64,000 bases of DNA. Source: Rhodobacteraceae bacterium Alg231-30. GTDB taxonomy: Bacteria; Pseudomonadota; Alphaproteobacteria; Rhodobacterales; Rhodobacteraceae. The notes under the pieces were generated by a model, which did not search any database, was not told the DNA's origin, and saw only the letters and a list, made by a program, of their open reading frames with translations. Position 1 is the first letter of the stretch. Each line of letters begins with the position of its first letter. This document shows, piece after piece, positions 1-64,000 of this stretch. A program made the position numbers and the translations under genes. The DNA lies in contig FREU01000005.1 of NCBI GenBank assembly GCA_900143615.1, positions 84 to 64,083 of the forward strand, written 5' to 3'.

Positions 1-341
<341 letters not shown>

Positions 342-600
342 AAAAGCAATTACTTGCTTATCCTTGACGTTCGAACCTCTGCACATATCGTCCCAACCGG
401 CTGGTCGGGACATCACATCTTGGCCTTACTGAAACCAAGATGCGGTTTCTCTGTTTGTTGTGCTTCTGGTTACCAAAGTAACCGGAAAGCCGTCCAAACA
501 GTGAAGCTGACTATCCATCATCGCTCAGCTCCGAAAAGCCTCGCTAGGTAGTTGAAATATGTGCAGTTGTTTGTTCATCGAAATGAACCAAACCGCCCAC
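342..600 (-). other. rRNA leader (spacer between rrn promoter and 16S)
   Basis: This stretch lies between the candidate rrn promoter and the mature 16S 5' end. It contains two hairpins: TCCCaACC with GGTcGGGA (391-398/403-410), and a perfect 8-bp CATCTTGG with CCAAGATG (416-423/435-442). Leader hairpins and processing stems are expected here. No protein-coding gene is supported; the open frames across it are incidental. Confidence 0.6.
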
Positions 601-629
601 ATATCTCTTCAGTATTATCACAATGTCAA
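601..629 (-). promoter_or_regulatory. Candidate rrn operon promoter
   Basis: On the minus strand a perfect TTGACA -35 (624-629) is followed after exactly 17 nt by AGATAT (601-606) as a -10-like box. It points at the 16S gene about 260 nt downstream. The consensus -35 with ideal spacing and the position support it. The -10 is imperfect and the true start site is not shown. Confidence 0.5.
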
Positions 630-1513
630 ATAGCGTCGGGATCCATCTAAGAACCCCAGAGACAAAATCAACCGGAAGCGCCAAATCTTTCTGGCGCAAC
701 CCGCTTCAGATACCTCAAAATCTCTCTGCCACCTTCGCTGTCCGAACTCTCGTCCGCCGCTCCGTATGGCGTCCCGTTGTGCGCCTCAGCGCCGCCGGTG
801 AAGGGGGTTCTAAGGTTATTACCAAACACCCGCAAGCGCTTTTTTCAAAAAACACACCGTTTTTACAAATAATCCGCAAAACCAGAATTTGTTAATCATA
901 CAGTGCGTAATCCGCAACAAAATTTCGGCACACAAAATGAGAACACGCAGCCTCAGGCAAGGCACTGCGAGTTAGACAGGCGCAAAGGGCCCTGCCCTCT
1001 GGCATCACTAAGGCCATTCGCCCGCGGTCTTAAGCGAAAAGATGGATGGCCGGATGGTCACTTCTGCCTTTAGCTCAGTAGCCTGGAACATGCGGCAGCA
1101 CTGAGAGAGCTATTTTCCATCGCGGCCTCGTTCGAGCGCATCAATCCCTGCCTGAAGGGGCCTCATCTTTTCAGCCCGCTCATGCGCTTCGATCATTTCC
1201 AGAAACATTAGCGTCTTTGCTCCCTGCTTCAAACCAGCCGCATATCGGCTTCGAGCACATACTGGTCAACTCGAGTTTGCGATGCTTGCGTTCGCAGTAA
1301 AATAATCGATGTAGGTGCACTGCTCAGCGGCGGAAAAGCGACCATTCAATGGCCACATGGCGGGATCTTGCGATTGCCCGAATGAATTGAAGGATGTGAT
1401 GGATTAGCACTACCACAGAGGGCATCGGGCATTTGAGTTGGCGGGGCTGCGTCGATCTTTCTTTTGGTATCAGAAACAGCGCTTTGCGCATCTGCCGAAA
1501 TCGGAAATCCAAG
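630..1513. other. Intergenic region, no gene seen
   Basis: About 0.9 kb between the rrn promoter and the end of the IclR gene. Short open frames on both strands lack plausible ribosome binding sites and recognisable protein sequence. No tRNA, repeat array or strong hairpin with a T-run was seen. Confidence 0.5.
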
Positions 1514-2281
1514 TCAGCTTTGCTGAAACAAAATACTGCTCAGCCGCGCAGCAGCATCGTGCAAGAGATCCTTATGCTCCACCGCTTCTTTCAGGGACAT
1601 CCTTTGAGCAGGGCCATGATAGGCCAAGGCCGCAAAGAAACGACCTTCGGTATCTAAAACGGGAACAGCGATTGCCACCATGCCTTCCAAAAACTCCTCT
1701 TGGTCGAGAGAGTATCCCTGCTTCTTGATTTGTTTAAGTTGATCCAAGAGCTTTTTTGGATTGTCGAGCGTGTGTGGTGTCATTGCTTTGAGATTTAAAG
1801 AAGACACAAGTGTTTCGCGCTTTTTGAGCGTAAGACTGGCAAGAAATGCTTTGCCGCTTGCCGTGCAATGAAAAGGCACACTGGAGCCAATTGGAAGCTG
1901 GATTCGAAACGGCCAATCGGTTTCGACACGATCCAAATAGTTCATCCCGGAGTTCCCCGGGACGGCGTAGTTGACAGTTTCGCCAACCTTGCGCGCGACT
2001 TCAGTGAGTATCTGATGTCTTGCGACGTGGTCTCTTGAGTTGTGAAGAAGACCAGAGCCAAGGTCACGCAATCGACGAGCAACCTGATATCGCTTCGAAT
2101 TGCCTGAGCGCGTAAGAAATCCGTTTTCTTCTAGCGTCACGCAAAGCCGATGAACGGTTTGTTTGGGAAGCCCCAGCTGTTCATTGATCTGGGTTGCAGT
2201 CATCGCTTGGTCGCTTTTACCCAAAACCTCCAGAATTAGAAGAGTTCGCAGATTAGTTGGAGTCCGCTCAGCAGTCGCCAT
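1514..2281 (-). CDS. IclR family transcriptional regulator
   Basis: A 255-residue regulator, the normal length for the family. The N-terminal ~75 residues form the winged HTH (TATQINEQLGLPKQTVHRL is the recognition region), and the rest is the IclR effector-binding domain. It is divergent from a GMC oxidoreductase across a 104-bp gap. Beyond that gene lies the sulfonate TRAP/catabolic run, so it most likely controls one or both. The effector is unknown. IclR proteins usually bind small carboxylates or aromatic acids, so a pathway intermediate is a reasonable guess. Confidence 0.9.
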   Translation of the reverse strand: MATAERTPTNLRTLLILEVLGKSDQAMTATQINEQLGLPKQTVHRLCVTLEENGFLTRSGNSKRYQVARRLRDLGSGLLHNSRDHVARHQILTEVARKVGETVNYAVPGNSGMNYLDRVETDWPFRIQLPIGSSVPFHCTASGKAFLASLTLKKRETLVSSLNLKAMTPHTLDNPKKLLDQLKQIKKQGYSLDQEEFLEGMVAIAVPVLDTEGRFFAALAYHGPAQRMSLKEAVEHKDLLHDAAARLSSILFQQS

Positions 2282-2340
2282 ACCGCCCTCTTAAAATAAA
2301 TAGTGCATTTCTTACGAATCATTGTAACGTCCATTTGTCC

Positions 2341-2363
2341 CGAATTCGAGATAAAAAATCTCA
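2341..2363. promoter_or_regulatory. Palindromic candidate operator between iclR and GMC genes
   Basis: The 104-bp divergent gap holds the palindrome CGAATTCG (2341-2348) joined to the inverted repeat GAGAT-AAAAA-ATCTC (2348-2362). IclR dimers bind short palindromes in such gaps, so this is a candidate operator. It could also be a small 5'UTR hairpin. There is no direct proof. Confidence 0.35.
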
Positions 2364-2385
2364 TTTTTTGATACTTAGGGGGAAA

Positions 2386-3984
2386 ATGGAGTTCGACTTC
2401 GTAATCGTTGGGGCTGGATCAGCTGGATGTGCGTTGGCAAATCGTTTGTCTGCGGACGGAAAGCACTCCGTTGCGCTGATTGAAGCCGGACCTGCTGACA
2501 AGAACCCGTGGATCCATATTCCAGTCGGTTATTTCCGCACGATGGGAAATCCAAAGTCTGACTGGATGTATGTCACCGAAGCAGACGGTGGCATTGCCGG
2601 ACGCGCGATCTCGTGGCCGAGGGGGCGTGTTTTGGGCGGATCGAGTTCGATTAACGGATTGCTCTACGTACGTGGCCAACCCCAAGACTATAATCATTGG
2701 GCCCAGTTGGGTTGCACTGGATGGTCGTGGGAAAATGTGTTCCCTCTGTTTAAGCGGTCTGAAACTTGGCACGGTGAAGATTTGAATGGTGTCAGAGGCG
2801 AAGACGGCCCCTTGTCAGTTCAAAAGTCTCGATTGACCCGCGAGATTGTGGATGTGTGGCTCGATGCAGCAGAAGCTGCCGGCTACAAGCGCACAGCAGA
2901 TTACAACGGAGAAGACCAAGAAGGCGTTGGATACTTCCAGCTTACCATGAAAGGCGGGCGTCGATGCTCTTCAGCTGTCGCTTACTTGAACCCGGTCAAA
3001 AAACGCCAGAACCTATCGATTATCACAGATGCGCAGACCGAGAAGGTTCTGATCGAAAACAACCGTGCCATCGGCGTTAGAATAAAGCGTCGCAGCGCCA
3101 TGGAGAGCGTTCGTGCGCGCAAGGAAGTCATCTTGAGCGCTGGCGCAATTGGGTCGCCTCAAATCTTGATGTTGTCCGGTATAGGCAATCCCGAGGAACT
3201 GACGCCGCACGGAATAGATGTGCATGCGCCGTTGATCGGCGTTGGGAAAAACCTACAGGATCACCTGCAGGCACGCCCTGTTTTCAAAACCAGCCTCAGC
3301 ACGATCAACACTGAAGCCAACAGCCTTTTCAAACAGGGGCTAATGGCAATGCAATACGCACTTACTCAGCGCGGTCCGATGACGATGGCGGCCAGCCTTG
3401 GCACTGGGTTCTTGAAAACCGAGGATCATCTCGAAACTCCGGATATACAATTCCATATTCAGCCCTGGAGTGCAGACAAACCTGCGGATGGTCCTCACAG
3501 GTTCTCAGCTTTTACCGCGTCGGTTCTTCAATTGCGCCCCGAGAGCTCTGGCCATCTGTCTTTGCGCTCTGCCTCAATGGAAGACCATCCCGCAATCCAT
3601 CCGAACTATCTGGCCACAGATCTCGACTGCAAGACGATCGTCAAGGGCATTCAAATCGCGCGGAGGATTGCGCGAACAGCGCCGCTCAAGTCCCATATCA
3701 CCGAAGAGCATGCCCCTGGATCCCGAGTGGCCTTAGAAGATGAGACCGCCACCCTTGAGTGGGCACGAAAGACGTCGGTCACGATCTACCACCCCACCGG
3801 CACCTGCAAAATGGGGATCGACGAACGAGCCGTGGTTGATCCGCGACTGCGCGTGAAAGGAATTGAGGGGCTTCGTGTCGCCGACGCGTCGATCATGCCT
3901 CAGATCGTAAGCGGCAATACCAATGCGCCCTGTATCATGATTGGAGAGAAAGCCGCAGATCTTGTTCTGGAGGACGCAAAATGA
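2386..3984 (+). CDS. GMC family FAD-dependent oxidoreductase (choline-dehydrogenase-like)
   Basis: A 532-residue flavoprotein of usual GMC length. It begins with the FAD dinucleotide-binding motif (VGAGSAGCALANRL). GMC signature 1 (GRVLGGSSSINGLLYVRG), signature 2 (GAIGSPQILMLSGIG), the catalytic-His region (YHPTGTCKMG) and the C-terminal Asn region (NTNAPCIMIGEKAADL) follow in order. The ATG at 2386 follows a GGGGGAAA stretch and starts right at the flavin fold; an upstream in-frame ATG at 2257 would overlap iclR and adds no domain. Such enzymes oxidise primary alcohols. Next to a DHPS-type cluster it may oxidise a sulfonated or other polar alcohol. The substrate cannot be read from sequence. 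Confidence 0.88.
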   Translation: MEFDFVIVGAGSAGCALANRLSADGKHSVALIEAGPADKNPWIHIPVGYFRTMGNPKSDWMYVTEADGGIAGRAISWPRGRVLGGSSSINGLLYVRGQPQDYNHWAQLGCTGWSWENVFPLFKRSETWHGEDLNGVRGEDGPLSVQKSRLTREIVDVWLDAAEAAGYKRTADYNGEDQEGVGYFQLTMKGGRRCSSAVAYLNPVKKRQNLSIITDAQTEKVLIENNRAIGVRIKRRSAMESVRARKEVILSAGAIGSPQILMLSGIGNPEELTPHGIDVHAPLIGVGKNLQDHLQARPVFKTSLSTINTEANSLFKQGLMAMQYALTQRGPMTMAASLGTGFLKTEDHLETPDIQFHIQPWSADKPADGPHRFSAFTASVLQLRPESSGHLSLRSASMEDHPAIHPNYLATDLDCKTIVKGIQIARRIARTAPLKSHITEEHAPGSRVALEDETATLEWARKTSVTIYHPTGTCKMGIDERAVVDPRLRVKGIEGLRVADASIMPQIVSGNTNAPCIMIGEKAADLVLEDAK

Positions 3985-4125
3985 TGTCAGTCACTGAGGA
4001 ATACTCGCCGATCTTAGGCGCGAAATTCGGGTTGTCAAAGCGACCCCAACAGCTTCGGGGCAATGCCTTCAGCCCTGCGAAAAGCGATAAAAACATCGAG
4101 GGCTTTTTCCTAGGGAGGATAAAAA

Positions 4126-5220
4126 ATGTTCAAGCTTAAACACGTAGCGGCCAGTGCCGCTGCGCTGGCGCTGATGGCGTCAGCTGCAATGGCTGAGAAG
4201 GTGTTGCGCATTCAATCAGTGCTGCCAAACACGGCAGATGAAGTTCATATGTTGAATGAGTTCGGCAAGGATGTCGCTGCTCTGACCAACGGGTCACTGA
4301 CAATCGAAGTCTTACCAGCGGGCGCGGTTGTCGGTCCACGCGACATCATGGATGCCGTCGACGCGGGTTTGGTTGAAGGAGGCTTTGCCTGGACACACTA
4401 CTGGGGCGGAAAACACGTTGCTGCCAACCTGTTTGGCGCGCCCGTTGCAGGTGCCGGTGTCGGTCTCGACAACATCGCGTTTCTAAGCTGGTTCCAGTAT
4501 GGCGGCGGCAAGGAGCTTTACGACCAGCTCTGGGTCGAGATGGGCGTCAACGTCAAAGGATTCATGTTGCAGCCCGTAGGCCCGGAGGCTTTGGGTTGGT
4601 TCCCGAAGCCCATCGAGTCGATGGACGACTTCCGTCAGATGCGGTTCCGTGCGCCTCCGGGTATGGTTGGCGCAGCTTACGCTGACATCGGTGTTCCAGC
4701 GGTTGCAATGGGCGGCGGTGACATCCTGCCAGCACTCGAAAAAGGGACGATTGACGCGGCGGAATGGTGCTGTCCGAAGCCAGATAGCGTTTTCGGTTTT
4801 CAGAAAGTCCTAAAACACTACTACTTGCAAGGTCTGCACCAAGTCACAGTAAACGCAGACATGTATGTGAACCTCGACTTCTACAACGGCCTGAGCGAAG
4901 TCGAGCAAAAGGCGCTGGAAGTTGCGGCGAACGCCTCACTCTCAAAATCGCTGTCTTACCGCATCTATGAAAACGGTAAGGCCCTGAAGGATTTGACCGA
5001 AAACCACGGCGTAATCTTGGAAGACACACCTGCGGACTACTTCACCGAGTATATGGCCGCAGCCAAAAACGCTCTTCAGGCGGCTGCCGACGAGAACGAG
5101 TTTTTTGCAGAAGTGTGGCAATCCCAAAAGGATTTCGCGGACATTGCGGTTCCATTCTGGGCCGGCGCACAGACCTCCAACGCGGGTCTGGGTCGAGCGC
5201 ACGCAGCAACTCTGAAATAG
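4126..5220 (+). CDS. TRAP transporter periplasmic substrate-binding protein (DctP/TakP type)
   Basis: A 364-residue secreted solute-binding protein. It has a clear signal peptide (Ala-rich core ending in MASAAMAEK), a strong Shine-Dalgarno (GGGAGGAT) before the ATG, and the family anion-binding Arg in the MRFRAPPG motif (about residue 180). The region AAEWCCPKPD matches the AAEW segment of TakP-like alpha-keto-acid binding proteins. It delivers a carboxylate- or sulfonate-bearing ligand to the fused permease encoded 118 bp downstream. From the catabolic genes that follow, DHPS or sulfolactate is the likely ligand, in the role HpsK/SlcH-type proteins play elsewhere. That ligand is inference. 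Confidence 0.9.
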   Translation: MFKLKHVAASAAALALMASAAMAEKVLRIQSVLPNTADEVHMLNEFGKDVAALTNGSLTIEVLPAGAVVGPRDIMDAVDAGLVEGGFAWTHYWGGKHVAANLFGAPVAGAGVGLDNIAFLSWFQYGGGKELYDQLWVEMGVNVKGFMLQPVGPEALGWFPKPIESMDDFRQMRFRAPPGMVGAAYADIGVPAVAMGGGDILPALEKGTIDAAEWCCPKPDSVFGFQKVLKHYYLQGLHQVTVNADMYVNLDFYNGLSEVEQKALEVAANASLSKSLSYRIYENGKALKDLTENHGVILEDTPADYFTEYMAAAKNALQAAADENEFFAEVWQSQKDFADIAVPFWAGAQTSNAGLGRAHAATLK

Positions 5221-5234
5221 CGAAATCGACTGTG

Positions 5235-5297
5235 CGGGGCCATGCAGGCCCCGTGCTTCAATTTTGGTAAGGGCAATAGCCCTTTCCAAAATTGAAG
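5235..5297 (+). promoter_or_regulatory. Tandem hairpins between TRAP binding-protein and permease genes
   Basis: Two stem-loops lie in the 118-bp gap. The first is CGGGGCC-ATGCA-GGCCCCG (5235-5253). The second has a 12-bp perfect outer stem (5256-5267 with 5286-5297) plus an inner AAGGG/CCCTT stem around CAATAG. Neither is followed by a T-run. Such hairpins after a binding-protein gene commonly stabilise the upstream mRNA or reduce read-through, so that binding protein exceeds permease. Confidence 0.65.
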
Positions 5298-5338
5298 ACC
5301 CTGAAATGGGCATGGGACACGGCAAGGGAGATTAGGGC

Positions 5339-7813
5339 ATGGCCGCGGACGAGGTAAACCCGGATGAACTCGAGATAGCCGACGAGTTGATCGCGGAGAG
5401 ACGTGCTGAGGCTCCCGGCGAAACTCCGGAAGACATGACGTCATGGCAGCGACCAATCACTGCCGCAATTGATGTGATAAACTACCGCGCCGGTCAGTTG
5501 ATTGCCCTTCTGATGGTGCCGCTGATCGCGGTGGTTGTTTATGAAGTCTTTATGCGCAACTCATTTGCAATCCTGCAAGGCGCCGGATTTGAAGACCTCG
5601 CTCGTTCGCTGGGCCTTGGCCCCACTCTTTGGGTGTACGACACCAGCCGAATGATTGCCGGAGTGCTGTTTATGGCTGGTGCGGGATATGGGCTGATGCG
5701 CGGGGTGCATATCCGCGCTGATTTCCTATACCGAAACTGGTCGGACAAAAACCAAGCAACGGTAGATGCAACGCTGTATCTTTTGTTCTTCATCCCTTCG
5801 ATGGTCTTTTTCACAATCGTCGCGACACAATTCTGGTGGCTTGCCTTTTCACGCGGCGAAACAATGCAGATCGACAGCGCTTGGGGGCCCTTGTTGTGGC
5901 CCGCGCGATTGGCAATGCCTGTTGGCGGATTCCTTTTGCTTTTGCAGGGTATCCCCGAGGTATTTCGCGCCTTTCACAAAATGGGCAAAGAGCGAGAGCG
6001 TTGGTTCGTCAGGGCGTTGCCGATCTATCTGATCGCATTGGCGTGGCTCACTCTGGCCATTTTCCTACCAGAGTCGGTGCCCGGTGGCGCGTCGTTTACC
6101 GACATTATGAAAGCACAGCCTGGCCTGTCTAAGCCGACGATTGGTCTCATAATGCTGGGCGCAATGCTCTTTGTGATCTTCATTGGATTTCCAATTTCGT
6201 TCACGCTTATTTTCTTGGGGTTCGTGTTTGGCATCTGGGGCTCGAACTTCAAGCTGACCACCCTCCTCTTAACCCTCAACACAAACTCAACCATGCTCAA
6301 CGATCAGTTGATGGCGGTGCCATTGTTCGTTCTGATGGGGATCGTAATGGAAGCCGCTGGGTTGATGGAACGCTTGTTCGCATCGATCCAGATGATTATG
6401 GCCCGCGTGCGCGGCGCGCTGTTTATTGCGGTTCTGATTGTCTCCACCATTTTTGCCGCCGCAACCGGAATTGTGGGCGCATCTGTGACTTTGCTGGGCA
6501 TCATGGCTGGCGCAACTATGAGCCGGTCCGGATACAACGTTCAACTGGCCGCCGGCACGATCACGGCCGGAGGCACGCTGGGTATCTTGATACCCCCGTC
6601 CATTATGTTGATCGTGATGGGGCCGGTGCTGGAAGTGTCGACCCTTGATTTGTTCCGCGGGGCTTTCGTGCCGGGGGCGCTCCTCGCCTCTCTCTATCTG
6701 CTCTACACATTGGGCCGGTGCTGGTTGAATCCTGAACTAGGTCCGGTTTTGTCCGAGGAAGATCAACCAGATACATCCAAGTACTACGGAACTGAAGTGG
6801 CACTGATTTGCCTCGGCATCCTGACAGTCTGCCGTGTTTTTGGCCTGAGCCTTGGCGGTGCTTTCGGTGGTGTCATTCCGTTTGCAGGCCTGATTGTTTT
6901 GCTTCTTGTGTTGGCAGTCACCTATGCGGCTTACAGGCGTCTTAATGTTCTTCGCATCGCTCTGCCCGCCGCAGTTCTATTCCACCTGTACATGGTGTTT
7001 GGCAACATTGGCGACGACGGGAGCTTATCGATTTGGTCGATAGTTTTTGCAGCCTTCACCTCGCTGCTGGGGCTCCTTGCCCGACCAATTTACCGGCCCG
7101 ACGCAGAAAGCGAATTCTACTTCTCAGAGCTTTGGGATGAATTCTTTGCCGGCCTCATGCCACCGACCATTCTGATTTCGTTTGCCCTCGGCTCGATTTT
7201 GTTGGGTCTGGCGACACCAGCAGAAGCTGCGGCAATGGGGGCCTTTGGCGCGATACTGCTCTCGGTGGCCTATCGCAAATTCACGCTCCCCAGCTTCTTT
7301 GACAGCTTGATCAAGGCCCTGGAAATCACTGTACTGATCATGTTCCTTGTCGCCGCATCGAACTTCTTTGGTGCACAGTTTAGTGCACTGGGAACGCCCA
7401 AAATGATGACCGAGTTGCTTTTGGGCCTCGATATGTCACCCTATCTGATCCTCTTGCTGGTCATGTCGCTGATCTTCCTGTTGGGATGGCCTTTGGAATG
7501 GGTCCCGATTGTGCTGATCGTGGTTCCGATTTTGCTTCCGACAGTTCAGACACTGGATGTCCATGGCTTAGATCGGTACGACCTGATGGTTTGGTTCGGC
7601 ATACTTGTTGCCGTGAATCTGCAAACTGCCTGGTTATCGCCTCCGGTTGCGCTGTCAGCGTACTTCCTAAAGGGCGTCGTTCCGAATTGGGATCTCAAAG
7701 ACATCTACCTTGGCATGATGCAGTTCATGCTGGTCCAGCTCTTTGGTCTGATCCTTCTCTTTCTCTTCCCACAGCTGGTTCTTTGGTTGCCGGCGATCAT
7801 GTCAGGAAACTAG
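5339..7813 (+). CDS. TRAP transporter fused permease (DctQ-DctM)
   Basis: An 824-residue inner-membrane protein joining the small four-helix DctQ subunit (about residues 35-220) to the large DctM subunit (about 250-820). The DctM part is recognised by its many membrane spans, with ATGIVGASVTLLGI and GTLGILIPPSIMLI as typical segments. A hydrophilic/extra-helix insert interrupts DctM near residues 470-590. The fused form, rather than separate Q and M genes, is known in many roseobacters. It uses the sodium gradient to import the ligand caught by the preceding binding protein. It is followed without a gap by the DUF475 gene. Confidence 0.92.
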   Translation: MAADEVNPDELEIADELIAERRAEAPGETPEDMTSWQRPITAAIDVINYRAGQLIALLMVPLIAVVVYEVFMRNSFAILQGAGFEDLARSLGLGPTLWVYDTSRMIAGVLFMAGAGYGLMRGVHIRADFLYRNWSDKNQATVDATLYLLFFIPSMVFFTIVATQFWWLAFSRGETMQIDSAWGPLLWPARLAMPVGGFLLLLQGIPEVFRAFHKMGKERERWFVRALPIYLIALAWLTLAIFLPESVPGGASFTDIMKAQPGLSKPTIGLIMLGAMLFVIFIGFPISFTLIFLGFVFGIWGSNFKLTTLLLTLNTNSTMLNDQLMAVPLFVLMGIVMEAAGLMERLFASIQMIMARVRGALFIAVLIVSTIFAAATGIVGASVTLLGIMAGATMSRSGYNVQLAAGTITAGGTLGILIPPSIMLIVMGPVLEVSTLDLFRGAFVPGALLASLYLLYTLGRCWLNPELGPVLSEEDQPDTSKYYGTEVALICLGILTVCRVFGLSLGGAFGGVIPFAGLIVLLLVLAVTYAAYRRLNVLRIALPAAVLFHLYMVFGNIGDDGSLSIWSIVFAAFTSLLGLLARPIYRPDAESEFYFSELWDEFFAGLMPPTILISFALGSILLGLATPAEAAAMGAFGAILLSVAYRKFTLPSFFDSLIKALEITVLIMFLVAASNFFGAQFSALGTPKMMTELLLGLDMSPYLILLLVMSLIFLLGWPLEWVPIVLIVVPILLPTVQTLDVHGLDRYDLMVWFGILVAVNLQTAWLSPPVALSAYFLKGVVPNWDLKDIYLGMMQFMLVQLFGLILLFLFPQLVLWLPAIMSGN

Positions 7814-7816
7814 GTG

Positions 7817-8863
7817 ATGAACACACAACGTAGTTCGCTTTCATACTTGAAATGGCCGTTGGTTACGACAGTCTTTGGCCTCGGGCTGAGCGGCTGGCTA
7901 GGCTGGGCAACCGAAGGTGACTTCGACGGGATTGCCTCCTTCTTGATAGTCGGCACTGTGCTTGCCGCCCTTGAAATTGCATTGTCCTTTGACAACGCAA
8001 TTGTGAATGCAAACAAGCTGGAAGAGATGACGCCCGAGTGGCAGCGGCGTTTTCTGACCTGGGGCATTCTAATCGCAGTGTTCGGGATGCGGATCATCTT
8101 TCCATTGGCCATCGTGGCGATTTTTGCCTCGATTAATCCGTTCGCGGCCATGCACCTCGCATTGTCCGACCCAGACGAGTATTCACGCATCATTAGCAAG
8201 GCCCACGGCCCCATTTCCGCATTTGGTGGGACTTTTCTGATGATGGTCGCACTAAAATTCTTCATTGACGAGGACAAGTCCATCGATTGGATCACTATGC
8301 TCGAGAAGAACCTTCGCCTGTGTGGATCGATACGCGGCTTTGAAATAGCCTTCGTTCTCGTGATTGTGTTGTTAATTTCCCGCGCACTACCAAGCCAGGA
8401 ACTGGCATCCTTTCTCTCGGCGGCTGTGATGGGCTTGCTGGTCTTTACTCTCGTCGATGGCTTGGGGACGTATCTCGATAACATCGCTGGAACGGCGGCG
8501 CAGATTGGCGCCAAGGGTGGGCTTGGTGCATTCCTGTATCTCGAAGTTCTCGATGCCAGTTTCTCGTTTGACGGCGTGATCGGCGCATTTGCTCTGACAA
8601 CCAACATTCTGTTGATCGCAATCGGACTTGGTATCGGTGCGATGTACGTGCGCTCAATGACGATCATGCTGGTTGAGCGAGGGACGCTGGCAGAGTTCAG
8701 ATACCTAGAGCATGGGGCGTTCTATTCAATCTTTGCTCTGTCGATTGTGATGTTCCTGCAATCCATCGTGCATGTACACGAACTGATTACCGGTGGCATC
8801 GGCATCGCGCTGATCAGTTTCGCATTTTTTGCCTCAATTCTTTACAACAAGCGCGAAGCTTGA
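7817..8863 (+). CDS. DUF475 / TerC-like integral membrane protein
   Basis: A 348-residue protein with about nine hydrophobic segments. It carries two internally related acidic motifs, ALEIALSFDNAIVNA near residue 52 and EVLDASFSFDGVIGAF near residue 250. These are the hallmark of the DUF475 branch of the TerC/LysE-like transporter superfamily. Related proteins are linked to metal-ion export or tellurite resistance; DUF475 itself has no settled function. A GTG directly abutting the permease stop overlaps the usable ATG at 7817. It sits between the sulfonate importer and hpsN in one transcript, so a role in exporting a pathway product (sulfite, sulfate) or a metal is plausible but unproven. Confidence 0.85.
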   Translation: MNTQRSSLSYLKWPLVTTVFGLGLSGWLGWATEGDFDGIASFLIVGTVLAALEIALSFDNAIVNANKLEEMTPEWQRRFLTWGILIAVFGMRIIFPLAIVAIFASINPFAAMHLALSDPDEYSRIISKAHGPISAFGGTFLMMVALKFFIDEDKSIDWITMLEKNLRLCGSIRGFEIAFVLVIVLLISRALPSQELASFLSAAVMGLLVFTLVDGLGTYLDNIAGTAAQIGAKGGLGAFLYLEVLDASFSFDGVIGAFALTTNILLIAIGLGIGAMYVRSMTIMLVERGTLAEFRYLEHGAFYSIFALSIVMFLQSIVHVHELITGGIGIALISFAFFASILYNKREA

Positions 8864-8890
8864 GTTCCCCCTCTTTTATAGGACTTTTAC

Positions 8891-10198
8891 ATGTCTCGGA
8901 TCTATTTGAAAAAGGCATCGCTTAACTCTCGCTCCAACGCTGGGGAAACAGCCAACACTGTTGCGGCAATTCTGGCCGATATCGAAGCAAGAGGCGAAGA
9001 GGCTGCTTTGGAGTACGCTGCAAAATTCGACAAGTATGCCGGAAACGTGCAGCTAACGCAGGATGAGATCGACGCCGCAGCCGCGTTGGTTCCTAAGAAA
9101 CTCCAGGACGACATCCTGTTTGCGCACGACAATGTCCGGCGTTTCGCGGAAATTCAGAAATCCACCGTCGCTGACGTGCAATATGAAATCAATCCGGGTT
9201 TGCTGGCGGGGCAAAAAGCCATCCCGGTTTCTGCGGCCGGTTGCTATGTACCGGCAGGTAGATACCGTCACATTGCCAGCGCGATTATGACAGTTACGAC
9301 GGCAAAAGTTGCTGGGTGCGAACACATAATGGTGTGCTCGGCTCCACAGCCGGGCGTGGGTCTCCACCCTGCTATCGTATTCGCCGCACATGTTTGCGGC
9401 GCGGACAAGATTATGGCTATCGGAGGAGTTCAGGGTATCGCCTCGATGGCATTTGGTCTGTTCGGCTTACCCAAGGCAAACATAATCGTCGGGCCCGGAA
9501 ACCAGTTCGTCGCGGAAGCCAAACGCACGCTCTATGGCCGTGTTGGCATCGACATGATTGCTGGCCCAACAGACAGCCTGATCCTGGCCGACAAAGACGC
9601 AGATCCGCATATCGTTGCGACTGACCTCGTGAGTCAGGCGGAACACGGATACAACTCTCCAGTATGGCTGGTGACGGATCATCGACCATTGGCCGAAGAC
9701 GTTCTTGCCCGTGTTCCCGACCTTATTGCCGACCTGCCTGATTTGAACCGTGAGAATGCGGAAGCAGCATGGCGCGACTATGCCGAAGTGATTGTCTGTT
9801 CTGATCGCAAAGAAATGGCGGCGACTTCGGATGAATATGCGCCAGAACATCTGACCGTTCAGGCGGATGATCTGGACTGGTGGCTTGACCGACTGCACTG
9901 CTATGGATCTCTATTTTTGGGCGAGGAAACAACGGTTTCCTATGGAGACAAAGCCGCTGGCACAAACCATGTTCTGCCCACGTCAGGCGCTGCGAGCTAC
10001 ACAGGCGGCCTGAGCGTTCACAAGTACATGAAAATCGTCACCTGGCAGCGCGCAACACGCGAAGGTTCCAAGCAGGTCGCCGAAGCCACAGCGCGGATAT
10101 CGCGATTGGAGGGTATGGAGGGTCACGCGCGCGCCGCCGACGTGCGGCTTGCGAAGTACTTCCCTGATGAAACTTTTGATCTAACTGCAAATGGCTGA
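8891..10198 (+). CDS. hpsN: Sulfopropanediol 3-dehydrogenase (histidinol-dehydrogenase family)
   Basis: A 435-residue member of the HisD family. All family zinc ligands are visible as Q249, H252, D353 and H412, and the catalytic Glu-His pair is in APEHL (E319, H320). HpsN oxidises (R)-DHPS twice with NAD+ to (R)-sulfolactate, a double oxidation like that of histidinol. The choice of HpsN over true histidinol dehydrogenase rests on context: it is followed by an SDR and an MDR dehydrogenase exactly as in hpsNOP loci, and then by comDE. No other his genes are near. The next gene overlaps its 3' end by 8 bp. Confidence 0.82.
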   Translation: MSRIYLKKASLNSRSNAGETANTVAAILADIEARGEEAALEYAAKFDKYAGNVQLTQDEIDAAAALVPKKLQDDILFAHDNVRRFAEIQKSTVADVQYEINPGLLAGQKAIPVSAAGCYVPAGRYRHIASAIMTVTTAKVAGCEHIMVCSAPQPGVGLHPAIVFAAHVCGADKIMAIGGVQGIASMAFGLFGLPKANIIVGPGNQFVAEAKRTLYGRVGIDMIAGPTDSLILADKDADPHIVATDLVSQAEHGYNSPVWLVTDHRPLAEDVLARVPDLIADLPDLNRENAEAAWRDYAEVIVCSDRKEMAATSDEYAPEHLTVQADDLDWWLDRLHCYGSLFLGEETTVSYGDKAAGTNHVLPTSGAASYTGGLSVHKYMKIVTWQRATREGSKQVAEATARISRLEGMEGHARAADVRLAKYFPDETFDLTANG

Positions 10199-10955
10199 TC
10201 CGAGGGATCTCTTCGACCTGTCTGGTCGTGTTGCGGTCGTAACAGGTGCGAGTTCCGGTTTGGGTCGCCGCGCTGCTCAAGTCTTAAGCTGGGCGGGCGC
10301 GCGCGTGGTCGCCGTCGCACGAAGAGAGGATAAGCTCCGAGAGTTGGTTTCAGGTCTTGAAGATGATCGCGCATCATTTGTTGTCTCAGATGTTGCCGAT
10401 CGAGGGCAACTTCCCTCATTGATCCAAAAAATATCCGAACCATTTGGCGCCCCTGACATTGTGGTGCACGCAGCAGGAATAAACACAAGACAAGAGGCTG
10501 ACAACGTCACCCATGAAGGGTGGGACAGGACGTTGGAGTTGAACCTGTCTGCGCCGTTTTTCTTATCGCAGGCCCTCGTGGGCGCAATGAAGGAGAACGG
10601 TTGGGGGCGCATTGTGAACTTTGCCTCGCTTCAGACGACACGCGCGTTCCCAGGTGGCATAGCCTATGGCGCCAGCAAGGCAGGAGTCGGACAAATGACA
10701 CGGGCAATGGCCGAAGCCTGGTCTCGGTATGGAATCACGGCCAACGCAATTGGACCCGGCTTCTTTCCAACAGAGCTAACCAAATCGGTGTTTCTTGATC
10801 CGGAAAGAGCCGAAAGAAACGCGGCCCAGACCTGTATGGGGCGAAACGGTTCTTTGGAAGACATAGACGGTCCACTTCTGTTCCTGTCCTCTGAAGCCTC
10901 CAGCTTTGTGACCGGACAGGTTCTCATGGTCGATGGGGGATACACAGCGAAATGA
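10191..10955 (+). CDS. hpsO: SDR family oxidoreductase, probable DHPS 2-dehydrogenase (HpsO-like)
   Basis: A 254-residue short-chain dehydrogenase. It has the cofactor motif TGASSGLG (residues 18-25), the NAG-like HAAG (93-96), N118, and the catalytic triad S146, Y159, K163 (YGASK). In hps loci, HpsO and HpsP are two opposite-stereospecific 2-dehydrogenases that racemise DHPS through the 2-keto form, so HpsN receives the (R)-isomer. It overlaps hpsN by 8 bp and the next gene by 4 bp, indicating coupled translation. The family is certain; the hpsO name depends on the neighbourhood. Confidence 0.72.
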   Translation: MADPRDLFDLSGRVAVVTGASSGLGRRAAQVLSWAGARVVAVARREDKLRELVSGLEDDRASFVVSDVADRGQLPSLIQKISEPFGAPDIVVHAAGINTRQEADNVTHEGWDRTLELNLSAPFFLSQALVGAMKENGWGRIVNFASLQTTRAFPGGIAYGASKAGVGQMTRAMAEAWSRYGITANAIGPGFFPTELTKSVFLDPERAERNAAQTCMGRNGSLEDIDGPLLFLSSEASSFVTGQVLMVDGGYTAK

Positions 10956-11932
10956 AGGCTCTAGTTTACGAAGGCGTCAGAACTTTGGAAGTAAGAGACG
11001 TCGAAATCCCGGTTCCTGAAAAAGAAGAACATCTTGTGCGTGTTCTTGCCGTTGGGATTTGCGGCTCGGACATGCATGCCTATCTGGGGCATGACGAACG
11101 CCGTCCTGCGCCTTTGATCTTGGGCCATGAGGCCGCCGGTGTGGTCGAAAGTGGCCCCTGGAAAGGACGGCGCGTCACCATCAACCCTCTGGTGACCTGC
11201 GCAACCTGCCGATACTGCACCTCAGGTCGGGAAAACCTCTGTCCTGATCGACAGATCATATCTATGCCCCCACGCGAAGGCGCATTTGCCCAGTTCATTT
11301 CCATTCCTGGACATAACCTGATTGAGGTTCCGGATGGGTTTTCGCTGGAGAAAGCTGCTCTATGTGAGCCCTTGGCCGTCAGCTGGCACTCGGCGGTACT
11401 GGCGATGGAAAGTATTCATCAAGATATGGATCGACGGGCCATCGTAATCGGAGGAGGCGCAATTGGACTGGCAGCGGCGTTGGCCCTGTCAGCGATGGGT
11501 GTAGACGATGTCGAAATTATTGAGCCCAATGCCCTGCGCCGTCAGTTTCTAAAGGAACGGTGCAAGATGAATGTTAGTGATGCGCCGTCAGGGACTGCAC
11601 CTATTGTCATTGACGCCGTCGGGTTTTCCGTGACGCGGGCTGCGGCAACAAAATGGGTGGAGCCGGGAGGTGTCATTGTCCATGTCGGACTTGGTGACAG
11701 CACCGAAGGTTTAGACATTCGACGCATGACGCTGCAAGAGATCACTTTCATTGGCAGCTACACATACACGTCAAAAAGTTTTGCCGACACGGCCTTGGCA
11801 CTGTTTGAGGGAAGACTTGGATCGCTTCACTGGTTCGAAACCCGATCTCTTTCAGACGGGGCAAAGGCCTTTGAAGATATCTATGCCGGGCGCGTCGCCG
11901 CGCCCAAGGTCGTTCTAGATCCATGGCAGTAA
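10952..11932 (+). CDS. hpsP: Zinc-dependent medium-chain dehydrogenase, probable DHPS 2-dehydrogenase (HpsP-like)
   Basis: A 326-residue MDR enzyme. Catalytic zinc ligands are C37 (GICGSD) and H59/E60 (GHEAAG). The structural zinc lobe has four cysteines C83, C86, C89 and C97. The Rossmann motif VIGGGAIGLAAALAL follows. It would be the second, opposite-stereospecific DHPS 2-dehydrogenase working with the SDR gene it overlaps (ATGA junction). At 326 residues it is slightly short for the family, but all motifs are intact. Other polyol substrates are possible if the cluster handles a different C3 compound. Confidence 0.72.
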   Translation: MKALVYEGVRTLEVRDVEIPVPEKEEHLVRVLAVGICGSDMHAYLGHDERRPAPLILGHEAAGVVESGPWKGRRVTINPLVTCATCRYCTSGRENLCPDRQIISMPPREGAFAQFISIPGHNLIEVPDGFSLEKAALCEPLAVSWHSAVLAMESIHQDMDRRAIVIGGGAIGLAAALALSAMGVDDVEIIEPNALRRQFLKERCKMNVSDAPSGTAPIVIDAVGFSVTRAAATKWVEPGGVIVHVGLGDSTEGLDIRRMTLQEITFIGSYTYTSKSFADTALALFEGRLGSLHWFETRSLSDGAKAFEDIYAGRVAAPKVVLDPWQ

Positions 11933-11959
11933 GCTATACCAGCCTGAAAGGAGAAAGAC

Positions 11960-12370
11960 ATGTATGACAATGTCCTCGTGCCGCTGGCACTAGATCACGG
12001 GATATCAGCGCAAACTCTGGAAATCTCGCGCGTACTTTGTAGCGAGAAAGGGCAAATCACCGCTCTGCATGTCTACGAAGTGCCGAAAGGTTCTGTCAGC
12101 GTCTACATTGGCGAAGATACCGTCGAACGTGGCTTCCGGCGAGCCCAGTCCCTCCTCAAGGAGAAAGTGGCTGGCATGGAGGGGGTTCGCGCCGAGATCA
12201 CCCGAGGACAAGCCCATCATGCAATCATCGAGTATGCCGTTAGTCACGGTCATGACTGCATTGTCATAGGGTCTCACAAACCAGTGCTGGTGGACTATTT
12301 GATCGGCTCTACGGCAGCTCGCGTTGTGCGTCATGCACCCTGCGCCGTGCATGTTCACCGTGACAGCTAA
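11960..12370 (+). CDS. Universal stress protein (UspA family)
   Basis: A 136-residue cytoplasmic Usp protein. It starts with MYDNVLVPLA and ends with the ATP-binding-type segment IGSHKPVLVDYLIGSTAARVVRHAPC (broken here from a single conserved block of Gly and Ser residues). It has a strong Shine-Dalgarno (AAAGGAGAAAG). Usp genes recur inside roseobacter TRAP-transporter operons, where small UspA proteins are thought to modulate TRAP uptake in response to nucleotide state. Its place between the dehydrogenases and comDE suggests co-expression with the pathway rather than general stress response. Confidence 0.85.
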   Translation: MYDNVLVPLALDHGISAQTLEISRVLCSEKGQITALHVYEVPKGSVSVYIGEDTVERGFRRAQSLLKEKVAGMEGVRAEITRGQAHHAIIEYAVSHGHDCIVIGSHKPVLVDYLIGSTAARVVRHAPCAVHVHRDS

Positions 12371-12396
12371 TTCTCTTCTCAACTAGGATAATCACT

Positions 12397-12903
12397 TTGA
12401 ACATAGACAAGAAAATCGCAAATGATCTCGTCGCCAACGATGTTCGGTTTGTTACCACAGTGCCATGCAAACAGCTGGCCGGCGTGATTGACGAAGTCGA
12501 CCAACGAGACAACATTTTCCACATACCCTCAAATAAAGAAGACGAAGGCATGGGCCTTTGCGCAGGGGCGTGGATGGGCGGAACGCGTCCCGCAATCATC
12601 ATGCAGAACACCGCAATCGGCGTCACGATCAACACGCTGGCGACCCTCATCCAGTACTACAGAATGCCGCTACCCATGATCATTTCCTATCGCGGTGAAT
12701 TGCGTGAGCCGGTGGCCTGCCAAGTCGAAATGGCCGTCCACACCAAAGCACTTTTAGCTCAACTGAACATTCCGACCTATCACTTTCATTGGCAAAAGGA
12801 TGTCGAAGAGTTCGACAACATCCTGAAGTACACCTTCATGGCCAACAAACCGGTCGCCATCCTGACCGATGCCAATTTCTGGGGAGGCTACGGCGACCAA
12901 TGA
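12397..12903 (+). CDS. comD: Sulfopyruvate decarboxylase, alpha subunit
   Basis: A 168-residue protein matching the size and order of the ComD half of thiamine-diphosphate sulfopyruvate decarboxylase. It corresponds to the N-terminal PYR domain, with the catalytic-Glu region around SNKEDEGMGLCAGAWMGG. With ComE it converts 3-sulfopyruvate to sulfoacetaldehyde plus CO2. The start is a TTG with AGGA eight bases upstream; no ATG fits the conserved N-terminus. Its stop overlaps the comE start (ATGA). The split two-gene layout is the one known from methanogens and from Roseovarius-type sulfolactate degraders. Confidence 0.85.
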   Translation: MNIDKKIANDLVANDVRFVTTVPCKQLAGVIDEVDQRDNIFHIPSNKEDEGMGLCAGAWMGGTRPAIIMQNTAIGVTINTLATLIQYYRMPLPMIISYRGELREPVACQVEMAVHTKALLAQLNIPTYHFHWQKDVEEFDNILKYTFMANKPVAILTDANFWGGYGDQ

Positions 12904-13454
12904 TACGTTCTGAAATTTTGAAAGACATCGCCCCGATCTTACGCGACCAACTTGTGGTTTGTAACATTGGCATTCCTTCGCAAGAACTGCATGCGATCGA
13001 CGATCAACCGACCAACTTTTACATGCTGGGCACAATGGGGCTAGCGTCTTCGATTGGCTTGGGGTTGGCGCTTACCCAACCCAAAACCGTCATTGTCATT
13101 GATGGGGACGGATCAGTTTTGACCAACCTTGGCACGTTGCCCACAATCGGAAACAACGCGCCTGACAACTACATCCTGATGATCATCGACAATGGCTCTT
13201 ACGGTTCGACCGGAGATCAGCCGACCTATACGGGAATGAAAACCGACCTCGCTGGTATGGCAAAAGCAGCCGGTTGCGACAACGTGGTTGAGGTTCAGGA
13301 CGTTGATACTGGCGCGGCTTTGCAGAAGGTCATAGACGAAGGGGTTGCCACTGTGATGGTGGTCAAATGCGACAGCGGCAACGCCAAGATGCCCGTTATT
13401 ACGATGGATCCAGTCGTCATCCGCGACCGTTTTATGAAAGCTGTGGCTGGTTGA
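12900..13454 (+). CDS. comE: Sulfopyruvate decarboxylase, beta subunit
   Basis: A 184-residue PP-domain partner of ComD. The thiamine-diphosphate/Mg motif is visible as DGDGSVLTNLGTL followed about 20 residues later by the conserved Asn (IIDNGSYGSTGDQ). The start is the ATG overlapping the comD stop; a longer frame reaching back to 12789 lies inside comD and is rejected. Together ComDE form the active decarboxylase that commits the pathway to sulfoacetaldehyde, which Xsc would desulfonate; Xsc is not in this window. Its stop codon overlaps the start of the FMN enzyme. Confidence 0.87.
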   Translation: MIRSEILKDIAPILRDQLVVCNIGIPSQELHAIDDQPTNFYMLGTMGLASSIGLGLALTQPKTVIVIDGDGSVLTNLGTLPTIGNNAPDNYILMIIDNGSYGSTGDQPTYTGMKTDLAGMAKAAGCDNVVEVQDVDTGAALQKVIDEGVATVMVVKCDSGNAKMPVITMDPVVIRDRFMKAVAG

Positions 13455-14563
13455 TGATTTCAAAGGACATCCACTCGGCAGAGGACGCAAGGCAGTTTGC
13501 CATGCGTCGTCTCCCAAGGATGGTTTTCGACTACATCGATGGTGCCGCGGGCAATGAAGCCGGCGCCGTGCGAAATCGGAGCGCCTTGGACGCGGTGACT
13601 TTGACACCGCGGATTCTAAAAGACGTAAGCACGCGTTCCCTTTCAAAGGACCTATTTGGCACAAAGGCGCATCTGCCTTTTGGAATTGCCCCAATGGGTA
13701 TGTGCAACTTGTCTGCCCCCGGCGCCGATTTGATGCTTGCGCGACTGGCTGCGAGACACAAAGTCCCCTTGGGCGTTTCGACAGTAGCTTCCACACCGAT
13801 GGAAGAAATGATTGAGGCTGCCGAGGGAAATGCCTGGTTTCAACTCTATTTCAGCGGCGATGGCGAAGGGACATTCCGGCTCGTCGACCGTGCAAAACAT
13901 GCGGGTTATCAGACGCTCATTTTAACCGTCGATGTTCCGGAAGTGGGCAGACGACCAAGAGAGTTGCGTCACGGGTTCAAAATGCCGTTCAAAATTGGCC
14001 CCCGGCAGTTCCTTGACTTTGCGTTTCATCCTCGCTGGTCACTCGGCACGTTGATGGCTGGTCGACCAGATCTGGCAAACTTTCAATTGGAGGGATTTGA
14101 GTTCGATCGAACGGAAAGCCGTGCCAAGGCTACTTGGGACACGCTGTCAGAATTGCGCGAGCGTTGGCAAGGTAAGCTCGTCGTAAAAGGTGTCCTCGAT
14201 GTTCAAGACGCAGCTCGGTTGAAAGAGGCAGGCGTAGATGCAGTGCAAGTCTCCAACCACGGCGCACGACAGTTTGTTTGTACCCCGTCACCGATCGAAG
14301 TGGTGCCAAAGTTTCGAGACGCATTAGGCGCTCACTATCCAATTTTCTTTGATAGCGGTGTCCGTTCCGGCGACGATGTTTTGAGGGCGTTGGTATCAGG
14401 TGCAAACTTTGTCTTTGTCGGGCGTATTCTACAGTTCGCGATCGCTGCAAACGGCGAAGCGGGACTTCTTCAAATGTGGAAAGTGTTGGAAGATGAATTG
14501 AGCATCGCTATGGCAATGGTCGGATTGTCGCAATTGCCAAACTGTGGGCGTGGTATTGACTAA
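13454..14563 (+). CDS. FMN-dependent alpha-hydroxy-acid oxidase/dehydrogenase, candidate sulfolactate dehydrogenase
   Basis: A 369-residue TIM-barrel flavoprotein of the LldD/glycolate oxidase family. Family landmarks are the substrate Tyr in FDYIDG (Y27), WFQLY (128-132), the Lys of VVKGVL (K245) and the catalytic pair H269 and R272 in SNHGAR, with the usual second Gly changed to Ala. The enzyme oxidises (S)-2-hydroxy acids to 2-keto acids. Because it overlaps comE, which consumes sulfopyruvate, it probably makes sulfopyruvate from sulfolactate. That is the job done by SlcD, SlcC/ComC or SuyAB routes in described strains; none of those is here. Confidence 0.75.
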   Translation: MISKDIHSAEDARQFAMRRLPRMVFDYIDGAAGNEAGAVRNRSALDAVTLTPRILKDVSTRSLSKDLFGTKAHLPFGIAPMGMCNLSAPGADLMLARLAARHKVPLGVSTVASTPMEEMIEAAEGNAWFQLYFSGDGEGTFRLVDRAKHAGYQTLILTVDVPEVGRRPRELRHGFKMPFKIGPRQFLDFAFHPRWSLGTLMAGRPDLANFQLEGFEFDRTESRAKATWDTLSELRERWQGKLVVKGVLDVQDAARLKEAGVDAVQVSNHGARQFVCTPSPIEVVPKFRDALGAHYPIFFDSGVRSGDDVLRALVSGANFVFVGRILQFAIAANGEAGLLQMWKVLEDELSIAMAMVGLSQLPNCGRGID

Positions 14564-15280
14564 TCACCTTCTGGAGCTTTTTTGCAAAACTTGGAGTACG
14601 CTTGTTATTAACCCTTTGGCCTCAAAGCGAGGCTAGCAATTACCTTCAGCTTTGCTCGCACTGCGCAATCATTTCGGTGATCTAAATGTGTGGCAGCACG
14701 GCGCATATCTTCTTTGTCTTCCATGCCGCACTTGCGCTCAAATGGCAACTTTGGGGAAGCAGCATCGCGGCATTGAGTGTTTCGATCAAGGTCGGCTCTG
14801 GGCCGCTCCTTGCCCCATCGCTTTCCCGCCGCACCTAGTTTTCCGTTCTGTTGCATCCACGGTGTTGGGGCAATGCAAGTGGCCCCCCTTGGGCAGTTGG
14901 TAATGCCTTGTATTTGTGTGTTATGATTTCGGTTATGGATCATCTTCTCCAAGGCTGACTCCCTTGGCGACATACTAACATGTTGGGGGGGGGGCGATTG
15001 ACATTGGATTGGGCGCTTTCGAGGCACCTAGCCACCCACTAAGATCATGCTCAATTTACCGGGCGCCCGAGACGCATTCTGATTGGCCGCCACACGCAGC
15101 ACTGAGAGAACTTCGTCACCCTCAAAGCCGGGGAAATCGCCGGACTGTCCCGGTCGGACGAAGTGATCAATCTGGCCGGCTGAGCGGAATGCAGAAAGTA
15201 GCAAATGAATGGCGGGTAATCCAAAGGCAAACCAACCAATTGACGCTAAATAAAATACGAAGCCCCACAGGAGAACCAAA
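14564..15280. other. Intergenic region with short inverted repeat and G10 tract
   Basis: About 0.7 kb without a convincing gene. It holds a weak inverted repeat GCCTC-AAAGC-GAGGC (14619-14633) downstream of the sulfonate operon, and a run of ten G at 14985-14994. A candidate Shine-Dalgarno (CAGGAGAACC) sits at the right end for the next gene. Open frames on either strand look incidental. Confidence 0.45.
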
Positions 15281-15829
15281 ATGCAAAGAGCATGTACCGG
15301 GTGCGGAACAATGATCGGTGTCTATGAGACCTACGCCAAAGGGCGCTGCCAAGCATGCCACACCAAGGCCATGGAGGGCACCACCGAAAATAAGAGGACA
15401 GGAAAGACCGCAGACGTGATCAAAGCCAAGCGCGAAGAACAGCGCAACGCGAGGATCGATGCGGCTGTCGAGGAGAGCAACCGCCTTCATAATTTCGTTT
15501 TGACAACAGAAACCGCGCACAACCTACCTGTCGCCAAACGGCTGGGGATCGTGTCGGCAGAGACAGTCTTCGGAATGAACGTCCTCAAGGACATGTTGGG
15601 TGACCTGCGGGGCACCTTCGGAGGCCGCAGCGACACCATGCAAAGTGCGCTCCGAGACGGGCGCGAAACTTGCTTGCGAGAACTCAAAAGTGACGCCCTG
15701 AAACTTGGCGCGGACGCAGTCGTTGGGATTGATCTCGACTACCACGATCTCGGCACGACCGGGCGAATGCTCATGATCGTTGCAACAGGTACAGCCGTGA
15801 AATTAGCCACAGAAAAGGAAACCGTATGA
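15281..15829 (+). CDS. YbjQ (UPF0145) family protein with N-terminal zinc ribbon
   Basis: A 182-residue protein. Residues 1-30 carry a CxxC...CxxC zinc ribbon (CTGCG and CQAC). After a charged linker, residues ~65-180 are a YbjQ/UPF0145 'heavy-metal-binding' domain, with the typical segment LGADAVVGIDLDYHDL. The biochemical role of YbjQ domains is not settled, though pentameric assemblies are known. It heads a three-frame coupled unit: its TGA overlaps the ATG of a 29-residue frame at 15826. A good ribosome site precedes its ATG. Confidence 0.8.
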   Translation: MQRACTGCGTMIGVYETYAKGRCQACHTKAMEGTTENKRTGKTADVIKAKREEQRNARIDAAVEESNRLHNFVLTTETAHNLPVAKRLGIVSAETVFGMNVLKDMLGDLRGTFGGRSDTMQSALRDGRETCLRELKSDALKLGADAVVGIDLDYHDLGTTGRMLMIVATGTAVKLATEKETV

Positions 15830-15915
15830 ATCATCCAGAAATCAACGAAGTATTGAACGGCGAGTTTTGGAGGCAGGTTTCCACCCTGATCGAACATTGC
15901 GAAAGCGACACATGA
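15826..15915 (+). CDS. 29-residue ORF coupled to both neighbours
   Basis: A short frame whose ATG overlaps the stop of the YbjQ-type gene (ATGA) and whose TGA overlaps the ATG of the next gene at 15912 (ATGA again). Encoded residues are acidic and without cysteine pairs, signal peptide or membrane segment (begins MNHPEINEVLNGEFW). The double overlap suggests it is translated, either as a microprotein or simply as a coupling device carrying ribosomes to the third gene. No family is recognised. Confidence 0.4.
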   Translation: MNHPEINEVLNGEFWRQVSTLIEHCESDT

Positions 15916-16727
15916 GCCAAGAAGACACCAAAAAACTGGACGCGGACTACGTGGTCCACAACTTAAACCCTTACTCCCCTATGGACATCAACATTACTCG
16001 CACGCCTCACGAAAACACAGGCGAGCCGGAGCTTTTCAGTCGATATACCGAAGGCGTCTCAATACTGGCGACAGAGTTCAAACTGAACGAAGGTCTCGAG
16101 ACGAGTTACGGATGGCGCATAGAACGGGAGGCTTTCAGAGAAAGAGCGGGATCCCACCAAGACCCAGTAGAATGGTACTACGAAGGTAAACGGGTCGAGT
16201 TTGAGAACGGTAAGCCTGTTCTTCCGCCGGATGACTTGTTAATCAAGTTCGTTCACACGAAACCGACTACGAACCGAACCAGAGTACTGCAAGCAAGTGG
16301 CTCACTGATCAATGGTCAAACCATGGGTGTGCTCGGAATTGGCGATTTCAAGAGCACATCCGGTGCGGTCACAATTCGCGCTGAGAGCGCCGGCAGACCG
16401 GCGGCACTCGATATACGGAACGAAAACGGCGAGTTTTCGCTGCATGTGTACCTTGGACCCGAAGACTTCGAGAATGCCGTATTTTTGGTTCGGCAAACCG
16501 GTCGACTGCACATCCAAGTCGAAGACCTCGGAGAGAAGCCGCTTCTGGTTCGCTGCATGGGCAGAGGCACCTACAACTCAGATTTCTACTGGGTACCTTT
16601 CTTGGAGCCATTCAAAGAATTATACGAGCGTTTGGAGGCCGAAAGTGGTGACGGTAAATACTGGCACCCATCGGTCCGACTGTATTCTGGACCACAATAC
16701 ATTAAAGCACCATCGGATGCTCCATGA
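15912..16727 (+). CDS. Hypothetical protein
   Basis: A 271-residue soluble protein with no signal peptide or membrane segment. I do not recognise a family. Its composition is rich in beta-type segments (for example VLGIGDFKSTSGAVTIRAES and FSLHVYLGPEDFENAV), suggesting a beta-sandwich or barrel. The start at 15912 is favoured because it overlaps the stop of the coupled 29-residue frame; an upstream in-frame start at 15867 would lie inside that frame. It probably works with the zinc-ribbon YbjQ protein in the same transcript. Confidence 0.65.
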   Translation: MSQEDTKKLDADYVVHNLNPYSPMDINITRTPHENTGEPELFSRYTEGVSILATEFKLNEGLETSYGWRIEREAFRERAGSHQDPVEWYYEGKRVEFENGKPVLPPDDLLIKFVHTKPTTNRTRVLQASGSLINGQTMGVLGIGDFKSTSGAVTIRAESAGRPAALDIRNENGEFSLHVYLGPEDFENAVFLVRQTGRLHIQVEDLGEKPLLVRCMGRGTYNSDFYWVPFLEPFKELYERLEAESGDGKYWHPSVRLYSGPQYIKAPSDAP

Positions 16728-16972
16728 AACGCAGACTGAGAACTCAATGTTTCCGTCACTGATCGCTTATTTCCGTTGCTAGAGAAGCAACTCCAAATCG
16801 CTGTTAAACAAGGAACCTCTCGAACGGGAGCGATGGAAGCGACCGCGTTGGGCGTCACAGGCAATTTCACACGGCTGCCTGGCCGGTTTAGTTGGTCGGG
16901 TGAAAATGCAACGCTTGCTGCAACTGTTTTTCACAAGCGTTGCGACAAACAAACTCCTGCCACTTACGGCAT

Positions 16973-16997
16973 CGGTCTCGCGAGACCGGGATTTTTT
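16973..16997 (+). terminator. Rho-independent terminator candidate
   Basis: The perfect 16-nt palindrome CGGTCTCGCGAGACCG (16973-16988) is followed after GGA by six T. It would end the plus-strand unit whose last gene stops at 16727. The hairpin has essentially no loop if fully paired, so in practice the centre opens. Confidence 0.5.
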
Positions 16998-17079
16998 GCA
17001 AACGTGGGTTGAATTGATGGGTTATAATTTCTTAGAATCCTACAACCAATTATTATCAATAGATAAATCATAAAATCAA

Positions 17080-17134
17080 TGGTGCGGGTGAAGGGACTCG
17101 AACCCCCACGCCTCGCGGCGCCAGAACCTAAATC
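17080..17134 (-). repeat. attL: 55-bp 3' fragment of tRNA-Leu(UAG)
   Basis: These 55 bases are identical to 42678-42732, the anticodon-to-3' end part of the intact tRNA-Leu. The match breaks at the next base on the right. On the left a further TAAAATCAAT is shared with a 2-nt offset. The fragment lacks the 5' half, so it is not a functional tRNA. It is the standard scar left when an integrase inserts an element at the 3' end of a tRNA gene, and marks the left boundary of the island. Confidence 0.95.
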
Positions 17135-17584
17135 ACATGATAAAGACATGAAAACAATCACTTAGCTTCCTGAGCTCACAGGACAAAAAGGAAACAAAGA
17201 GTGAAAGTGTGAAACACTTATCCCAGCCCCCTTGGCTTGGATCGTGGATCGCAGTTCGGTTATCGTGACTTGGATCTATGGGCATATAGACCGAGCATGG
17301 GTATAGGCTTCGCCCGTCCTGCAACGTTATCCGCTCACTCGCGGAAACGTTCTGTCTTGTCCCTGATAAACCTGGATGCATCGATATCAATCATGACGGA
17401 AAGTTGGCAGGTTTGTGACTTGGCAGCTCAAAAACCAAAGGCACCCGAAACTGGCCTGTTCGACAACAATGGTTGCGGGAGCTTGATACCACCGAAAGTT
17501 AACCACCGGTCATCCGCCAGTATGGGCGGAGAGGAGACCTTCGCTGCGCTGGGTACGGATGGCCGCTTTTCAGCATTTGGCGCT
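17135..17584. other. Left inner end of the integrated element, no gene seen
   Basis: About 450 bp between attL and the AraC gene. At 17201-17215 it carries GTGAAAGTGTGAAAC, matching GTGAAAATGTGAAAC at 42590-42604 near the other end except for one base. These are candidate integrase arm-type sites. No coding frame with a convincing start or protein signature was found. Confidence 0.5.
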
Positions 17585-18598
17585 TTATGTCCCGCTCAGC
17601 TTGCGAAATCGTGTCGGGGAAATACCAAACCAACTGACAAATGTGCGCCGGAAACTGTTCACTTCGCTAAAGCCAAGGTTATAAGCGACCTCGGCGACAG
17701 ACATGTCAGTGTCGGACAGAAGTATCCGTGATCTTTCTGCCTGCTCTGTCACGCGTACTTCTTTAAAACTGGTATTCTCGGATTGGAGTTGGCGTTGCAG
17801 TTTTCGTACACCGACGCCCAAGGTGTCCGCGACAGTTTCGATGTCTGCGCTTCCCATGGCCAAATTTGCACGCAGAGCGTTTTCGACCACTTCTTTTGTG
17901 GAAGCTGGGGTTTGACGCGCACGCACATCACGAATGCCAGCCAATGTCATCGTCAGCCGCTCTTCACTTGAGCGTGGATTTGGGGTTTCAATATCTGACA
18001 GAGGGATGGCGATTGCGGCTGCGGATCCCCCCACCCGCACCTCGACATTGTAAATGTATTGCAAAGCCGTCTCAGTACCGCGGTGGGCTTCCGGTAGTTC
18101 GATCCAACTTGGCCGCCAGCGGCGTCCGCAGAATTCACGCACAACACTTTGCAAAACAAATGGCAGGTCCTGATCAATCAATTCTGCCCCTGCCGTTCCT
18201 CCGAGCATGTTGTCAAAACCAAGAACAAAGTGGTCACCTGCAACCCGATTACGAAGCACAGAGCCACGTTGAATTGAAGGGAGAATTTTCTCGGCGCGGC
18301 TCAAAGCCACATCCAATCGGGGGGCGCCGAGCACATATTCCGAATAAGAGCCAAAGGCGGCGTAATTGAAGTCTTCCGTGAGATAGGCACCAATGTGCTT
18401 TTCCGACAACTTCAAGCTGGCGGACTGAAGAAACCGTGCTTGCAACCGGTATGGAATGAATACGGGCGAACCTTCCAACACTGTCCGCGACAGGCCCGCT
18501 TCCTTCAAAGCAAATTCCGTCACACGCGGCGAAGCGATCCGGTCAAGCAGTTGAAGAGCGGGGCGAAATGCCAAGGTGCTGTGCAGAACGGTGTCCAT
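17585..18598 (-). CDS. AraC family transcriptional regulator (arabinose-binding-like N-domain)
   Basis: A 337-residue regulator. The N-terminal ~200 residues resemble the 'Arabinose_bd' domain seen in OruR/ArgR-like AraC proteins. The C-terminal ~100 residues hold the double HTH (IETVADTLGVGVRKLQRQL and MSVAEVAYNLGFSEVNSF). It is divergent from the esterase-led five-gene run at 18711 with a 112-bp gap, so it very likely controls that run. The inducer is unknown, possibly a lipid-like or sulfated compound handled by the esterase and sulfatase-like protein. Confidence 0.88.
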   Translation of the reverse strand: MDTVLHSTLAFRPALQLLDRIASPRVTEFALKEAGLSRTVLEGSPVFIPYRLQARFLQSASLKLSEKHIGAYLTEDFNYAAFGSYSEYVLGAPRLDVALSRAEKILPSIQRGSVLRNRVAGDHFVLGFDNMLGGTAGAELIDQDLPFVLQSVVREFCGRRWRPSWIELPEAHRGTETALQYIYNVEVRVGGSAAAIAIPLSDIETPNPRSSEERLTMTLAGIRDVRARQTPASTKEVVENALRANLAMGSADIETVADTLGVGVRKLQRQLQSENTSFKEVRVTEQAERSRILLSDTDMSVAEVAYNLGFSEVNSFRRTFVSWFGISPTRFRKLSGT

Positions 18599-18710
18599 AA
18601 GCGGCAGTTTGTCGTGAAATGATCACTTTTGGAAGTGGCGAAGATCAGTGGGGTAAATTAACTATTTCTCAACAAAGAAACACACAGCAACCGCAAGTTG
18701 GAGACCAAAG

Positions 18711-19784
18711 ATGAAACGCCGTTCTATCCTGAAAATTGCTCTCACCAGCGCCCTAATCGCCGCCCTTTCTGTGCCAGTGATCGCCACCGCAGAAACCGCA
18801 AAGCCAGTGATCCAAGGTCTGCCGATGGCGGAAAGAACTGTTCCGGTTCCAGTGGGTGTTTCGCCAGAACTGGCAGAACTCATCGGATCTCGACAGGTTG
18901 AGACACTCGGCGAAGTCCCTGCAACCACCGACGAGTGGCTTGCACTTCAGTCTGCATTTGACGCGGCGTCTATCGAAGGGGTTGAGCGTCTGCTTGAAAT
19001 GACTGGCGCGACGTTCACTACCGAAGATATTGCTGGGGTGACAACCTACCGCGTTACACCATCCGAAATTGCGCCACGGTGGGCCGATACAGTTTTTGTA
19101 CACGTTCACGGCGGAGCCTTTGTTTTTAACGGCGGAAAAGCGGCCATGACGGAAGCGATCTGGCTGGCAAACGGTCTGGGTGTCGAAGTCATTTCTGTTG
19201 ACTACCGCCGTCCGCCACTGCACGCATTTCCCGCAGCCACCGATGACGTGATCGCCGTATGGAATGAGGTGATTGAACAATATGACCCCAACCAAATCGC
19301 GATGTTTGGCACGTCTGCCGGGGGTAACCTAACTCTTTCCACCGTTTTGCAACTTCGCGACATGGGTGCGCCTTTGCCCGGTGCGATTATGGCCGGCACA
19401 CCTGCGGTTGATCTGGCGCATGCCTCTGACAGCTGGAAAACGATGGAAGGGCTTGACCCTTTGGGATCGCGTGATGGGGTGATCGAAGGCACATTCGAGG
19501 TTTATTCGGACGGTTTGGATCTTGAGGACCCACGCTTGTCCCCTGTCTATGGCGACCTGGACGGATTTCCGGCCACGGTCCTACTAACAGGCACGCGCGA
19601 CCTGCTTCTGAGTGACACGGTGCGCATGCACAGGGCGTTGCGTACGGCAGATGTAGAAGCTGACCTTCATGTTTATGACGGCCAGTCACACGGTGACTAC
19701 ATGTCCGGACTCTTTGTGGACGCGCCAGAAACGCAAGACGCTCTGCGTGAACTGAACACCTTCTTCGACCTGCATTTGGAGTAA
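18711..19784 (+). CDS. Secreted alpha/beta hydrolase (HSL-type esterase)
   Basis: A 357-residue enzyme with a signal peptide (MKRRSILKIALTSALIAAL, cleavage near AETAK). The oxyanion motif HGGAF, the nucleophile elbow GTSAGG, the acid in TGTRDLL and the histidine in QSHGDY are all in order. This is the hormone-sensitive-lipase fold, which cleaves short acyl esters. A Shine-Dalgarno GGAG precedes the ATG. It is the first gene of a run ending with an alkylsulfatase-like protein, so it may strip acyl groups from the same secreted or imported compound in the periplasm. Confidence 0.88.
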   Translation: MKRRSILKIALTSALIAALSVPVIATAETAKPVIQGLPMAERTVPVPVGVSPELAELIGSRQVETLGEVPATTDEWLALQSAFDAASIEGVERLLEMTGATFTTEDIAGVTTYRVTPSEIAPRWADTVFVHVHGGAFVFNGGKAAMTEAIWLANGLGVEVISVDYRRPPLHAFPAATDDVIAVWNEVIEQYDPNQIAMFGTSAGGNLTLSTVLQLRDMGAPLPGAIMAGTPAVDLAHASDSWKTMEGLDPLGSRDGVIEGTFEVYSDGLDLEDPRLSPVYGDLDGFPATVLLTGTRDLLLSDTVRMHRALRTADVEADLHVYDGQSHGDYMSGLFVDAPETQDALRELNTFFDLHLE

Positions 19785-19790
19785 ATACCG

Positions 19791-20636
19791 ATGGCTGTCC
19801 TCGCAAAATTTCCCCTCCTTTTCACCGAGCGTTTTGCGACTCAATCGGCACACGCGGAACCGGCGCAGGACTTTACCCGGATGCTTGAGGCCGCGACCTA
19901 TTCGGGACGCATTGAATCAAGCGTGCGCGCATTGGTTGCCAATTCGGTACGCGGTATCCTGACCGCCGTTCATTTCAAACCCGGTGACACGGTCGAAAAA
20001 GGTCAGGTTCTTTTTGAAATCGGTCCGCTGGCCTATGAACAAAAGCTGGCAGCAAACCGAGCCGTCGAAAACCAACGCTTGGTCGAATTGGGAAGCGCAG
20101 AAGCCGAAGCGCTTCGAGTGGCGGAGCTTGGTGCGCGGGCAGCTGTTTCCGATCAGGTGGCACAAGATGCCTCTGATCGGCTGGCTTTGGCCAAAGTGGC
20201 GCTTGAGGAAGCACAGGCAAACCGCGCGTTGGCCGAGCTCGAACTGGCCTCAACCAAAATTAGGGCGCCGATTTCCGGGAAAATCGGATTGTCCAACAAG
20301 TTTGTCGGCACTTATCTGGACACGGAAAATGGACAGGCGCTGGCGCAGATTGAGCATACCGATACGGTACGTGTTGTCTATGGAATGCCCTACAAGACGT
20401 TGATTGCACTCGATAGATCGTCGCCAGAAGGACTGGATGCCCTGATGCAAAGTTTTCAGGTAGATCTGTATTTACCTGGCAATGACCAACCTTTGGCAAA
20501 AGGTGGCCGTCTGCTGTTTTCCGAAAGCGCCTTGGTGGCCGACGAAACCTTGCGAGTCTGGGCAGAAATACCCAATTTCGAACGAGGCCTGATCCCCGGT
20601 TTGCACGTCGACGTCAAAGTAACCTTGCCAAACTGA
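19791..20636 (+). CDS. Periplasmic adaptor (membrane fusion protein) of an efflux pump
   Basis: A 281-residue adaptor, shorter than the usual 350-400. Biotinyl-lipoyl segments (VRGILTAVHFKPGDTVEKGQ and KIRAPISGKIGL) flank an alpha-hairpin rich in Ala/Glu (about residues 85-155), and a beta-barrel domain follows. The C-terminal membrane-proximal domain seems trimmed. The N-terminus has only a weak leader, ending AHAEP like a cleavage site. There is no RND pump gene nearby. The next gene is an MFS transporter, so it may act as an EmrA-like partner for that pump. Confidence 0.8.
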   Translation: MAVLAKFPLLFTERFATQSAHAEPAQDFTRMLEAATYSGRIESSVRALVANSVRGILTAVHFKPGDTVEKGQVLFEIGPLAYEQKLAANRAVENQRLVELGSAEAEALRVAELGARAAVSDQVAQDASDRLALAKVALEEAQANRALAELELASTKIRAPISGKIGLSNKFVGTYLDTENGQALAQIEHTDTVRVVYGMPYKTLIALDRSSPEGLDALMQSFQVDLYLPGNDQPLAKGGRLLFSESALVADETLRVWAEIPNFERGLIPGLHVDVKVTLPN

Positions 20637-20641
20637 TGCGA

Positions 20642-20662
20642 GGTCGCCCGCGAAGGGCGGCC
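20642..20662 (+). other. Hairpin between adaptor and MFS genes
   Basis: GGTCGCCC-GCGAA-GGGCGGCC forms an 8-bp stem with one T-G pair right after the adaptor stop. There is no T-run, so it is more likely an mRNA-stability or attenuation element than a full terminator. Confidence 0.4.
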
Positions 20663-20691
20663 TGCCAATAATTCTATGTAGGAGCTGTCTC

Positions 20692-21954
20692 ATGGCCCGT
20701 TTCAGCGAGCAAATAAACACATTGAAATACCTGTTCATCGCGGTTGCCGCGATTCAACTTGTCACTGCCGCCTCGGGCACCATCGTTGCGCTCTACTTTG
20801 CCGAAACCGGCGCCTCGCAGGAAATTGCCTCGTTGGCGCCCGCAGCATATTCCCTCGGGTTCCTCATTGGCTGTTTCTTTATTGCCAACTGGATTTCCAA
20901 CATTGGTCACATACGGGCCTTCTCGGCAGCCGCGGCCATTTGTACTGCCTCGGCCTTGCTGTTTTCGGTCATCGACCATGAGCAGACGCTTTTGTTTGTG
21001 CGCCTTATGACCGGCATCGCCACGGCGGGGTTGTTTGCAATCGGTGATGCATGGATCAGCGAGTCGGTCGACAAGTCTTCTCGGGGTCGGCTGCTGGCCG
21101 TCTTTGCAATTGTTCTCGGCATAATGTCTGTGCTCAGCCAGGTCATTGTGATCATCACACCCGACGATCTGAACCAAGCATTTGTGTTGATTTCCTTGCT
21201 TTATTGCTTGGCCATCGTGGTTATCGCTGCGGCGCCGACCACGCCACCGCAGGGAAAGGAAAAGGCCAATGTGCGTGTAAAGGCGCTCTTCAAAGATGCT
21301 CCAACCGCCGCATTTGGGGCGCTTGCAGTGGGCATGGTTTCTACTGTTTTTCTAAACGTCGTTCCCTACCGCGCAGCAATAATAGGCATCGATACCGTGG
21401 ACGTGGCCGTCGGCATAGCAACCATCTACGTGGGACGTATCCTGTTTCTGTATCCTTTAGGGCAGTTGTCCGATCGCATGGATCGGCGTCGGATCATTCT
21501 TGTGGCGTCTGCTGTTGCCACCGGTGCGCTTTTGACATTCGCCATTTTTGCAACCGGTGATGGCGTACGTCATGCAAACATGGTTGGCACACCCTTCTAC
21601 GCGGCAGTACTTGCGGGACTGGTCCTGCTTGGAGGCTCGATGCTGACCCTCTATTCGTTGCTGCTTGCGCATGCGATGGACCGAACCGTTCCAGTCTATG
21701 TTGCCTCCAGCGCTGTCACGATGCTTTTCGTTTTTACCATCGGCGGGATCATTGGGCCACTCCTGACGAGCGCGGCCTCCGCTGTCTTCGCCGATAGGGC
21801 CATGGGGTGGATGCTTGTCATCGTTATGGCCAGTTTCACTCTGCTGACAGCTGTTCGGATCAAACGTGTCGAACCGGCAGCAAAAGCAGAACAAACCACA
21901 TTTAAGGCCACCGAAACCACAAGCCTTGAATCGGCGCCTACGCAAAAACGCTAA
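20692..21954 (+). CDS. MFS transporter
   Basis: A 420-residue inner-membrane protein with 12 predicted spans. The loop-2/3-type motif appears as ISESVDKSSRGRLLAVFAI, and the matching second-half motif as GQLSDRMDRRRII. It resembles YcaD/UMF-like drug or sugar efflux MFS proteins. It is preceded by TAGGAG at good spacing and lies in a plus-strand run under the AraC regulator. Its cargo is unknown; pairing with the adaptor protein immediately upstream suggests export across both membranes. Confidence 0.87.
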   Translation: MARFSEQINTLKYLFIAVAAIQLVTAASGTIVALYFAETGASQEIASLAPAAYSLGFLIGCFFIANWISNIGHIRAFSAAAAICTASALLFSVIDHEQTLLFVRLMTGIATAGLFAIGDAWISESVDKSSRGRLLAVFAIVLGIMSVLSQVIVIITPDDLNQAFVLISLLYCLAIVVIAAAPTTPPQGKEKANVRVKALFKDAPTAAFGALAVGMVSTVFLNVVPYRAAIIGIDTVDVAVGIATIYVGRILFLYPLGQLSDRMDRRRIILVASAVATGALLTFAIFATGDGVRHANMVGTPFYAAVLAGLVLLGGSMLTLYSLLLAHAMDRTVPVYVASSAVTMLFVFTIGGIIGPLLTSAASAVFADRAMGWMLVIVMASFTLLTAVRIKRVEPAAKAEQTTFKATETTSLESAPTQKR

Positions 21955-21969
21955 GACTGGAGAACACTC

Positions 21970-23091
21970 ATGCTTTCTGCTTTCACAAATTTTGTGCGCA
22001 ACGAAAAGGCGACGCTTCTGATTTGGTTGGTCTTTGTCGCCCTGACGTTCGCCGGAGATCTCATCAAACCGACAGCCATGGGATCAACTATGTCATGGCT
22101 TTTGCTGGGCGGCATTTTCGGCGTTATGCTCGCCGCGGTGTTCCGTGTGGTGCATCACGCCGAATGTCTGGCAGTGATTTTCGGCGAGCCCTATGGCACG
22201 CTGATCCTGACTTTGTCGGTCATCGGCATCGAAGTCGCTCTCATCACCGCCGTTATGTTGACGGGGGACAACAACCCAACACTTGCGCGCGACACAATGT
22301 TCTCGGTTCTGATGATCGTGATGAACGGGTTGGTCGGCCTAAGCCTTTTGATTGGCGGTCTCCGCCACGGTTTGCAGGTATTTAATCTGAGTGGAGCAAA
22401 TGCCTATTTGGTTGTGCTTTTGCCGGTGGCCATCGTCAGCCTTGTGTTGCCAAGTTTCACGACCTCAGCCCCTGGTGGCGGTCTTTCTGCGCTACAAACT
22501 GTATTCATGATCTCAATGTCCGTCGTGCTCTATGGGATTTTCCTCGTATATCAGACAGCAGGTAAACCCGAAATTTTCCGCCAACCGGTCGAAGAGCTTC
22601 CCACAACAGCCGGATCTGACGCGCACCACCTTGAGACAAAAGGCATTGTATTTCATGTTCTTTGGCTGGTTCTGGCGATGCTGCCATTGGTCCTGATGTC
22701 TAAAAAGCTGGCTTTGTTTGTCGATTTCAAATTGTTGGAATTCGGTGCCCCGGTCGCGCTTGGTGGCTTCTTGGTCGCGGCTATGATCCTGACACCCGAA
22801 GCGCTTGCCGCCCTGGATGCTGCGCGGGCCAATAAGTTGCAACGGGCCGTGAACATTTGCCTGGGTTCGGCCTTGGCGACCATCGGTCTAACAGTGCCCG
22901 CTGTTCTGATCGCGGCGCATATGGTCGGGTTGCCGATCGAACTTGGGCTCGGCGGCGCGGAAATCGTACTCTTGGCTTTGACGCTCGGGATCAGCATCCT
23001 AACTTTTGTCGGGACACGTACAAACGCGCTGCAAGGCGTTGTGCATCTCGCCGCCTTCATGACCTACGTATTTTTGATTTTCGACAGCTAA
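21970..23091 (+). CDS. Calcium:proton antiporter family protein (ChaA-like)
   Basis: A 373-residue protein of the CaCA superfamily with about 11 membrane spans. Two alpha-repeat-like segments carry the conserved acidic residue: IGIEVALITAVMLTG in the first half and GGAEIVLLALTLGIS in the second. Family members exchange Ca2+, Na+ or K+ for H+. It starts 15 bp after the MFS gene with a GGAG site. Why a cation antiporter belongs with an esterase and a sulfatase-like enzyme is unclear; it may balance ions released by, or needed for, the secreted enzymes. Confidence 0.85.
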   Translation: MLSAFTNFVRNEKATLLIWLVFVALTFAGDLIKPTAMGSTMSWLLLGGIFGVMLAAVFRVVHHAECLAVIFGEPYGTLILTLSVIGIEVALITAVMLTGDNNPTLARDTMFSVLMIVMNGLVGLSLLIGGLRHGLQVFNLSGANAYLVVLLPVAIVSLVLPSFTTSAPGGGLSALQTVFMISMSVVLYGIFLVYQTAGKPEIFRQPVEELPTTAGSDAHHLETKGIVFHVLWLVLAMLPLVLMSKKLALFVDFKLLEFGAPVALGGFLVAAMILTPEALAALDAARANKLQRAVNICLGSALATIGLTVPAVLIAAHMVGLPIELGLGGAEIVLLALTLGISILTFVGTRTNALQGVVHLAAFMTYVFLIFDS

Positions 23092-23163
23092 AAGGCTGAA
23101 CAGTTCAAAGACCATTGCTGCGCTCGAGTTCAGATTCGGACGTCGCCCAAAAGGAAAAGAGAA

Positions 23164-25047
23164 ATGACCTCAAGACGTGAATTCCTGCAATCTTTGCCAT
23201 CCCTTGGCTTGATGATGGCCACCACAAGCCTCACCACATTGACAGCGGGTCATGCATTCGCAAAAAGTAAGGTCGCGCCGACTGATACCTCACATCACCG
23301 CCCCTTGTCCTATCGAGGGAGTTTCGACGACAACCGTGTTGAGTTCGCCAACGGCGGTATCGCAAATGGCGACTATGTGGACTGGCTGTCTGGCCAACCC
23401 AATGAGGCGACGATTTTTGAACCGCAAGAGGGCGTGTGGTCAATTGTCGGCTATATGCTTGGCAACTTTACCTTTGTGCAGAGCGAGACCGGGCTCATCG
23501 CTTTTGATGCCGGAAGCAACATCGGAATGGGCCGCGACATCCTCGCATTGCTGCGCACCCGCACAAAGTTGCCCATTGTGGCGATCATCTATTCCCACCA
23601 CCATTATACAGCAGGAGCGCGTGCCTATGCCGAAGATCGCGGTGCCGACCTGCCGATCTATGGACACCCAGATGTCGACAGGAATTTGTTACTGACGGCG
23701 GGTGAACTTGGCCCCATGCAGTTCCGCCGAGCCAGTCTTCAACTCGGCTTCTACTTGCCGCACGACGGGCCAGACGCTTACGTTGGCCCAGCAGAGCCAA
23801 CGTTTGACGATCCTGAACTTCAGGCCAATGGACATTTGCCAGTGACGCATCCAGTTTCCGACGGTGAAGAGGTGGTGATTGATGGTCGCCGCGTTATTTT
23901 CCATCACGCAGTTGGCGACACAAGGGACAGCCTGATCGTGCATTTCCCGGACCAAGACCTTGTCTTGCACAACACAAACGTCACGCCGATGGCCTTTTCC
24001 ATGTACACGCTGCGCGGAGATTTCTATCGTGCGCCAGATGACATGATCGCTTCCATTGACAAGATGCGCGCGATCCGGCCTGGCGTGCTGGTTGGATGCC
24101 ACGGCGTTCCGCTCTTCGGCGATGAGGCTCACGAGGTGATGACCGCACATCGCGATTACTACGCATTCATCTACAACCAATCCATTCGCGCTATCAATCA
24201 GGGTATGACACCTGAACAGATGGTAGAAACTATTCAGATCCCAGACCATCTTGCCGCGCACCCGTGGCTCTATCCGGGATATGTCGAACATGAGTACAAC
24301 ATCCGGGGCATATACCGGGGTATCGTGGGGTGGTTTGCCGAAGATACCGCTGACCTACACCCGCCAACAGACGCAGAACTTGGTAACGTGATGATCGAAG
24401 GGTTTGGTGGTGTGGATGCCGTTATTGAACGGGCGAGAGAGGTATTCGATCAAGGTAAATACAATCTCACGGCAAAACTCATGAGCTTTGTTATTGGCGC
24501 AGATCCGTCCAACGGCGAAGCCCGTCAACTGAAAGCCGACGCCTCGCGAGCCATGGGGCAAACCGCTCAGGCGGGCATTCAGGCGCGCAATTTCTTTCTC
24601 ACACACGCGCGGCATCTGGAAGGCAAACTGGATTGGACGCAACCTCCTGAAATCGGATTTTTCACCCTTCCTGGTGTTGATCTCGTGATGTCCACGCCGC
24701 CAGGCACATACCTCAAGCTGTTGCAGTTCAATGTGGATCCAGTGGGTAGCGCCAATGTTAACGCAGTCGCCAAATTCAATTTCACCGATTTGGGGCAATC
24801 CTGGGCCGTTCATGTCCGCCGTGGTGTTGTGGAAATCACCGAAACCGTTCCGGAAACAGTCGACGTGACCATCGAGTTTGACCGTAAGACCTGGGCACAA
24901 ATTGCGCTGCGGCAGATGTCATTGGCCGACGCCGTGCAAAGAGGACTGGCAGCGGTATCTGGCGATCAATCCGAAATGGCGGCGATCTTGGGATCATTTG
25001 ACAAGATTCCCACGGCTCAACCCGAACCAGAACAGATGAATGGGTAA
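23164..25047 (+). CDS. Alkylsulfatase-family metallo-beta-lactamase-fold protein with altered metal motif
   Basis: A 627-residue exported protein. A Tat-type leader (TSRREFLQ plus hydrophobic stretch ending GHAFAKS) is followed by an MBL domain (about 70-320), an alkylsulfatase dimerisation domain (about 350-490) and an SCP2-like C-terminal domain (about 510-620). This is the SdsA/BDS1 architecture. The usual HxHxDH zinc motif reads HHHYTA (residues 145-150), so the Asp and last His of site 2 are replaced. The YTLRG segment and a downstream GCHG His (H313) remain. It may be a mono-metal enzyme, a different hydrolase, or inactive. It is the last gene of the AraC-linked run. Confidence 0.8.
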   Translation: MTSRREFLQSLPSLGLMMATTSLTTLTAGHAFAKSKVAPTDTSHHRPLSYRGSFDDNRVEFANGGIANGDYVDWLSGQPNEATIFEPQEGVWSIVGYMLGNFTFVQSETGLIAFDAGSNIGMGRDILALLRTRTKLPIVAIIYSHHHYTAGARAYAEDRGADLPIYGHPDVDRNLLLTAGELGPMQFRRASLQLGFYLPHDGPDAYVGPAEPTFDDPELQANGHLPVTHPVSDGEEVVIDGRRVIFHHAVGDTRDSLIVHFPDQDLVLHNTNVTPMAFSMYTLRGDFYRAPDDMIASIDKMRAIRPGVLVGCHGVPLFGDEAHEVMTAHRDYYAFIYNQSIRAINQGMTPEQMVETIQIPDHLAAHPWLYPGYVEHEYNIRGIYRGIVGWFAEDTADLHPPTDAELGNVMIEGFGGVDAVIERAREVFDQGKYNLTAKLMSFVIGADPSNGEARQLKADASRAMGQTAQAGIQARNFFLTHARHLEGKLDWTQPPEIGFFTLPGVDLVMSTPPGTYLKLLQFNVDPVGSANVNAVAKFNFTDLGQSWAVHVRRGVVEITETVPETVDVTIEFDRKTWAQIALRQMSLADAVQRGLAAVSGDQSEMAAILGSFDKIPTAQPEPEQMNG

Positions 25048-25054
25048 GGTTCTA

Positions 25055-25100
25055 CAAGATGTTGCGAAGTGTTGAATCGGCATCACCTCGCAACATCTTG
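25055..25100 (+). repeat. 13-bp perfect inverted repeat after the sulfatase-like gene
   Basis: CAAGATGTTGCGA (25055-25067) is repeated inverted as TCGCAACATCTTG (25088-25100), with a 20-nt spacer that can add three more pairs. It starts 8 bp after the stop codon. It could terminate the run, although no T-run follows, or be the footprint of a mobile insertion. Confidence 0.55.
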
Positions 25101-25177
25101 GGAAGGCATCGGATCCGCAATTCGCAACTCAGGTTGTAAAAGCGGTCATTCGCTTTGAGGCATGTGAATGTCAGCTC

Positions 25178-25201
25178 TGGGCCGTCTGTGAAGACGGCCC
25201 A
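25178..25201 (-). terminator. Hairpin at the recombinase 3' end
   Basis: A perfect 10-bp stem TGGGCCGTCT / AGACGGCCCA around GTGA lies immediately beyond the stop codon of the minus-strand recombinase. It also faces the plus-strand sulfatase gene, so it may separate two convergent units. A T-run is lacking on either strand. Confidence 0.5.
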
Positions 25202-25206
25202 GTGAT

Positions 25207-25839
25207 TTAGATTTCTACCGCCTCGGCGATCGACAACGCATCTTCCAGCTCTACACCGAGGTATCGGACTGTGCTGTCCATCTTGGTGTGTCCAAGCAAG
25301 AGCTGAACAGCCCGTAGGTTGCCGGTCTTCCGGTAGATCTGTGCAACCTTCGTCCGTCGCATTGAATGAGTTCCATACGCGCTCGGCTCCAGTCCTATCG
25401 ATTTCACCCAGTCTCGGACAAGCCGCGCGTATTGCCTAGTCGAAATATGAAGCCGTTCGTGAAATCGCCCCGGCCAAAGGAATTCGGAGCCGATCATAAG
25501 CGGCTCTTCCATCCATCTCAAAATGGACTTCCGTGTTCCCTCGGTAATCTCAAAGCGGACAGGTTTCTGTGTTTTGCTTTGAATTATCGAGGCCCGCTCC
25601 TTGACTTGACCCGCGGCGAAAACGTCCGCCACCATCAGTTTGACCAGATCGCACCCCCTAAGCTTACTGTCGATGGCAAGATTGAACAAAGCGAGGTCGC
25701 GGTGATTTCCAGCGATCTCAAGTCGAACGCGAATTGCCCAGACATGCTTGGGCAAAAGCGGACGTTTCTGCCCGACAATGCGGCCTTTGTTCCAGGCAGG
25801 GCGACATGCTCGAATAGCGGGTAAGTTTGGTGTTTGCAT
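25207..25839 (-). CDS. Small orphan tyrosine recombinase
   Basis: A 210-residue catalytic-domain-sized recombinase with R61 (SKLRG), H158-x-x-R161 (HSMRR), H184 (LGHTKMDST) and the Tyr nucleophile Y193. The separate N-terminal arm and core-binding domains of phage integrases are absent. A longer frame reaches 26034, but the MQTPNLPAIRACRPAWNKG start fits the conserved N-terminus of this compact subfamily, which is widespread in alphaproteobacterial accessory DNA. It is not the enzyme expected to have inserted the island; it may move a smaller unit that includes the nearby kinase or repeats. Confidence 0.85.
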   Translation of the reverse strand: MQTPNLPAIRACRPAWNKGRIVGQKRPLLPKHVWAIRVRLEIAGNHRDLALFNLAIDSKLRGCDLVKLMVADVFAAGQVKERASIIQSKTQKPVRFEITEGTRKSILRWMEEPLMIGSEFLWPGRFHERLHISTRQYARLVRDWVKSIGLEPSAYGTHSMRRTKVAQIYRKTGNLRAVQLLLGHTKMDSTVRYLGVELEDALSIAEAVEI

Positions 25840-25984
25840 GGTGGATCCTCCGATCCGCCACTCCCTCCCACGGCGACAACCCGACGTTGACCTCGCCACC
25901 ATATCACAGGATGCTTCTCGGCCTCCGAGGTCCGCTCCGAGCCCAAATGACCTAATGCTGCGCGAGGCAGGAATGGCAGCTAAG

Positions 25985-26070
25985 CGCAGATAGCGGGCTT
26001 TGCAAAGTTTCGGTGATTTCCCGAAAGCGGACATTCACGCGATGTGAGGCCCGCAGTTGGTTAGAGCCCA
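25985..26070 (+). repeat. Dispersed repeat, copy A
   Basis: This ~86-bp stretch starting GCGCAGATAGCGGG and ending TTAGAGCCCA resembles 29233-29317 in the same orientation. About 40 of the first 50 positions match by eye, including CTTTGCAAAGT, and both end with TTAGAGCCCA. The two copies bracket the hybrid kinase gene. Copy A lies upstream of the orphan recombinase start. Confidence 0.6.
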
Positions 26071-26143
26071 AAATTCCGGAAGCTGCACTATGCCTAATTA
26101 GCGCTCTTTCCTAGAGTGCTAGCTTTGCAAACCCATAATTTCA

Positions 26144-28864
26144 TCACTGGGAAGCACCCATGAATACGCCTGCGATCTCCTGTCGTAGATCTTTTGGCGA
26201 GACCGGCTTTGGCATATGGCTATTCATGCCATGAGCCAAACAAGTTTCCTTGTCGCGTTGCAAAGAATGCGCTGTCAGACCAATGATGTGGCAGGGAGCC
26301 CAGCCGTTTTTTTGCTCAATCAAACGGATTTCTCGGGTCGCGTCTAATCCGTTCATAACTGGCATGCTTATATCCATAAAAATGAGATGGGGTCGGTGCG
26401 CCTCGAAAGCAGCAACCGCTTTTGCGCCATCCTTGGCTTCAACTTGTTTATGGCCCATCCGTTGTATGATCAATTTCAACAACTTAAGGTTTGTAGCATT
26501 GTCATCCACAATTAAAATCTCGGCATCACCCTGATGACCAGATGTGGCGCCAATCGATTGTCCAGGCTCGATAGGGTGGTAAGTTGCAACACGCGGTTTG
26601 TGGGGATTTCCCCAATTTTCTGAGTCTCCCTCTATCGCGTCGTGACCATCAGAATTAAGGCACTTCAAAAGCTGAAAAGTGCCCAGCGGCTTAGTAAGGG
26701 TGGAATCCCAATTGCCGTCGTCGGCCTCGCTGTTGTGCTGACTTGAAATTTGACACAGCTGAATCAGTTTTGAAGACTTCGAACGAGGATGCTTGCGAAG
26801 TTTGGCGGCAAGAACGTGCAAGGGGGTATCGGACACGTTGTCGTTGACAAGAACAGCGTCAAACAAGCCGGAAGAGAGTGAAGGACTGTCAAGCATTTCG
26901 ATTGCCTCCGCTCCTGCCCGCGCCGAAACAACACTGTAGCGCCAGAATTGCAGCCTCTCCAAAGTGATTTGAAGGCTCTTCTCGTTTGAATCGATAAGAA
27001 GAATGTCTTTTTCGGTATCGCTCTGGAGAAGTTGCATCAGCTCTGAGGCGTCACGATTTATTGCTGTTTTCAGCGGAACTTTGAAGGAAAACGTCGCCCC
27101 TTCACCAACCTGCGACTGGACCCAGATTTCACCCTGCATGAGTTCAACAAGCCCTTTGCTGATGGAAAGCCCAAGGCCGGTACCCTCATGAGGTCGGGTA
27201 AAGGAGCTATCCACCTGAGTGAATTTGTTAAAGATTTCCTTGAGTTTTGATGGGGAGATCCCACAGCCTGTGTCATGCACATCGACCTGAATAGCAAACC
27301 CGGCGTCGGCCTCATGCACCTTGTGAAGGTCTATGAAAATCGTGCCGTTTTGGGTGAATTTCACTGCATTGCCGACGAGATTGGTCACCACCTGTTTTAA
27401 TCTTGCAAAATCACCCACGGCCTGTTCCGGAAGGCTAGGTTCAACGCGGGTTAGTATTTCGACTCCCGATTTCGACGCTTGCGCTCCTAGGAGTTTGGCG
27501 GGCTCGTCGATCAGATCGCAGAGCGAAAATGCCTCCGGTCTCAAAGTGAGGTGCCCACTGTCAATTTTTGAGTAATCGAGGATGTCATTGATTATAGATA
27601 GTAGGCTCCGACCCGACGATTGAATGATTTCCAAAAGACTCCTTTGATGGCTGTCCAAATCGCTTTCAGCCAGGAGGTCAGACATCCCAAGCACACCATT
27701 CATCGGCGTTCGGATTTCGTGACTCATCGTTGCCACAAACTCTGACTTCGCTTTGTCGGCCGCTTGAGCCTGTTCGAGTGCTTGCCGGAGATCATTATTC
27801 GTGGATTGCACCTTTTGTTCTGCTTCGACAATGACCGTCGCATCGGCAAAGATCCCGCGATACCCGACAAATCGATCCGCGGTAAATTGCGGACGCCCCC
27901 GCATCAGGATCCAGCGCGTTTGATTGAGTTCCGAGTCGACAAGCGCAATTCGTATGTCGTGGAATTCCTCTTGGTTGCAGAACGCTTGGTCAAGCCGTCT
28001 GGCATCCTCATAGGATGCGGCATGCGACCTCTCAGAAAGAAGCTTTGCCAAGGGCGCACCTTGCGTGCTTTCTACGCCAAGCAATTCCAATATCGGCTCG
28101 GGGCATCTAACTATGTTTCCGTTTGCGTCCGTCTGCCACAACCATTGTGTTGCCTGCTCTTCGTAGTCTTTGAGCAGCAGTTCTATGACCTCGCTTTTTT
28201 CACTGAGTTCGTCGTGGTCTTTAAATGCGTTGATCGTGGATTTCCCGCGTTCCACCACCACATTCAAGAGGCTTGCACCAGACGCAACACACAGAAATGA
28301 TACCAAATAGTCGGCGGTCGCGCCGGATGCCATTCCAGTAAATAATGCGACGAGGCTATTCGAGATTGTTTGGACCGCGAGGTAAATGAATGCGGCGGAG
28401 GGGGCCAGAGAGTGCCCAACAGTCCCGAGGGCAAGCGTCCCCGCCATAATGGTAGTTACAATTGCCTTCTGATCACCCTCGGCGACCGGGAAGAACAGCG
28501 CCATGCCAAGGGCCCAGAAAGATGAATTGGCAAATGTTTGAGCCACAAAACGCCGCATGTCGCGCGCGCTTCCGTCTGTTTGGTACTCGCTTCGCCATTG
28601 CCAAAAAAGAGCCCATGAAAAAATCAAAATAGCCGCAGTCCAAGCAATGACCAAGCCGTTGACACCGCAGTTCCAAACTTGCAGTGACAGCGCTGGTGCA
28701 AAAAAAGTGTTGCACAACAGCATGATACGCATCTGCTCAATGGTGCCGCGAATTTGTTGCCGTCTTAAACGCTTTGCCGCGTCTTCAGAGAACTGTTGCG
28801 GCCGCAAGTCAGCACCCGGGACTTTTGCTAATAGATTAAGAAAGGGGGTTCTGGGTTCAGTCAC
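26144..28864 (-). CDS. Hybrid sensor histidine kinase/response regulator
   Basis: A 906-residue membrane kinase. Residues ~45-205 hold about six hydrophobic spans, then a PAS-like region (~235-345) and a coiled stretch. HisKA follows with H382 ([11 protein letters not shown]), then HATPase with N-box (NLVGNA, ~495) and G-boxes ([18 protein letters not shown]). A first receiver-like domain (~618-735) has Asn at the expected acceptor position (VLVNDN, ~674). The final receiver (~782-900) is intact with D831 in [10 protein letters not shown]. No partner regulator is adjacent. It is divergent from nothing close and sits alone on the minus strand between related repeats. Confidence 0.9.
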
Positions 28865-29524
28865 AGGCCACTGTCCTTATTTGCCTTTGAATTCAAGTTG
28901 GGTACAGCAAACCCGTTAACATATTCAAAATCTGGAGGTTCTGCTTAGGATTTGTCACCGCATAGTTCACAAGCTTTGATGGAAAAAGGAGAATTAGGTG
29001 TCACCTCGGCCCGTGTCAGTCTTGGGCCAAACTACTGTCCTCCGGACTAACATGCGGATGATGCCGAAATCCCGCACAGTCGACTTCCGGCTCAGGCAGG
29101 CGAGTGCCCGCTTTCATCAAATTCACGCAGCAGGATGATAGCTGCTTTGGGCTGGGAGCTGACCTCCGGGAACAAATGCGCTCTCCAAAGTGCGCATGAA
29201 AATCTCCGAAGGCCGAGCCAACGGCGGCTCTGCGCAGATTGCGACCTTTGCAAAGTCTCGGCGTTTCCCCGAAGCAGACTTTGAAGCCGACTGCGGCGAA
29301 ATTCCACTTAGAGCCCATCCTGTGAGTTCGTTTTTTATGCTGCACGCGCTCGCAGCGGAAAAACTGCCGCGCATGCATCGGCTCGTGGCTTCCGCGCGAC
29401 GAGAAGTGCCGCCATTCGTTCGGAGCGCACCGAGTTTTCCCTATCCTATACTCGGACGGCGGGGCTTTGTCGTAATTTGGCACGCCAACGCGAACGGTTG
29501 GTTCCAAATAATTCGCGGTTTTTG
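28865..29524. other. Intergenic region between kinase and catabolic operon
   Basis: About 660 bp with no convincing gene. The middle carries repeat copy B (29233-29317). Right of it the sequence becomes visibly richer in G and C, as in the catabolic block that follows. The open frames here have no recognisable protein features. Confidence 0.5.
29233..29317 (+). repeat. Dispersed repeat, copy B
   Basis: The second copy of the ~85-bp element at 25985, same orientation. It begins GCGCAGATTGCGAC, shares CTTTGCAAAGT and the TTTCCCCGAA-like core, and ends TTAGAGCCCA. It lies downstream (right) of the kinase start. Confidence 0.6.
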
Positions 29525-30370
29525 TCAGTCGAAGGGCTTATTGCTAGTCCAGTCGAAGGTCCCGGTGTCCCGTTCCTGCACTGCCTGTTTCCAGCCGGCT
29601 TGCTCCACGCGGGCTTTGAAGTTCATACCTTCGGGTGAATGGCGGGTGATGCCATCGAACACTGTGGCAAGGCGCTGTGTTTGGTTGATCTTTTCCTCTA
29701 CGGCGGAATTGATCACCATCTTCTGCATGGCCAGTTGGTTGATCGGCACGGATGCCATCCGGGCGGCCAGCGCCTCGACCTCGGCATCGAGCTGATCGTC
29801 AGGCACAGATTTCAGCACTAGCCCCATCTCGGCGGCTTCGACGCCGGTTATCTTGTCACCCGTGAACATCATGCGCTTAGCCTTTTCCGGCCCCAGCCTG
29901 TGCACCCACATCGCTGTGGTCGGACAGCCCCAGACACGCGTGGGCATGTAGCCGATCTGTGCGGTGTCCGCCATGATCGTGAGGTCTGCACAAAGCGCGA
30001 TATCCGAGCCGCCCGCCACGGCGTGCCCATGTACCTTGCATATCACCGGCTTCATTGCCCGAAAGAGCGACATGAAGGCCTGCGTGTTGGCCCACATGAA
30101 CTGGAAATCCTGCATCGGGTCCCAGGGCATGTCCTGCACCACCTTGTTGGGGCCGTTGCCCTCGGCGTAGTGGGCCAGATCGTAGCCTGCGCAAAATGCC
30201 TTTCCTGCGCCGGACAGGACCATCACGTGCACGTCGCGATCATGGTCGGCTTCTGCCACCGCCGCCGCCAGTTCGCGCGGCAGATCATCGTCGATGGCAT
30301 TCATCACTTCAGGTCGGTTCAGGGTGATCCGCCCGATCCGGTCATCTTTCTCGTACAGAACCTTTGCCAT
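29525..30370 (-). CDS. Crotonase (enoyl-CoA hydratase/isomerase) family protein
   Basis: A 281-residue crotonase-fold protein. It has the oxyanion-hole segments SGAGKAFCAGYDL and HAVAGGSDIAL and the long conserved stretch VWGCPTTAMWVHRLG. The two catalytic Glu of classical hydratases are not kept: one position reads Asp (GGSDIA) and the other Thr (YMPTRVWG). The start is the ATG at 30370, which has GGGAGTGAGC in front and lies 2 bp after the aldehyde dehydrogenase stop. It is the last gene of a five-gene operon. A CoA-thioester isomerase, lyase or hydrolase is as likely as a hydratase. Confidence 0.87.
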   Translation of the reverse strand: MAKVLYEKDDRIGRITLNRPEVMNAIDDDLPRELAAAVAEADHDRDVHVMVLSGAGKAFCAGYDLAHYAEGNGPNKVVQDMPWDPMQDFQFMWANTQAFMSLFRAMKPVICKVHGHAVAGGSDIALCADLTIMADTAQIGYMPTRVWGCPTTAMWVHRLGPEKAKRMMFTGDKITGVEAAEMGLVLKSVPDDQLDAEVEALAARMASVPINQLAMQKMVINSAVEEKINQTQRLATVFDGITRHSPEGMNFKARVEQAGWKQAVQERDTGTFDWTSNKPFD

Positions 30371-30372
30371 GC

Positions 30373-31821
30373 TCACTCCCAATCGCTGACGGCCTTGACC
30401 TCAAGGAATTCCTCAAGACCCCAGACACCACCTTCACGGCCATTTCCCGAATGCTTCATGCCGCCGAAAGGCGAGCCCGCACCGCCGAGTTTGCCGTTCA
30501 TCTCGACCATACCAGACCGCAGCCGCCGCGCGACCCGGCGTGCGCGGGACTTGTCCGTAGTCTGGACATAGTTCGTGAGGCCATAGGGCGTGTCATTCGC
30601 CAAGGCGATCGCCTCCTCTTCGGAATCGAAGGGCGAGATACACAGCACCGGTCCGAAGATTTCTTCCTTCCAGATCGTCATGTCCGGCGTGACATCGGCA
30701 AAGATCGTTGGGCGCACGAAGTGACCGCGGTTCAGCCCGTCAGGGCGGCCAAGTCCACCCGCGATCAACGCGGCGTGTTCATCAATGCCGTGCTTGATCA
30801 AGTACTGGATCTTGTTGAACTGTGTTTCAGACACAACCGGGCCGATCTGGCGGCCTTCGATGTCCGCTGGTCCGACCTCCGTTTTTTCTGCTACGGCTCG
30901 GGCGGTTTCAACGGCCTGGTCGTAGATCGAGCGCTCCACGAGCATCCGGGTCGGCGCGTTGCAGGACTGGCCCGAATTGTTGAAGCAGTGCCGCACGCCG
31001 CGTGTGACGGCCTTTTCATCTGCATCGGCGAGGATGATGTTGGCCCCCTTACCCCCCAGTTCGAGGCTGACGCGTTTCACGGTGTCTGCCGCGGCCTTGC
31101 TGATCGCGACCCCAGCTCGGGTTGACCCGGTGAAGCTGACCATGTCCACATCCGGGTGCGCGGTGAGATGCGCGCCAACACCGGCACCATCACCGTTCAC
31201 AAGATTGAACACGCCGGGTGGGAAGCCCGCTGCATCGATCATCTCGGCCAGCAGAATGGCACTGAGTGGCGAGAGTTCAGAGGGTTTCAGCACCACCGTG
31301 CACCCCGCTGCCATCGCCGGGGCGACCTTCAGCATCACCTGGTTCATCGGCCAGTTCCATGGGGTGATCAGGGCACAGACACCGACCGGCTCGTATAGGA
31401 TCATGTCGCCGGGCGCGTGATCCCCCAAGGGGCGCTCAAAGGCAAAAGCCTTGGCCGCCCGAATGGTGTTCTTGAGATGCCCAGCTCCGGCGCCGACCTG
31501 TGCCGTCTTTGCCAGTGCGATAGGTGCACCCATTTCGGTGCTGATGGCCTGCGCCATGTCTTCGGCCCGAGACTTGTAGCCCTCCATCAACCGCTCCAGT
31601 GCGGCGATTCGTTCCTCGGGGTCTGTTGCCGCCCAGGCCGGGAAGGCTGCCTTGGCCGCGGCGACGGCCGCGTCAGCGTCAGCGACGCCACCCAAAGTGA
31701 TCGTGGCGATCTTCTCTTCGGTCGACGGGTTTTCAACCGCCATTTCGCGCCCGTCGATCGAGGCGACCCACCCCCCATTTATGTAGTGGCCGTTGAAATA
31801 GTGTTTGGATGCGTCCTGCAT
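30373..31821 (-). CDS. NAD(P)-dependent aldehyde dehydrogenase
   Basis: A 482-residue ALDH with the Glu motif LELGGKGAN, the catalytic Cys in NSGQSCNAPTRM, the cofactor region ITPWNWPMNQ, and GEIFGPVL-like EEIFGPVLCI near the C-terminus. The ATG at 31821 is preceded by ACAGGA at 6-nt spacing, immediately after the ligase stop. It oxidises an aldehyde to the acid. With an acyl-CoA ligase and a crotonase it may act on an aldehyde released by side-chain cleavage, as in phenylpropanoid catabolism, or on an amino-aldehyde. The substrate is not readable. Confidence 0.9.
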   Translation of the reverse strand: MQDASKHYFNGHYINGGWVASIDGREMAVENPSTEEKIATITLGGVADADAAVAAAKAAFPAWAATDPEERIAALERLMEGYKSRAEDMAQAISTEMGAPIALAKTAQVGAGAGHLKNTIRAAKAFAFERPLGDHAPGDMILYEPVGVCALITPWNWPMNQVMLKVAPAMAAGCTVVLKPSELSPLSAILLAEMIDAAGFPPGVFNLVNGDGAGVGAHLTAHPDVDMVSFTGSTRAGVAISKAAADTVKRVSLELGGKGANIILADADEKAVTRGVRHCFNNSGQSCNAPTRMLVERSIYDQAVETARAVAEKTEVGPADIEGRQIGPVVSETQFNKIQYLIKHGIDEHAALIAGGLGRPDGLNRGHFVRPTIFADVTPDMTIWKEEIFGPVLCISPFDSEEEAIALANDTPYGLTNYVQTTDKSRARRVARRLRSGMVEMNGKLGGAGSPFGGMKHSGNGREGGVWGLEEFLEVKAVSDWE

Positions 31822-31836
31822 GGCGGTTCCTGTCAA

Positions 31837-33441
31837 TCAGAGTTCAGCATATTCCCCGGCGACGAAACCATCGCGGAGAACGAATTTCTGGATTTTGCCC
31901 GAGCCGGTCAGGGGAAAGCCTTCGACCTGCACCCAGACATTCGGGGTTTTCTGCGGCGACATATTTGCGCGGCAATGGGCATGCAGCGCGGGTTTGTCGA
32001 GTGGTCCTGTGCTGCGGATGAACGCGCCGATGACCTCGCCCCACTTCGGGTCCGGCAGGCCGACCACAGCGACCTCGGCCACGCTCGCGTGTTCCAACAG
32101 GCAGTTCTCGATCTCCGCCGGGAAATGGTTCTCGCCACCCCGGATGATCATCTCCTTGACGCGGCCCGTGACGGTGACGTAGCCGCGCGTATCCATCCGG
32201 CCCAGATCGCCGGTGTGCAGCCAACCCATTGCGTCTACGGTCTCGGATGTGGCCGTGGGGTTGTCGTTGTATTCCAGCATGACGCAGGGGCCGCGGGCAC
32301 AGATTTCCCCGACCTCTCCTACGGCGACAGCACTATTGTTATCGACGCTGCGGATCGAAACCTCGGTCTGCGCCACTGCCTGGCCAGCCGTGTTGCAGAT
32401 GTCATCGATACTGTCTGACAAATGGTGTTGCGTGATCACCGGACAATGCTCGGTCTGGCCATAGAGCGTCGAAAATCCGGCGCCCATCAGGGTCTGCACC
32501 CGGCGCACCAGTTCCGGGGCCACCATCGAGCCGCCGCAGCTGACCAGTTTCAGGGCTGACAGGTCGCGCGGCCGCGTTTCCTGTGCGTCGAGCAGCGCCA
32601 CCACCATGGTCGGCACGCCAAGGATGATGTCAGCGCCGCTCGCTTCCAACTGGTCAAGCACGACGTCCGGGTCAAACAGGCTGATCAGCACCATTCGGCA
32701 CCCCGCCTGAAGGCATCCAAGCGTGACCATACCGCAGCCCGAGGTGTGAAACATCGGCATGATGTTGACCCAGGTGGTCGCTTTTGTCGCGCCGCAGCGG
32801 GACGCGTAGAAGCGTGCATTGTTGACCAACCCGCGATGGCTCAGCACCGCCCCTTTGGGAAAGCCGGTGGTGCCGGATGTATACTGGATCATCGCCGCGT
32901 CGCCTGGGGCAACATCGGACAAAGCAGGCGGGCGGGAGCCTTCTGTGTAAACTGCTGCGCTTTCCATGTCTGTGACTTCGCGCACTGCAGGGATGCTCGC
33001 CGCGACCTCAGCGCCAATCCGGCCCATTGGGTTGCCACGGAATTCCTCGACGAGGAACAAGGCGACCGCCCCGGATTGCTCCAGCACGTAGGCCAGCTCG
33101 CGTGCCTGAAAAGCCGGGTTCGCGGTCACCAGAACCACCCCTGACAGCGCGCAAGCATATTCCATCAGCACCCATTCTGGGCTGTTGGGCGACCAGACTA
33201 CCACCCGTTCGCCGGGCGCAAACCGGGTGGACAGAGCCAAAGCCAGCCGCTCGGCATCTTTCAGAAGTTCGGCATAGGCCCAGCGGCGTCCTTCTGTACC
33301 GTCCCGCCTGACTTCGACCAAGGCCTCCGCCTCCGGGCGCGCCGCAGCGACCTCGCGCAGCAACCCGCCAACCGTGATGTCGCGGATATCCGCATCATTC
33401 TGCGCCGGGAAGTGCGAAGTGGTGAGGTTCAAATTGTACAT
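31837..33441 (-). CDS. AMP-binding acyl-CoA synthetase
   Basis: A 534-residue adenylate-forming enzyme. The P-loop-like motif is MIQYTSGTTGFPKGAV, the A5 region STLYGQTEHCPV, the hinge-type motif GWLHTGDLGRMDTRGYV, and the terminal catalytic Lys region GSGKIQKFVLR. It activates a carboxylic acid to its CoA thioester. It overlaps the GlxA-type regulator by 13 bp, and the aldehyde dehydrogenase follows directly. It is broadly related to medium-chain and DmdB-like ligases, but specificity cannot be assigned. Confidence 0.9.
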   Translation of the reverse strand: MYNLNLTTSHFPAQNDADIRDITVGGLLREVAAARPEAEALVEVRRDGTEGRRWAYAELLKDAERLALALSTRFAPGERVVVWSPNSPEWVLMEYACALSGVVLVTANPAFQARELAYVLEQSGAVALFLVEEFRGNPMGRIGAEVAASIPAVREVTDMESAAVYTEGSRPPALSDVAPGDAAMIQYTSGTTGFPKGAVLSHRGLVNNARFYASRCGATKATTWVNIMPMFHTSGCGMVTLGCLQAGCRMVLISLFDPDVVLDQLEASGADIILGVPTMVVALLDAQETRPRDLSALKLVSCGGSMVAPELVRRVQTLMGAGFSTLYGQTEHCPVITQHHLSDSIDDICNTAGQAVAQTEVSIRSVDNNSAVAVGEVGEICARGPCVMLEYNDNPTATSETVDAMGWLHTGDLGRMDTRGYVTVTGRVKEMIIRGGENHFPAEIENCLLEHASVAEVAVVGLPDPKWGEVIGAFIRSTGPLDKPALHAHCRANMSPQKTPNVWVQVEGFPLTGSGKIQKFVLRDGFVAGEYAEL

Positions 33442-34496
33442 TTTTTTGCTCCTTCTGAGCAGTCGCCATCTGGGAGAGGATCATCTATTCGCCGGATTCC
33501 CACATCCAGAAGGGGTGAAACTCCAAACTGCTTCCGGTAAAGGCGGGAGAAATGGGACTGGCTCTGAAAACCGCTCGCAATCGCAATTTCGATCAGAGGC
33601 AATTCTGTTTGTTGAAGCAATCGCCGTGCATGTTCCAGCCTCAGCTTCACATAGAATGCTTTAGGGCTGGTCGCCATATGAGCCTTGAAGATGCGCTCAA
33701 GCTGACGCATCGAGACGCCGGTTAAGACAGCTATCTCCTGCGCTGAAACAGGCTCTTCCAGGCGCGATTGCATTACCCTGATAGCCTTTGCCAGCTTGGA
33801 GTTGCGCTCTCGCATGTGCACGAACTCGGCGGCCCCTTGGTCCTCTTGTCCAGTCCTGAAGGAACTGCAAACAAGCCGGTCTGCGACCCAATTGGCTATT
33901 CTGCTGTCACTGGTCAATGCGATCAGTTGCAACATCATGTCGAGGGTCGACGCCCCGCCGGCACAGGTCAGGCTTTTTTCGCCAATACAGAAGATGTTCT
34001 GCTTTAACTCCAGCTCTGGGCAATGTTCGGCAATTGCCCCCCTATACGCCCAATGTGCAGAAACTGGCCCGTTCAAACGCACACCAGCCTTTGCCAATGT
34101 GAATACAGCGCTCCCAATTGCGCCTATGCGCGCTCCTTTCCGGGAAACACTCCGCAACCAGGCCAGCACTGGCAAAGTAGATGCGCCTACATATTCCTTA
34201 CCTCCCAGCACGATTACTGTGCTTCTTCTGCTGACTGGCATCATCGGGCCATCTACTTTCATGGACAATCCGTTAGACGCCAACACAGCGTTTCCGTCTT
34301 CACTGAACAAAGACCACGAATATCTGGGCGTCTGGTCAAACTGGTTGGCTTCATTCAACACGTCCAGCGCAGCGCAAAGATCCAACGAGGAGAACGACCT
34401 CAATAGTAAGAAAGCAAAGTGTGTGGAGACGGCCGAAGCCGCCTCTGGTTGGCAACTCCTAGAGCGTTCTGTTGAAACGCTGGGCATGAAGGTCAT
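33429..34496 (-). CDS. GlxA family transcriptional regulator (DJ-1/PfpI + AraC HTH)
   Basis: A 355-residue regulator. The N-terminal ~200 residues are a DJ-1/PfpI-like ligand domain, and the C-terminal ~100 an AraC double HTH (AQEIAVLTGVSMRQLERIF and PLIEIAIASGFQSQSHFSRLYR). GlxA-type regulators such as GbdR, CdhR and ArgR often sense quaternary amines or amino acids. The gene is placed inside the operon: its ATG overlaps the GcvT-like stop (ATGA), and its 3' end overlaps the ligase start. It therefore probably autoregulates the operon and reports on its substrate. Confidence 0.9.
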   Translation of the reverse strand: MTFMPSVSTERSRSCQPEAASAVSTHFAFLLLRSFSSLDLCAALDVLNEANQFDQTPRYSWSLFSEDGNAVLASNGLSMKVDGPMMPVSRRSTVIVLGGKEYVGASTLPVLAWLRSVSRKGARIGAIGSAVFTLAKAGVRLNGPVSAHWAYRGAIAEHCPELELKQNIFCIGEKSLTCAGGASTLDMMLQLIALTSDSRIANWVADRLVCSSFRTGQEDQGAAEFVHMRERNSKLAKAIRVMQSRLEEPVSAQEIAVLTGVSMRQLERIFKAHMATSPKAFYVKLRLEHARRLLQQTELPLIEIAIASGFQSQSHFSRLYRKQFGVSPLLDVGIRRIDDPLPDGDCSEGAKKCTI

Positions 34497-35704
34497 TCCG
34501 CCGCGATCGGTTTGGTCGGGATGTCCACAAGCTTGCCGCGCGGAATGAGCCGGTCCGCGTCATACATCGGGAGAGTGCAAAGCTCGCCGCTCTGGGTGGA
34601 CCCATCAGCGCAAAGCACATCGACCTGCGTGCCCGGACCCTGTGCGGGGTCGTCCATGCGCACGATGCAAACACCACAGCCCTGATAGGGCGAATAGCCC
34701 GAGGAACAAACCCGACCGACATCTTTTCCATCAATGGTCATGACGCGTCCAAGCTGCGCCACACCGCCGGACACGCGCATGCCCCAGGTGCGGCAGGATT
34801 TATCGGCGGCCTCCAGCGCTTTGCGGCCAACAAAGTCACGGTCGTCGAACTCGACAAAACCGCCAAGCCCTGCGTCGAACGGCGTCGTCTCGGCTCCGAA
34901 ATCCGACCCGGCGTTGAGCAACCCGGCCTCGATCCGCCGCGCCCGGAACACCGGCGTTCCGGTCAGCAGGATGCCGAACGCAGCACCAACCTCCATGATC
35001 CTGTCGCCGATGGCGGGGATGTCGGTGTCGGGTAACATGTAGACTTCCCAGCCCAGTTCATTGGTGAAGCCCGAGCGGCTGATCCAGCAGGTCTGCCCCG
35101 CGATGGAAACCTCGGCGCAGTCGAAATAGCGGAAAGGATCGGGCATGGGGCCGTCCAGCACAGCAGCCAGCAAGTCCAGCGACCGTGGGCCTTGAATCTG
35201 GCTGACCCAGACATTCGGGTCGTGGATTTTCACGTCCAGCCCCTCGGCATGTGCCTTGTACCAGCTGAACAGATCCCCATCGGCTTGCGCCATCCAGAAC
35301 CTGTCCTGCGACAGCCGCAACAGCACCCCGTCGGTGATCATGCCGCCATCGTGATAGCAGGCAAACTGATAGGAACAGCGCCTCGGCTTCACCTTGCTGA
35401 CACTCCGGGTGAACACCTTGTTCAAGAGGGTTTCGGCGTCTGCTCCGCTGATCTCGATCGGCAACTCGCCGGTGTGACGAAAGATGACATTGGTGCGCAC
35501 GGCCCAATACATCTCGTCTTCCGTGGCCGTGTCGAGTTTCTCCGGCGTCAGGCGCGAGTTGTAGAGCGTGTATTCGGGATCGTAAGGCAGTTCCATGTAG
35601 CTTAGTGGATGGGGCGGCATGGTGCGGGTCAGTTCGCGCGGGCGCTCGCCTTTGTTCTGGAAAGCTTTGACCGCGAAACGAGTGTGGGAGAGGTCGGTTG
35701 TCAT
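34493..35704 (-). CDS. GcvT-family aminomethyltransferase / folate-dependent demethylase-like protein
   Basis: A 403-residue protein of the GcvT/DmdA/LigM fold. It is recognised by YHDGGMITDGVLLRL, the folate-site Arg/Glu region SRSGFTNELGWEVYM, and a C-terminal GcvT_C domain (SSGYSPYQGCGVCIV). Family members move a methyl or methylene group from N-, O- or S-methyl compounds to tetrahydrofolate. The ATG at 35704 has GGTGA six bases upstream. It is first in a five-gene operon and divergent from a LysR gene. It is not an obvious GcvT of the glycine cleavage system, as no gcvH or gcvP is nearby. Confidence 0.85.
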   Translation of the reverse strand: MTTDLSHTRFAVKAFQNKGERPRELTRTMPPHPLSYMELPYDPEYTLYNSRLTPEKLDTATEDEMYWAVRTNVIFRHTGELPIEISGADAETLLNKVFTRSVSKVKPRRCSYQFACYHDGGMITDGVLLRLSQDRFWMAQADGDLFSWYKAHAEGLDVKIHDPNVWVSQIQGPRSLDLLAAVLDGPMPDPFRYFDCAEVSIAGQTCWISRSGFTNELGWEVYMLPDTDIPAIGDRIMEVGAAFGILLTGTPVFRARRIEAGLLNAGSDFGAETTPFDAGLGGFVEFDDRDFVGRKALEAADKSCRTWGMRVSGGVAQLGRVMTIDGKDVGRVCSSGYSPYQGCGVCIVRMDDPAQGPGTQVDVLCADGSTQSGELCTLPMYDADRLIPRGKLVDIPTKPIAAE

Positions 35705-35856
35705 GTTGTTCACCGTTCAGAGTTGTTAGACGTCTGCGGGTGATCTTCGACAAGGACAGATGGGTGCCACGCATTAGATTAAATGTATTGGGCCAGATGC
35801 GCTTGGCGCAAATCTAATGATTTGCACAAGTCGTTCGAAAAAATTAGACAATATAC

Positions 35857-36741
35857 ATGCGCTTTCGTTCCTATGATGCTCTCAGGATTTTTGATGCCGT
35901 CGCCCGCAATCTGTCGATGACCAAGGCGGCGGACGAGGTGCATCAATCGAAAGGGTCGATCAGTTACCAGGTGGGCAAGCTTGAAGCCGAGCTCGGCTTT
36001 CGCCTGTTCGAGCGCGCGCACGCCAAACTGGAACTGACGGAGGAAGGGCGCAGGTTGTGGCATGTGTCCCAAACGGCCCTAAGCCAGATCGACCGTGAAA
36101 TCGAAGACCTGCGTGGCACCGCATCAGGCGCCGTGACCGTTGGCGCACTGACCTACTTCTCGTCACGCTGGCTGTCGCCAAGGCTCACACGGTTTTTCGA
36201 GGCCAATCCCCGTATCAGCCTGCGGATCGAACCGATCAACTCCGTGGAAATGTTGAGATCTGTCAGAGCGGACATGGCTATCCTCTGGGGAATTGGCGGC
36301 TGGAAGGACCATAAGAGCGAACTTCTTCTGTCCCTGCCTGCCGTTCCAACCGCCAACCGCGCAGTCGCAGAGCAGGTAAAGCGGCTTGGACTGGCCGAGG
36401 CGGTCAGGCAGCTTCCGCTCTTGGGGGACAGCTCCGGCGATGCCGGTTGGCGCGCCTGGCACAAAGCCGCCGGGCTGCCTTACGCGCCCAGCCGGTCCAG
36501 CCTCACGATCCCGGATTCAAACAGCCGCGTTCAGGCGGTGGTGGATGGCCAGGGGATCGCCCTTTGGGATGATCTGGTCGCGCCAGAAATTGGCGATGGA
36601 ACACTTGTCAGATTGTCCGATGTCAGAGTTGAAAACGCGGGTTACTTTGTCGTTTTCACGGATCGGCCGATGTCTCAGGGTGCGGAGGCATTCTTGGACT
36701 GGTTGCGGGCTGAAAACGATCGCAGCGATGGGCCGGTTTAG
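35857..36741 (+). CDS. LysR family transcriptional regulator (GcvA-like)
   Basis: A 294-residue LysR protein. The N-terminal winged HTH (LSMTKAADEVHQSKGSISYQ) and a co-inducer domain typical of the GcvA/TrpI group are seen. It is divergent from the GcvT-like gene with a 152-bp gap, which is where LysR regulators normally bind. The operon therefore seems to have two regulators: this LysR outside and the GlxA type inside. Confidence 0.92.
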   Translation: MRFRSYDALRIFDAVARNLSMTKAADEVHQSKGSISYQVGKLEAELGFRLFERAHAKLELTEEGRRLWHVSQTALSQIDREIEDLRGTASGAVTVGALTYFSSRWLSPRLTRFFEANPRISLRIEPINSVEMLRSVRADMAILWGIGGWKDHKSELLLSLPAVPTANRAVAEQVKRLGLAEAVRQLPLLGDSSGDAGWRAWHKAAGLPYAPSRSSLTIPDSNSRVQAVVDGQGIALWDDLVAPEIGDGTLVRLSDVRVENAGYFVVFTDRPMSQGAEAFLDWLRAENDRSDGPV

Positions 36742-37057
36742 AATCCCGCGGGTTCGCAGCGCTTGAACGGCGGGTTTGGCGAATCCTGCCGCGCCGCCGA
36801 ATTTCCCCCTCGCATGAGCGATAGCTTTCTGCGTCAGCAATAGCCGCGTTTGCACAAGTCCGGTCTGTCCGCTTAGCAGCCATGCGAAACTCTCTTCGTG
36901 GATGTCCGCTTTTTGCACCATGAAGCAATGGAGCCGAGTCCGCTTTGGGCTGCGAGCGGCCATTGTGCGTGATTTCCTTCGCGGTCCTCTTTGCGCTTTA
37001 TCCCCTTCCCTTCTTATGCGCTCTACATTGCAGCGCATTTGAACGGAAAGGTTTTCC
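36742..37057. other. Intergenic region, no gene seen
   Basis: About 316 bp between the LysR gene and a small RHH gene. It ends with GGAAAGGTTTTCC just before the ATG, a short palindrome overlapping the ribosome site. No conserved RNA or coding frame was recognised. Confidence 0.4.
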
Positions 37058-37258
37058 ATGCCGCGATACGTCACTCTCCGCCCGGATTTTTACGAACTGC
37101 TCCGCGAGGAGGCCGCTCTTCGCGACCGGACGATCCGGTCACAGGCTTTGCACTGGCTCGCGATCGGCAAGGCAATTGAGGCGTCGGGTATATACACCCA
37201 CGCGGACCTCACGGCCTTGCTTGAGCGTTTCGACGCGGAGACCCGGCCCGACGGGTAG
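37058..37258 (+). CDS. Small ParD-like / ribbon-helix-helix protein
   Basis: A 66-residue protein. The opening PRYVTLRPDFYELLREEAAL looks like an RHH strand followed by a helix, and RTIRSQALHWLAIGKAIE like the second helix of ParD-like antitoxin/repressor proteins. No toxin gene is adjacent on the same strand. It may be an orphan antitoxin or a regulator of the mobilization genes to its right. A strong terminator follows 30 bp after the stop. Confidence 0.6.
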   Translation: MPRYVTLRPDFYELLREEAALRDRTIRSQALHWLAIGKAIEASGIYTHADLTALLERFDAETRPDG

Positions 37259-37288
37259 CCACGGCGGTCACTACCTACCAACGCTAGA

Positions 37289-37315
37289 GGGCGCGGCATT
37301 TGCCGCGCCCTTTTT
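37289..37315 (+). terminator. Rho-independent terminator
   Basis: GGGCGCGGCA-TT-TGCCGCGCCC, a 10-bp perfect stem, is followed by five T. It ends the small RHH gene. Confidence 0.85.
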
Positions 37316-37344
37316 CTGTTCTCTTCGGTGTTGTGACTACCCGC

Positions 37345-37689
37345 TTACGCTTTGGATTTTGGCTCCGGCTTTTTCTTCACCTTCGACTCGTCTTTTGTCT
37401 TCGCTTTCGGCTTCCGTGCCTCGCGCAGTTTCTCGACCTCCTGATCGATGCCCTCTGGACGCAGTGGATGGCATTGGATCTTTTTGGCGTCGCCAACTTT
37501 GGCAACGGCCTCGAAGAGCACGAACACTTTGCGCAAGAGGTCTTCGTTGGCGGTTTTCAAGAACGCCTCCAGCGTGTTCGCGAACGCCTTTCGGATTTCT
37601 GCTTCGGTTGCGGCTTTCGACCTGCCAAGGTCCATGATGATATCCATCGCGCGCTGGTATTTTCGGTTTTCGGAATCGGAACGGTCCAT
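37345..37689 (-). CDS. Hypothetical protein, possible relaxase accessory factor
   Basis: A 114-residue protein with a mainly helical first half (EIRKAFANTLEAFLKTANEDLL) and a Lys/Pro-rich basic tail. A good Shine-Dalgarno (GGAGAATTCCT) precedes the ATG. It lies downstream of the relaxase gene on the same strand. A basic tail would suit DNA binding, and small accessory proteins often accompany relaxases. No family is recognised. Confidence 0.5.
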   Translation of the reverse strand: MDRSDSENRKYQRAMDIIMDLGRSKAATEAEIRKAFANTLEAFLKTANEDLLRKVFVLFEAVAKVGDAKKIQCHPLRPEGIDQEVEKLREARKPKAKTKDESKVKKKPEPKSKA

Positions 37690-37832
37690 AGGAATTCTCC
37701 TTTGTTGACCAAAATGGATGGGAGCAGTTGCTCCCGATTACTGCCGGTGGAAGCCTCAGACCGCCATCGACAACAACCAAGTAGGATCGTTGGTCTTCAG
37801 AGAGAAAAAAGTTTGGGAAGGGTTTGAATCCC

Positions 37833-39047
37833 TCAAACTTCCGGTCCATTTTTTTGGCCCGGCCGCGCCCATTTGTTGATCGCGCGCCTAAGCGTTGTGA
37901 TGCGCCCCGCCAGAGATTGCCGCGCTTTGACGATCTTCTTCCGTGCCGCCTCCGGCAACGCAGCCGCAGCTTCTACAATCGCGTCGTCCGCAGCTTTGAT
38001 CTCCTCAAGGTGCGATTGCACCTCGGCTCGGGCGTCCTTCCGCGCCTCCCTTTGGGCCGTGCTGCGCAAGGCCGCAAAGGCTTTTCCAAACAGACGCGCG
38101 GCGGCGGACCTGCCATCCGGCTGCGTCATCTCCGCCAACACCTTGGGATCTCCTTCAGCCACTGCCTTGGCGGTCTTCAGCACGGTCGCGGCTTTTTTCT
38201 CACGTTTGCACAAGTCGACCTCCCGCGCGGCCAGTTGCCGCTCTTTCTCTTCGCGCCATTCACGTGGGCTGACATGCTCCACCTGATCGGGAAGGCTGGC
38301 TGGTGCCTCATCCGTCTTCCCGTTTGCGGCCTGCTCTTTGCGATGCTGCTGAACCGCCTCTCGCAACGCCTGCTTACGCCGCTGACCGCGTTTCAATCCA
38401 AGCTCTGAGAACCACTCTCCAACACTGTCTTGGGCTTTCTCATAGTCCTTGATGAGGGGATGTTTAGAAGGCTGCAGCATCTTGCGCCCGTCTTTGGTCC
38501 GCGAGCGCGGCATGACAATCGCGTGGATATGATAGGTCGTCTCATCAAGATCAGCGCGGGCGTGGATCACGTCGTCACCGAAGCTGTCTTTGAGCCATGC
38601 CACTGCGGCGTTTTCGAAGCGATCCTCTCGGCTCTCTCCAAACAAATCGTCCATGTTGCTCTGGTCAAAGGCCGCAAACCAATCCTGATGCGCTGTGATG
38701 ATGACCTCACGCAAGGGCCCATGCCGCGTGCCGCGCCACGGGTCCTGTGAGCCCTCGACAACCCGCTTGGCAAGCTCCGCTTTGCGTCGCCGCTTCTTCA
38801 GCCCCTCAAGCTCCTTGGCGAAGTTCTCCACGCGCATATCTTCAATCTCTTTGAGCGCATGCTGCGCCCAGTCCTCGCCTCCGATCAGGCGACGGTTGAG
38901 GTTGGAACGTGTCTCATCCACGTGACCAAGATCACCGCCTTTCCGCGTGCGATGCTGCTCATAGCCGGCCAGATCCGCCGGAAAGAGGCCCTCCATCCGC
39001 AACACCACCGGATGTCGCATGTCGGCCGTCTTGATGTCTTCGCCCAT
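37833..39047 (-). CDS. MobV-type (Mob/Pre) relaxase
   Basis: A 404-residue protein with a Mob/Pre-like N-terminal domain. The early HxxR/N region appears as GHVDETRSNLNRRL (residues 41-54). The metal-binding motif appears as DLDETTYHIHAIVMP with D168, E169, H173 and H175, in place of the usual DExTPHxH. The C-terminal ~200 residues are charged and helical. Such enzymes nick oriT and lead the strand during conjugative mobilization. A relaxase inside a tRNA-inserted element suggests the island can be mobilized by a helper. No type IV secretion genes are present. Confidence 0.82.
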   Translation of the reverse strand: MGEDIKTADMRHPVVLRMEGLFPADLAGYEQHRTRKGGDLGHVDETRSNLNRRLIGGEDWAQHALKEIEDMRVENFAKELEGLKKRRRKAELAKRVVEGSQDPWRGTRHGPLREVIITAHQDWFAAFDQSNMDDLFGESREDRFENAAVAWLKDSFGDDVIHARADLDETTYHIHAIVMPRSRTKDGRKMLQPSKHPLIKDYEKAQDSVGEWFSELGLKRGQRRKQALREAVQQHRKEQAANGKTDEAPASLPDQVEHVSPREWREEKERQLAAREVDLCKREKKAATVLKTAKAVAEGDPKVLAEMTQPDGRSAAARLFGKAFAALRSTAQREARKDARAEVQSHLEEIKAADDAIVEAAAALPEAARKKIVKARQSLAGRITTLRRAINKWARPGQKNGPEV

Positions 39048-39556
39048 GGCGTCGCCCTCTCATCGTGAGGACGGGAAGTGGGTCCGCTGTCGCAAACTTG
39101 TGCATCACAGGTTTGAGGCGCCATCTTGATCAAAGCGCTGCTTGGCTGCGCAGGGAAAGTTACTCACTAATCAGCCCGCGCAGTTTCCCTTGGAAACCGC
39201 TCTGGCTGTCGTTCGTCGGGGCGCTGCCCCAAACCCCGTGCTGCCGCAGGCCACCTGCGCCGTGGGCGGCAAAGGAACGTTCGCCACGCTCCTTTGCACT
39301 CCATTGGCGTCTCCCGACAGGCTTAGGGGGTATTCCGCATACCGCCCCAAGACCCCGTGCTCTTGAGGAAGGTCCTCTCACCGACCTTCCCCAAACTCCT
39401 TCCAGCGCCGGCCTCGTTGAGGCTGTGAAGCGGTGTTTGCCGCCGGTGCAGGACGCCCGTTCTCAACTGCGCAGACTTTGTGTCGCGCATCTGAGAACGG
39501 GGCCCAGCCCCGGGTCAGAAGAAGACGTGACGGTTTTATCCGAGAAGGATACCTCG
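39048..39556. other. Non-coding region upstream of relaxase, candidate oriT
   Basis: About 0.5 kb between the divergent relaxase and MazF-like genes. It contains the inverted repeat GGAAGGTC / GACCTTCC (39367-39374 with 39383-39390) and an imperfect GGGGGTAT / ATACCGCCCC repeat just left of it. Relaxases of this class usually act at an oriT close to their own gene, so this is the best place to look. One long plus-strand frame crosses it, but the protein part before residue 165 looks random. Confidence 0.4.
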
Positions 39557-40099
39557 ATGACTGCTACACAACCCCAATTGGCGCACAGCGCGGCTTGGCA
39601 AGACGACCTGCAAACCGGCGACGTTGTCGCGTTTCGCTTTCCTCATGAGACTGACGGCTCAGTCGATCCCAAGGTTCGCCCTGCCCTTGTGCTCGATGTG
39701 GAAGAGACAGAGGCTGGCCGCTTCGCATCGCTTGCATACGGCACATCGAACCCGAGATCGCGCAAAGCCGATTACTGCGTCGACGTGCGTTCCGAGAAAG
39801 ACCGCGCGCCCGCGACGCTTCACCGGCCGACACGCTTCAATGCAGCACGTCGGGTTCTCGTGTCACTCGATCATCCAGGCTTTGAACTGAGCTCAGAAGT
39901 TGGCACGCCCGTGCTCGGACGCCTGTCTGGCCCAGCAAGTGATCGCATGCATGGGGTTCGCGCACGCATTCACGCAGAACGCGACATCCGGCGCGATCAC
40001 CTCGGCCGTCTGCGACGCAACGCCGGGAGCCTTCGTCCGGTAACTGTGGAACGGCGCTCCAAATCTCACAAAACCACCTGGGAAACGATCAATGTGTGA
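39557..40099 (+). CDS. PemK/MazF-like protein
   Basis: A 180-residue protein. Its core, GDVVAFRFPHETDG, VRPALVLDVE and ASLAYGTSNP, resembles the beta-barrel of PemK/MazF growth-inhibiting ribonucleases, with a basic C-terminal extension. The start at 39557 has GAAGGA seven bases upstream and begins just before the conserved domain; the longer frame back to 39065 is rejected. The next gene overlaps it by 8 bp. There is no typical MazE-like antitoxin beside it, so either the overlapping gene is an unusual partner or the protein serves another function. Confidence 0.55.
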   Translation: MTATQPQLAHSAAWQDDLQTGDVVAFRFPHETDGSVDPKVRPALVLDVEETEAGRFASLAYGTSNPRSRKADYCVDVRSEKDRAPATLHRPTRFNAARRVLVSLDHPGFELSSEVGTPVLGRLSGPASDRMHGVRARIHAERDIRRDHLGRLRRNAGSLRPVTVERRSKSHKTTWETINV

Positions 40100-40499
40100 G
40101 CCAAATCTCGACTACGACCCGATCCAAGCCACTGTTTTCCAAGCCCTTACACTGGCATCCAGCGCGCACAACGCGCTGGATCAACTTTCAGGCCTTTGGG
40201 CTGACCGACACGGTGCGAACGCTGCACGTAGACTTTCGGTGCAGATCGCACAGGAGAAGATCTTTTCGGCACGCGATCTCGATGCGCTGGAACAAGTTCT
40301 GCAGCCTTTGATGTCTGTCGCCGAAGGCGGTCCACGCGCCGATGGCGGCCCTCTCGATCAGATGCTGCGTCTAGGCGCTCAGGATCTTCACAACAAGATC
40401 CAGCCCCTATTCGAATTGCGTAGTGCGCTTTTGACCCTCGGTCGGCTGCGCCGGTCCGAGCAAATCGCACAGACCCTGCGCGGTGAAGACATGACCTAA
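40092..40499 (+). CDS. Hypothetical protein
   Basis: A 135-residue, largely helical and acidic protein that overlaps the MazF-like gene by 8 bp. It has no signal peptide, membrane span or recognised motif. Its overlap makes it a candidate functional partner of the MazF-like protein. Confidence 0.5.
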   Translation: MCEPNLDYDPIQATVFQALTLASSAHNALDQLSGLWADRHGANAARRLSVQIAQEKIFSARDLDALEQVLQPLMSVAEGGPRADGGPLDQMLRLGAQDLHNKIQPLFELRSALLTLGRLRRSEQIAQTLRGEDMT

Positions 40500-40610
40500 G
40501 CAAAGCGCGCGGAGGCGCAAAAGCGCCTCCAATCCTCTCCATTTCGCCAGCTCTTGCTGACCTTCTGCGTGAGGTCGGCAAGACGCTGGAACCAAATAGA
40601 AAGAGACACC

Positions 40611-41033
40611 ATGATCCCTGCCCCAACACATTTCCCAAACGACAGTTCACACCGCATCGCAGTGTTCTTGCAGCCCACAGAGCGTGACGATTTCGACCGG
40701 CTTGAAGAACTCACCGCAGACGGCCTGCAGGCCGCGCGCAAAGCCCTCGAAGACATCACAAATCTGCAAGTGCAATTTGACGGAGCGACCATCTCAAACC
40801 TCGCCGAACTTCGTCAGGCAGTAGAGAAGCGCCGCTTGCTAAACGATCGGTTTGTTGACGCCGCAAATGCTCTCACTACGCAGCTCGCCGACATGGAACA
40901 CCTGGAGGATTGCCCGGAGATTTTCGACCGGATTGCACAGGAACTTGGGCAGGCAATTGCGCTTTCAAATCGCGTGCGTGATTTGCTCTCGGCAGAGCGG
41001 GATGTCGGCTGGCATCGCGGAATTCGCGACTAA
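40611..41033 (+). CDS. Hypothetical protein
   Basis: A 140-residue helical, acidic protein (long helices such as LAELRQAVEKRRLLNDRFVD). The ATG at 40611 is preceded by a GAAAGAG stretch. It resembles in style the 135-residue protein upstream, and both sit in the stability/mobilization block. No family is recognised. Confidence 0.5.
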   Translation: MIPAPTHFPNDSSHRIAVFLQPTERDDFDRLEELTADGLQAARKALEDITNLQVQFDGATISNLAELRQAVEKRRLLNDRFVDAANALTTQLADMEHLEDCPEIFDRIAQELGQAIALSNRVRDLLSAERDVGWHRGIRD

Positions 41034-41192
41034 ATCCAGAATTTCTTTTCGTTAAAAATCAAAAGCCTGACGGGATAATTCGTCAGGTCTGCCATTTTAT
41101 GCCTCAAACTCGTTTGGCAAATTTTCAAAGCGTCTGAGGTCCTCAAAACAACAATCGGGAACCCCGCTTCCCCTCTGACGAGGACACCACTC

Positions 41193-41384
41193 ATGACGAC
41201 CAATACCACCCGCTCCGCCACCTCTGTAGAAGTTCCAACGGGCTTCTTGCAGACCGCCATATCGCATCGCGCACCACAGCAAACGCAAATCGTGCGTCTC
41301 AGCCACAACAGAAACGCCAATTTGTACAAATGCGCCGTCGCCTTCACCGCGATGGCGCCTGCCATCTTCAGCATGGGAGAGTAG
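41193..41384 (+). CDS. Small hypothetical protein
   Basis: A 63-residue frame with GAGGAC ahead of its ATG, ending 3 bp before the AlpA-like gene. It has no recognised motif; the last third is mildly hydrophobic (CAVAFTAMAPAIFSMG). It may be a leader frame for the alpA-int unit. Confidence 0.35.
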   Translation: MTTNTTRSATSVEVPTGFLQTAISHRAPQQTQIVRLSHNRNANLYKCAVAFTAMAPAIFSMGE

Positions 41385-41387
41385 AAT

Positions 41388-41591
41388 ATGCCAGCACTTC
41401 AACCAATTTTTTCAACAGACCGCACCTCTGCCAAACTTCTGGACATGAAGCTCTTTCAGTTCCTCGAATTGGTCGAGGCTGGGGCACTCCCCAAACCGGT
41501 GAAAATAGGCGGCCAACTAGTAAGGTGGTCCGTAAAGGAACTTGAAGCCATCAAGACCGGGGAAATCATGGAGGCTGAATTCGAATGGTGA
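41388..41591 (+). CDS. AlpA-like excisionase/DNA-binding protein
   Basis: A 67-residue protein. The segment SAKLLDMKLFQFLELVEAG followed by LPKPVKIGGQLVRWSVKEL is the winged-HTH pattern of AlpA/excisionase proteins. It overlaps the integrase start by 7 bp, so the two are co-translated. Such factors steer the integrase toward excision or regulate its gene. Confidence 0.75.
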   Translation: MPALQPIFSTDRTSAKLLDMKLFQFLELVEAGALPKPVKIGGQLVRWSVKELEAIKTGEIMEAEFEW

Positions 41592-42586
41592 AACAAATGG
41601 ACAAACCTTTTGTGGTGCCAGTTGTTCGCAAAGGTCGGACGTATTGGTATTTCCGGCGTGCAGGAAAATATGTGCGACTACCAGACGATCCAGACAGTCA
41701 GGCGTTCGACACCGCCTACTGGTCTATTCGATCCGGCAAAGCGAACATAACCCAAACAACTTTCGACGCATTGATCACCAGTTACTATCAAACACCGCGC
41801 TTCAAAGGCCTAAAGGCAAGCACCAAAGCTGAATACCGCCGCACGTTAGAGCTGATCCGAGAAAAGAATGCCCGAAAGGATTTCACGAAACTACGCCGTC
41901 GGGACGTAATTGCCGCACGAGACAACTATGCGGACACCTGGCGCAAAGCCAACGCCATGGTAGAGCAGCTATCGATCTTAGCAAATCACGCTATTGAATT
42001 GGAGTGGATCACTTCTAATCCAGCTTCAGGCGTAGAAAAGCTAAAAGGTGGAGAATACGAGCCATGGCCGGAGGCCAAGTTAGAAGCCTTTGAGACCTAT
42101 TGCACGGGAAACGATCTGTCGACAGCCCTGACAGCTTACCACCTATGCATAGGCACGGGCCAACGGATCGGCGACGTTGTCAAAATGGAATGGGAACATT
42201 TTGACGGCGAATACGTGGAAGTTGTGCAAGAAAAGACAGGCACTCGTGTCTGGATCTATTGCCCTTCCCGCCTTCGCACGTTTCTGAACAACCTGCCCCG
42301 CCGAGGCAGATATGTCATCGCCAAAAACCTAACACAGCCTGTGTCCAAGCGCAGGGTGCAGTTTTTGGTGCAAGAGGTTAGGGAGGCGATAGCGGCTAAG
42401 AAGTTTGTGATCCATGGATGGCGCTACAACGCGGCGCGTGAACTTGCAGAGGCTGGTTGTAGTGACGTTGAAATCCAGTCTGTCACCGGCCACAAAACAT
42501 TGGCAATGGTCCAGAAATATCGCGCGCAAGCCAATCAGAAGCGACTCAGCAAGTCTGCGCAGTCCCGAAGAACAGAACAAAAATGA
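41585..42586 (+). CDS. Tyrosine-type site-specific integrase of the island
   Basis: A 333-residue integrase with an N-terminal basic segment, a SAM-like core-binding domain (~55-150) and a catalytic domain. The key residues are R194 (GTGQRIGD), H277-x-x-R280 (HGWR), H303 (TGHKTLAM) and the nucleophile Y312. It lies 91 bp inside the tRNA-Leu gene, the usual place for an integrase that uses the tRNA 3' end. With the identical 55-bp repeat at the other end, it is the enzyme that inserted the element. Confidence 0.93.
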   Translation: MVKQMDKPFVVPVVRKGRTYWYFRRAGKYVRLPDDPDSQAFDTAYWSIRSGKANITQTTFDALITSYYQTPRFKGLKASTKAEYRRTLELIREKNARKDFTKLRRRDVIAARDNYADTWRKANAMVEQLSILANHAIELEWITSNPASGVEKLKGGEYEPWPEAKLEAFETYCTGNDLSTALTAYHLCIGTGQRIGDVVKMEWEHFDGEYVEVVQEKTGTRVWIYCPSRLRTFLNNLPRRGRYVIAKNLTQPVSKRRVQFLVQEVREAIAAKKFVIHGWRYNAARELAEAGCSDVEIQSVTGHKTLAMVQKYRAQANQKRLSKSAQSRRTEQK

Positions 42587-42589
42587 AAC

Positions 42590-42616
42590 GTGAAAATGTG
42601 AAACTAAGTGTGAAAC
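42590..42616 (+). repeat. Candidate integrase arm-type sites (right end)
   Basis: GTGAAAATGTGAAAC (42590-42604) followed by GTGTGAAAC (42608-42616) gives three tandem GTGAAA-type units just after the integrase stop. The left end of the island has GTGAAAGTGTGAAAC (17201-17215), about the same distance inside its att copy and in the same direction. Confidence 0.45.
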
Positions 42617-42677
42617 TCTGATGTCGGAAGGTTCGCAACCGCTTACGCAAACAATCGTTTATTGCGTAAAATCAATA

Positions 42678-42762
42678 TGGTGCGGGTGAAGGGACTCGAA
42701 CCCCCACGCCTCGCGGCGCCAGAACCTAAATCTGGTGCGTCTACCAATTCCGCCACACCCGC
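42678..42762 (-). tRNA. tRNA-Leu (anticodon UAG), attR of the island
   Basis: An 85-nt tRNA with encoded CCA. The acceptor stem GCGGGTG pairs with CACCCGC, the anticodon loop is TTTAGGT (anticodon TAG), and there is a long class II variable arm and the T-arm GGTTCGAGTCC. It stays intact because the inserted element restored the 3' half; positions 42678-42732 equal the 55-bp copy at 17080-17134. Confidence 0.97.
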
Positions 42763-42785
42763 ACTGTGCGGGCCTCTTAGCAAAG

Positions 42786-43883
42786 CTATTGTCGGGATGT
42801 AAGAGGAAAATGCAAAGAAACGCCGTCACGCGCCAAAACTTGCGCTTCATGGCGCTTGGCGATCCGACAGGCCGCCGTCATTGGCGTGCCCTGCGTGAAA
42901 TCCACCTCGGGAAATAACAGACTCAACTCTTCTTGCGACTCCCATGGAATCGCCGCCAGAGCATCCGCTCCGGGATTGAAACTCTCCGTCGCCAAGCCTT
43001 CGGAATAAATCACCTCATGCTGATCAAATTGCAGGTGAAAATACTCGGTTTCCTTCACATCCATCGCCAAAGACACCGATGCGCCATTGAGCAAATGTAC
43101 GGCTGCCGCCAAAACGTCACGCTCGCCCAAAATGACCTCGGCTTGCCAGCTGCGGATCAAAATTCGGTGCTGTTGTGACACCAATAGATCGCGTCTTGGA
43201 TGCCCCTGCCCAAACGCGCCGGCACAAATGCGCACCGGCACAAAAGCTGCCGACATTGCCATTTTATCCGGCCCCACAGGACAGCGCCCAATCCAGCGCA
43301 GCGGTTGGGCTCCATTGTGCATGGTCTGCACCAAATCCCCAACCTCCAGCGTCTCTACGGCGCGCGTGCCATTTGGGGTGCGGATTTTGGTGCCCGGCGT
43401 AAAACAGGGGGGCGCTGCAATATCATCTTGTGACACCGCCGTTCCGCCAGACGGCCCTTCCTGTGCTGAAATCACCTCAAGCGCAACGCCAACAGGCGGG
43501 AACTCCCCCACAAAGGCCAGCCCTTCGATGGTGCCATAGGTCGGACTGGAGTTGTTGAAATTGACGCTGATAACGCGATAGGTCAGTCCAGTGCTCGGAT
43601 CGAGCAGCATAAACTCATACTCAGCCTCAATTCGTGTATTGTTGCTGTAATTTACCCCGTCAAAAGACTGTCCGCCATTCAGCCGCTGATTGCCATCATT
43701 GTCATCGAAATTGGTGTCCGAGCCACGATCTCGCACATCGATCTGCTCCCAGCTGTTGCTGTTGAGCGTAATCGAAAGCCCTACCAAATGGCTGCCGTCA
43801 CCCTGACTGACTCCATCCAGCTGTCCACCACCAGAAACCGAGACCTGAGATTTCCCAAGCGCCCAAAAAGAATAATTCGCCAT
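42786..43883 (-). CDS. Hint-domain-containing protein
   Basis: A 365-residue protein. The second half is a Hint (hedgehog/intein) module starting at CFTPGTKIRTPNGTRAVETL, with EVGDLVQTMHNGAQPLRWIG next. The first ~150 residues look like a beta-rich secreted domain. Stand-alone Hint proteins of this kind are common in Rhodobacteraceae and lack the C-terminal half of a splicing intein. Function is unknown; extracellular autoprocessing is a guess. It is the first chromosomal gene beyond the island. Confidence 0.85.
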   Translation of the reverse strand: MANYSFWALGKSQVSVSGGGQLDGVSQGDGSHLVGLSITLNSNSWEQIDVRDRGSDTNFDDNDGNQRLNGGQSFDGVNYSNNTRIEAEYEFMLLDPSTGLTYRVISVNFNNSSPTYGTIEGLAFVGEFPPVGVALEVISAQEGPSGGTAVSQDDIAAPPCFTPGTKIRTPNGTRAVETLEVGDLVQTMHNGAQPLRWIGRCPVGPDKMAMSAAFVPVRICAGAFGQGHPRRDLLVSQQHRILIRSWQAEVILGERDVLAAAVHLLNGASVSLAMDVKETEYFHLQFDQHEVIYSEGLATESFNPGADALAAIPWESQEELSLLFPEVDFTQGTPMTAACRIAKRHEAQVLARDGVSLHFPLTSRQ

Positions 43884-43974
43884 ACCAACAGGACCTGCTC
43901 GACCTGCAAACTTGTTATTCTGTTATCCTAGCCTGTTTCTGCCACTCAATCCAGTTGCAGTTACCCAACAGAAT

Positions 43975-45579
43975 TCAACCCAAAGCGTTTTCCAGGCTCT
44001 GAAAAATCTGCGGTAACACTTCCGGCAAATCTTCAGCGATTAAACCCGGCCCAAAGGCGCGCGCGCATTCCACATGCAACCACGCCGCCGTCTCCGCCGC
44101 CGCCTTGGGCGCAAACCCTCGCGCCAACAGACCCGTGATGAACCCCGCCAACACATCACCTGAGCCCGCCGTCGCCAACCACGGCGCCGCCCGCTCATAA
44201 ACGGCTGCATTCACCGAGCAGCGCCCGCTGGGATCCGCAATCACCGTATCCGCACCTTTATAAAGCACCACGCACCCCGCCCGCGCCGCCGCCTCCCGCG
44301 TGGCATCCACCTTGGAATAGGCCGGACCTGTTGTGGGCACCTCTGCCAGCTTCGCCGCAATATCGGGAAACAGCTTGGCGAACTCCCCGCCATGCGGCGT
44401 CAGCACACATTTCTCATGCAGCATCTCAAACAAAGCCGCAGGATTGTCCGCAAACGCAGACAATGCATCCGCATCCAGCACCGTTGCCCGCTTGGCCGCC
44501 AGCGCCTCCGGCACCAACACACGCGCCCGATCCAGCCCCATCCCAGGCCCCAAACACAAACTCTTGACGCGCGCATCCTGCAAAATCTCCGACAGTCCCG
44601 CGCCGTCCTCAACCCGCTGCATCATCAATGCCGTGATCTGGCTTGCCACCTCGATCTGCGCCGATCCAGGCACGCCCAGCGTCACCAACCCTGCGCCCAC
44701 GCGCAACGCCCCCCGCGCCGCCAACCGCGCCGCACCCGTTTTGCCAAAGCCTCCGGACAAGATCAGAGCATGACCATGGCTAAACTTATGACCGTCCAAA
44801 ACCTCCCCCTTATCAAGCAGTGGATCGCATTCATTGTAATCAAGCAGCTCAACCTGATCCAACTCAGGATCAAAACGACCGATACCAATGTCTACGACCA
44901 CAACCTTGCTTTGAGCCTGCGCAGCTTCTCCAACGAAATGTCCCAATTTGGGCTTATGAAATGTCACCGTTAAATCCGCTTGCGGAAATAATTCACCTTG
45001 CGCTTCAGTCAAAGACAGCCCGCTGTCTAAATCCAAACCCGAAACCGCATCCACCGCGACGACTTTGCCGATCGGGTGCATTTGTAAAAACCGTCGAATT
45101 TCCACAAGCTCCTCTCCCAGAGCGCGCGCCAACCCAGTCCCAAACAACGCATCAACGACCAAATCAAAGCACCGCCCGCGCCAGCCTATAAGCTTTACAG
45201 CTGAATCGACTGCCCCCAGCTCGTACCACCGCTCATAATTGCGGCGCGCATCCGGCGGCAGCTTCTCGGCGTTTCCATACAGAAACACCTCCACCGCCCA
45301 GCCCCGCTCTCGCAACAGCCGCGCCACCACAAACCCGTCGCCGCCATTGTTGCCAGGCCCACACAAAACCACCGCCCGCGGCGCCGCTTCTTCTCTGTTC
45401 AAGTACTTCGGGGGTGCGGGGGCCGGCCCCCGCTGGTCCAACTCCGGCCATTCTTCAAAAATGGCGTCAACAACACCGCGCCCCGCCCGCTCCATCAGCT
45501 CCAGACCGGTCACTTTTCCCGACTCAATTGCAGCCTGTTCAATGGCGCGCATTTGGGCGGCCGTTAGCAATTCGCTCAT
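43975..45579 (-). CDS. nnr: Bifunctional NAD(P)H-hydrate repair enzyme (epimerase + ADP-dependent dehydratase)
   Basis: A 534-residue fusion. The N-terminal YjeF_N epimerase (~1-225, with VVLCGPGNNGGDGFVVARLL) is followed by the C-terminal dehydratase/carbohydrate-kinase-like domain (~235-530, with GGFGKTGAARLAARGALRVG and ATAGSGDVLAGFITGLLARG). It repairs hydrated nicotinamide cofactors. The ATG at 45579 has AGGTG at good spacing; a TTG two codons upstream is less likely. It is divergent from glnB, a common alphaproteobacterial arrangement. Confidence 0.93.
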   Translation of the reverse strand: MSELLTAAQMRAIEQAAIESGKVTGLELMERAGRGVVDAIFEEWPELDQRGPAPAPPKYLNREEAAPRAVVLCGPGNNGGDGFVVARLLRERGWAVEVFLYGNAEKLPPDARRNYERWYELGAVDSAVKLIGWRGRCFDLVVDALFGTGLARALGEELVEIRRFLQMHPIGKVVAVDAVSGLDLDSGLSLTEAQGELFPQADLTVTFHKPKLGHFVGEAAQAQSKVVVVDIGIGRFDPELDQVELLDYNECDPLLDKGEVLDGHKFSHGHALILSGGFGKTGAARLAARGALRVGAGLVTLGVPGSAQIEVASQITALMMQRVEDGAGLSEILQDARVKSLCLGPGMGLDRARVLVPEALAAKRATVLDADALSAFADNPAALFEMLHEKCVLTPHGGEFAKLFPDIAAKLAEVPTTGPAYSKVDATREAAARAGCVVLYKGADTVIADPSGRCSVNAAVYERAAPWLATAGSGDVLAGFITGLLARGFAPKAAAETAAWLHVECARAFGPGLIAEDLPEVLPQIFQSLENALG

Positions 45580-45696
45580 TCTCAAAGCACCTCGCGATTC
45601 AATTCAGCCCATTTTGAAGGCCAGTTGCCTAATTTTTAATCACAAACCAGAGAATCCCCAGCCTCCCGCGCGCTCTCTGAGCCTACCCAATTGTGA

Positions 45697-46092
<396 letters not shown>

Positions 46093-46128
46093 TTTCCAAC
46101 TTTTCTACCAATCAGAAGGATTTAGAGA

Positions 46129-47535
46129 ATGAGCGCAGACGCAGTTCTCCAGCTGATCAAAGACAATGATGCAGCTTATGTGGACATCCGCTTTACCGAC
46201 ACACGCGGTAAACTACAGCACGTGACTGTAGACGTGGACCTGGTTGACGAAGACTTCCTCGAAGAAGGCTTCATGTTTGACGGCTCTTCCATCGCAGGTT
46301 GGAAGTCGATCGAAAACTCCGACATGAAACTGATGCCCGACACAACATCGGCCTACATCGACCCGTTTTATGCCGAAAAAACCATCGCCATCCACTGCTC
46401 GATCGTTGAGCCAGACACTGGCGAAGCTTACGAGCGCGACCCACGCGGCACCGCTCAGAAAGCCGAAGCTTACCTGAAGTCTTCCGGTATCGGTGATGTG
46501 GCCTACATGGGCCCAGAAGCTGAATTCTTCCTGTTTGACGACGTTCGTTTCTCCAACACAATCAACAAAGTATCTTACGAAGTTGATGCTGTTGATGCGT
46601 CCTGGAACACAGACACCGAATACGAAATGGGCAACATGGGCCACCGCCCTGGCGTCAAAGGCGGCTACTTCCCGGTCAACCCGATCGACGAAAGCCAGGA
46701 CCTGCGCTCAGAAATGCTCTCGACCATGAAGCGTCTGGGCATGAAAGTCGACAAGCACCACCACGAAGTGGCGTCCTGTCAGCACGAGCTGGGCCTGATC
46801 TTTGACAGCCTGACCAAACAAGCCGACGAGCTGCAGAAATACAAATACGTGATCCACAACGTGGCCCACGCCTACGGCAAATCAGCAACCTTCATGCCCA
46901 AGCCGATCTATGGCGACAACGGCACCGGCATGCACGTGAACATGTCGATCTGGAAAGACGGCAAGCCGCTGTTCTCCGGCGACAAATACGCCGACCTGTC
47001 TCAGGAAGCTCTGTACTTCATCGGTGGTATCCTCAAGCACGCCAAAACGCTGAACGCCTTCACCAACCCGTCGACAAACTCTTACAAGCGTTTGATCCCA
47101 GGTTTCGAAGCCCCCGTTCTGCGCGCCTACTCTGCACGTAACCGCTCGGGTTGTGTCCGTATTCCATGGACCGAAAGCCCCAAAGCCAAGCGCGTCGAAG
47201 CTCGCTTCCCTGATCCAGCTGCAAACCCCTACCTGTGTTTCGCAGCGCTTCTGATGGCCGGCCTTGACGGCATCAAGAACAAGATCGATCCCGGCGAAGC
47301 CATGGACAAAAACCTCTATGACCTGCCTGCCGAAGAACTGGCCGACATCCCGACAGTTTGTGGCAGCTTGCGCGAAGCCATGGAATGTCTGGCAGCGGAT
47401 CACGACTTCCTGCTGGCTGGTGACGTGTTCACCAAAGACCAGATCGAAGGCTACATCGAGCTGAAGATGGAAGAAATCGAACTGTATGAGCACACACCTC
47501 ACCCAGTCGAATTCGGCATGTACTACAGCTGCTAA
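46129..47535 (+). CDS. glnA: Glutamine synthetase, type I
   Basis: A 468-residue GSI-beta enzyme. The catalytic signatures FDGSSIAGW and [12 protein letters not shown] lie in the N-terminal half, [16 protein letters not shown] gives the ATP region, and [10 protein letters not shown] completes the core. The adenylylation tyrosine is Y397 in NLYDLPAEE. It condenses ammonia and glutamate in the cytoplasm. Codon use looks strongly biased toward C-ending codons, as expected of a highly expressed gene. A clear terminator follows. Confidence 0.98.
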
Positions 47536-47560
47536 TCTTTTGTGAAATCAACCATTTTAA

Positions 47561-47585
47561 GGGCGCCTTTTGAGGCGCCCTTTTT
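47561..47585 (+). terminator. Rho-independent terminator of glnBA
   Basis: GGGCGCCT-TTTG-AGGCGCCC is followed by five T, 25 bp after the glnA stop. Confidence 0.92.
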
Positions 47586-47726
47586 CGTATCCGGTATCAC
47601 TTTTCCGGACTAGGCGTGCGATCTCAAACACCCAAACAACCCTAGGTTTATATTTCACACACAATCCTCGCCCATCATGTTAGTGTCACTTAAGTTTCCG
47701 TCATTTTGTTGAGGATGTTCACCAGT

Positions 47727-48560
47727 ATGGATTGGATTGAAAAATCGCGCCCTTGGGTCGCCCACGAAGCAGAAATTGAGGCGGCCCATGCGCCCTTTGC
47801 CACTCAATTGCTCAAACAGGCCGCATTCTCAGACGGTGACCGCGTCCTCGACATTGGCTGCGGCTCAGGCGGCACAACTCTGTCCATTGCACAGCTCGTC
47901 GGCACGTCAGGCGCGGTAACTGGCGTAGACATCGCCCCGCCCATGGTTGATCGTGCAACAGAGCGCACAATCCATCTCGATCATGTCCGCATCGTTGTGG
48001 CGGATGCAGAAACCTACGCATTTACACCTGCACAGCACGACGCTGTGTTTTCTCTCTTTGGTATGATGTTTTTCACCGATCTCGCCGCCGCCTTCGCCAA
48101 CATGTTACAGACCACACGACCCGCCGGAAAAATCCACTTTGCCGCTTGGGCAGCGGGAAAACACAATCCTTGGTTCACATACCCCCGCCTCGCAGCAGAA
48201 AAACATCTCGGCACCCTACCCGCTCAGCCCCCCAATGCCCCCGGCCCATTGGCCTTTGCGAACACTGATCGCGTTTTGGATATGCTTACCCAAGCAGGAT
48301 GGCAGGATGCCCACATCACCCCAATCGACTTGCCCCTCACCCCGCTTCACACACCTGCTGAGATAGCAACACTTCTGTTTCGACTGGGGCCAACCGCAAA
48401 CATGATTGCAGATCGTGCAACCACCGAGCACGAGCGGCTCACTTTAACCAACGCGGTTCAGGCCGACATCGCTACAAGCCTCTCAACCCACGCCAGCCCA
48501 GCCGGCATTCGCGTCCCCGCAAGGGTCAATTTCTTCTCGGCCAACCGCGCCGCTGAATAA
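47727..48560 (+). CDS. Class I SAM-dependent methyltransferase
   Basis: A 277-residue methyltransferase. Motif I is VLDIGCGSGGTTLSIA, followed by the acidic residue region TGVDIAPPMVD and VADAETYAFTPAQHD. It resembles UbiE/Methyltransf_11 proteins of unknown substrate. The start at 47727 is chosen for its distance from GAGG; an ATG four codons upstream would sit on that ribosome site. Confidence 0.85.
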   Translation: MDWIEKSRPWVAHEAEIEAAHAPFATQLLKQAAFSDGDRVLDIGCGSGGTTLSIAQLVGTSGAVTGVDIAPPMVDRATERTIHLDHVRIVVADAETYAFTPAQHDAVFSLFGMMFFTDLAAAFANMLQTTRPAGKIHFAAWAAGKHNPWFTYPRLAAEKHLGTLPAQPPNAPGPLAFANTDRVLDMLTQAGWQDAHITPIDLPLTPLHTPAEIATLLFRLGPTANMIADRATTEHERLTLTNAVQADIATSLSTHASPAGIRVPARVNFFSANRAAE

Positions 48561-48695
48561 ACCATGCACCAGAGCAATCCTTCACACTACAGTGTCGCAT
48601 CCCGCGCAGAGAACACGCCCATGCGTTAGGCTCTTTAATGATCCGCCCACCACAAGAGTGCGTATCCTCAAAGACAACAACACCACGAGGGACTC

Positions 48696-49211
48696 ATGAC
48701 ACGCACTTTGCTAACACGCACCACGCTTGCCCTATCCGCATGTATGATCAGCGCAACCTTTGCCAACGCAGACCTAAGCGTCCGTTTCATCGAAGGCGCA
48801 CCAAAAGACACATTCAAGTTCGAGAACACCGGCAGTTGCAGTATTTCAAATGCAGAAATTTTGCTCAACCTTTCAACTTCCACCGCGGGATTGGTGTTTG
48901 ACGTGACCTCCCAAGGCGCTGGTGTCGAAGTGTTCCAACCGTTTGAAATTGTCGAGGGCACCGCAGCGCTGAACAAAATCCCGATGGTGAGCGATGGACA
49001 GTCCAAAATTCTGCTGAACGTCGCGACCTTGGCCGCAGGAGACAGCATTTCCTTCACCATTGACGTGGATGACACAAAGGGACAGCGCGAAATTACCGTG
49101 TCCGGTTCCGAGATCGCAGGCGCCACAGTAGACTTTACCAATGCCACACAGTCTGCTTCAGCCGCCTTTTCACCCTCCGCGACAGCAGACCTCGCGGTTG
49201 TCGGCTGCTAA
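48696..49211 (+). CDS. Exported small protein ('aggregation factor core'-like)
   Basis: A 171-residue secreted protein. The signal peptide ends near TFANADLSV, and a beta-rich domain follows, with FTIDVDDTKGQREITVSG as its most conserved-looking stretch. It ends in a Cys (AVVGC) that could pair with the early NTGSCS Cys. Similar Rhodobacteraceae proteins carry the label 'aggregation factor core', which is a weak homology-based name without tested function. Confidence 0.7.
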   Translation: MTRTLLTRTTLALSACMISATFANADLSVRFIEGAPKDTFKFENTGSCSISNAEILLNLSTSTAGLVFDVTSQGAGVEVFQPFEIVEGTAALNKIPMVSDGQSKILLNVATLAAGDSISFTIDVDDTKGQREITVSGSEIAGATVDFTNATQSASAAFSPSATADLAVVGC

Positions 49212-49332
49212 ATACGCCGGGTGGCGCTGCAATTGACATGAGAACGAATAATAAAATCGATTTTTCTGCCCTGCAGCGCCCGTTTCCGGTATAGTTAAAG
49301 CGAAAACAACAATTCACCTTGCCGGAGTCGTC

Positions 49333-50220
49333 ATGCAAAACCGCCTTTTTGTCCTGACAATCGCTTTAACCTACGCCTTCACGTCACAACTTTCAGCAGA
49401 TGACGCGCACACTCCAATTGGTGATGCTATTGTCGACGTGCCCATCTTTGACGCCCACATCCACTACAAGGAACCCGCTTGGTCCGACTACTCTCCCGCC
49501 TCCATCATTGAGCTAATGGATCGTAACGGCGTCGCTATGGGCTTGGTGTCATCAACCCCCGATGAAGGCACCATCATGCTCTGGGAACATGCGCCCAACC
49601 GCATCGTGCCCGAGCTGCGCCCCTACCACGGCGACGCAGGCTCCTCAAATTGGGCCAAAGCGACCGGCATGGCCGAGTATCTGGAATCCCGCCTCAACAG
49701 CTATCCGCACGAAGGCATAGGCGAATTTCATATACATCGCCTGGATAAATCCGACGCCCCTCTGTTTCGCCATGTGATCCAGATTGCCAAGGAGCGCGAC
49801 ATCTTTTTGCACGTGCACTCGGGCGACGACCCAATCCGCTGGCTCTATTCTCTTGACCCGAATGTCAAAATTATCTGGGCCCACGCCGGTCTCGGCACCC
49901 CGGCGAAAGATGTGTATCGCCTGATGAAAAAATACCCCGACTTGGTTGCAGACACATCTTTGCGAGAACATGACATTCTGGCGCGCGGTGAAGGGCTAAA
50001 CCCCGACTGGGAAAAGATCATCTATGCCTTTCCCGATCGCTTGATGGTGGGCTCTGACACTTGGGTCAATAGCCAGTGGGACAACTACGATGCTATCATC
50101 GCCTCCAACCGCCGCTGGCTTGCGCATCTGCCCCGCGAGATCGCGGAACAAATCGCTTACAAAAACGCCGAACGTTTGTTTGGACGCAGAATTTCAATGG
50201 ATCAAATCGGCACCCGCTAA
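49333..50220 (+). CDS. Exported amidohydrolase-2 family protein
   Basis: A 295-residue protein with a signal peptide (cleavage near LSADDAH) and a TIM-barrel amidohydrolase. The metal motif is DAHIHY, a barrel His is in HVHSG, another in WAHAG, and the late catalytic Asp is in GSDTW. Substrate unknown. Periplasmic location is unusual for this family, whose members mostly act in the cytosol. Confidence 0.82.
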   Translation: MQNRLFVLTIALTYAFTSQLSADDAHTPIGDAIVDVPIFDAHIHYKEPAWSDYSPASIIELMDRNGVAMGLVSSTPDEGTIMLWEHAPNRIVPELRPYHGDAGSSNWAKATGMAEYLESRLNSYPHEGIGEFHIHRLDKSDAPLFRHVIQIAKERDIFLHVHSGDDPIRWLYSLDPNVKIIWAHAGLGTPAKDVYRLMKKYPDLVADTSLREHDILARGEGLNPDWEKIIYAFPDRLMVGSDTWVNSQWDNYDAIIASNRRWLAHLPREIAEQIAYKNAERLFGRRISMDQIGTR

Positions 50221-50280
50221 GCTGGCGCACACATCCCCGCCTGTGGGAACCATTACACAAGGCTTTTTGGTGCCCAAAAT

Positions 50281-50350
50281 ACCTCCGCCGGAGGTCCGCC
50301 TGTCAGCCGCTAAGCGGCTGACAGCAAAACCTGTGCGCCCGTAAGGGCGC
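50281..50350 (+). repeat. Cluster of three hairpins
   Basis: Three back-to-back palindromes lie downstream of the amidohydrolase gene: ACCTCCGCCGGAGGT (50281-50295), TGTCAGCCGC-TAA-GCGGCTGACA (50301-50323) and GCGCCC-GTAA-GGGCGC (50335-50350), the last followed by TCATTTT. They may terminate the two convergent genes or form a small dispersed repeat. Confidence 0.5.
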
Positions 50351-50482
50351 TCATTTTGGACAGGTTAACGCGGCTCGAAGTCGTTTTTTTTACCGTCGCT
50401 ATACCGACGCAAAACCGACGTAATACAGCATGTCACTTTGGCCGTTAACCTATCAGGTGCGCGACCAGTTTCGCCTTAAAAA

Positions 50483-51688
50483 TTACCCCAAGAGTCGTGA
50501 ATAATTCATCTGGTTCCACGGAACCAACGCATTATCTACCGCTGCCCATAACGCCTTGAAAGCAAACCCATCCAAACCCGCACGCTGCTGGATCGCGCCC
50601 AGAGGTGTGACACCATCCACTTGTGTTATCAACGCCGCAGCCTCCTTGGGGAGTTTCAACGTCACGGATTCAGTCGGGAAATCAAGGATCATCTTGCCTT
50701 TTTTGGCAATCAATCCAGCCAGTTGCGCGCCACTTGCCGTTCTAAGATGCGGCACGAGCCAAGGGTCAGAAAAGTCGCGCGCTTTAGGCACATCTCGTGC
50801 CGCATGAGTGGCATAAACCACATGGGTCTTTAAAGTCCCCCGCAGCTTTTCAGCAACCGCCATGGCCTCCAGATCGCTCATGCCCTCAGGCCGCTCAACG
50901 CCCTCCGGCAACAGCCGATCAAGGTCATATTGCGCCTCGGGCAAAAATCCTGCAGGCTTCAATCCCGCTTTCGCCAAAGCCCCACAAAGCTCGGTAACAG
51001 AATAGGGTCGGTCCTGCGAATGAAGCAGTAAATCATAAAACCCCGCATCACTTTTACGGTGATCCACAAGCATCTGATTTTGTTTAAAAGAATGCGCCTT
51101 AGGCACAGCACTCAAAACCGCTTTCCCGAGCTTCAGGCGCGCCTTGGCATCCATGTCTTTTGACAAAGCCCCAAAGGCCTCCTGCAATGGATACACACCC
51201 GAGCGACCATAGGGGGCGTAGACCATAAGCCCCATGCCACCCTCTGGCGCCAAGGCCTTGGCCAGGGCGGAAAATCCGGCATCCGGCTCAGGCAAGTGAT
51301 GCAGAACACCACAACAATCGATGTAGTCAAACTCTCCAAACTCCGGCGCCTCCAAAAGGCTTGCGGTGTGAAAACTCACGCCCTTGAGCTTACGCTCGGC
51401 AATCCGCGCTTCCGCGATCTTGCGGGCACTGGTTGACAGATCTAGATAGGTAATCTCATAGGGGCGATTGGCCCAAGTCAGCACCTGTGCCATCTGCACC
51501 AAAGCATCCCCCGTGCCACCGCCAGCGACCAGAATCCGAATAGGCTCGCGCCAATTTCGCTTCCCGCCAAACAGGTAGTGATCAATCTCTAAAGGATGCG
51601 AAGGCGAGCCTTGGATAAGACGTTTGCGCTCATCTTTAGGCTCTCGCGCCGGATAGGGGTAAGTGTCGTATTGTTCTTTTACACTCAT
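50483..51688 (-). CDS. SAM-dependent methyltransferase with C-terminal extension
   Basis: A 401-residue protein. After a short YDTYPYPAREP lead it has a Rossmann methyltransferase core (RILVAGGGTGDALVQMAQ, TYLDLS, YIDCCGVLHHLPEP). The C-terminal ~150 residues end in a winged-helix-like part (PLGAIQQRAGLDGFAFKALW). Proteins starting this way are often annotated as methyltransferases of unknown substrate. The ATG at 51688 has GTGAGC upstream; a GTG four codons earlier coincides with that site. Confidence 0.82.
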   Translation of the reverse strand: MSVKEQYDTYPYPAREPKDERKRLIQGSPSHPLEIDHYLFGGKRNWREPIRILVAGGGTGDALVQMAQVLTWANRPYEITYLDLSTSARKIAEARIAERKLKGVSFHTASLLEAPEFGEFDYIDCCGVLHHLPEPDAGFSALAKALAPEGGMGLMVYAPYGRSGVYPLQEAFGALSKDMDAKARLKLGKAVLSAVPKAHSFKQNQMLVDHRKSDAGFYDLLLHSQDRPYSVTELCGALAKAGLKPAGFLPEAQYDLDRLLPEGVERPEGMSDLEAMAVAEKLRGTLKTHVVYATHAARDVPKARDFSDPWLVPHLRTASGAQLAGLIAKKGKMILDFPTESVTLKLPKEAAALITQVDGVTPLGAIQQRAGLDGFAFKALWAAVDNALVPWNQMNYSRLLG

Positions 51689-51738
51689 ATTATTGCTCAC
51701 TTATTTCTATCAACCAGCGCAGTTTAATCCGCTGAAAT

Positions 51739-52527
51739 TTATCGCATCAAAGCGGGGGTACTGATGTCACCATTGGACTTGGCCCACGATAAAACATCCT
51801 CCCGGTGCACGACAAATGTGTGAATGGAAAACACCACAGTTTCTGTCTCGGGAAGGCGCAGCACCGATTGCCTCTCCACCCGGAGATACTCTCCCTGCCC
51901 AGCCTTCACAGGCGCTCTGGGAGCCTTCTCACGTCTGGGATGAAACAACGCGGGATCATGATACCAATGCACATTCTTGCGCCACAGGGGCCGCCCAACC
52001 CTGACTCCATCAAACAACCTCTGCACCCGTTTGGCGATGTTTCCGTCATACTCAGGAACCGGAACGTGAATGTCCAACAACGGTTTTGAAAACTTTTCAG
52101 ACAGTGTCCAACTGGCGGGAAAACACAACACGGCCCCTGTGAGCGCATGCTCATCCGCACGCTTCTCCATCAGACACATATCTTCTTGAACCAATCGTCC
52201 AACAGAGACGAGCGGTTGTGCCCAGTCCAGAACCACCACACGCCCGTCGGGACATCTAACCCACTCATCTTGAACGTCAAAAGCTCGGCACTCCTGAAGG
52301 GTTGAGAGCACAAGTGTCAAAAGTTCCTTGGCCGCTGGAAGTGCGGCGTCTTCTATTGCGTGAACCCTGTCCTTGGACTGAGAAAGCAATCGTTCTCGCT
52401 CAGCCATTTGTTCATCATAGGCCTCGTCAAAGATCAGCCAGTCCTTAGGGTCCAGCGGATGGATTCCCGGGAGGGCGGCATCCGCCAGCGCATCAAATGG
52501 AATCTTCTTCTGGAGTATTGCAGTCAT
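51739..52527 (-). CDS. Heme-dependent oxidative N-demethylase-like protein (DUF3445)
   Basis: A 262-residue protein of the DUF3445 family. Recognisable parts are IHPLDPKDWLIFDEAYDEQM near the start, GAVLCFPASWTLSEK, and the C-terminal RVERQSVLRLPETETVVFSI. A characterised relative (HODM) binds heme and oxidatively demethylates dimethylamine. It is divergent from dddP with 125 bp between, and downstream of nothing on its own strand. A link between methylamine and DMSP use is suggested only by position. Confidence 0.85.
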   Translation of the reverse strand: MTAILQKKIPFDALADAALPGIHPLDPKDWLIFDEAYDEQMAERERLLSQSKDRVHAIEDAALPAAKELLTLVLSTLQECRAFDVQDEWVRCPDGRVVVLDWAQPLVSVGRLVQEDMCLMEKRADEHALTGAVLCFPASWTLSEKFSKPLLDIHVPVPEYDGNIAKRVQRLFDGVRVGRPLWRKNVHWYHDPALFHPRREKAPRAPVKAGQGEYLRVERQSVLRLPETETVVFSIHTFVVHREDVLSWAKSNGDISTPALMR

Positions 52528-52652
52528 GCCCAAACCCTAGCGGGCACCGAATTGGAGGGAACCCCAAAAAGGACATCCTAAGGTCGGAAATGAACGCGAA
52601 TCCCCAAATTATGCCATCCACTGTTGAATTTAGGAGCAAGGGGAGGATCAAC

Positions 52653-53996
52653 ATGAACAACTATTTTAGCAACACGCGTAAGATTGACCCGACCAAAGGG
52701 GTCATGTTGGACGACGGCACCCCCAATGATGGAAATCGTGTCGAAATCGGCCCCACGCGCCTGGCCCATCAAGAATGGGCGGCGGCAGGCTTAACGCTGC
52801 CCGATCTTCCTGCTATGCGCAAATACCGCTGGGAGAGACTCACCCAACACATCGTCGCACGCGGCTATGCCGGTTTGCTAATGTTTGACCCGCTCAACAT
52901 TCGATACGCCACCGACAGCACCAATATGCAGCTTTGGAACACGCATAACCCGTTTCGCGCCGTCCTTCTGTGCGCGGATGGGTATATGGTCATTTGGGAC
53001 TATAAAAACGCGCCGTTCTTGAGCAAATTCAACCCCTTGGTGCGCGAAGCTCGTTCAGGCGCCGACCTGTTCTATTTTGATCGCGGTGACAAAATCGACG
53101 TTGCTGCAGACGTGTTTTCAAACGAAGTCCGCGTCTTGCTTGAGGAACACGCCCCAGGCAATAAGCGTCTCGCGGTCGACAAAGTGATGCTGCACGGATT
53201 GCGGGCACTTGAAGCGCAGGGCTTTGAGATTATGGAAGGCGAAGAGGTCACTGAAAAATCACGCGCTGTCAAAGGACAAGACGAAATTCTCGCGATGCGA
53301 TGCGCCCACCATGCCTGTGATAGCGCGGTGGCCGTGATGGAGCATTTTGCGCGCACAAACGTGCCTCAAGGAGAAATATCAGAAGACGATATTTGGGCAG
53401 TCTTGCATGCCGAGAACATTCGCCGCGGCGGGGAATGGATCGAAACCCGCCTGCTTGCATCTGGTCAGCGGACAAATCCGTGGTTTCAGGAATGTGGTCC
53501 ACGCATCGTGCAAAACAATGAAATCGTGGCATTTGATACTGATCTGGTGGGATCATACGGTATCTGCGTCGACATCTCTCGCACTTGGTGGATTGGTGAT
53601 CGAAAACCAACGGACGCAATGGTCTATGCGATGCAGCACGCGCATGAACACATCATGACCAATATGGAAATGCTCAAACCCGGGGTGACAATTCCCGAAC
53701 TGACCGCGAACTGTCACAAGTTGGATGACAAATTCTGGCAACAAAAATATGGCTGCCTGATGCATGGGGTGGGCCTATGTGATGAGTGGCCCCTTGTCGC
53801 TTACCCCGACAAAGCTGTGGACGGCGCCTTTGACTACGCGCTTGAGCCGGGCATGGTGCTCTGCGTCGAAGCTTTGGTGGGCGAAGTCGGCGGGGAATTC
53901 TCGATAAAACTGGAAGATCAGGTGCTCATCACCGAAGACGGATATGAAAACCTGACAACCTACCCGTTTGATCCGATGCTGATGGGAGAGACCTAA
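52653..53996 (+). CDS. dddP: Dimethylsulfoniopropionate lyase DddP
   Basis: A 447-residue M24-fold metalloenzyme that cleaves DMSP to dimethyl sulfide and acrylate. All six metal ligands known from Ruegeria DddP are present with the same numbering: D295, D297, D307, H371, E406, E421. The catalytic D377 and the substrate-pocket residues W95 and Y366 are also there. The ATG at 52653 has a strong GGGGAGG site; an in-frame upstream extension lies in the divergent promoter and is rejected. It is single, with no transporter beside it. Confidence 0.95.
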   Translation: MNNYFSNTRKIDPTKGVMLDDGTPNDGNRVEIGPTRLAHQEWAAAGLTLPDLPAMRKYRWERLTQHIVARGYAGLLMFDPLNIRYATDSTNMQLWNTHNPFRAVLLCADGYMVIWDYKNAPFLSKFNPLVREARSGADLFYFDRGDKIDVAADVFSNEVRVLLEEHAPGNKRLAVDKVMLHGLRALEAQGFEIMEGEEVTEKSRAVKGQDEILAMRCAHHACDSAVAVMEHFARTNVPQGEISEDDIWAVLHAENIRRGGEWIETRLLASGQRTNPWFQECGPRIVQNNEIVAFDTDLVGSYGICVDISRTWWIGDRKPTDAMVYAMQHAHEHIMTNMEMLKPGVTIPELTANCHKLDDKFWQQKYGCLMHGVGLCDEWPLVAYPDKAVDGAFDYALEPGMVLCVEALVGEVGGEFSIKLEDQVLITEDGYENLTTYPFDPMLMGET

Positions 53997-54106
53997 ACAC
54001 ATACCCTCGCATCCAGTCACCATGACGTGACACTCTGTAACCTGCTCTTTTCGTAACCCGATGCATGGCGCACATTGGTCGGCACAGCCATTCAAAGGAG
54101 CGCAGC

Positions 54107-55321
54107 ATGCCGACAGAACGCGTCACATTTCCCGGTCATAACGGTGATATGCTTGCAGCTCGACTGGATTTGCCAGACGGCCCTCATCTAGCGACTGCGC
54201 TCTTTGCGCATTGTTTCACCTGTTCCAAAGACATACCCGCCGCGCGCCGAATTGCGGGGCGATTGTCGGCCATGGGCATCGCCGTGCTCCGTTTTGACTT
54301 CACTGGATTAGGCCATTCCGAAGGAGAGTTCTCCAACACAACATTCTCCTCAAACGTTGAAGACCTAACCGCTGCTGCGGCATTCTTGGCCTCTCGCGGT
54401 TCACCGCCAAATCTTCTTATCGGCCATTCCCTCGGCGGCGCGGCCGTCCTTCGGGCCGCCAAAGATATAGCGTCGGTTCAGGCTGTTGCAACAATCGGCG
54501 CGCCCTTTGATCCAGAGCATGTCACACATAACTTTGGCGGCGCGCTGGAGCATATTTCACAGACAGGTCAGGCTCAGGTTAATCTTGGGGGCCGCCCCTT
54601 CACGATCCGCAAGTCTTTCATTGACGACGTTGCTTGCCAAAACCTAACCCCCGCCATAAGCGGTTTGGGCAAAGCCCTGTTGGTCCTGCATGCGCCGCTT
54701 GACGATGTGGTTGGCATCGAGAACGCAAGCCAGATTTTCATGGCCGCCAAACACCCCAAAAGCTTTGTGACACTGGACGATGCTGACCATCTTATTTCGC
54801 GCGCTGAAGATGCCGAATACGCTGCTGACGTCATTTCGGCATGGGCCGCGCGCTATCTGGATTTGCGTCCCCCCGCCCCGCCCCCTGGAGCTCCGGAAGG
54901 GATCGTGCGGGTCTCTGAGGCCGATGCATCCGGTTTCTTGCAAGACGTTAACTCAGGCCCTTTGCATCACACATTGGCCGATGAACCACTGGCGTATGGC
55001 GGTACCAATCGTGGCATGACTCCATATGGCTTTCTTGCCGCGGGATTAGGTGCCTGTACCTCGATGACGATCCGCATGTATGCACGGCGCAAGGGCTGGC
55101 CGCTTGACCATATCTGGGTTGATGTCTCCCACGATAAAGTCCACGCCCGCGACGCCGACACAGGCGCACCGTCCAAAGCCGATACATTTACCCGCGTCAT
55201 TCACCTAACAGGGGCTCTAGATGCTGCACAGCGTCAACGCTTGCGAGAGATCGCAGACAGATGTCCTGTCCACCAAACGTTGGAACGCACATCCCAAGTT
55301 GACACGTCGCTTGCAGAGTAA
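54107..55321 (+). CDS. Alpha/beta hydrolase - OsmC family fusion protein
   Basis: A 404-residue two-domain protein. Residues ~1-250 are an alpha/beta hydrolase (nucleophile elbow IGHSLGGAAVL, late Asp/His in APLDDVVG and DADHL). Residues ~270-404 are an OsmC/Ohr peroxide-reductase-like domain with its Cys pair (GLGACTSMT and RCPVH). This fusion is known in several proteobacteria, and a thiol-peroxidase role is likely. The start at 54107 follows AAAGGAGC. Confidence 0.9.
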   Translation: MPTERVTFPGHNGDMLAARLDLPDGPHLATALFAHCFTCSKDIPAARRIAGRLSAMGIAVLRFDFTGLGHSEGEFSNTTFSSNVEDLTAAAAFLASRGSPPNLLIGHSLGGAAVLRAAKDIASVQAVATIGAPFDPEHVTHNFGGALEHISQTGQAQVNLGGRPFTIRKSFIDDVACQNLTPAISGLGKALLVLHAPLDDVVGIENASQIFMAAKHPKSFVTLDDADHLISRAEDAEYAADVISAWAARYLDLRPPAPPPGAPEGIVRVSEADASGFLQDVNSGPLHHTLADEPLAYGGTNRGMTPYGFLAAGLGACTSMTIRMYARRKGWPLDHIWVDVSHDKVHARDADTGAPSKADTFTRVIHLTGALDAAQRQRLREIADRCPVHQTLERTSQVDTSLAE

Positions 55322-55368
55322 GAGCACGATGTCTAGTTGGTGTTGCACAAGAAAAGTGAAAACAGTCA

Positions 55369-55764
55369 ATGACACCCCATCAAGACGATCTGGATCTTCT
55401 CAAAGAGCTATTGGCTTGTGAAATTAAAGTCTGGGAGGCTCTTGTTGCAGGCGACACAGAAGAAGATGCCGCCGCTTTAGACGACAGCTTTCTAGGCCTA
55501 TATTCTGACGGCTACTCCGACAAAGCAGCGCACGTAGCCCAGCTCGACAATGGGCCCACTGTCAAAAAATTCACCCTGTCCCAACATCGCGTTCTGATAC
55601 TAGGTAAAGATCACGCCATGCTTTGTTATCATGCCAAATTCCAACGGTGTGGCCACCAAAATTGCGAATCCATGTGGGTATCCTCGGTTTGGCAGCGCGC
55701 CAACGCGGGCTGGATCAACATCTTCAGCCAAGACACACCCGTTTCAGACTGGAAACCAGTTTAA
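55369..55764 (+). CDS. SnoaL/DUF4440-like (NTF2 fold) protein
   Basis: A 131-residue protein with an NTF2-like layout: an N-terminal helix (LLKELLACEIKVWEALVAGD), then a beta sheet (FTLSQHRVLILGKDHAMLCY, SSVWQRANAGWINIF). It follows the OsmC fusion after 47 bp. Function unknown. Confidence 0.7.
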   Translation: MTPHQDDLDLLKELLACEIKVWEALVAGDTEEDAAALDDSFLGLYSDGYSDKAAHVAQLDNGPTVKKFTLSQHRVLILGKDHAMLCYHAKFQRCGHQNCESMWVSSVWQRANAGWINIFSQDTPVSDWKPV

Positions 55765-55803
55765 GACAGAGGTTGCTGCAATCGCACGCGCCACTGATTT
55801 CGG

Positions 55804-56118
55804 CTAACGTCGCGGAGACGGCCTCGAAGGTCTGGGCGCAGGTCTTGAAATGGGTGGTTTTGGCGCAATCGGGTGAACCGGACGCGGTGGCTTAGGACGT
55901 GGTGGCTCAATGGGATGTACAGGCTTTGGCGGCTTTGGCCGATCGGGGCGGTCGGGGCGATGGGGCCGATCGTGGTAGTAATCGTTCCACAGCATTGAAT
56001 CGTAGTAGACCCCAACGTGGGTTGACGAGGTGCCCGTTGAGTCACATGCAGACACGACCAGTGCGCCACTGACCAAAATACCAACCAAGCGAAGACGATA
56101 ACTCGAAAGAACACTCAT
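55804..56118 (-). CDS. Proline-rich lipoprotein
   Basis: A 104-residue protein. Its signal peptide ends in the lipobox LVVSAC, then a short YYDSMLWNDYYHDR segment leads into ~60 residues of Pro/Arg/His/Lys repeats (RPDRPDRPKPPKP and relatives). It is probably anchored in a membrane, with the basic tail reaching peptidoglycan or outer-membrane polysaccharide. The ATG at 56118 has TGAGGT upstream. It lies 10 bp after the next upstream gene on this strand. Confidence 0.65.
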   Translation of the reverse strand: MSVLSSYRLRLVGILVSGALVVSACDSTGTSSTHVGVYYDSMLWNDYYHDRPHRPDRPDRPKPPKPVHPIEPPRPKPPRPVHPIAPKPPISRPAPRPSRPSPRR

Positions 56119-56128
56119 ACTTGCGACC

Positions 56129-56695
56129 TCACTTTGCCTGAATGGAGTTGTAAATTGCATTGACGTCTTCCAAAGCCGCCGCATCATATCCGGGTGCCAA
56201 GACCGTCAAGCTGAACACAACGCGGCCATTGGGCAAATCGATCAACATCGCAGTAAAATGGATACGCCTCCCGTCCCGTCTCCCGTTCCCCTGCGCAACG
56301 CGTGCCGGATAACCAGACACACTTCGCGTTTCGACCTTTGTAATCTCTGGGTCCTTCACAATGAACTGGCTGGCTGCGCGTGCATATTCTTCGCCTTCAG
56401 CCAGGTTACGAACACCGGCTGGCGAGGAAAAGCCAACCCAAACGCCTGCGTCCTGCTCCGGCAAAAGACCGATGACACGTTTGACCTCACGCGGCGCATC
56501 TTCACCAGGAGGGGTTAAACGCCGATCTCCGCCAACGCGAGCCGTCCAAAAGTCGGGCACCTCAATGCTAAAAATTGGTCTATCACCGTCAGTATAACTT
56601 AGAGATGTTCCAGCGCATGAAAACGCTGGCCAAAACGCCAAAACTGCGGTCGCCAAAGCGTATAAAGCTCTTCTTCTTTTTTGAAAATCGGGCAT
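56129..56695 (-). CDS. Exported hypothetical protein
   Basis: A 188-residue protein with a signal peptide (ALYALATAVLAFWPAFSCAG) and a soluble domain with segments such as FSIEVPDFWTARVGGD. It is reminiscent of small periplasmic proteins with a PsbP-like or YfdX-like fold, but I cannot assign it. The internal start at 56695 is preferred, since the signal peptide begins there. It probably forms a unit with the proline-rich lipoprotein. Confidence 0.6.
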   Translation of the reverse strand: MPDFQKRRRALYALATAVLAFWPAFSCAGTSLSYTDGDRPIFSIEVPDFWTARVGGDRRLTPPGEDAPREVKRVIGLLPEQDAGVWVGFSSPAGVRNLAEGEEYARAASQFIVKDPEITKVETRSVSGYPARVAQGNGRRDGRRIHFTAMLIDLPNGRVVFSLTVLAPGYDAAALEDVNAIYNSIQAK

Positions 56696-56918
56696 TTTTG
56701 CGTAAGACTCTTTTGTGGAAATAAAAGTCATCCTAACGGCTGCTTTTAATCTGTCTACATAGACTCCGCTGATGGCCCCCATGCGGGCAGCACCAACGCT
56801 TGTCAAAATCGCTCACAAAATAAGGCGGTCGCGCGGCAATTCGCATCTCTCGCCTTGCCGCCCGTCGCCCTTCAGTCTAAACCGCGCGCAACCCTGCGTA
56901 ACAAAATAAGGCTGTGAT

Positions 56919-58223
56919 ATGATCCCCCGCTATGCTCGCCCCGATATGGTTGCCATTTGGTCACCCGAAACCAAGTTCCGCATCTGGTATGAAATCGAGG
57001 CCCACGCTTGTGACGCACAAGCAAAGTTGGGTGTGATCCCGCAAGAGAACGCCGACGCAGTCTGGAAAGCCAAAGACGTCGAATTCGACGTAGCCCGCAT
57101 CGATGAGATCGAAGCCGTCACCAAACATGACGTCATCGCTTTCTTGACGCACCTCGCCGAACACGTTGGATCTGATGAAGCACGGTTTGTGCACCAAGGC
57201 ATGACCAGCTCCGATGTTTTGGACACTTGTCTGAATGTCCAACTGGTGCGCGCATCCGACATTCTGATCAAAGACATGGAAGCTCTGCTCGCCGCGCTGA
57301 AAAAACGCGCAATTGAGCACAAGGACACAGTGCGCGTTGGCCGCTCACACGGCATCCACGCTGAACCAACAACCATGGGGCTGACCTTTGCGCGCTTCTA
57401 CGCGGAGATGGATCGCAACCTGTCCCGCCTGAAAGCGGTACGTGAAGAAATCGCAACCGGCGCAATCTCAGGTGCAGTTGGTACATTCGCCAACATCGAA
57501 CCTTTCGTTGAAGAATATGTCTGCGAACAACTTGGCCTGAGCCCCGAGCCGATTTCCACACAGGTTATCCCTCGTGATCGCCACGCAATGTTCTTTGCCG
57601 TTCTTGGCGTAATCGCCTCCTCGATTGAAAATGTTGCGATTGAAATCCGTCACATGCAACGCACCGAAGTGCTGGAAGGCGCTGAATTCTTCTCGATGGG
57701 TCAAAAAGGCTCTTCGGCGATGCCGCACAAAAAGAACCCTGTTCTGACTGAAAACCTGACAGGTCTAGCCCGTCTGGTACGCATGGCGGTTGTGCCTGCG
57801 ATGGAAAACGTCGCGCTGTGGCACGAGCGTGATATTTCGCACTCTTCCGTTGAGCGCGCTATCGGTCCTGATGCAACAGTAACACTGGACTTTGCCCTGA
57901 ACCGTTTGACTGGCGTGATCGACAAAATGTTGATCTTCCCTGATAACATGCTGGACAACATGAATAAATTCCCGGGTCTCGTGATGAGCCAGCGGGTTTT
58001 GTTGGCCCTGACCCAGGCTGGTGTATCGCGCGAAGATGCCTACTCAATGGTGCAGCGCAACGCGCTCAAGGTCTGGGAATTCCGCACAGACTTCCGCGAA
58101 GAGCTATTGGCTGACACCGACGTTGTCGCCGCTCTTGGTGAGGACGGTGTGAACGCAAAATTCGACATGGAATATCACACCAAACATGTCGACACGATTT
58201 TTGCACGGGTTTTCAAAGACTAA
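56919..58223 (+). CDS. purB: Adenylosuccinate lyase
   Basis: A 434-residue member of the fumarase/aspartase superfamily. The signature loop is GQKGSSAMPHKKNPVLTEN, the catalytic His region GMTSSDVLDTCLNVQL, and the second RSHGIHAEPTTMG. It catalyses two steps of purine synthesis (SAICAR to AICAR, and adenylosuccinate to AMP). A strong terminator follows. Confidence 0.98.
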   Translation: MIPRYARPDMVAIWSPETKFRIWYEIEAHACDAQAKLGVIPQENADAVWKAKDVEFDVARIDEIEAVTKHDVIAFLTHLAEHVGSDEARFVHQGMTSSDVLDTCLNVQLVRASDILIKDMEALLAALKKRAIEHKDTVRVGRSHGIHAEPTTMGLTFARFYAEMDRNLSRLKAVREEIATGAISGAVGTFANIEPFVEEYVCEQLGLSPEPISTQVIPRDRHAMFFAVLGVIASSIENVAIEIRHMQRTEVLEGAEFFSMGQKGSSAMPHKKNPVLTENLTGLARLVRMAVVPAMENVALWHERDISHSSVERAIGPDATVTLDFALNRLTGVIDKMLIFPDNMLDNMNKFPGLVMSQRVLLALTQAGVSREDAYSMVQRNALKVWEFRTDFREELLADTDVVAALGEDGVNAKFDMEYHTKHVDTIFARVFKD

Positions 58224-58250
58224 TCAACCCAGCCCCCTGAACAAACCTAA

Positions 58251-58279
58251 GGCCGTAGCATTCCGCTGCGGCCTTTTTT
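58251..58279 (+). terminator. Rho-independent terminator of purB
   Basis: GGCCGTAGC pairs with GCTGCGGCC (one T-G pair) around ATTCC and is followed by six T, 27 bp after the stop. Confidence 0.92.
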
Positions 58280-58421
58280 GCATGCATCCTAACGCGTGCG
58301 TGATTTCAACGTGTTTTTGATCCATGCTACGTTTCTATAAGTAATCAAATTAACCTCGCAACGCGGGTCTACGTATTTCAGGGTCGAAAAAGCCCAACGC
58401 ACATAAAGAAGGAAGACTGAC

Positions 58422-58967
58422 ATGAAGGCATTTCAACTTGCCATCGCAGCCATCGCCTTTGGCGCATTTACCGCACCCGTCTTCGCGGCAGGCAGTGACG
58501 ACAATTCGGCTCCAGAGCCCACAACCACTGTCAAAGAATGCAAAAAGAACAAGGTTTGGAGCAGCAAAAAGGGTCGCTGTGTAAAGCCTGAAAATGCCAG
58601 TTTGAGTGATGAACAGCTGTATAACGACATTCGCAGCCTCGCCTATGCAGGGCGCTATGAGCATGCCCAGTCAATCCTCAGCGCGATGCCGGATCAGCAG
58701 GATGACCGCGCCTTGACCTACTGGGGCTTCACGCATCGCAAACTTGGCAACGTCGATCAGGCAATGATTTTTTACCAAAAGGCGCTCGCCACCAACCCCG
58801 ACAACCTGCTTGCGCGCTCTTACATGGGACAGGCTTTTGTCGAGACAAATCAGCTTGACCTAGCCCGCGCGCAGCTCAGCGAAATTCGCACTCGTGGCGG
58901 CAGTGACGGCTGGGCAGCGCACTCTCTCGCCGCATCCATCCAGTCCGGCACAGTTTTCAACTACTGA
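58422..58967 (+). CDS. Exported TPR-repeat protein
   Basis: A 181-residue protein with a signal peptide (AIAAIAFGAFTAPVFAAG), a small Cys-containing Lys-rich segment (CKKNKVWSSKKGRCVKP) and two or three tetratricopeptide units (YAGRYEHAQSILSAM, KLGNVDQAMIFYQKALATNP, QLDLARAQLSEI). It is likely a periplasmic protein-protein interaction factor. Good GGAAG site before the ATG. Confidence 0.8.
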   Translation: MKAFQLAIAAIAFGAFTAPVFAAGSDDNSAPEPTTTVKECKKNKVWSSKKGRCVKPENASLSDEQLYNDIRSLAYAGRYEHAQSILSAMPDQQDDRALTYWGFTHRKLGNVDQAMIFYQKALATNPDNLLARSYMGQAFVETNQLDLARAQLSEIRTRGGSDGWAAHSLAASIQSGTVFNY

Positions 58968-59033
58968 TCGGTTTTTGTTCAGGGATTCTTTAGTCTTGAG
59001 TGGTTCAGTGCCTTCAAGACTAAGGAGCCCTTA

Positions 59034-60119
59034 ATGAGCAGTACAACTCAGCTTGCCCGCCTGACACCAATGTCCGATGACGAGGCCGTCGACACGGTGG
59101 CTGAACGGCCCAAAAACCTGACCAAGAAACAAAAGGCCGCCATTATTGTCCGCTTTCTCTTGAACGAGGGGGCAGATCTGTCGCTTGATGACCTGTCAGA
59201 AAGTCAACAATCAGAGTTGACCTATTTGATGGGTGACATGGGCTATATCCATCGTGACACGCTGGGCGACGTTCTCATGGAATTTGCGCATGAGCTTGAA
59301 TCTATTGGACTGTCTTTTCCCAATGGAATTTCCGGCGCCCTGAATGCCCTTGATGGCCGCATCAGCCCCCTAACCGCTGCACGGCTGCGCAAAGAAGCGG
59401 GAGTGCGTCAATACGGCGACCCTTGGCGACGCATCAAAGCGCTGCCAATCGAAGATCTCGCCGAAATGCTGCGCTCAGAAAGCATCGAAGTTTCGGCCGT
59501 GTTGATCTCCAAGTTAGATGTGGACAAAGCAGCCAAACTTCTGGCCCTCGTTCCCGGAGACAAAGCCCGCCGGATCACCTATGCCGTTTCAATGACCGGA
59601 GGCATCACCCCCGAAGCGGTGGACCGTATTGGTCTGTCTTTGGCATGCCAAATGGACGATGCGCCCGCAAAAGCATTTGTCGCAAATCCGGCTGACCGGA
59701 TCGGGGCCATTCTTAACAGTTCGACTGAGCAAAACCGCGATCAATTGCTGGATTCACTTGAGGAAAACGACAGCGAATTGGCGGGGCAAGTTCGTAAAAC
59801 AATATTTACGTACAAAGACATCCCGATGCGTGTCGAGCCGCGGGATGTGCCTCAGATTATTCGCGAAATAGACAACAATATACTCGTGGCGGCCTTTGCT
59901 CATGCAAAAGATGGCGAGCGTGGAGACGCGTCTGAGTTCTTGCTTGAAAACATGTCGTCGCGGCTCGCTGATCAAGTTCGCGAAGGCATTGACGAACGTG
60001 GTCGCGTGTCCAACCGCGACGGTGAAGCCGCTCTGACAGAAGTAACCGTTATGATCCGCAGTTTGGTTGCCGACGAAGCAATCGTACTCATACCGCTTGC
60101 AGGCGAAAAAGAGGAATAA
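59034..60119 (+). CDS. FliG-family protein
   Basis: A 361-residue protein with FliG-like organisation: an N-terminal region (LTKKQKAAIIVRFLLNEG), a middle armadillo part, and a FliG_C-type domain (IFTYKDIPMRVEPRDVPQIIREIDNNILVAAF). No other flagellar gene is beside it. It may be the only FliG of the strain encoded away from the main cluster, or a paralogue with another job. The charged FliG_C residues that contact the stator are only partly recognisable. Confidence 0.72.
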   Translation: MSSTTQLARLTPMSDDEAVDTVAERPKNLTKKQKAAIIVRFLLNEGADLSLDDLSESQQSELTYLMGDMGYIHRDTLGDVLMEFAHELESIGLSFPNGISGALNALDGRISPLTAARLRKEAGVRQYGDPWRRIKALPIEDLAEMLRSESIEVSAVLISKLDVDKAAKLLALVPGDKARRITYAVSMTGGITPEAVDRIGLSLACQMDDAPAKAFVANPADRIGAILNSSTEQNRDQLLDSLEENDSELAGQVRKTIFTYKDIPMRVEPRDVPQIIREIDNNILVAAFAHAKDGERGDASEFLLENMSSRLADQVREGIDERGRVSNRDGEAALTEVTVMIRSLVADEAIVLIPLAGEKEE

Positions 60120-60155
60120 TCCGCCCCACGGATCCACCCGCAAAGGTCGGCGCAG

Positions 60156-60857
60156 TTATTTTATCTGCGCCGCCGCAGCGATCGGACCACCTTTTTCGTG
60201 CTGTATCAGAACAACAACCGGATACTCTGGGTCGGTGTTAGAACTTGCCTTAAGAGTATCTTTCCCGTCCCATGCAGCCACAATGTCCCAGTCCCTAACA
60301 ACATTCGTATAGGTGATGGATTTTCCGGCATTTTCTCCACGTTTAATCGACACTTCCGCGGATGGGCGATATTGTACGACATGCACCGAATAATCGGCAG
60401 GCCGTGTGGAGGTCGCTTCGATCTTAACCCGTCCGCCATTGCGCGAAATCTCCACATCCACTTCACTTTGGCGCAGTTTGCTGTTGCGTATAAACTGTTC
60501 AAGCTTACCCGACTGAACACCCACAACATGATCGCGACCGTTAACAATCATCTGCGGTGTATAGACTGACCTGTGTCCGGCGGCGCGCGCGTAGCTCTTT
60601 TGGCGTTTGGCAAATTTGGGGTCAGCAAAGCTGTCCTTCCATCCGATATAGTCCCAATAGTCCACATGCAAAGCCAAGGCGATGACGTCATCACGCTTGG
60701 ACAATTCATTACGCATATACGCATCTGCTGGCGGACAGGATGAACACCCCTGCGACGTATAGAGTTCCACAACCACGAGCCCAGAGCTCTCCTCTGCCAT
60801 CGCGGTTGATGCAACCAACATCCAAATTGTCGAAAGAGTCCCTAAAATTCGGGTCAT
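60156..60857 (-). CDS. DUF1223 exported thioredoxin-like protein
   Basis: A 233-residue exported protein. The signal peptide ends near TAMAEES, followed by the DUF1223 start VVVELYTSQGCSSCPPADAY, with a CxxC pair as in thioredoxin-fold proteins, and ALHVDYWDYIGWKDSFADP. It is probably a periplasmic redox protein of unknown partner. The stop codon lies inside a 7-bp hairpin (GGCGCAG/CTGCGCC, 60149-60171) shared with the convergent FliG-family gene. Confidence 0.85.
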   Translation of the reverse strand: MTRILGTLSTIWMLVASTAMAEESSGLVVVELYTSQGCSSCPPADAYMRNELSKRDDVIALALHVDYWDYIGWKDSFADPKFAKRQKSYARAAGHRSVYTPQMIVNGRDHVVGVQSGKLEQFIRNSKLRQSEVDVEISRNGGRVKIEATSTRPADYSVHVVQYRPSAEVSIKRGENAGKSITYTNVVRDWDIVAAWDGKDTLKASSNTDPEYPVVVLIQHEKGGPIAAAAQIK

Positions 60858-61044
60858 ATTTTGGTCCGTCTATTGTTCCGTTCCCCAACACCTTACTAGG
60901 CAGCATTGTAATGAAACGCCAATCAATGTTTTGCGAGAAAAAATGAAGCAGCGAAAAATTGATCGCCCTATTTTCCTCCACACTCGCGCCCCCCTGCTCC
61001 TCCAGACCATGGTTGCGCACGGCGACTGTGCGCTCCCTACATGC

Positions 61045-61078
61045 AAAAGGGCGCCACAATGCAATGTGGCGCCCTTTT
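61045..61078 (-). terminator. Rho-independent terminator of acnB
   Basis: A 14-bp perfect stem, AAAAGGGCGCCACA with TGTGGCGCCCTTTT, has a T-run on both strands and lies 24 bp after the acnB stop. It can act in both directions. Confidence 0.9.
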
Positions 61079-61101
61079 AATTCTTTAATTTGTGCCAGCG
61101 C

Positions 61102-63891
61102 TTAGAAATGCGCTGACTTGGTGGTTGCAGGCACCTGCAGGGGCGGCGCGAACTTGGTCAGGTCGATGCCCTCCACGGCTTCTTTGTACTCTTCCAGCGT
61201 TGGTGTGCGTCCAAGGATTGCCGACAGAACCACCAGCGGGGTCGATGCCAGCAACGATTCACCTTTCTTGGAGGTGCTGTCACCCACAACGCGACCCTGG
61301 AACAGACGGGTCGAAGTCGCCAGAACGGTGTCACCCTTTGCCGCCTTCTCTTGGTTGCCCATGCAGAGGTTACAGCCGGGGCGCTCAAGATAGAGAATGT
61401 TCTCATACTCGGTGCGGGCCTGCTCTTTCGGGAAGAGATCGTCGAACTCAAAACCCGAGTATTTCTGCAGGATGTCCCAGTCGCCTTCAGCCTTCATCTC
61501 ATCAATGATGTTGTAAGTCGGCGCAGCGACCACAAGCGGGGCTTTGAACTCGACTTTGCCCTTGGCGGCTTCGAGATTCTTAAGCATCTGGGCCACGATC
61601 TTGATGTCGCCCTTATGCACCATGCAGGAGCCCACAAAGCCAAGATCCACTTTCTTCTCAGCGTTGTAAAAGCTGATTGGGCGGATGGTGTCGTGGGTGT
61701 AACGCTTAGACACATCGGCGTTGTTCACGTCAGGGTCCGCAATCATTGGCTCAACAATCGCGTCCAGATCGACGACCACTTCGGCGAAGTACTTGGCATT
61801 GTCATCAGGACTCAGCGCAGGTTTCTCGCCAGATTTGATCTCGGCGATACGGGCGTCGGCGATGGCGATCAGCTTCGCCAGCATGCCATTTTCGTGCTCC
61901 ATGCCTTTGTCGATCATGATCTGGATGCGCGACTTGGCCAGCTCGAGCGAACCAATCAGAGTTTCATCGTTGGAGATACAGACAGAAGCCTTGGCTTTCA
62001 TCTCTGCGGTCCAGTCGGTGAAGGTAAAGGCTTGGTCAGCCAAAAGCGTACCGATGTGGACCTCGATCACACGACCTTGGAAGACGTTGTCGCCGTGCTG
62101 TGCCAACATCTGTTGTTGTGTGGCGTGCACCACGTCGCGGAAGTCCATGTGGTCTGCCATTTGGCCTTTGAAGGTCACTTTCACGGACTCTGGGATCGGC
62201 ATCGAAGCCTCACCGGTTGCCAGCGCCAGGGCCACGGTGCCGGAGTCCGCACCAAACGCCACGCCTTTGGACATGCGGGTGTGGCTGTCGCCGCCGATGA
62301 TCACAGCCCAGTCATCCACGGTGATGTCGTTTAGCACCTTGTGGATCACGTCTGTCATGGCGTGATAGTCGCCCTTCGGGTCACGGCCGGTCACCAGACC
62401 AAAGTCGTTCATGAACTTCATCAGACGCGGTGTATTGGCTTGGGCCTTTTTGTCCCAAACAGAAGCTGTGTGACAGCCAGACTGATAGGCGCCGTCCACA
62501 ATGGAGGACACGACAGTGGCGGCCATGGCTTCCAGTTCCTGCATCGTCATCAGGCCGGTGGTGTCTTGGGAGCCAACGATGTTGACCTGAACACGAACGT
62601 CCGATCCTGCATGTAGGGTTTTGCCCGGTGTGGTGCCGACAGCATTTTTGTTGAAGATCTTTTCAACGGCGGTCAGGCCCTGGCCTTCGTGACTGATTTC
62701 TTTGGATGGTGCAAAGACAGGAGTTGGGGCAACACCCAGCGCCTCGGCCGCAAATGTCTGAAGCTTTTTGCCAAAGACAATGGCGTAAGAGCCGCCGGCC
62801 TTCATGAATTCCGCCTTTTGCGGGGTGAAGGACGATGCCACATCAACCAGCTCTTCGCCGTCTTCGCTCAGAAGTTTTTTGTTCTTTGTGTCGATCTTCA
62901 GAACCGTGCCGGTTTCCACTGAATATTTTTGTTCAAGGACAGGGTTGCCGTCGTTGTTCAGGATGGCGTTACCGTCTTCGTCCACTTTCTTGACCCAATT
63001 CTTAAGGTCTAGACCGATGCCGCCAGTCACGCCCACGGTGGTCAGAAAGATCGGTGAAATGCCATTGGTGCCCGCCACGATCGGCGCGTAGTTCACAAAT
63101 GGTACATACGGCGACGCTTGTTTACCGGTCCAGAGCGCGACGTTGTTCACACCTGACATACGAGAGGAACCCACACCCATGGTGCCTTTTTCGGCAATCA
63201 GCATGACCTGCTTGCCAGGGTGCTGCAGCTTAAGCTCTTCGATATGCTTCTGCGCAGCTTCGGTGATCATGCATTTGCCATGCAGTTCGCGATCCGCACG
63301 GCTGTGTGCCTCAGCGCCCGGCGACAACAGGTCAGTGGAAATATCACCTTCGCCGGCGATGAAGGTCACAATTTCGATCTCTTCGTCGATTTGCGGCAGC
63401 TTGGTGAAAAACTCTGCTTTGGCGTAGCTTTCCAGAATGTCCTTGGCCACAGCATTGCCCGCCTCCAGAGCCTCAGACAGCCTTGCGGTATCGGCATCAT
63501 AGAGGAACACTTGAGTCTTCAGCACCTCAGCCGCTTGGCCAGCAACCGCAGCATCCTCTCCCAGCGCCAGATCCAGCAGCACGCGCACTGATGGGCCGCC
63601 TTTCATATGCGACAACAATTCAAAGGCAAATTCCGTGCTGATTTCAGCCAAGTTGACCGTTCCCTGAATGACTTCTTTCAGAAAATCCGCCTTCACGCCC
63701 GCAGCACTGGTGGTGCCAGGCAAGGTGTTGTAAATGAAGTATTTAAGAGAGTCTTCCCGAGCAGGGTTGCTTGGTTCTTTGATTTGCTCGATCAGCTCGG
63801 CAACCAAAGCACCATCATCGATGGGCTTGGGGTTCAATCCTTGCTCTTTACGGGTGGCGATCTCGGTTAGGTAGTCGGTGTACAGGCTCAT
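61102..63891 (-). CDS. acnB: Aconitate hydratase B (aconitase / 2-methylisocitrate dehydratase)
   Basis: A 929-residue AcnB-type aconitase. The N-terminal HEAT-like domain (~1-160) and swivel domain precede the [4Fe-4S] catalytic domains. Cluster cysteines lie in GCHTAS, GFVGSCMVHKGDI and PGCNLCMGNQ, and the active-site region is IGGDSHTRMSKG. It isomerises citrate to isocitrate in the TCA cycle. About 110 bp of upstream sequence remain before the window ends. Confidence 0.98.
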   Translation of the reverse strand: MSLYTDYLTEIATRKEQGLNPKPIDDGALVAELIEQIKEPSNPAREDSLKYFIYNTLPGTTSAAGVKADFLKEVIQGTVNLAEISTEFAFELLSHMKGGPSVRVLLDLALGEDAAVAGQAAEVLKTQVFLYDADTARLSEALEAGNAVAKDILESYAKAEFFTKLPQIDEEIEIVTFIAGEGDISTDLLSPGAEAHSRADRELHGKCMITEAAQKHIEELKLQHPGKQVMLIAEKGTMGVGSSRMSGVNNVALWTGKQASPYVPFVNYAPIVAGTNGISPIFLTTVGVTGGIGLDLKNWVKKVDEDGNAILNNDGNPVLEQKYSVETGTVLKIDTKNKKLLSEDGEELVDVASSFTPQKAEFMKAGGSYAIVFGKKLQTFAAEALGVAPTPVFAPSKEISHEGQGLTAVEKIFNKNAVGTTPGKTLHAGSDVRVQVNIVGSQDTTGLMTMQELEAMAATVVSSIVDGAYQSGCHTASVWDKKAQANTPRLMKFMNDFGLVTGRDPKGDYHAMTDVIHKVLNDITVDDWAVIIGGDSHTRMSKGVAFGADSGTVALALATGEASMPIPESVKVTFKGQMADHMDFRDVVHATQQQMLAQHGDNVFQGRVIEVHIGTLLADQAFTFTDWTAEMKAKASVCISNDETLIGSLELAKSRIQIMIDKGMEHENGMLAKLIAIADARIAEIKSGEKPALSPDDNAKYFAEVVVDLDAIVEPMIADPDVNNADVSKRYTHDTIRPISFYNAEKKVDLGFVGSCMVHKGDIKIVAQMLKNLEAAKGKVEFKAPLVVAAPTYNIIDEMKAEGDWDILQKYSGFEFDDLFPKEQARTEYENILYLERPGCNLCMGNQEKAAKGDTVLATSTRLFQGRVVGDSTSKKGESLLASTPLVVLSAILGRTPTLEEYKEAVEGIDLTKFAPPLQVPATTKSAHF

Positions 63892-64000
63892 GACATTCCC
63901 TACATATTGGCGTTAGAGAAAACCCAAACGTCGGACCTCTCTTACTTGAGGCGTCGACAGTCAGGTTAATTGTATGCCGTCGTATACCTCAAGTTAGAAA

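Follow-up and report, generated by a model that had tools for sequence, protein, structure and literature searches.

What kind of element sits in the tRNA-Leu(UAG) gene of this marine bacterium, a relative of Shimia, and are its genes carried as one piece? In the window, meaning the whole analysed stretch of 64,000 nucleotides, the first-pass annotation had placed an integrated, probably mobilizable element between two direct repeats of 55 bp, with an intact tRNA gene at the right end. The repeat proved to be exact and 56 bp long (17079-17134 and 42677-42732), and it is the only direct-repeat family of at least 25 nt within 15-45 kb. ARAGORN finds one tRNA in the window, the expected tRNA-Leu, whose UAG anticodon was taken from the equivalent tRNA in Shimia sp. 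Alg240-R146 (G017); one repeat copy overlaps it, and the repeat is therefore the 3' end of tRNA-Leu. The ends and the mobilization part of the island are as follows.

17079..17134, no strand: attL, 56-bp copy of the tRNA-Leu 3' end, exact repeat, conserved in G017
17135..17529, no strand: left backbone segment, also present in the G017 island (96%), with a further copy at G017:C2:41775-42226 (89%)
37058..37255, plus strand: ParD-like antitoxin ORF, 66 aa (ParD_like 37 bits, cut-off 23)
37833..39047, minus strand: MobV-type relaxase, 404 aa (Pfam Mob_Pre 45.5 bits, cut-off 25.5)
39557..41033, plus strand: mobilization-module ORFs 39557-40099, 40092-40499 and 40611-41033
41388..41588, plus strand: AlpA-like ORF, 67 aa (Phage_AlpA 16.6 bits, below the cut-off of 21)
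41585..42586, plus strand: the island's own tyrosine integrase, a member of the tRNA-Leu(UAG) family (Pfam Phage_integrase 53.7 bits, cut-off 27.1)
42677..42732, no strand: attR, second copy of the exact 56-bp direct repeat
42678..42762, minus strand: tRNA-Leu(UAG), intact target gene (ARAGORN)

Sequence comparison supports the reading of this island as an integrative mobilizable element (IME) at tRNA-Leu(UAG), and a probably mobilizable one. A site-specific integrase lies just inside the right end, as annotated, between flanking direct repeats, and 14 of its 18 relatives, some of which are fragments, adjoin tRNA-Leu(UAG). The AlpA-like factor held up as an ORF, which stands upstream of the integrase in 10 of these 18 relatives, and its Phage_AlpA match falls below the cut-off. 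The relaxase was borne out by Pfam and has counterparts of 79-80% identity in two further genomes, G015 and G016, where the three module ORFs, with no Pfam family above cut-off, are kept alongside it. Pfam scans of 20 island ORFs found no conjugation-apparatus family, which agrees with the claim that transfer genes are missing and leaves the relaxase without mating-pair formation genes. MobV had been called unusual here, and for a proteobacterial IME it does look so, since a 2017 review places no then-described proteobacterial IME in the canonical, relaxase-bearing category (PMC5704250).

G017 has a sister copy at the equivalent tRNA, with matching attL, integrase, mobilization module and attR. 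This copy measures about 14.3 kb, its pieces having been joined via 77-bp contig overlaps; the backbone is common to both islands and the cargo differs. Its sequence follows window 17078-17529 at 96% and diverges further left, in line with the left boundary drawn earlier. An empty site for the G017 copy was found in G008, where L052:1-9077 corresponds to L020:9975-19047 at 92% and leads directly into an intact tRNA. For the present genome the empty site named beforehand as a check, joining 17079 to the right flank, did not appear: nothing matching window 1-17070 turned up in the 20 tRNA loci of relatives that were compared, three of which are truncated by a contig end.

The annotation had recognized the element and overlooked the separate movement of its cargo blocks, which is the more interesting aspect. 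It counted three such blocks, rightly, and missed a second intact tyrosine recombinase. The interior contains the following features.

17524..25185, plus strand: cassette A, 7.66 kb, matched at 99.3% identity across 7662 columns at G017:C3 from 110013, with other flanks
17585-18598, minus strand: cassette A, AraC regulator (Pfam, as for the next five)
18711-19784: cassette A, HSL-type esterase
19791-20636: cassette A, HlyD
20692-21954: cassette A, MFS
21970-23091: cassette A, Na/Ca exchanger
23164-25047: cassette A, alkylsulfatase-like
25174..26008, minus strand: recombinase unit, at several loci, with ends GCTCTGGGCC and GCTTTGCAAAGT
25210..25839, minus strand: tyrosine recombinase, 210 aa, candidate cassette recombinase (Pfam Phage_integrase 57.1 bits, cut-off 27.1)
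25971..26002, plus strand: M-type site GAATGGCAGCT-AAGCGCAGAT-AGCGGGCTTTG, 17 of 20 arm positions, 132 bp upstream of the recombinase start
26009..29144, minus strand: cassette B, with a hybrid histidine kinase at 26144-28864; different genes in the same slot of the G017 island
29144..29257, plus strand: mini-unit p2, bounded by GCTTTGGGCTG and CTTTGCAAAGTC, holding an M-type site at 29219-29250
29308..36872, minus strand: cassette C, 7.57 kb, 99.987% identical over 7565 bp at G017:C1:660855-668419
29525-30382: cassette C, enoyl-CoA hydratase
30373-31836: cassette C, ALDH
31837-33441: cassette C, acyl-CoA ligase
33429-34496: cassette C, GbdR-like AraC regulator
34493-35713: cassette C, DmdA/GcvT-like
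35857-36741, plus strand: cassette C, LysR
36934..36965, plus strand: S-type site CCGAGTCCGCT-TTGGGCTGCG-AGCGGCCATTG, left end of the mobilization module, 17 of 20 arm positions, breakpoint against G017

In G017, cassettes A and C lie at unrelated places, and its own island has other genes in the corresponding slots. The flanks of the cassette C copy are neighbours in 14 of 19 relatives; the empty site of cassette A, sought via its left flank at G017:C3, gave only partial matches in 6 of 25 genomes, apart from G017 itself. Mini-unit p2 recurs at 97% in the G017 island and at 96% at G017:C3:129.5 kb with differing neighbours, and a 541-bp unit is 99.8% identical at two loci of G008, so that modules of about 0.1 to 7.7 kb are found as units at unrelated places. 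A plasmid search with 25.1-42.8 kb returned no record covering 80%, and four Phaeobacter/Tritonibacter plasmids match 33.5-36.8 kb at about 86%. As to function, the GcvT-like protein was rejected as a DMSP demethylase (175 bits against a cut-off of 410), and of ten proteins run through PADLOC nine gave nothing, while the histidine kinase had two weak matches (19.8 and 16.7 bits). The island interior is a mosaic, whose cargo blocks appear to be exchanged at a short recurrent DNA site.

This site consists of the arms CAATGNCCGCT and AGCGGNCATTG with a 10-bp spacer between them, and is short and dispersed over the genome, mostly in intergenic positions. Two types are distinguished, S with the core TTTGGGC and M with GCGCAG and a trailing CAAAGTC. 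The pattern GCGCAGATNGCGACCTTTGCAAAG has 77 matches in 14 of 25 genomes and its reversed control none; when spacers of 4-18 bp were compared, 10 bp was clearly in excess. Modules end in the site far more often than chance: sharp breakpoints fell at the site core in 40 of 77 cases (6.1 expected) in the exploratory set, in 25 of 54 (4.1 expected) in a hold-out set and in 19 of 31 (2.2 expected) in another genus, counts in which most loci were chosen for holding the site and breakpoints are non-independent. Roughly half of the breakpoints lack a core. The two end cores of cassette A are oriented alike, as are those of the 541-bp unit; those of a 3.9-kb unit common to G007 and G010 are opposed, and cassette C gives no clear orientation. 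When circle junctions were rebuilt, the random 95% level of 14 of 20 was exceeded by the recombinase unit and the 541-bp unit (16 each) and, in one reading, by the 3.9-kb unit (15); cassettes A and C equalled it, and a 5.5-kb unit fell below (13). Other descriptions of the site were tried and dropped, namely an attC-like box pairing (GCC[CG][AG]AAG ... C[TC]T[TCA]GGGC), too rare at 6 unique matches in 1.20 Mb, and a long dyad symmetry around TTTGCAAA, whose own halves scored 18.6 and mismatched halves 18.9 of 77. K-mer enrichment in loci not picked for the site gave nothing useful, and no publication on the site was found in the open-licence PMC literature, either by its sequence or by topic searches judged on titles and abstract openings among the matches listed.

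The best candidate enzyme for the exchange is the 210-aa recombinase, which is contained, with an upstream extension, in the listed ORF 25207-26034. It belongs to a very large family (at least 8000 candidates, all significant), and 118 of 120 homologues among the matches listed are likewise 210 aa long. Its unit has cassette-like ends and is also present, with 99.4% identity, at G000:C9 and in the G017 island. An M-type site lies 88-132 bp upstream of the gene in 9 of the 13 Shimia copies that are at least 84% identical; outside Shimia, this usual place showed no M-type site. A moderate statistical link joins recombinase and site. Within the genus, at least four M sites occur in 7 of the 9 genomes that have a close recombinase and in 1 of the 16 that do not (P 0.0005), and across the family the association with S sites gives P values of 0.012, 0.15 and 0.004 for at least one, two and three sites. 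The S site is nonetheless present in 22 of 82 genomes without a recombinase match, M sites are absent from G004 despite its recombinase, and the genome with the most S sites, G086, has none near the recombinase.

We put the probability at roughly 60% that the locus is an IME with an interior of exchangeable cassettes. On this reading the island would insert at the 3' end of tRNA-Leu(UAG) via its own integrase and be transferred by its MobV-type relaxase with the conjugation machinery of another element; its interior would be an array of cassettes exchanged by site-specific recombination inside the spacer, probably by the 210-aa recombinase, in which case the island would gather metabolic operons in an integron-like way and carry them between species. 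It is unlikely, though to be taken seriously, that we are dealing with an ordinary mosaic IME, where homologous or microhomology recombination works between dispersed intergenic repeats that serve only as convenient joining points, with the second recombinase carried along as a passenger. The scattered intergenic sites, the genomes with a site and no recombinase, the coreless breakpoints and the unit with opposed cores all suit such a history, but the sequence common to both sides at seven island junctions is just 6-15 bp, which is short for RecA-type recombination, S-type ends recur in the same few bases of the spacer, and intact units of 0.5-7.7 kb occur at unrelated loci with unrelated flanks.

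We consider it quite improbable that the sites form a REP- or MITE-like family of mobile repeats moved by another transposase, with cargo caught between two ends as in a composite transposon: the sharp-ended mini-units, about 90-170 bp long, that recur within G086 and G017 would fit, as would the inverted cores of the 3.9-kb unit, but no target duplication is visible by eye at cassette C in G017:C1, and the same-direction cores of cassette A and the 541-bp unit speak against it. Least of all do we expect a canonical integron integrase elsewhere in the genome that uses the sites as attC. The S-type core TTTGGGC resembles the integron box GTTRRRY, and the dispersed site shares a TTRGGC-like core with integron sites, yet none of the 25 genus genomes scores above the IntI cut-off (nor do 14 control genomes, so that this search has no positive control), and two sites taken as single strands fold no better than shuffles (z -0.77 and -0.84).

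A wider proposal we hold only tentatively, at a little short of even odds: roseobacters may possess a previously undescribed cassette-capture system apart from integrons. In it a minimal tyrosine recombinase, itself one of the cassettes, would move entire operons, up to at least 7.7 kb long, from one dispersed 32-bp site to another; the sites have 10-bp spacers and come in at least two types (S and M), and mobilizable tRNA islands would act as shuttles between species. Such a system would take the place that integrons have in gammaproteobacteria. In Alphaproteobacteria integrons are very rare, with six complete ones in Sphingobium and Agrobacterium, and the cause of this rarity is described as unclear (PMC9024848); that an abundant marine group uses another cassette system would be one answer. 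It would also explain how catabolic blocks of several genes, almost identical in sequence, come to stand at unrelated places in different species. Site and candidate enzyme are both named, and the idea is therefore directly testable in the laboratory.

Among known systems, the pdif (Xer) modules have a short site with inverted 11-bp arms and a 6-bp spacer that bounds movable modules. The island sites likewise are short, with inverted 11-bp arms at module ends, but have a 10-bp spacer and a dedicated recombinase riding along; the 11-6-11 arrangement itself was rejected, a 6-bp spacer being without clear excess among 4-18 bp. Integrons (IntI, attI, attC) are alike in having a tyrosine recombinase gene near the site and exchangeable units with a common site, whereas the recombinase here has 210 aa and reaches 19.3 bits against the IntI cut-off of 265, the site has short inverted arms around its spacer and, in the two cases folded, forms no better a single-stranded hairpin than chance, unlike attC, the units hold up to six genes and the sites are scattered over the genome (PMC9024848). 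Pseudomonas integron-like elements and recombinase-in-trio (RIT) elements share Xer-like tyrosine recombinases on mobile DNA, but combine three full-size recombinases where a single 210-aa protein is found here (PMC4542609, PMC8138268). The canonical MobV IMEs Tn4451, Tn5520, ATE-1 and IMESag-rpsI likewise have an integrase and a relaxase and no conjugation apparatus; the island's own features are its alphaproteobacterial host, its tRNA-gene target, its array of movable blocks and its second recombinase (PMC5704250).

The ends of the tRNA-Leu(UAG) island are set by the following features:

17079-17134 and 42677-42732, direct repeat of 56 bp (attL and attR), equal to the 3′ end of the tRNA-Leu gene
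41388-41588, AlpA-like ORF just inside the right repeat copy
41585-42586, tyrosine integrase just inside the right repeat copy
42678-42762, minus strand, tRNA-Leu

The first-pass annotation had taken a repeat, an intact tRNA and an integrase as island ends, and these all stand; the repeat is exact and was the sole direct-repeat family of such size in a search of 15-45 kb. The AlpA-like factor that it also placed inside the right end is there as an ORF, although its Phage_AlpA score (16.6 bits) lies under the cut-off of 21. The island is a tRNA island bearing the marks of an integrative mobilizable element (IME), and its relaxase is probably functional. We fetched 18 named loci with integrase relatives, fragments among them; tRNA-Leu(UAG) adjoins the integrase relative in 14 and the AlpA-like ORF is present in 10, and a relaxase was found in none of the 18 stretches, several of which end early. 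The same mobilization module (relaxase 79-80% identical) adjoins a 550-aa serine recombinase with Resolvase, Recombinase and zinc-ribbon domains instead in two other genomes, G015 and G016, indicating that mobilization and integration modules recombine freely. This serine recombinase lies at 13919-15571 of fetched locus L049 and 12202-13854 of L050, the latter copy adjoining a tRNA-Met. The window's mobilization module also holds a ParD-like antitoxin ORF (37058-37255) and an ORF at 39557-40099 with a PemK-like match under cut-off, perhaps parts of a stability system.

A sister copy of the island with different cargo is present in Shimia sp. Alg240-R146 (G017). Its backbone corresponds to window positions 17078-17529 (96%), the recombinase unit 25174-26008 (89%), 29144-29257 (97%), 36943-37153 (99%), 37077-41200 (85%) and 41124 to past the tRNA (98%). 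These pieces are spread over three contigs, which were taken as adjacent because 77 bp at their ends overlap; the island would then measure about 14.3 kb, with other genes in its slots. To the left of its attL, 9.1 kb match a relative (G008) at 92%, and since that stretch leads directly into an intact tRNA-Leu, it represents the empty site for the G017 copy. An empty site joining 17079 to the right flank, which the first-pass annotation had proposed to look for, was not found for the window's copy: none of the 20 relative loci examined (3 ended by a contig edge) contains a match to window 1-17070. All or part of the left flank at 2.0-14.5 kb is located elsewhere in G016, G017 and a further relative (G018), and on the 3′ side of tRNA-Leu the neighbours differ in most relatives.

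Within this flank, 2001-14529 is a catabolic block (GMC oxidoreductase, TRAP transporter, histidinol-dehydrogenase-like, alcohol dehydrogenase and FMN-dependent dehydrogenase genes), 76-78% identical to its whole or partial counterparts in the same three genomes, with an end at about 14.52 kb in two of them (G016 and G018). G017 carries the attL end of the island once more (L059:5776-6231; G017:C2:41775-42226), on the same contig as the first copy but far from it. In G013, another relative, the tRNA-Leu 3′ end occurs twice (L034, 824-878 and 2197-2251) 1.37 kb apart, which is either a very small insertion or the remnant of one. Window 1-341 covers the 5′ portion of a minus-strand 16S rRNA gene; the contig starts 83 bp ahead of the window, so the assembly breaks within an rRNA operon.

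Two large cargo blocks are shared with G017 at other places. Cassette A (17524-25185) is 99.3% identical to G017:C3 over 7662 columns, and cassette C (29308-36872) is 99.987% identical to G017:C1 over 7565 bp; the G017 island, as joined by overlaps, contains neither. Cassette C in G017:C1 lies between two conserved flanks that are neighbours in 14 of 19 relatives (loci fetched with one flank), the gap between the aligned flanks being 75 to 661 bp in the 12 relatives inspected. Operon-sized blocks that stand together in the window's island are thus apart in another species, away from the tRNA. The 661-bp gap (L134 of G008, near 3430-4092) contains site-like remnants and, judged by eye, a fragment of one of the mobilization-module ORFs. 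Plasmids of Phaeobacter inhibens and Tritonibacter carry part of cassette C (33503-36783, with GcvT-like, AraC and LysR genes) at about 86% identity.

The ends of these movable blocks cluster at a common short site. At seven island junctions, 6 to 15 bp are common to both sides (GGGCGG, GCTCTGGGCCGT, GCTTTGGGCTGG, CTTTGCAAAGTC, TTAGAGCCCA, TGTCCGC and CTTTGGGCTGCGAGC). Breakpoints were taken as the sharp ends of segments shared among fetched loci with a minimum identity of 93% and a minimum length of 80 bp. Removing tRNA ends and redundant loci left 154 of 187 loci and 77 breakpoints, 40 of which lay within 16 bp of the core expression (6.1 expected); this set had also helped to define the expression. 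With the expression fixed beforehand, 60 new stretches, most picked by the M pattern and masked where they overlapped older loci, gave 25 of 54 (4.1 expected), and 15/35 (2.9 expected) and 38/108 (8.0 expected) at other identity limits. Sixteen stretches from other genera, picked by the S pattern, gave 19 of 31 (2.2 expected) and, at looser limits, 27 of 50 (3.4 expected); all 31 breakpoints come from one genome, G086, where they mostly bound repeated units of about 90-170 bp rather than large cassettes. The probabilities obtained, 2e-14 and 8e-15, should be read simply as strong, because the ends are non-independent and the loci non-random. Several ends lacking the core resemble insertion sequences or contig edges.

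The consensus around breakpoints, CAA.G.CCGCTTTGGGCTG..AGCGG.CATT.G (46 de-duplicated windows, a few leftover tRNA ends included), consists of a 10-bp spacer flanked by inverted arms of 11 bp each. This is the S type; the M type has the same arms and another spacer, CAATGGCAGCT-ATGCGCAGAT-AGCGACCTTTG, followed by CAAAGTC. In a scan of 1.08 Mb on both strands for the arms at spacer lengths from 4 to 18 bp, at least 16/20 positions matched in 86 cases at 10 bp, 26 at 16 bp and 0-14 at the rest, an excess at 10 bp that is partly built in, as many loci were fetched by site pattern. The sites exceed controls: across the family, the S pattern has 82 matches, spread over 41 of 120 genomes, and the reversed pattern used as a control has 4. 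G086, fetched by the S pattern, also holds 14 M-type sites; 36 of its 41 listed sites lie outside ORFs of at least 150 aa, and 1 to 5 such ORFs lie between clustered sites. At five places there (L285, L286, L289, L297), S and M sites form inverted pairs 152-153 bp apart, which suggests a composite site.

We infer that the short site is a recombination site. A 541-bp unit is present twice in G008. Its left flanks end GCT-CT and GCT-AA ahead of a GGGC that both copies share, and reconstruction of the pre-insertion site at one locus yields a good S site (16/20), which places the exchange inside the spacer. The cassettes would circulate as circles. The end cores and circle junctions complicate this picture. 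Both end cores are oriented alike in cassette A and the 541-bp unit, units of 5.5 kb and 2.25 kb have an M site at the start and an S site at the end, the cores are opposed in a 3.9-kb unit common to G007 and G010, and cassette C shows no clear orientation; only some of the units give rebuilt circle junctions above the random 95% level.

The candidate enzyme is encoded between the cassettes:

25839 to 25210, minus strand, 210-aa tyrosine recombinase inside ORF 25207-26034 (57.1 bits, cut-off 27.1)

This protein, which probably acts on the sites, has by our reading of its sequence the family residues R, HxxR, H and Y. At least 8000 homologue candidates were scored, every one significant, and 118 of 120 among the matches listed are 210 aa long. 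Among solved structures, XerA is the nearest in sequence (E 0.0003). The ends of the recombinase unit resemble cassette ends, and one version is 99.4% identical between G000:C9 and the G017 island. Of 13 Shimia copies (at least 84% identity), 9 have an M-type site 88-132 bp upstream; none was seen at this place outside Shimia, and in G086 the recombinase has no site nearby. Close copies, one partial, occur in 9 of 25 genomes of the genus, and at least four M sites were counted in 7 of these 9 against 1 of the 16 others; more distant copies are present in five of these 16. At family level, an S site is present in 19 of the 38 genomes that have the recombinase and in 22 of the 82 without it. The link between recombinase and sites is an association, not proof.

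The best explanation, to which we give a probability of roughly 0.6, is an IME with exchangeable cassettes swapped at the spacer sites by the 210-aa recombinase. A wider reading, held more tentatively and somewhat short of even odds, is a cassette-capture system separate from integrons, in which the recombinase is itself a cassette and tRNA islands serve as shuttles. Confidence in both is slightly reduced by the opposed cores in one unit and the lack of a site at the G086 recombinase.

As an IME, the island adds one more to an already known group. A 2017 review states that none of the IMEs described from Proteobacteria by that time was of the canonical kind, which has a relaxase of its own and no T4SS (PMC5704250). 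Simple tyrosine recombinases have a core-binding and a catalytic domain according to a survey (PMC8138268), whereas the 210-aa protein has little ahead of its catalytic domain. An IntI identity was rejected for it (19.3 bits, cut-off 265), and by profile score none of 25 genomes has an IntI above cut-off; for Alphaproteobacteria, the IntegronFinder 2.0 paper gives six complete integrons (PMC9024848). The cassette system, if real, would be at least a new version of a known type, and possibly a new type.
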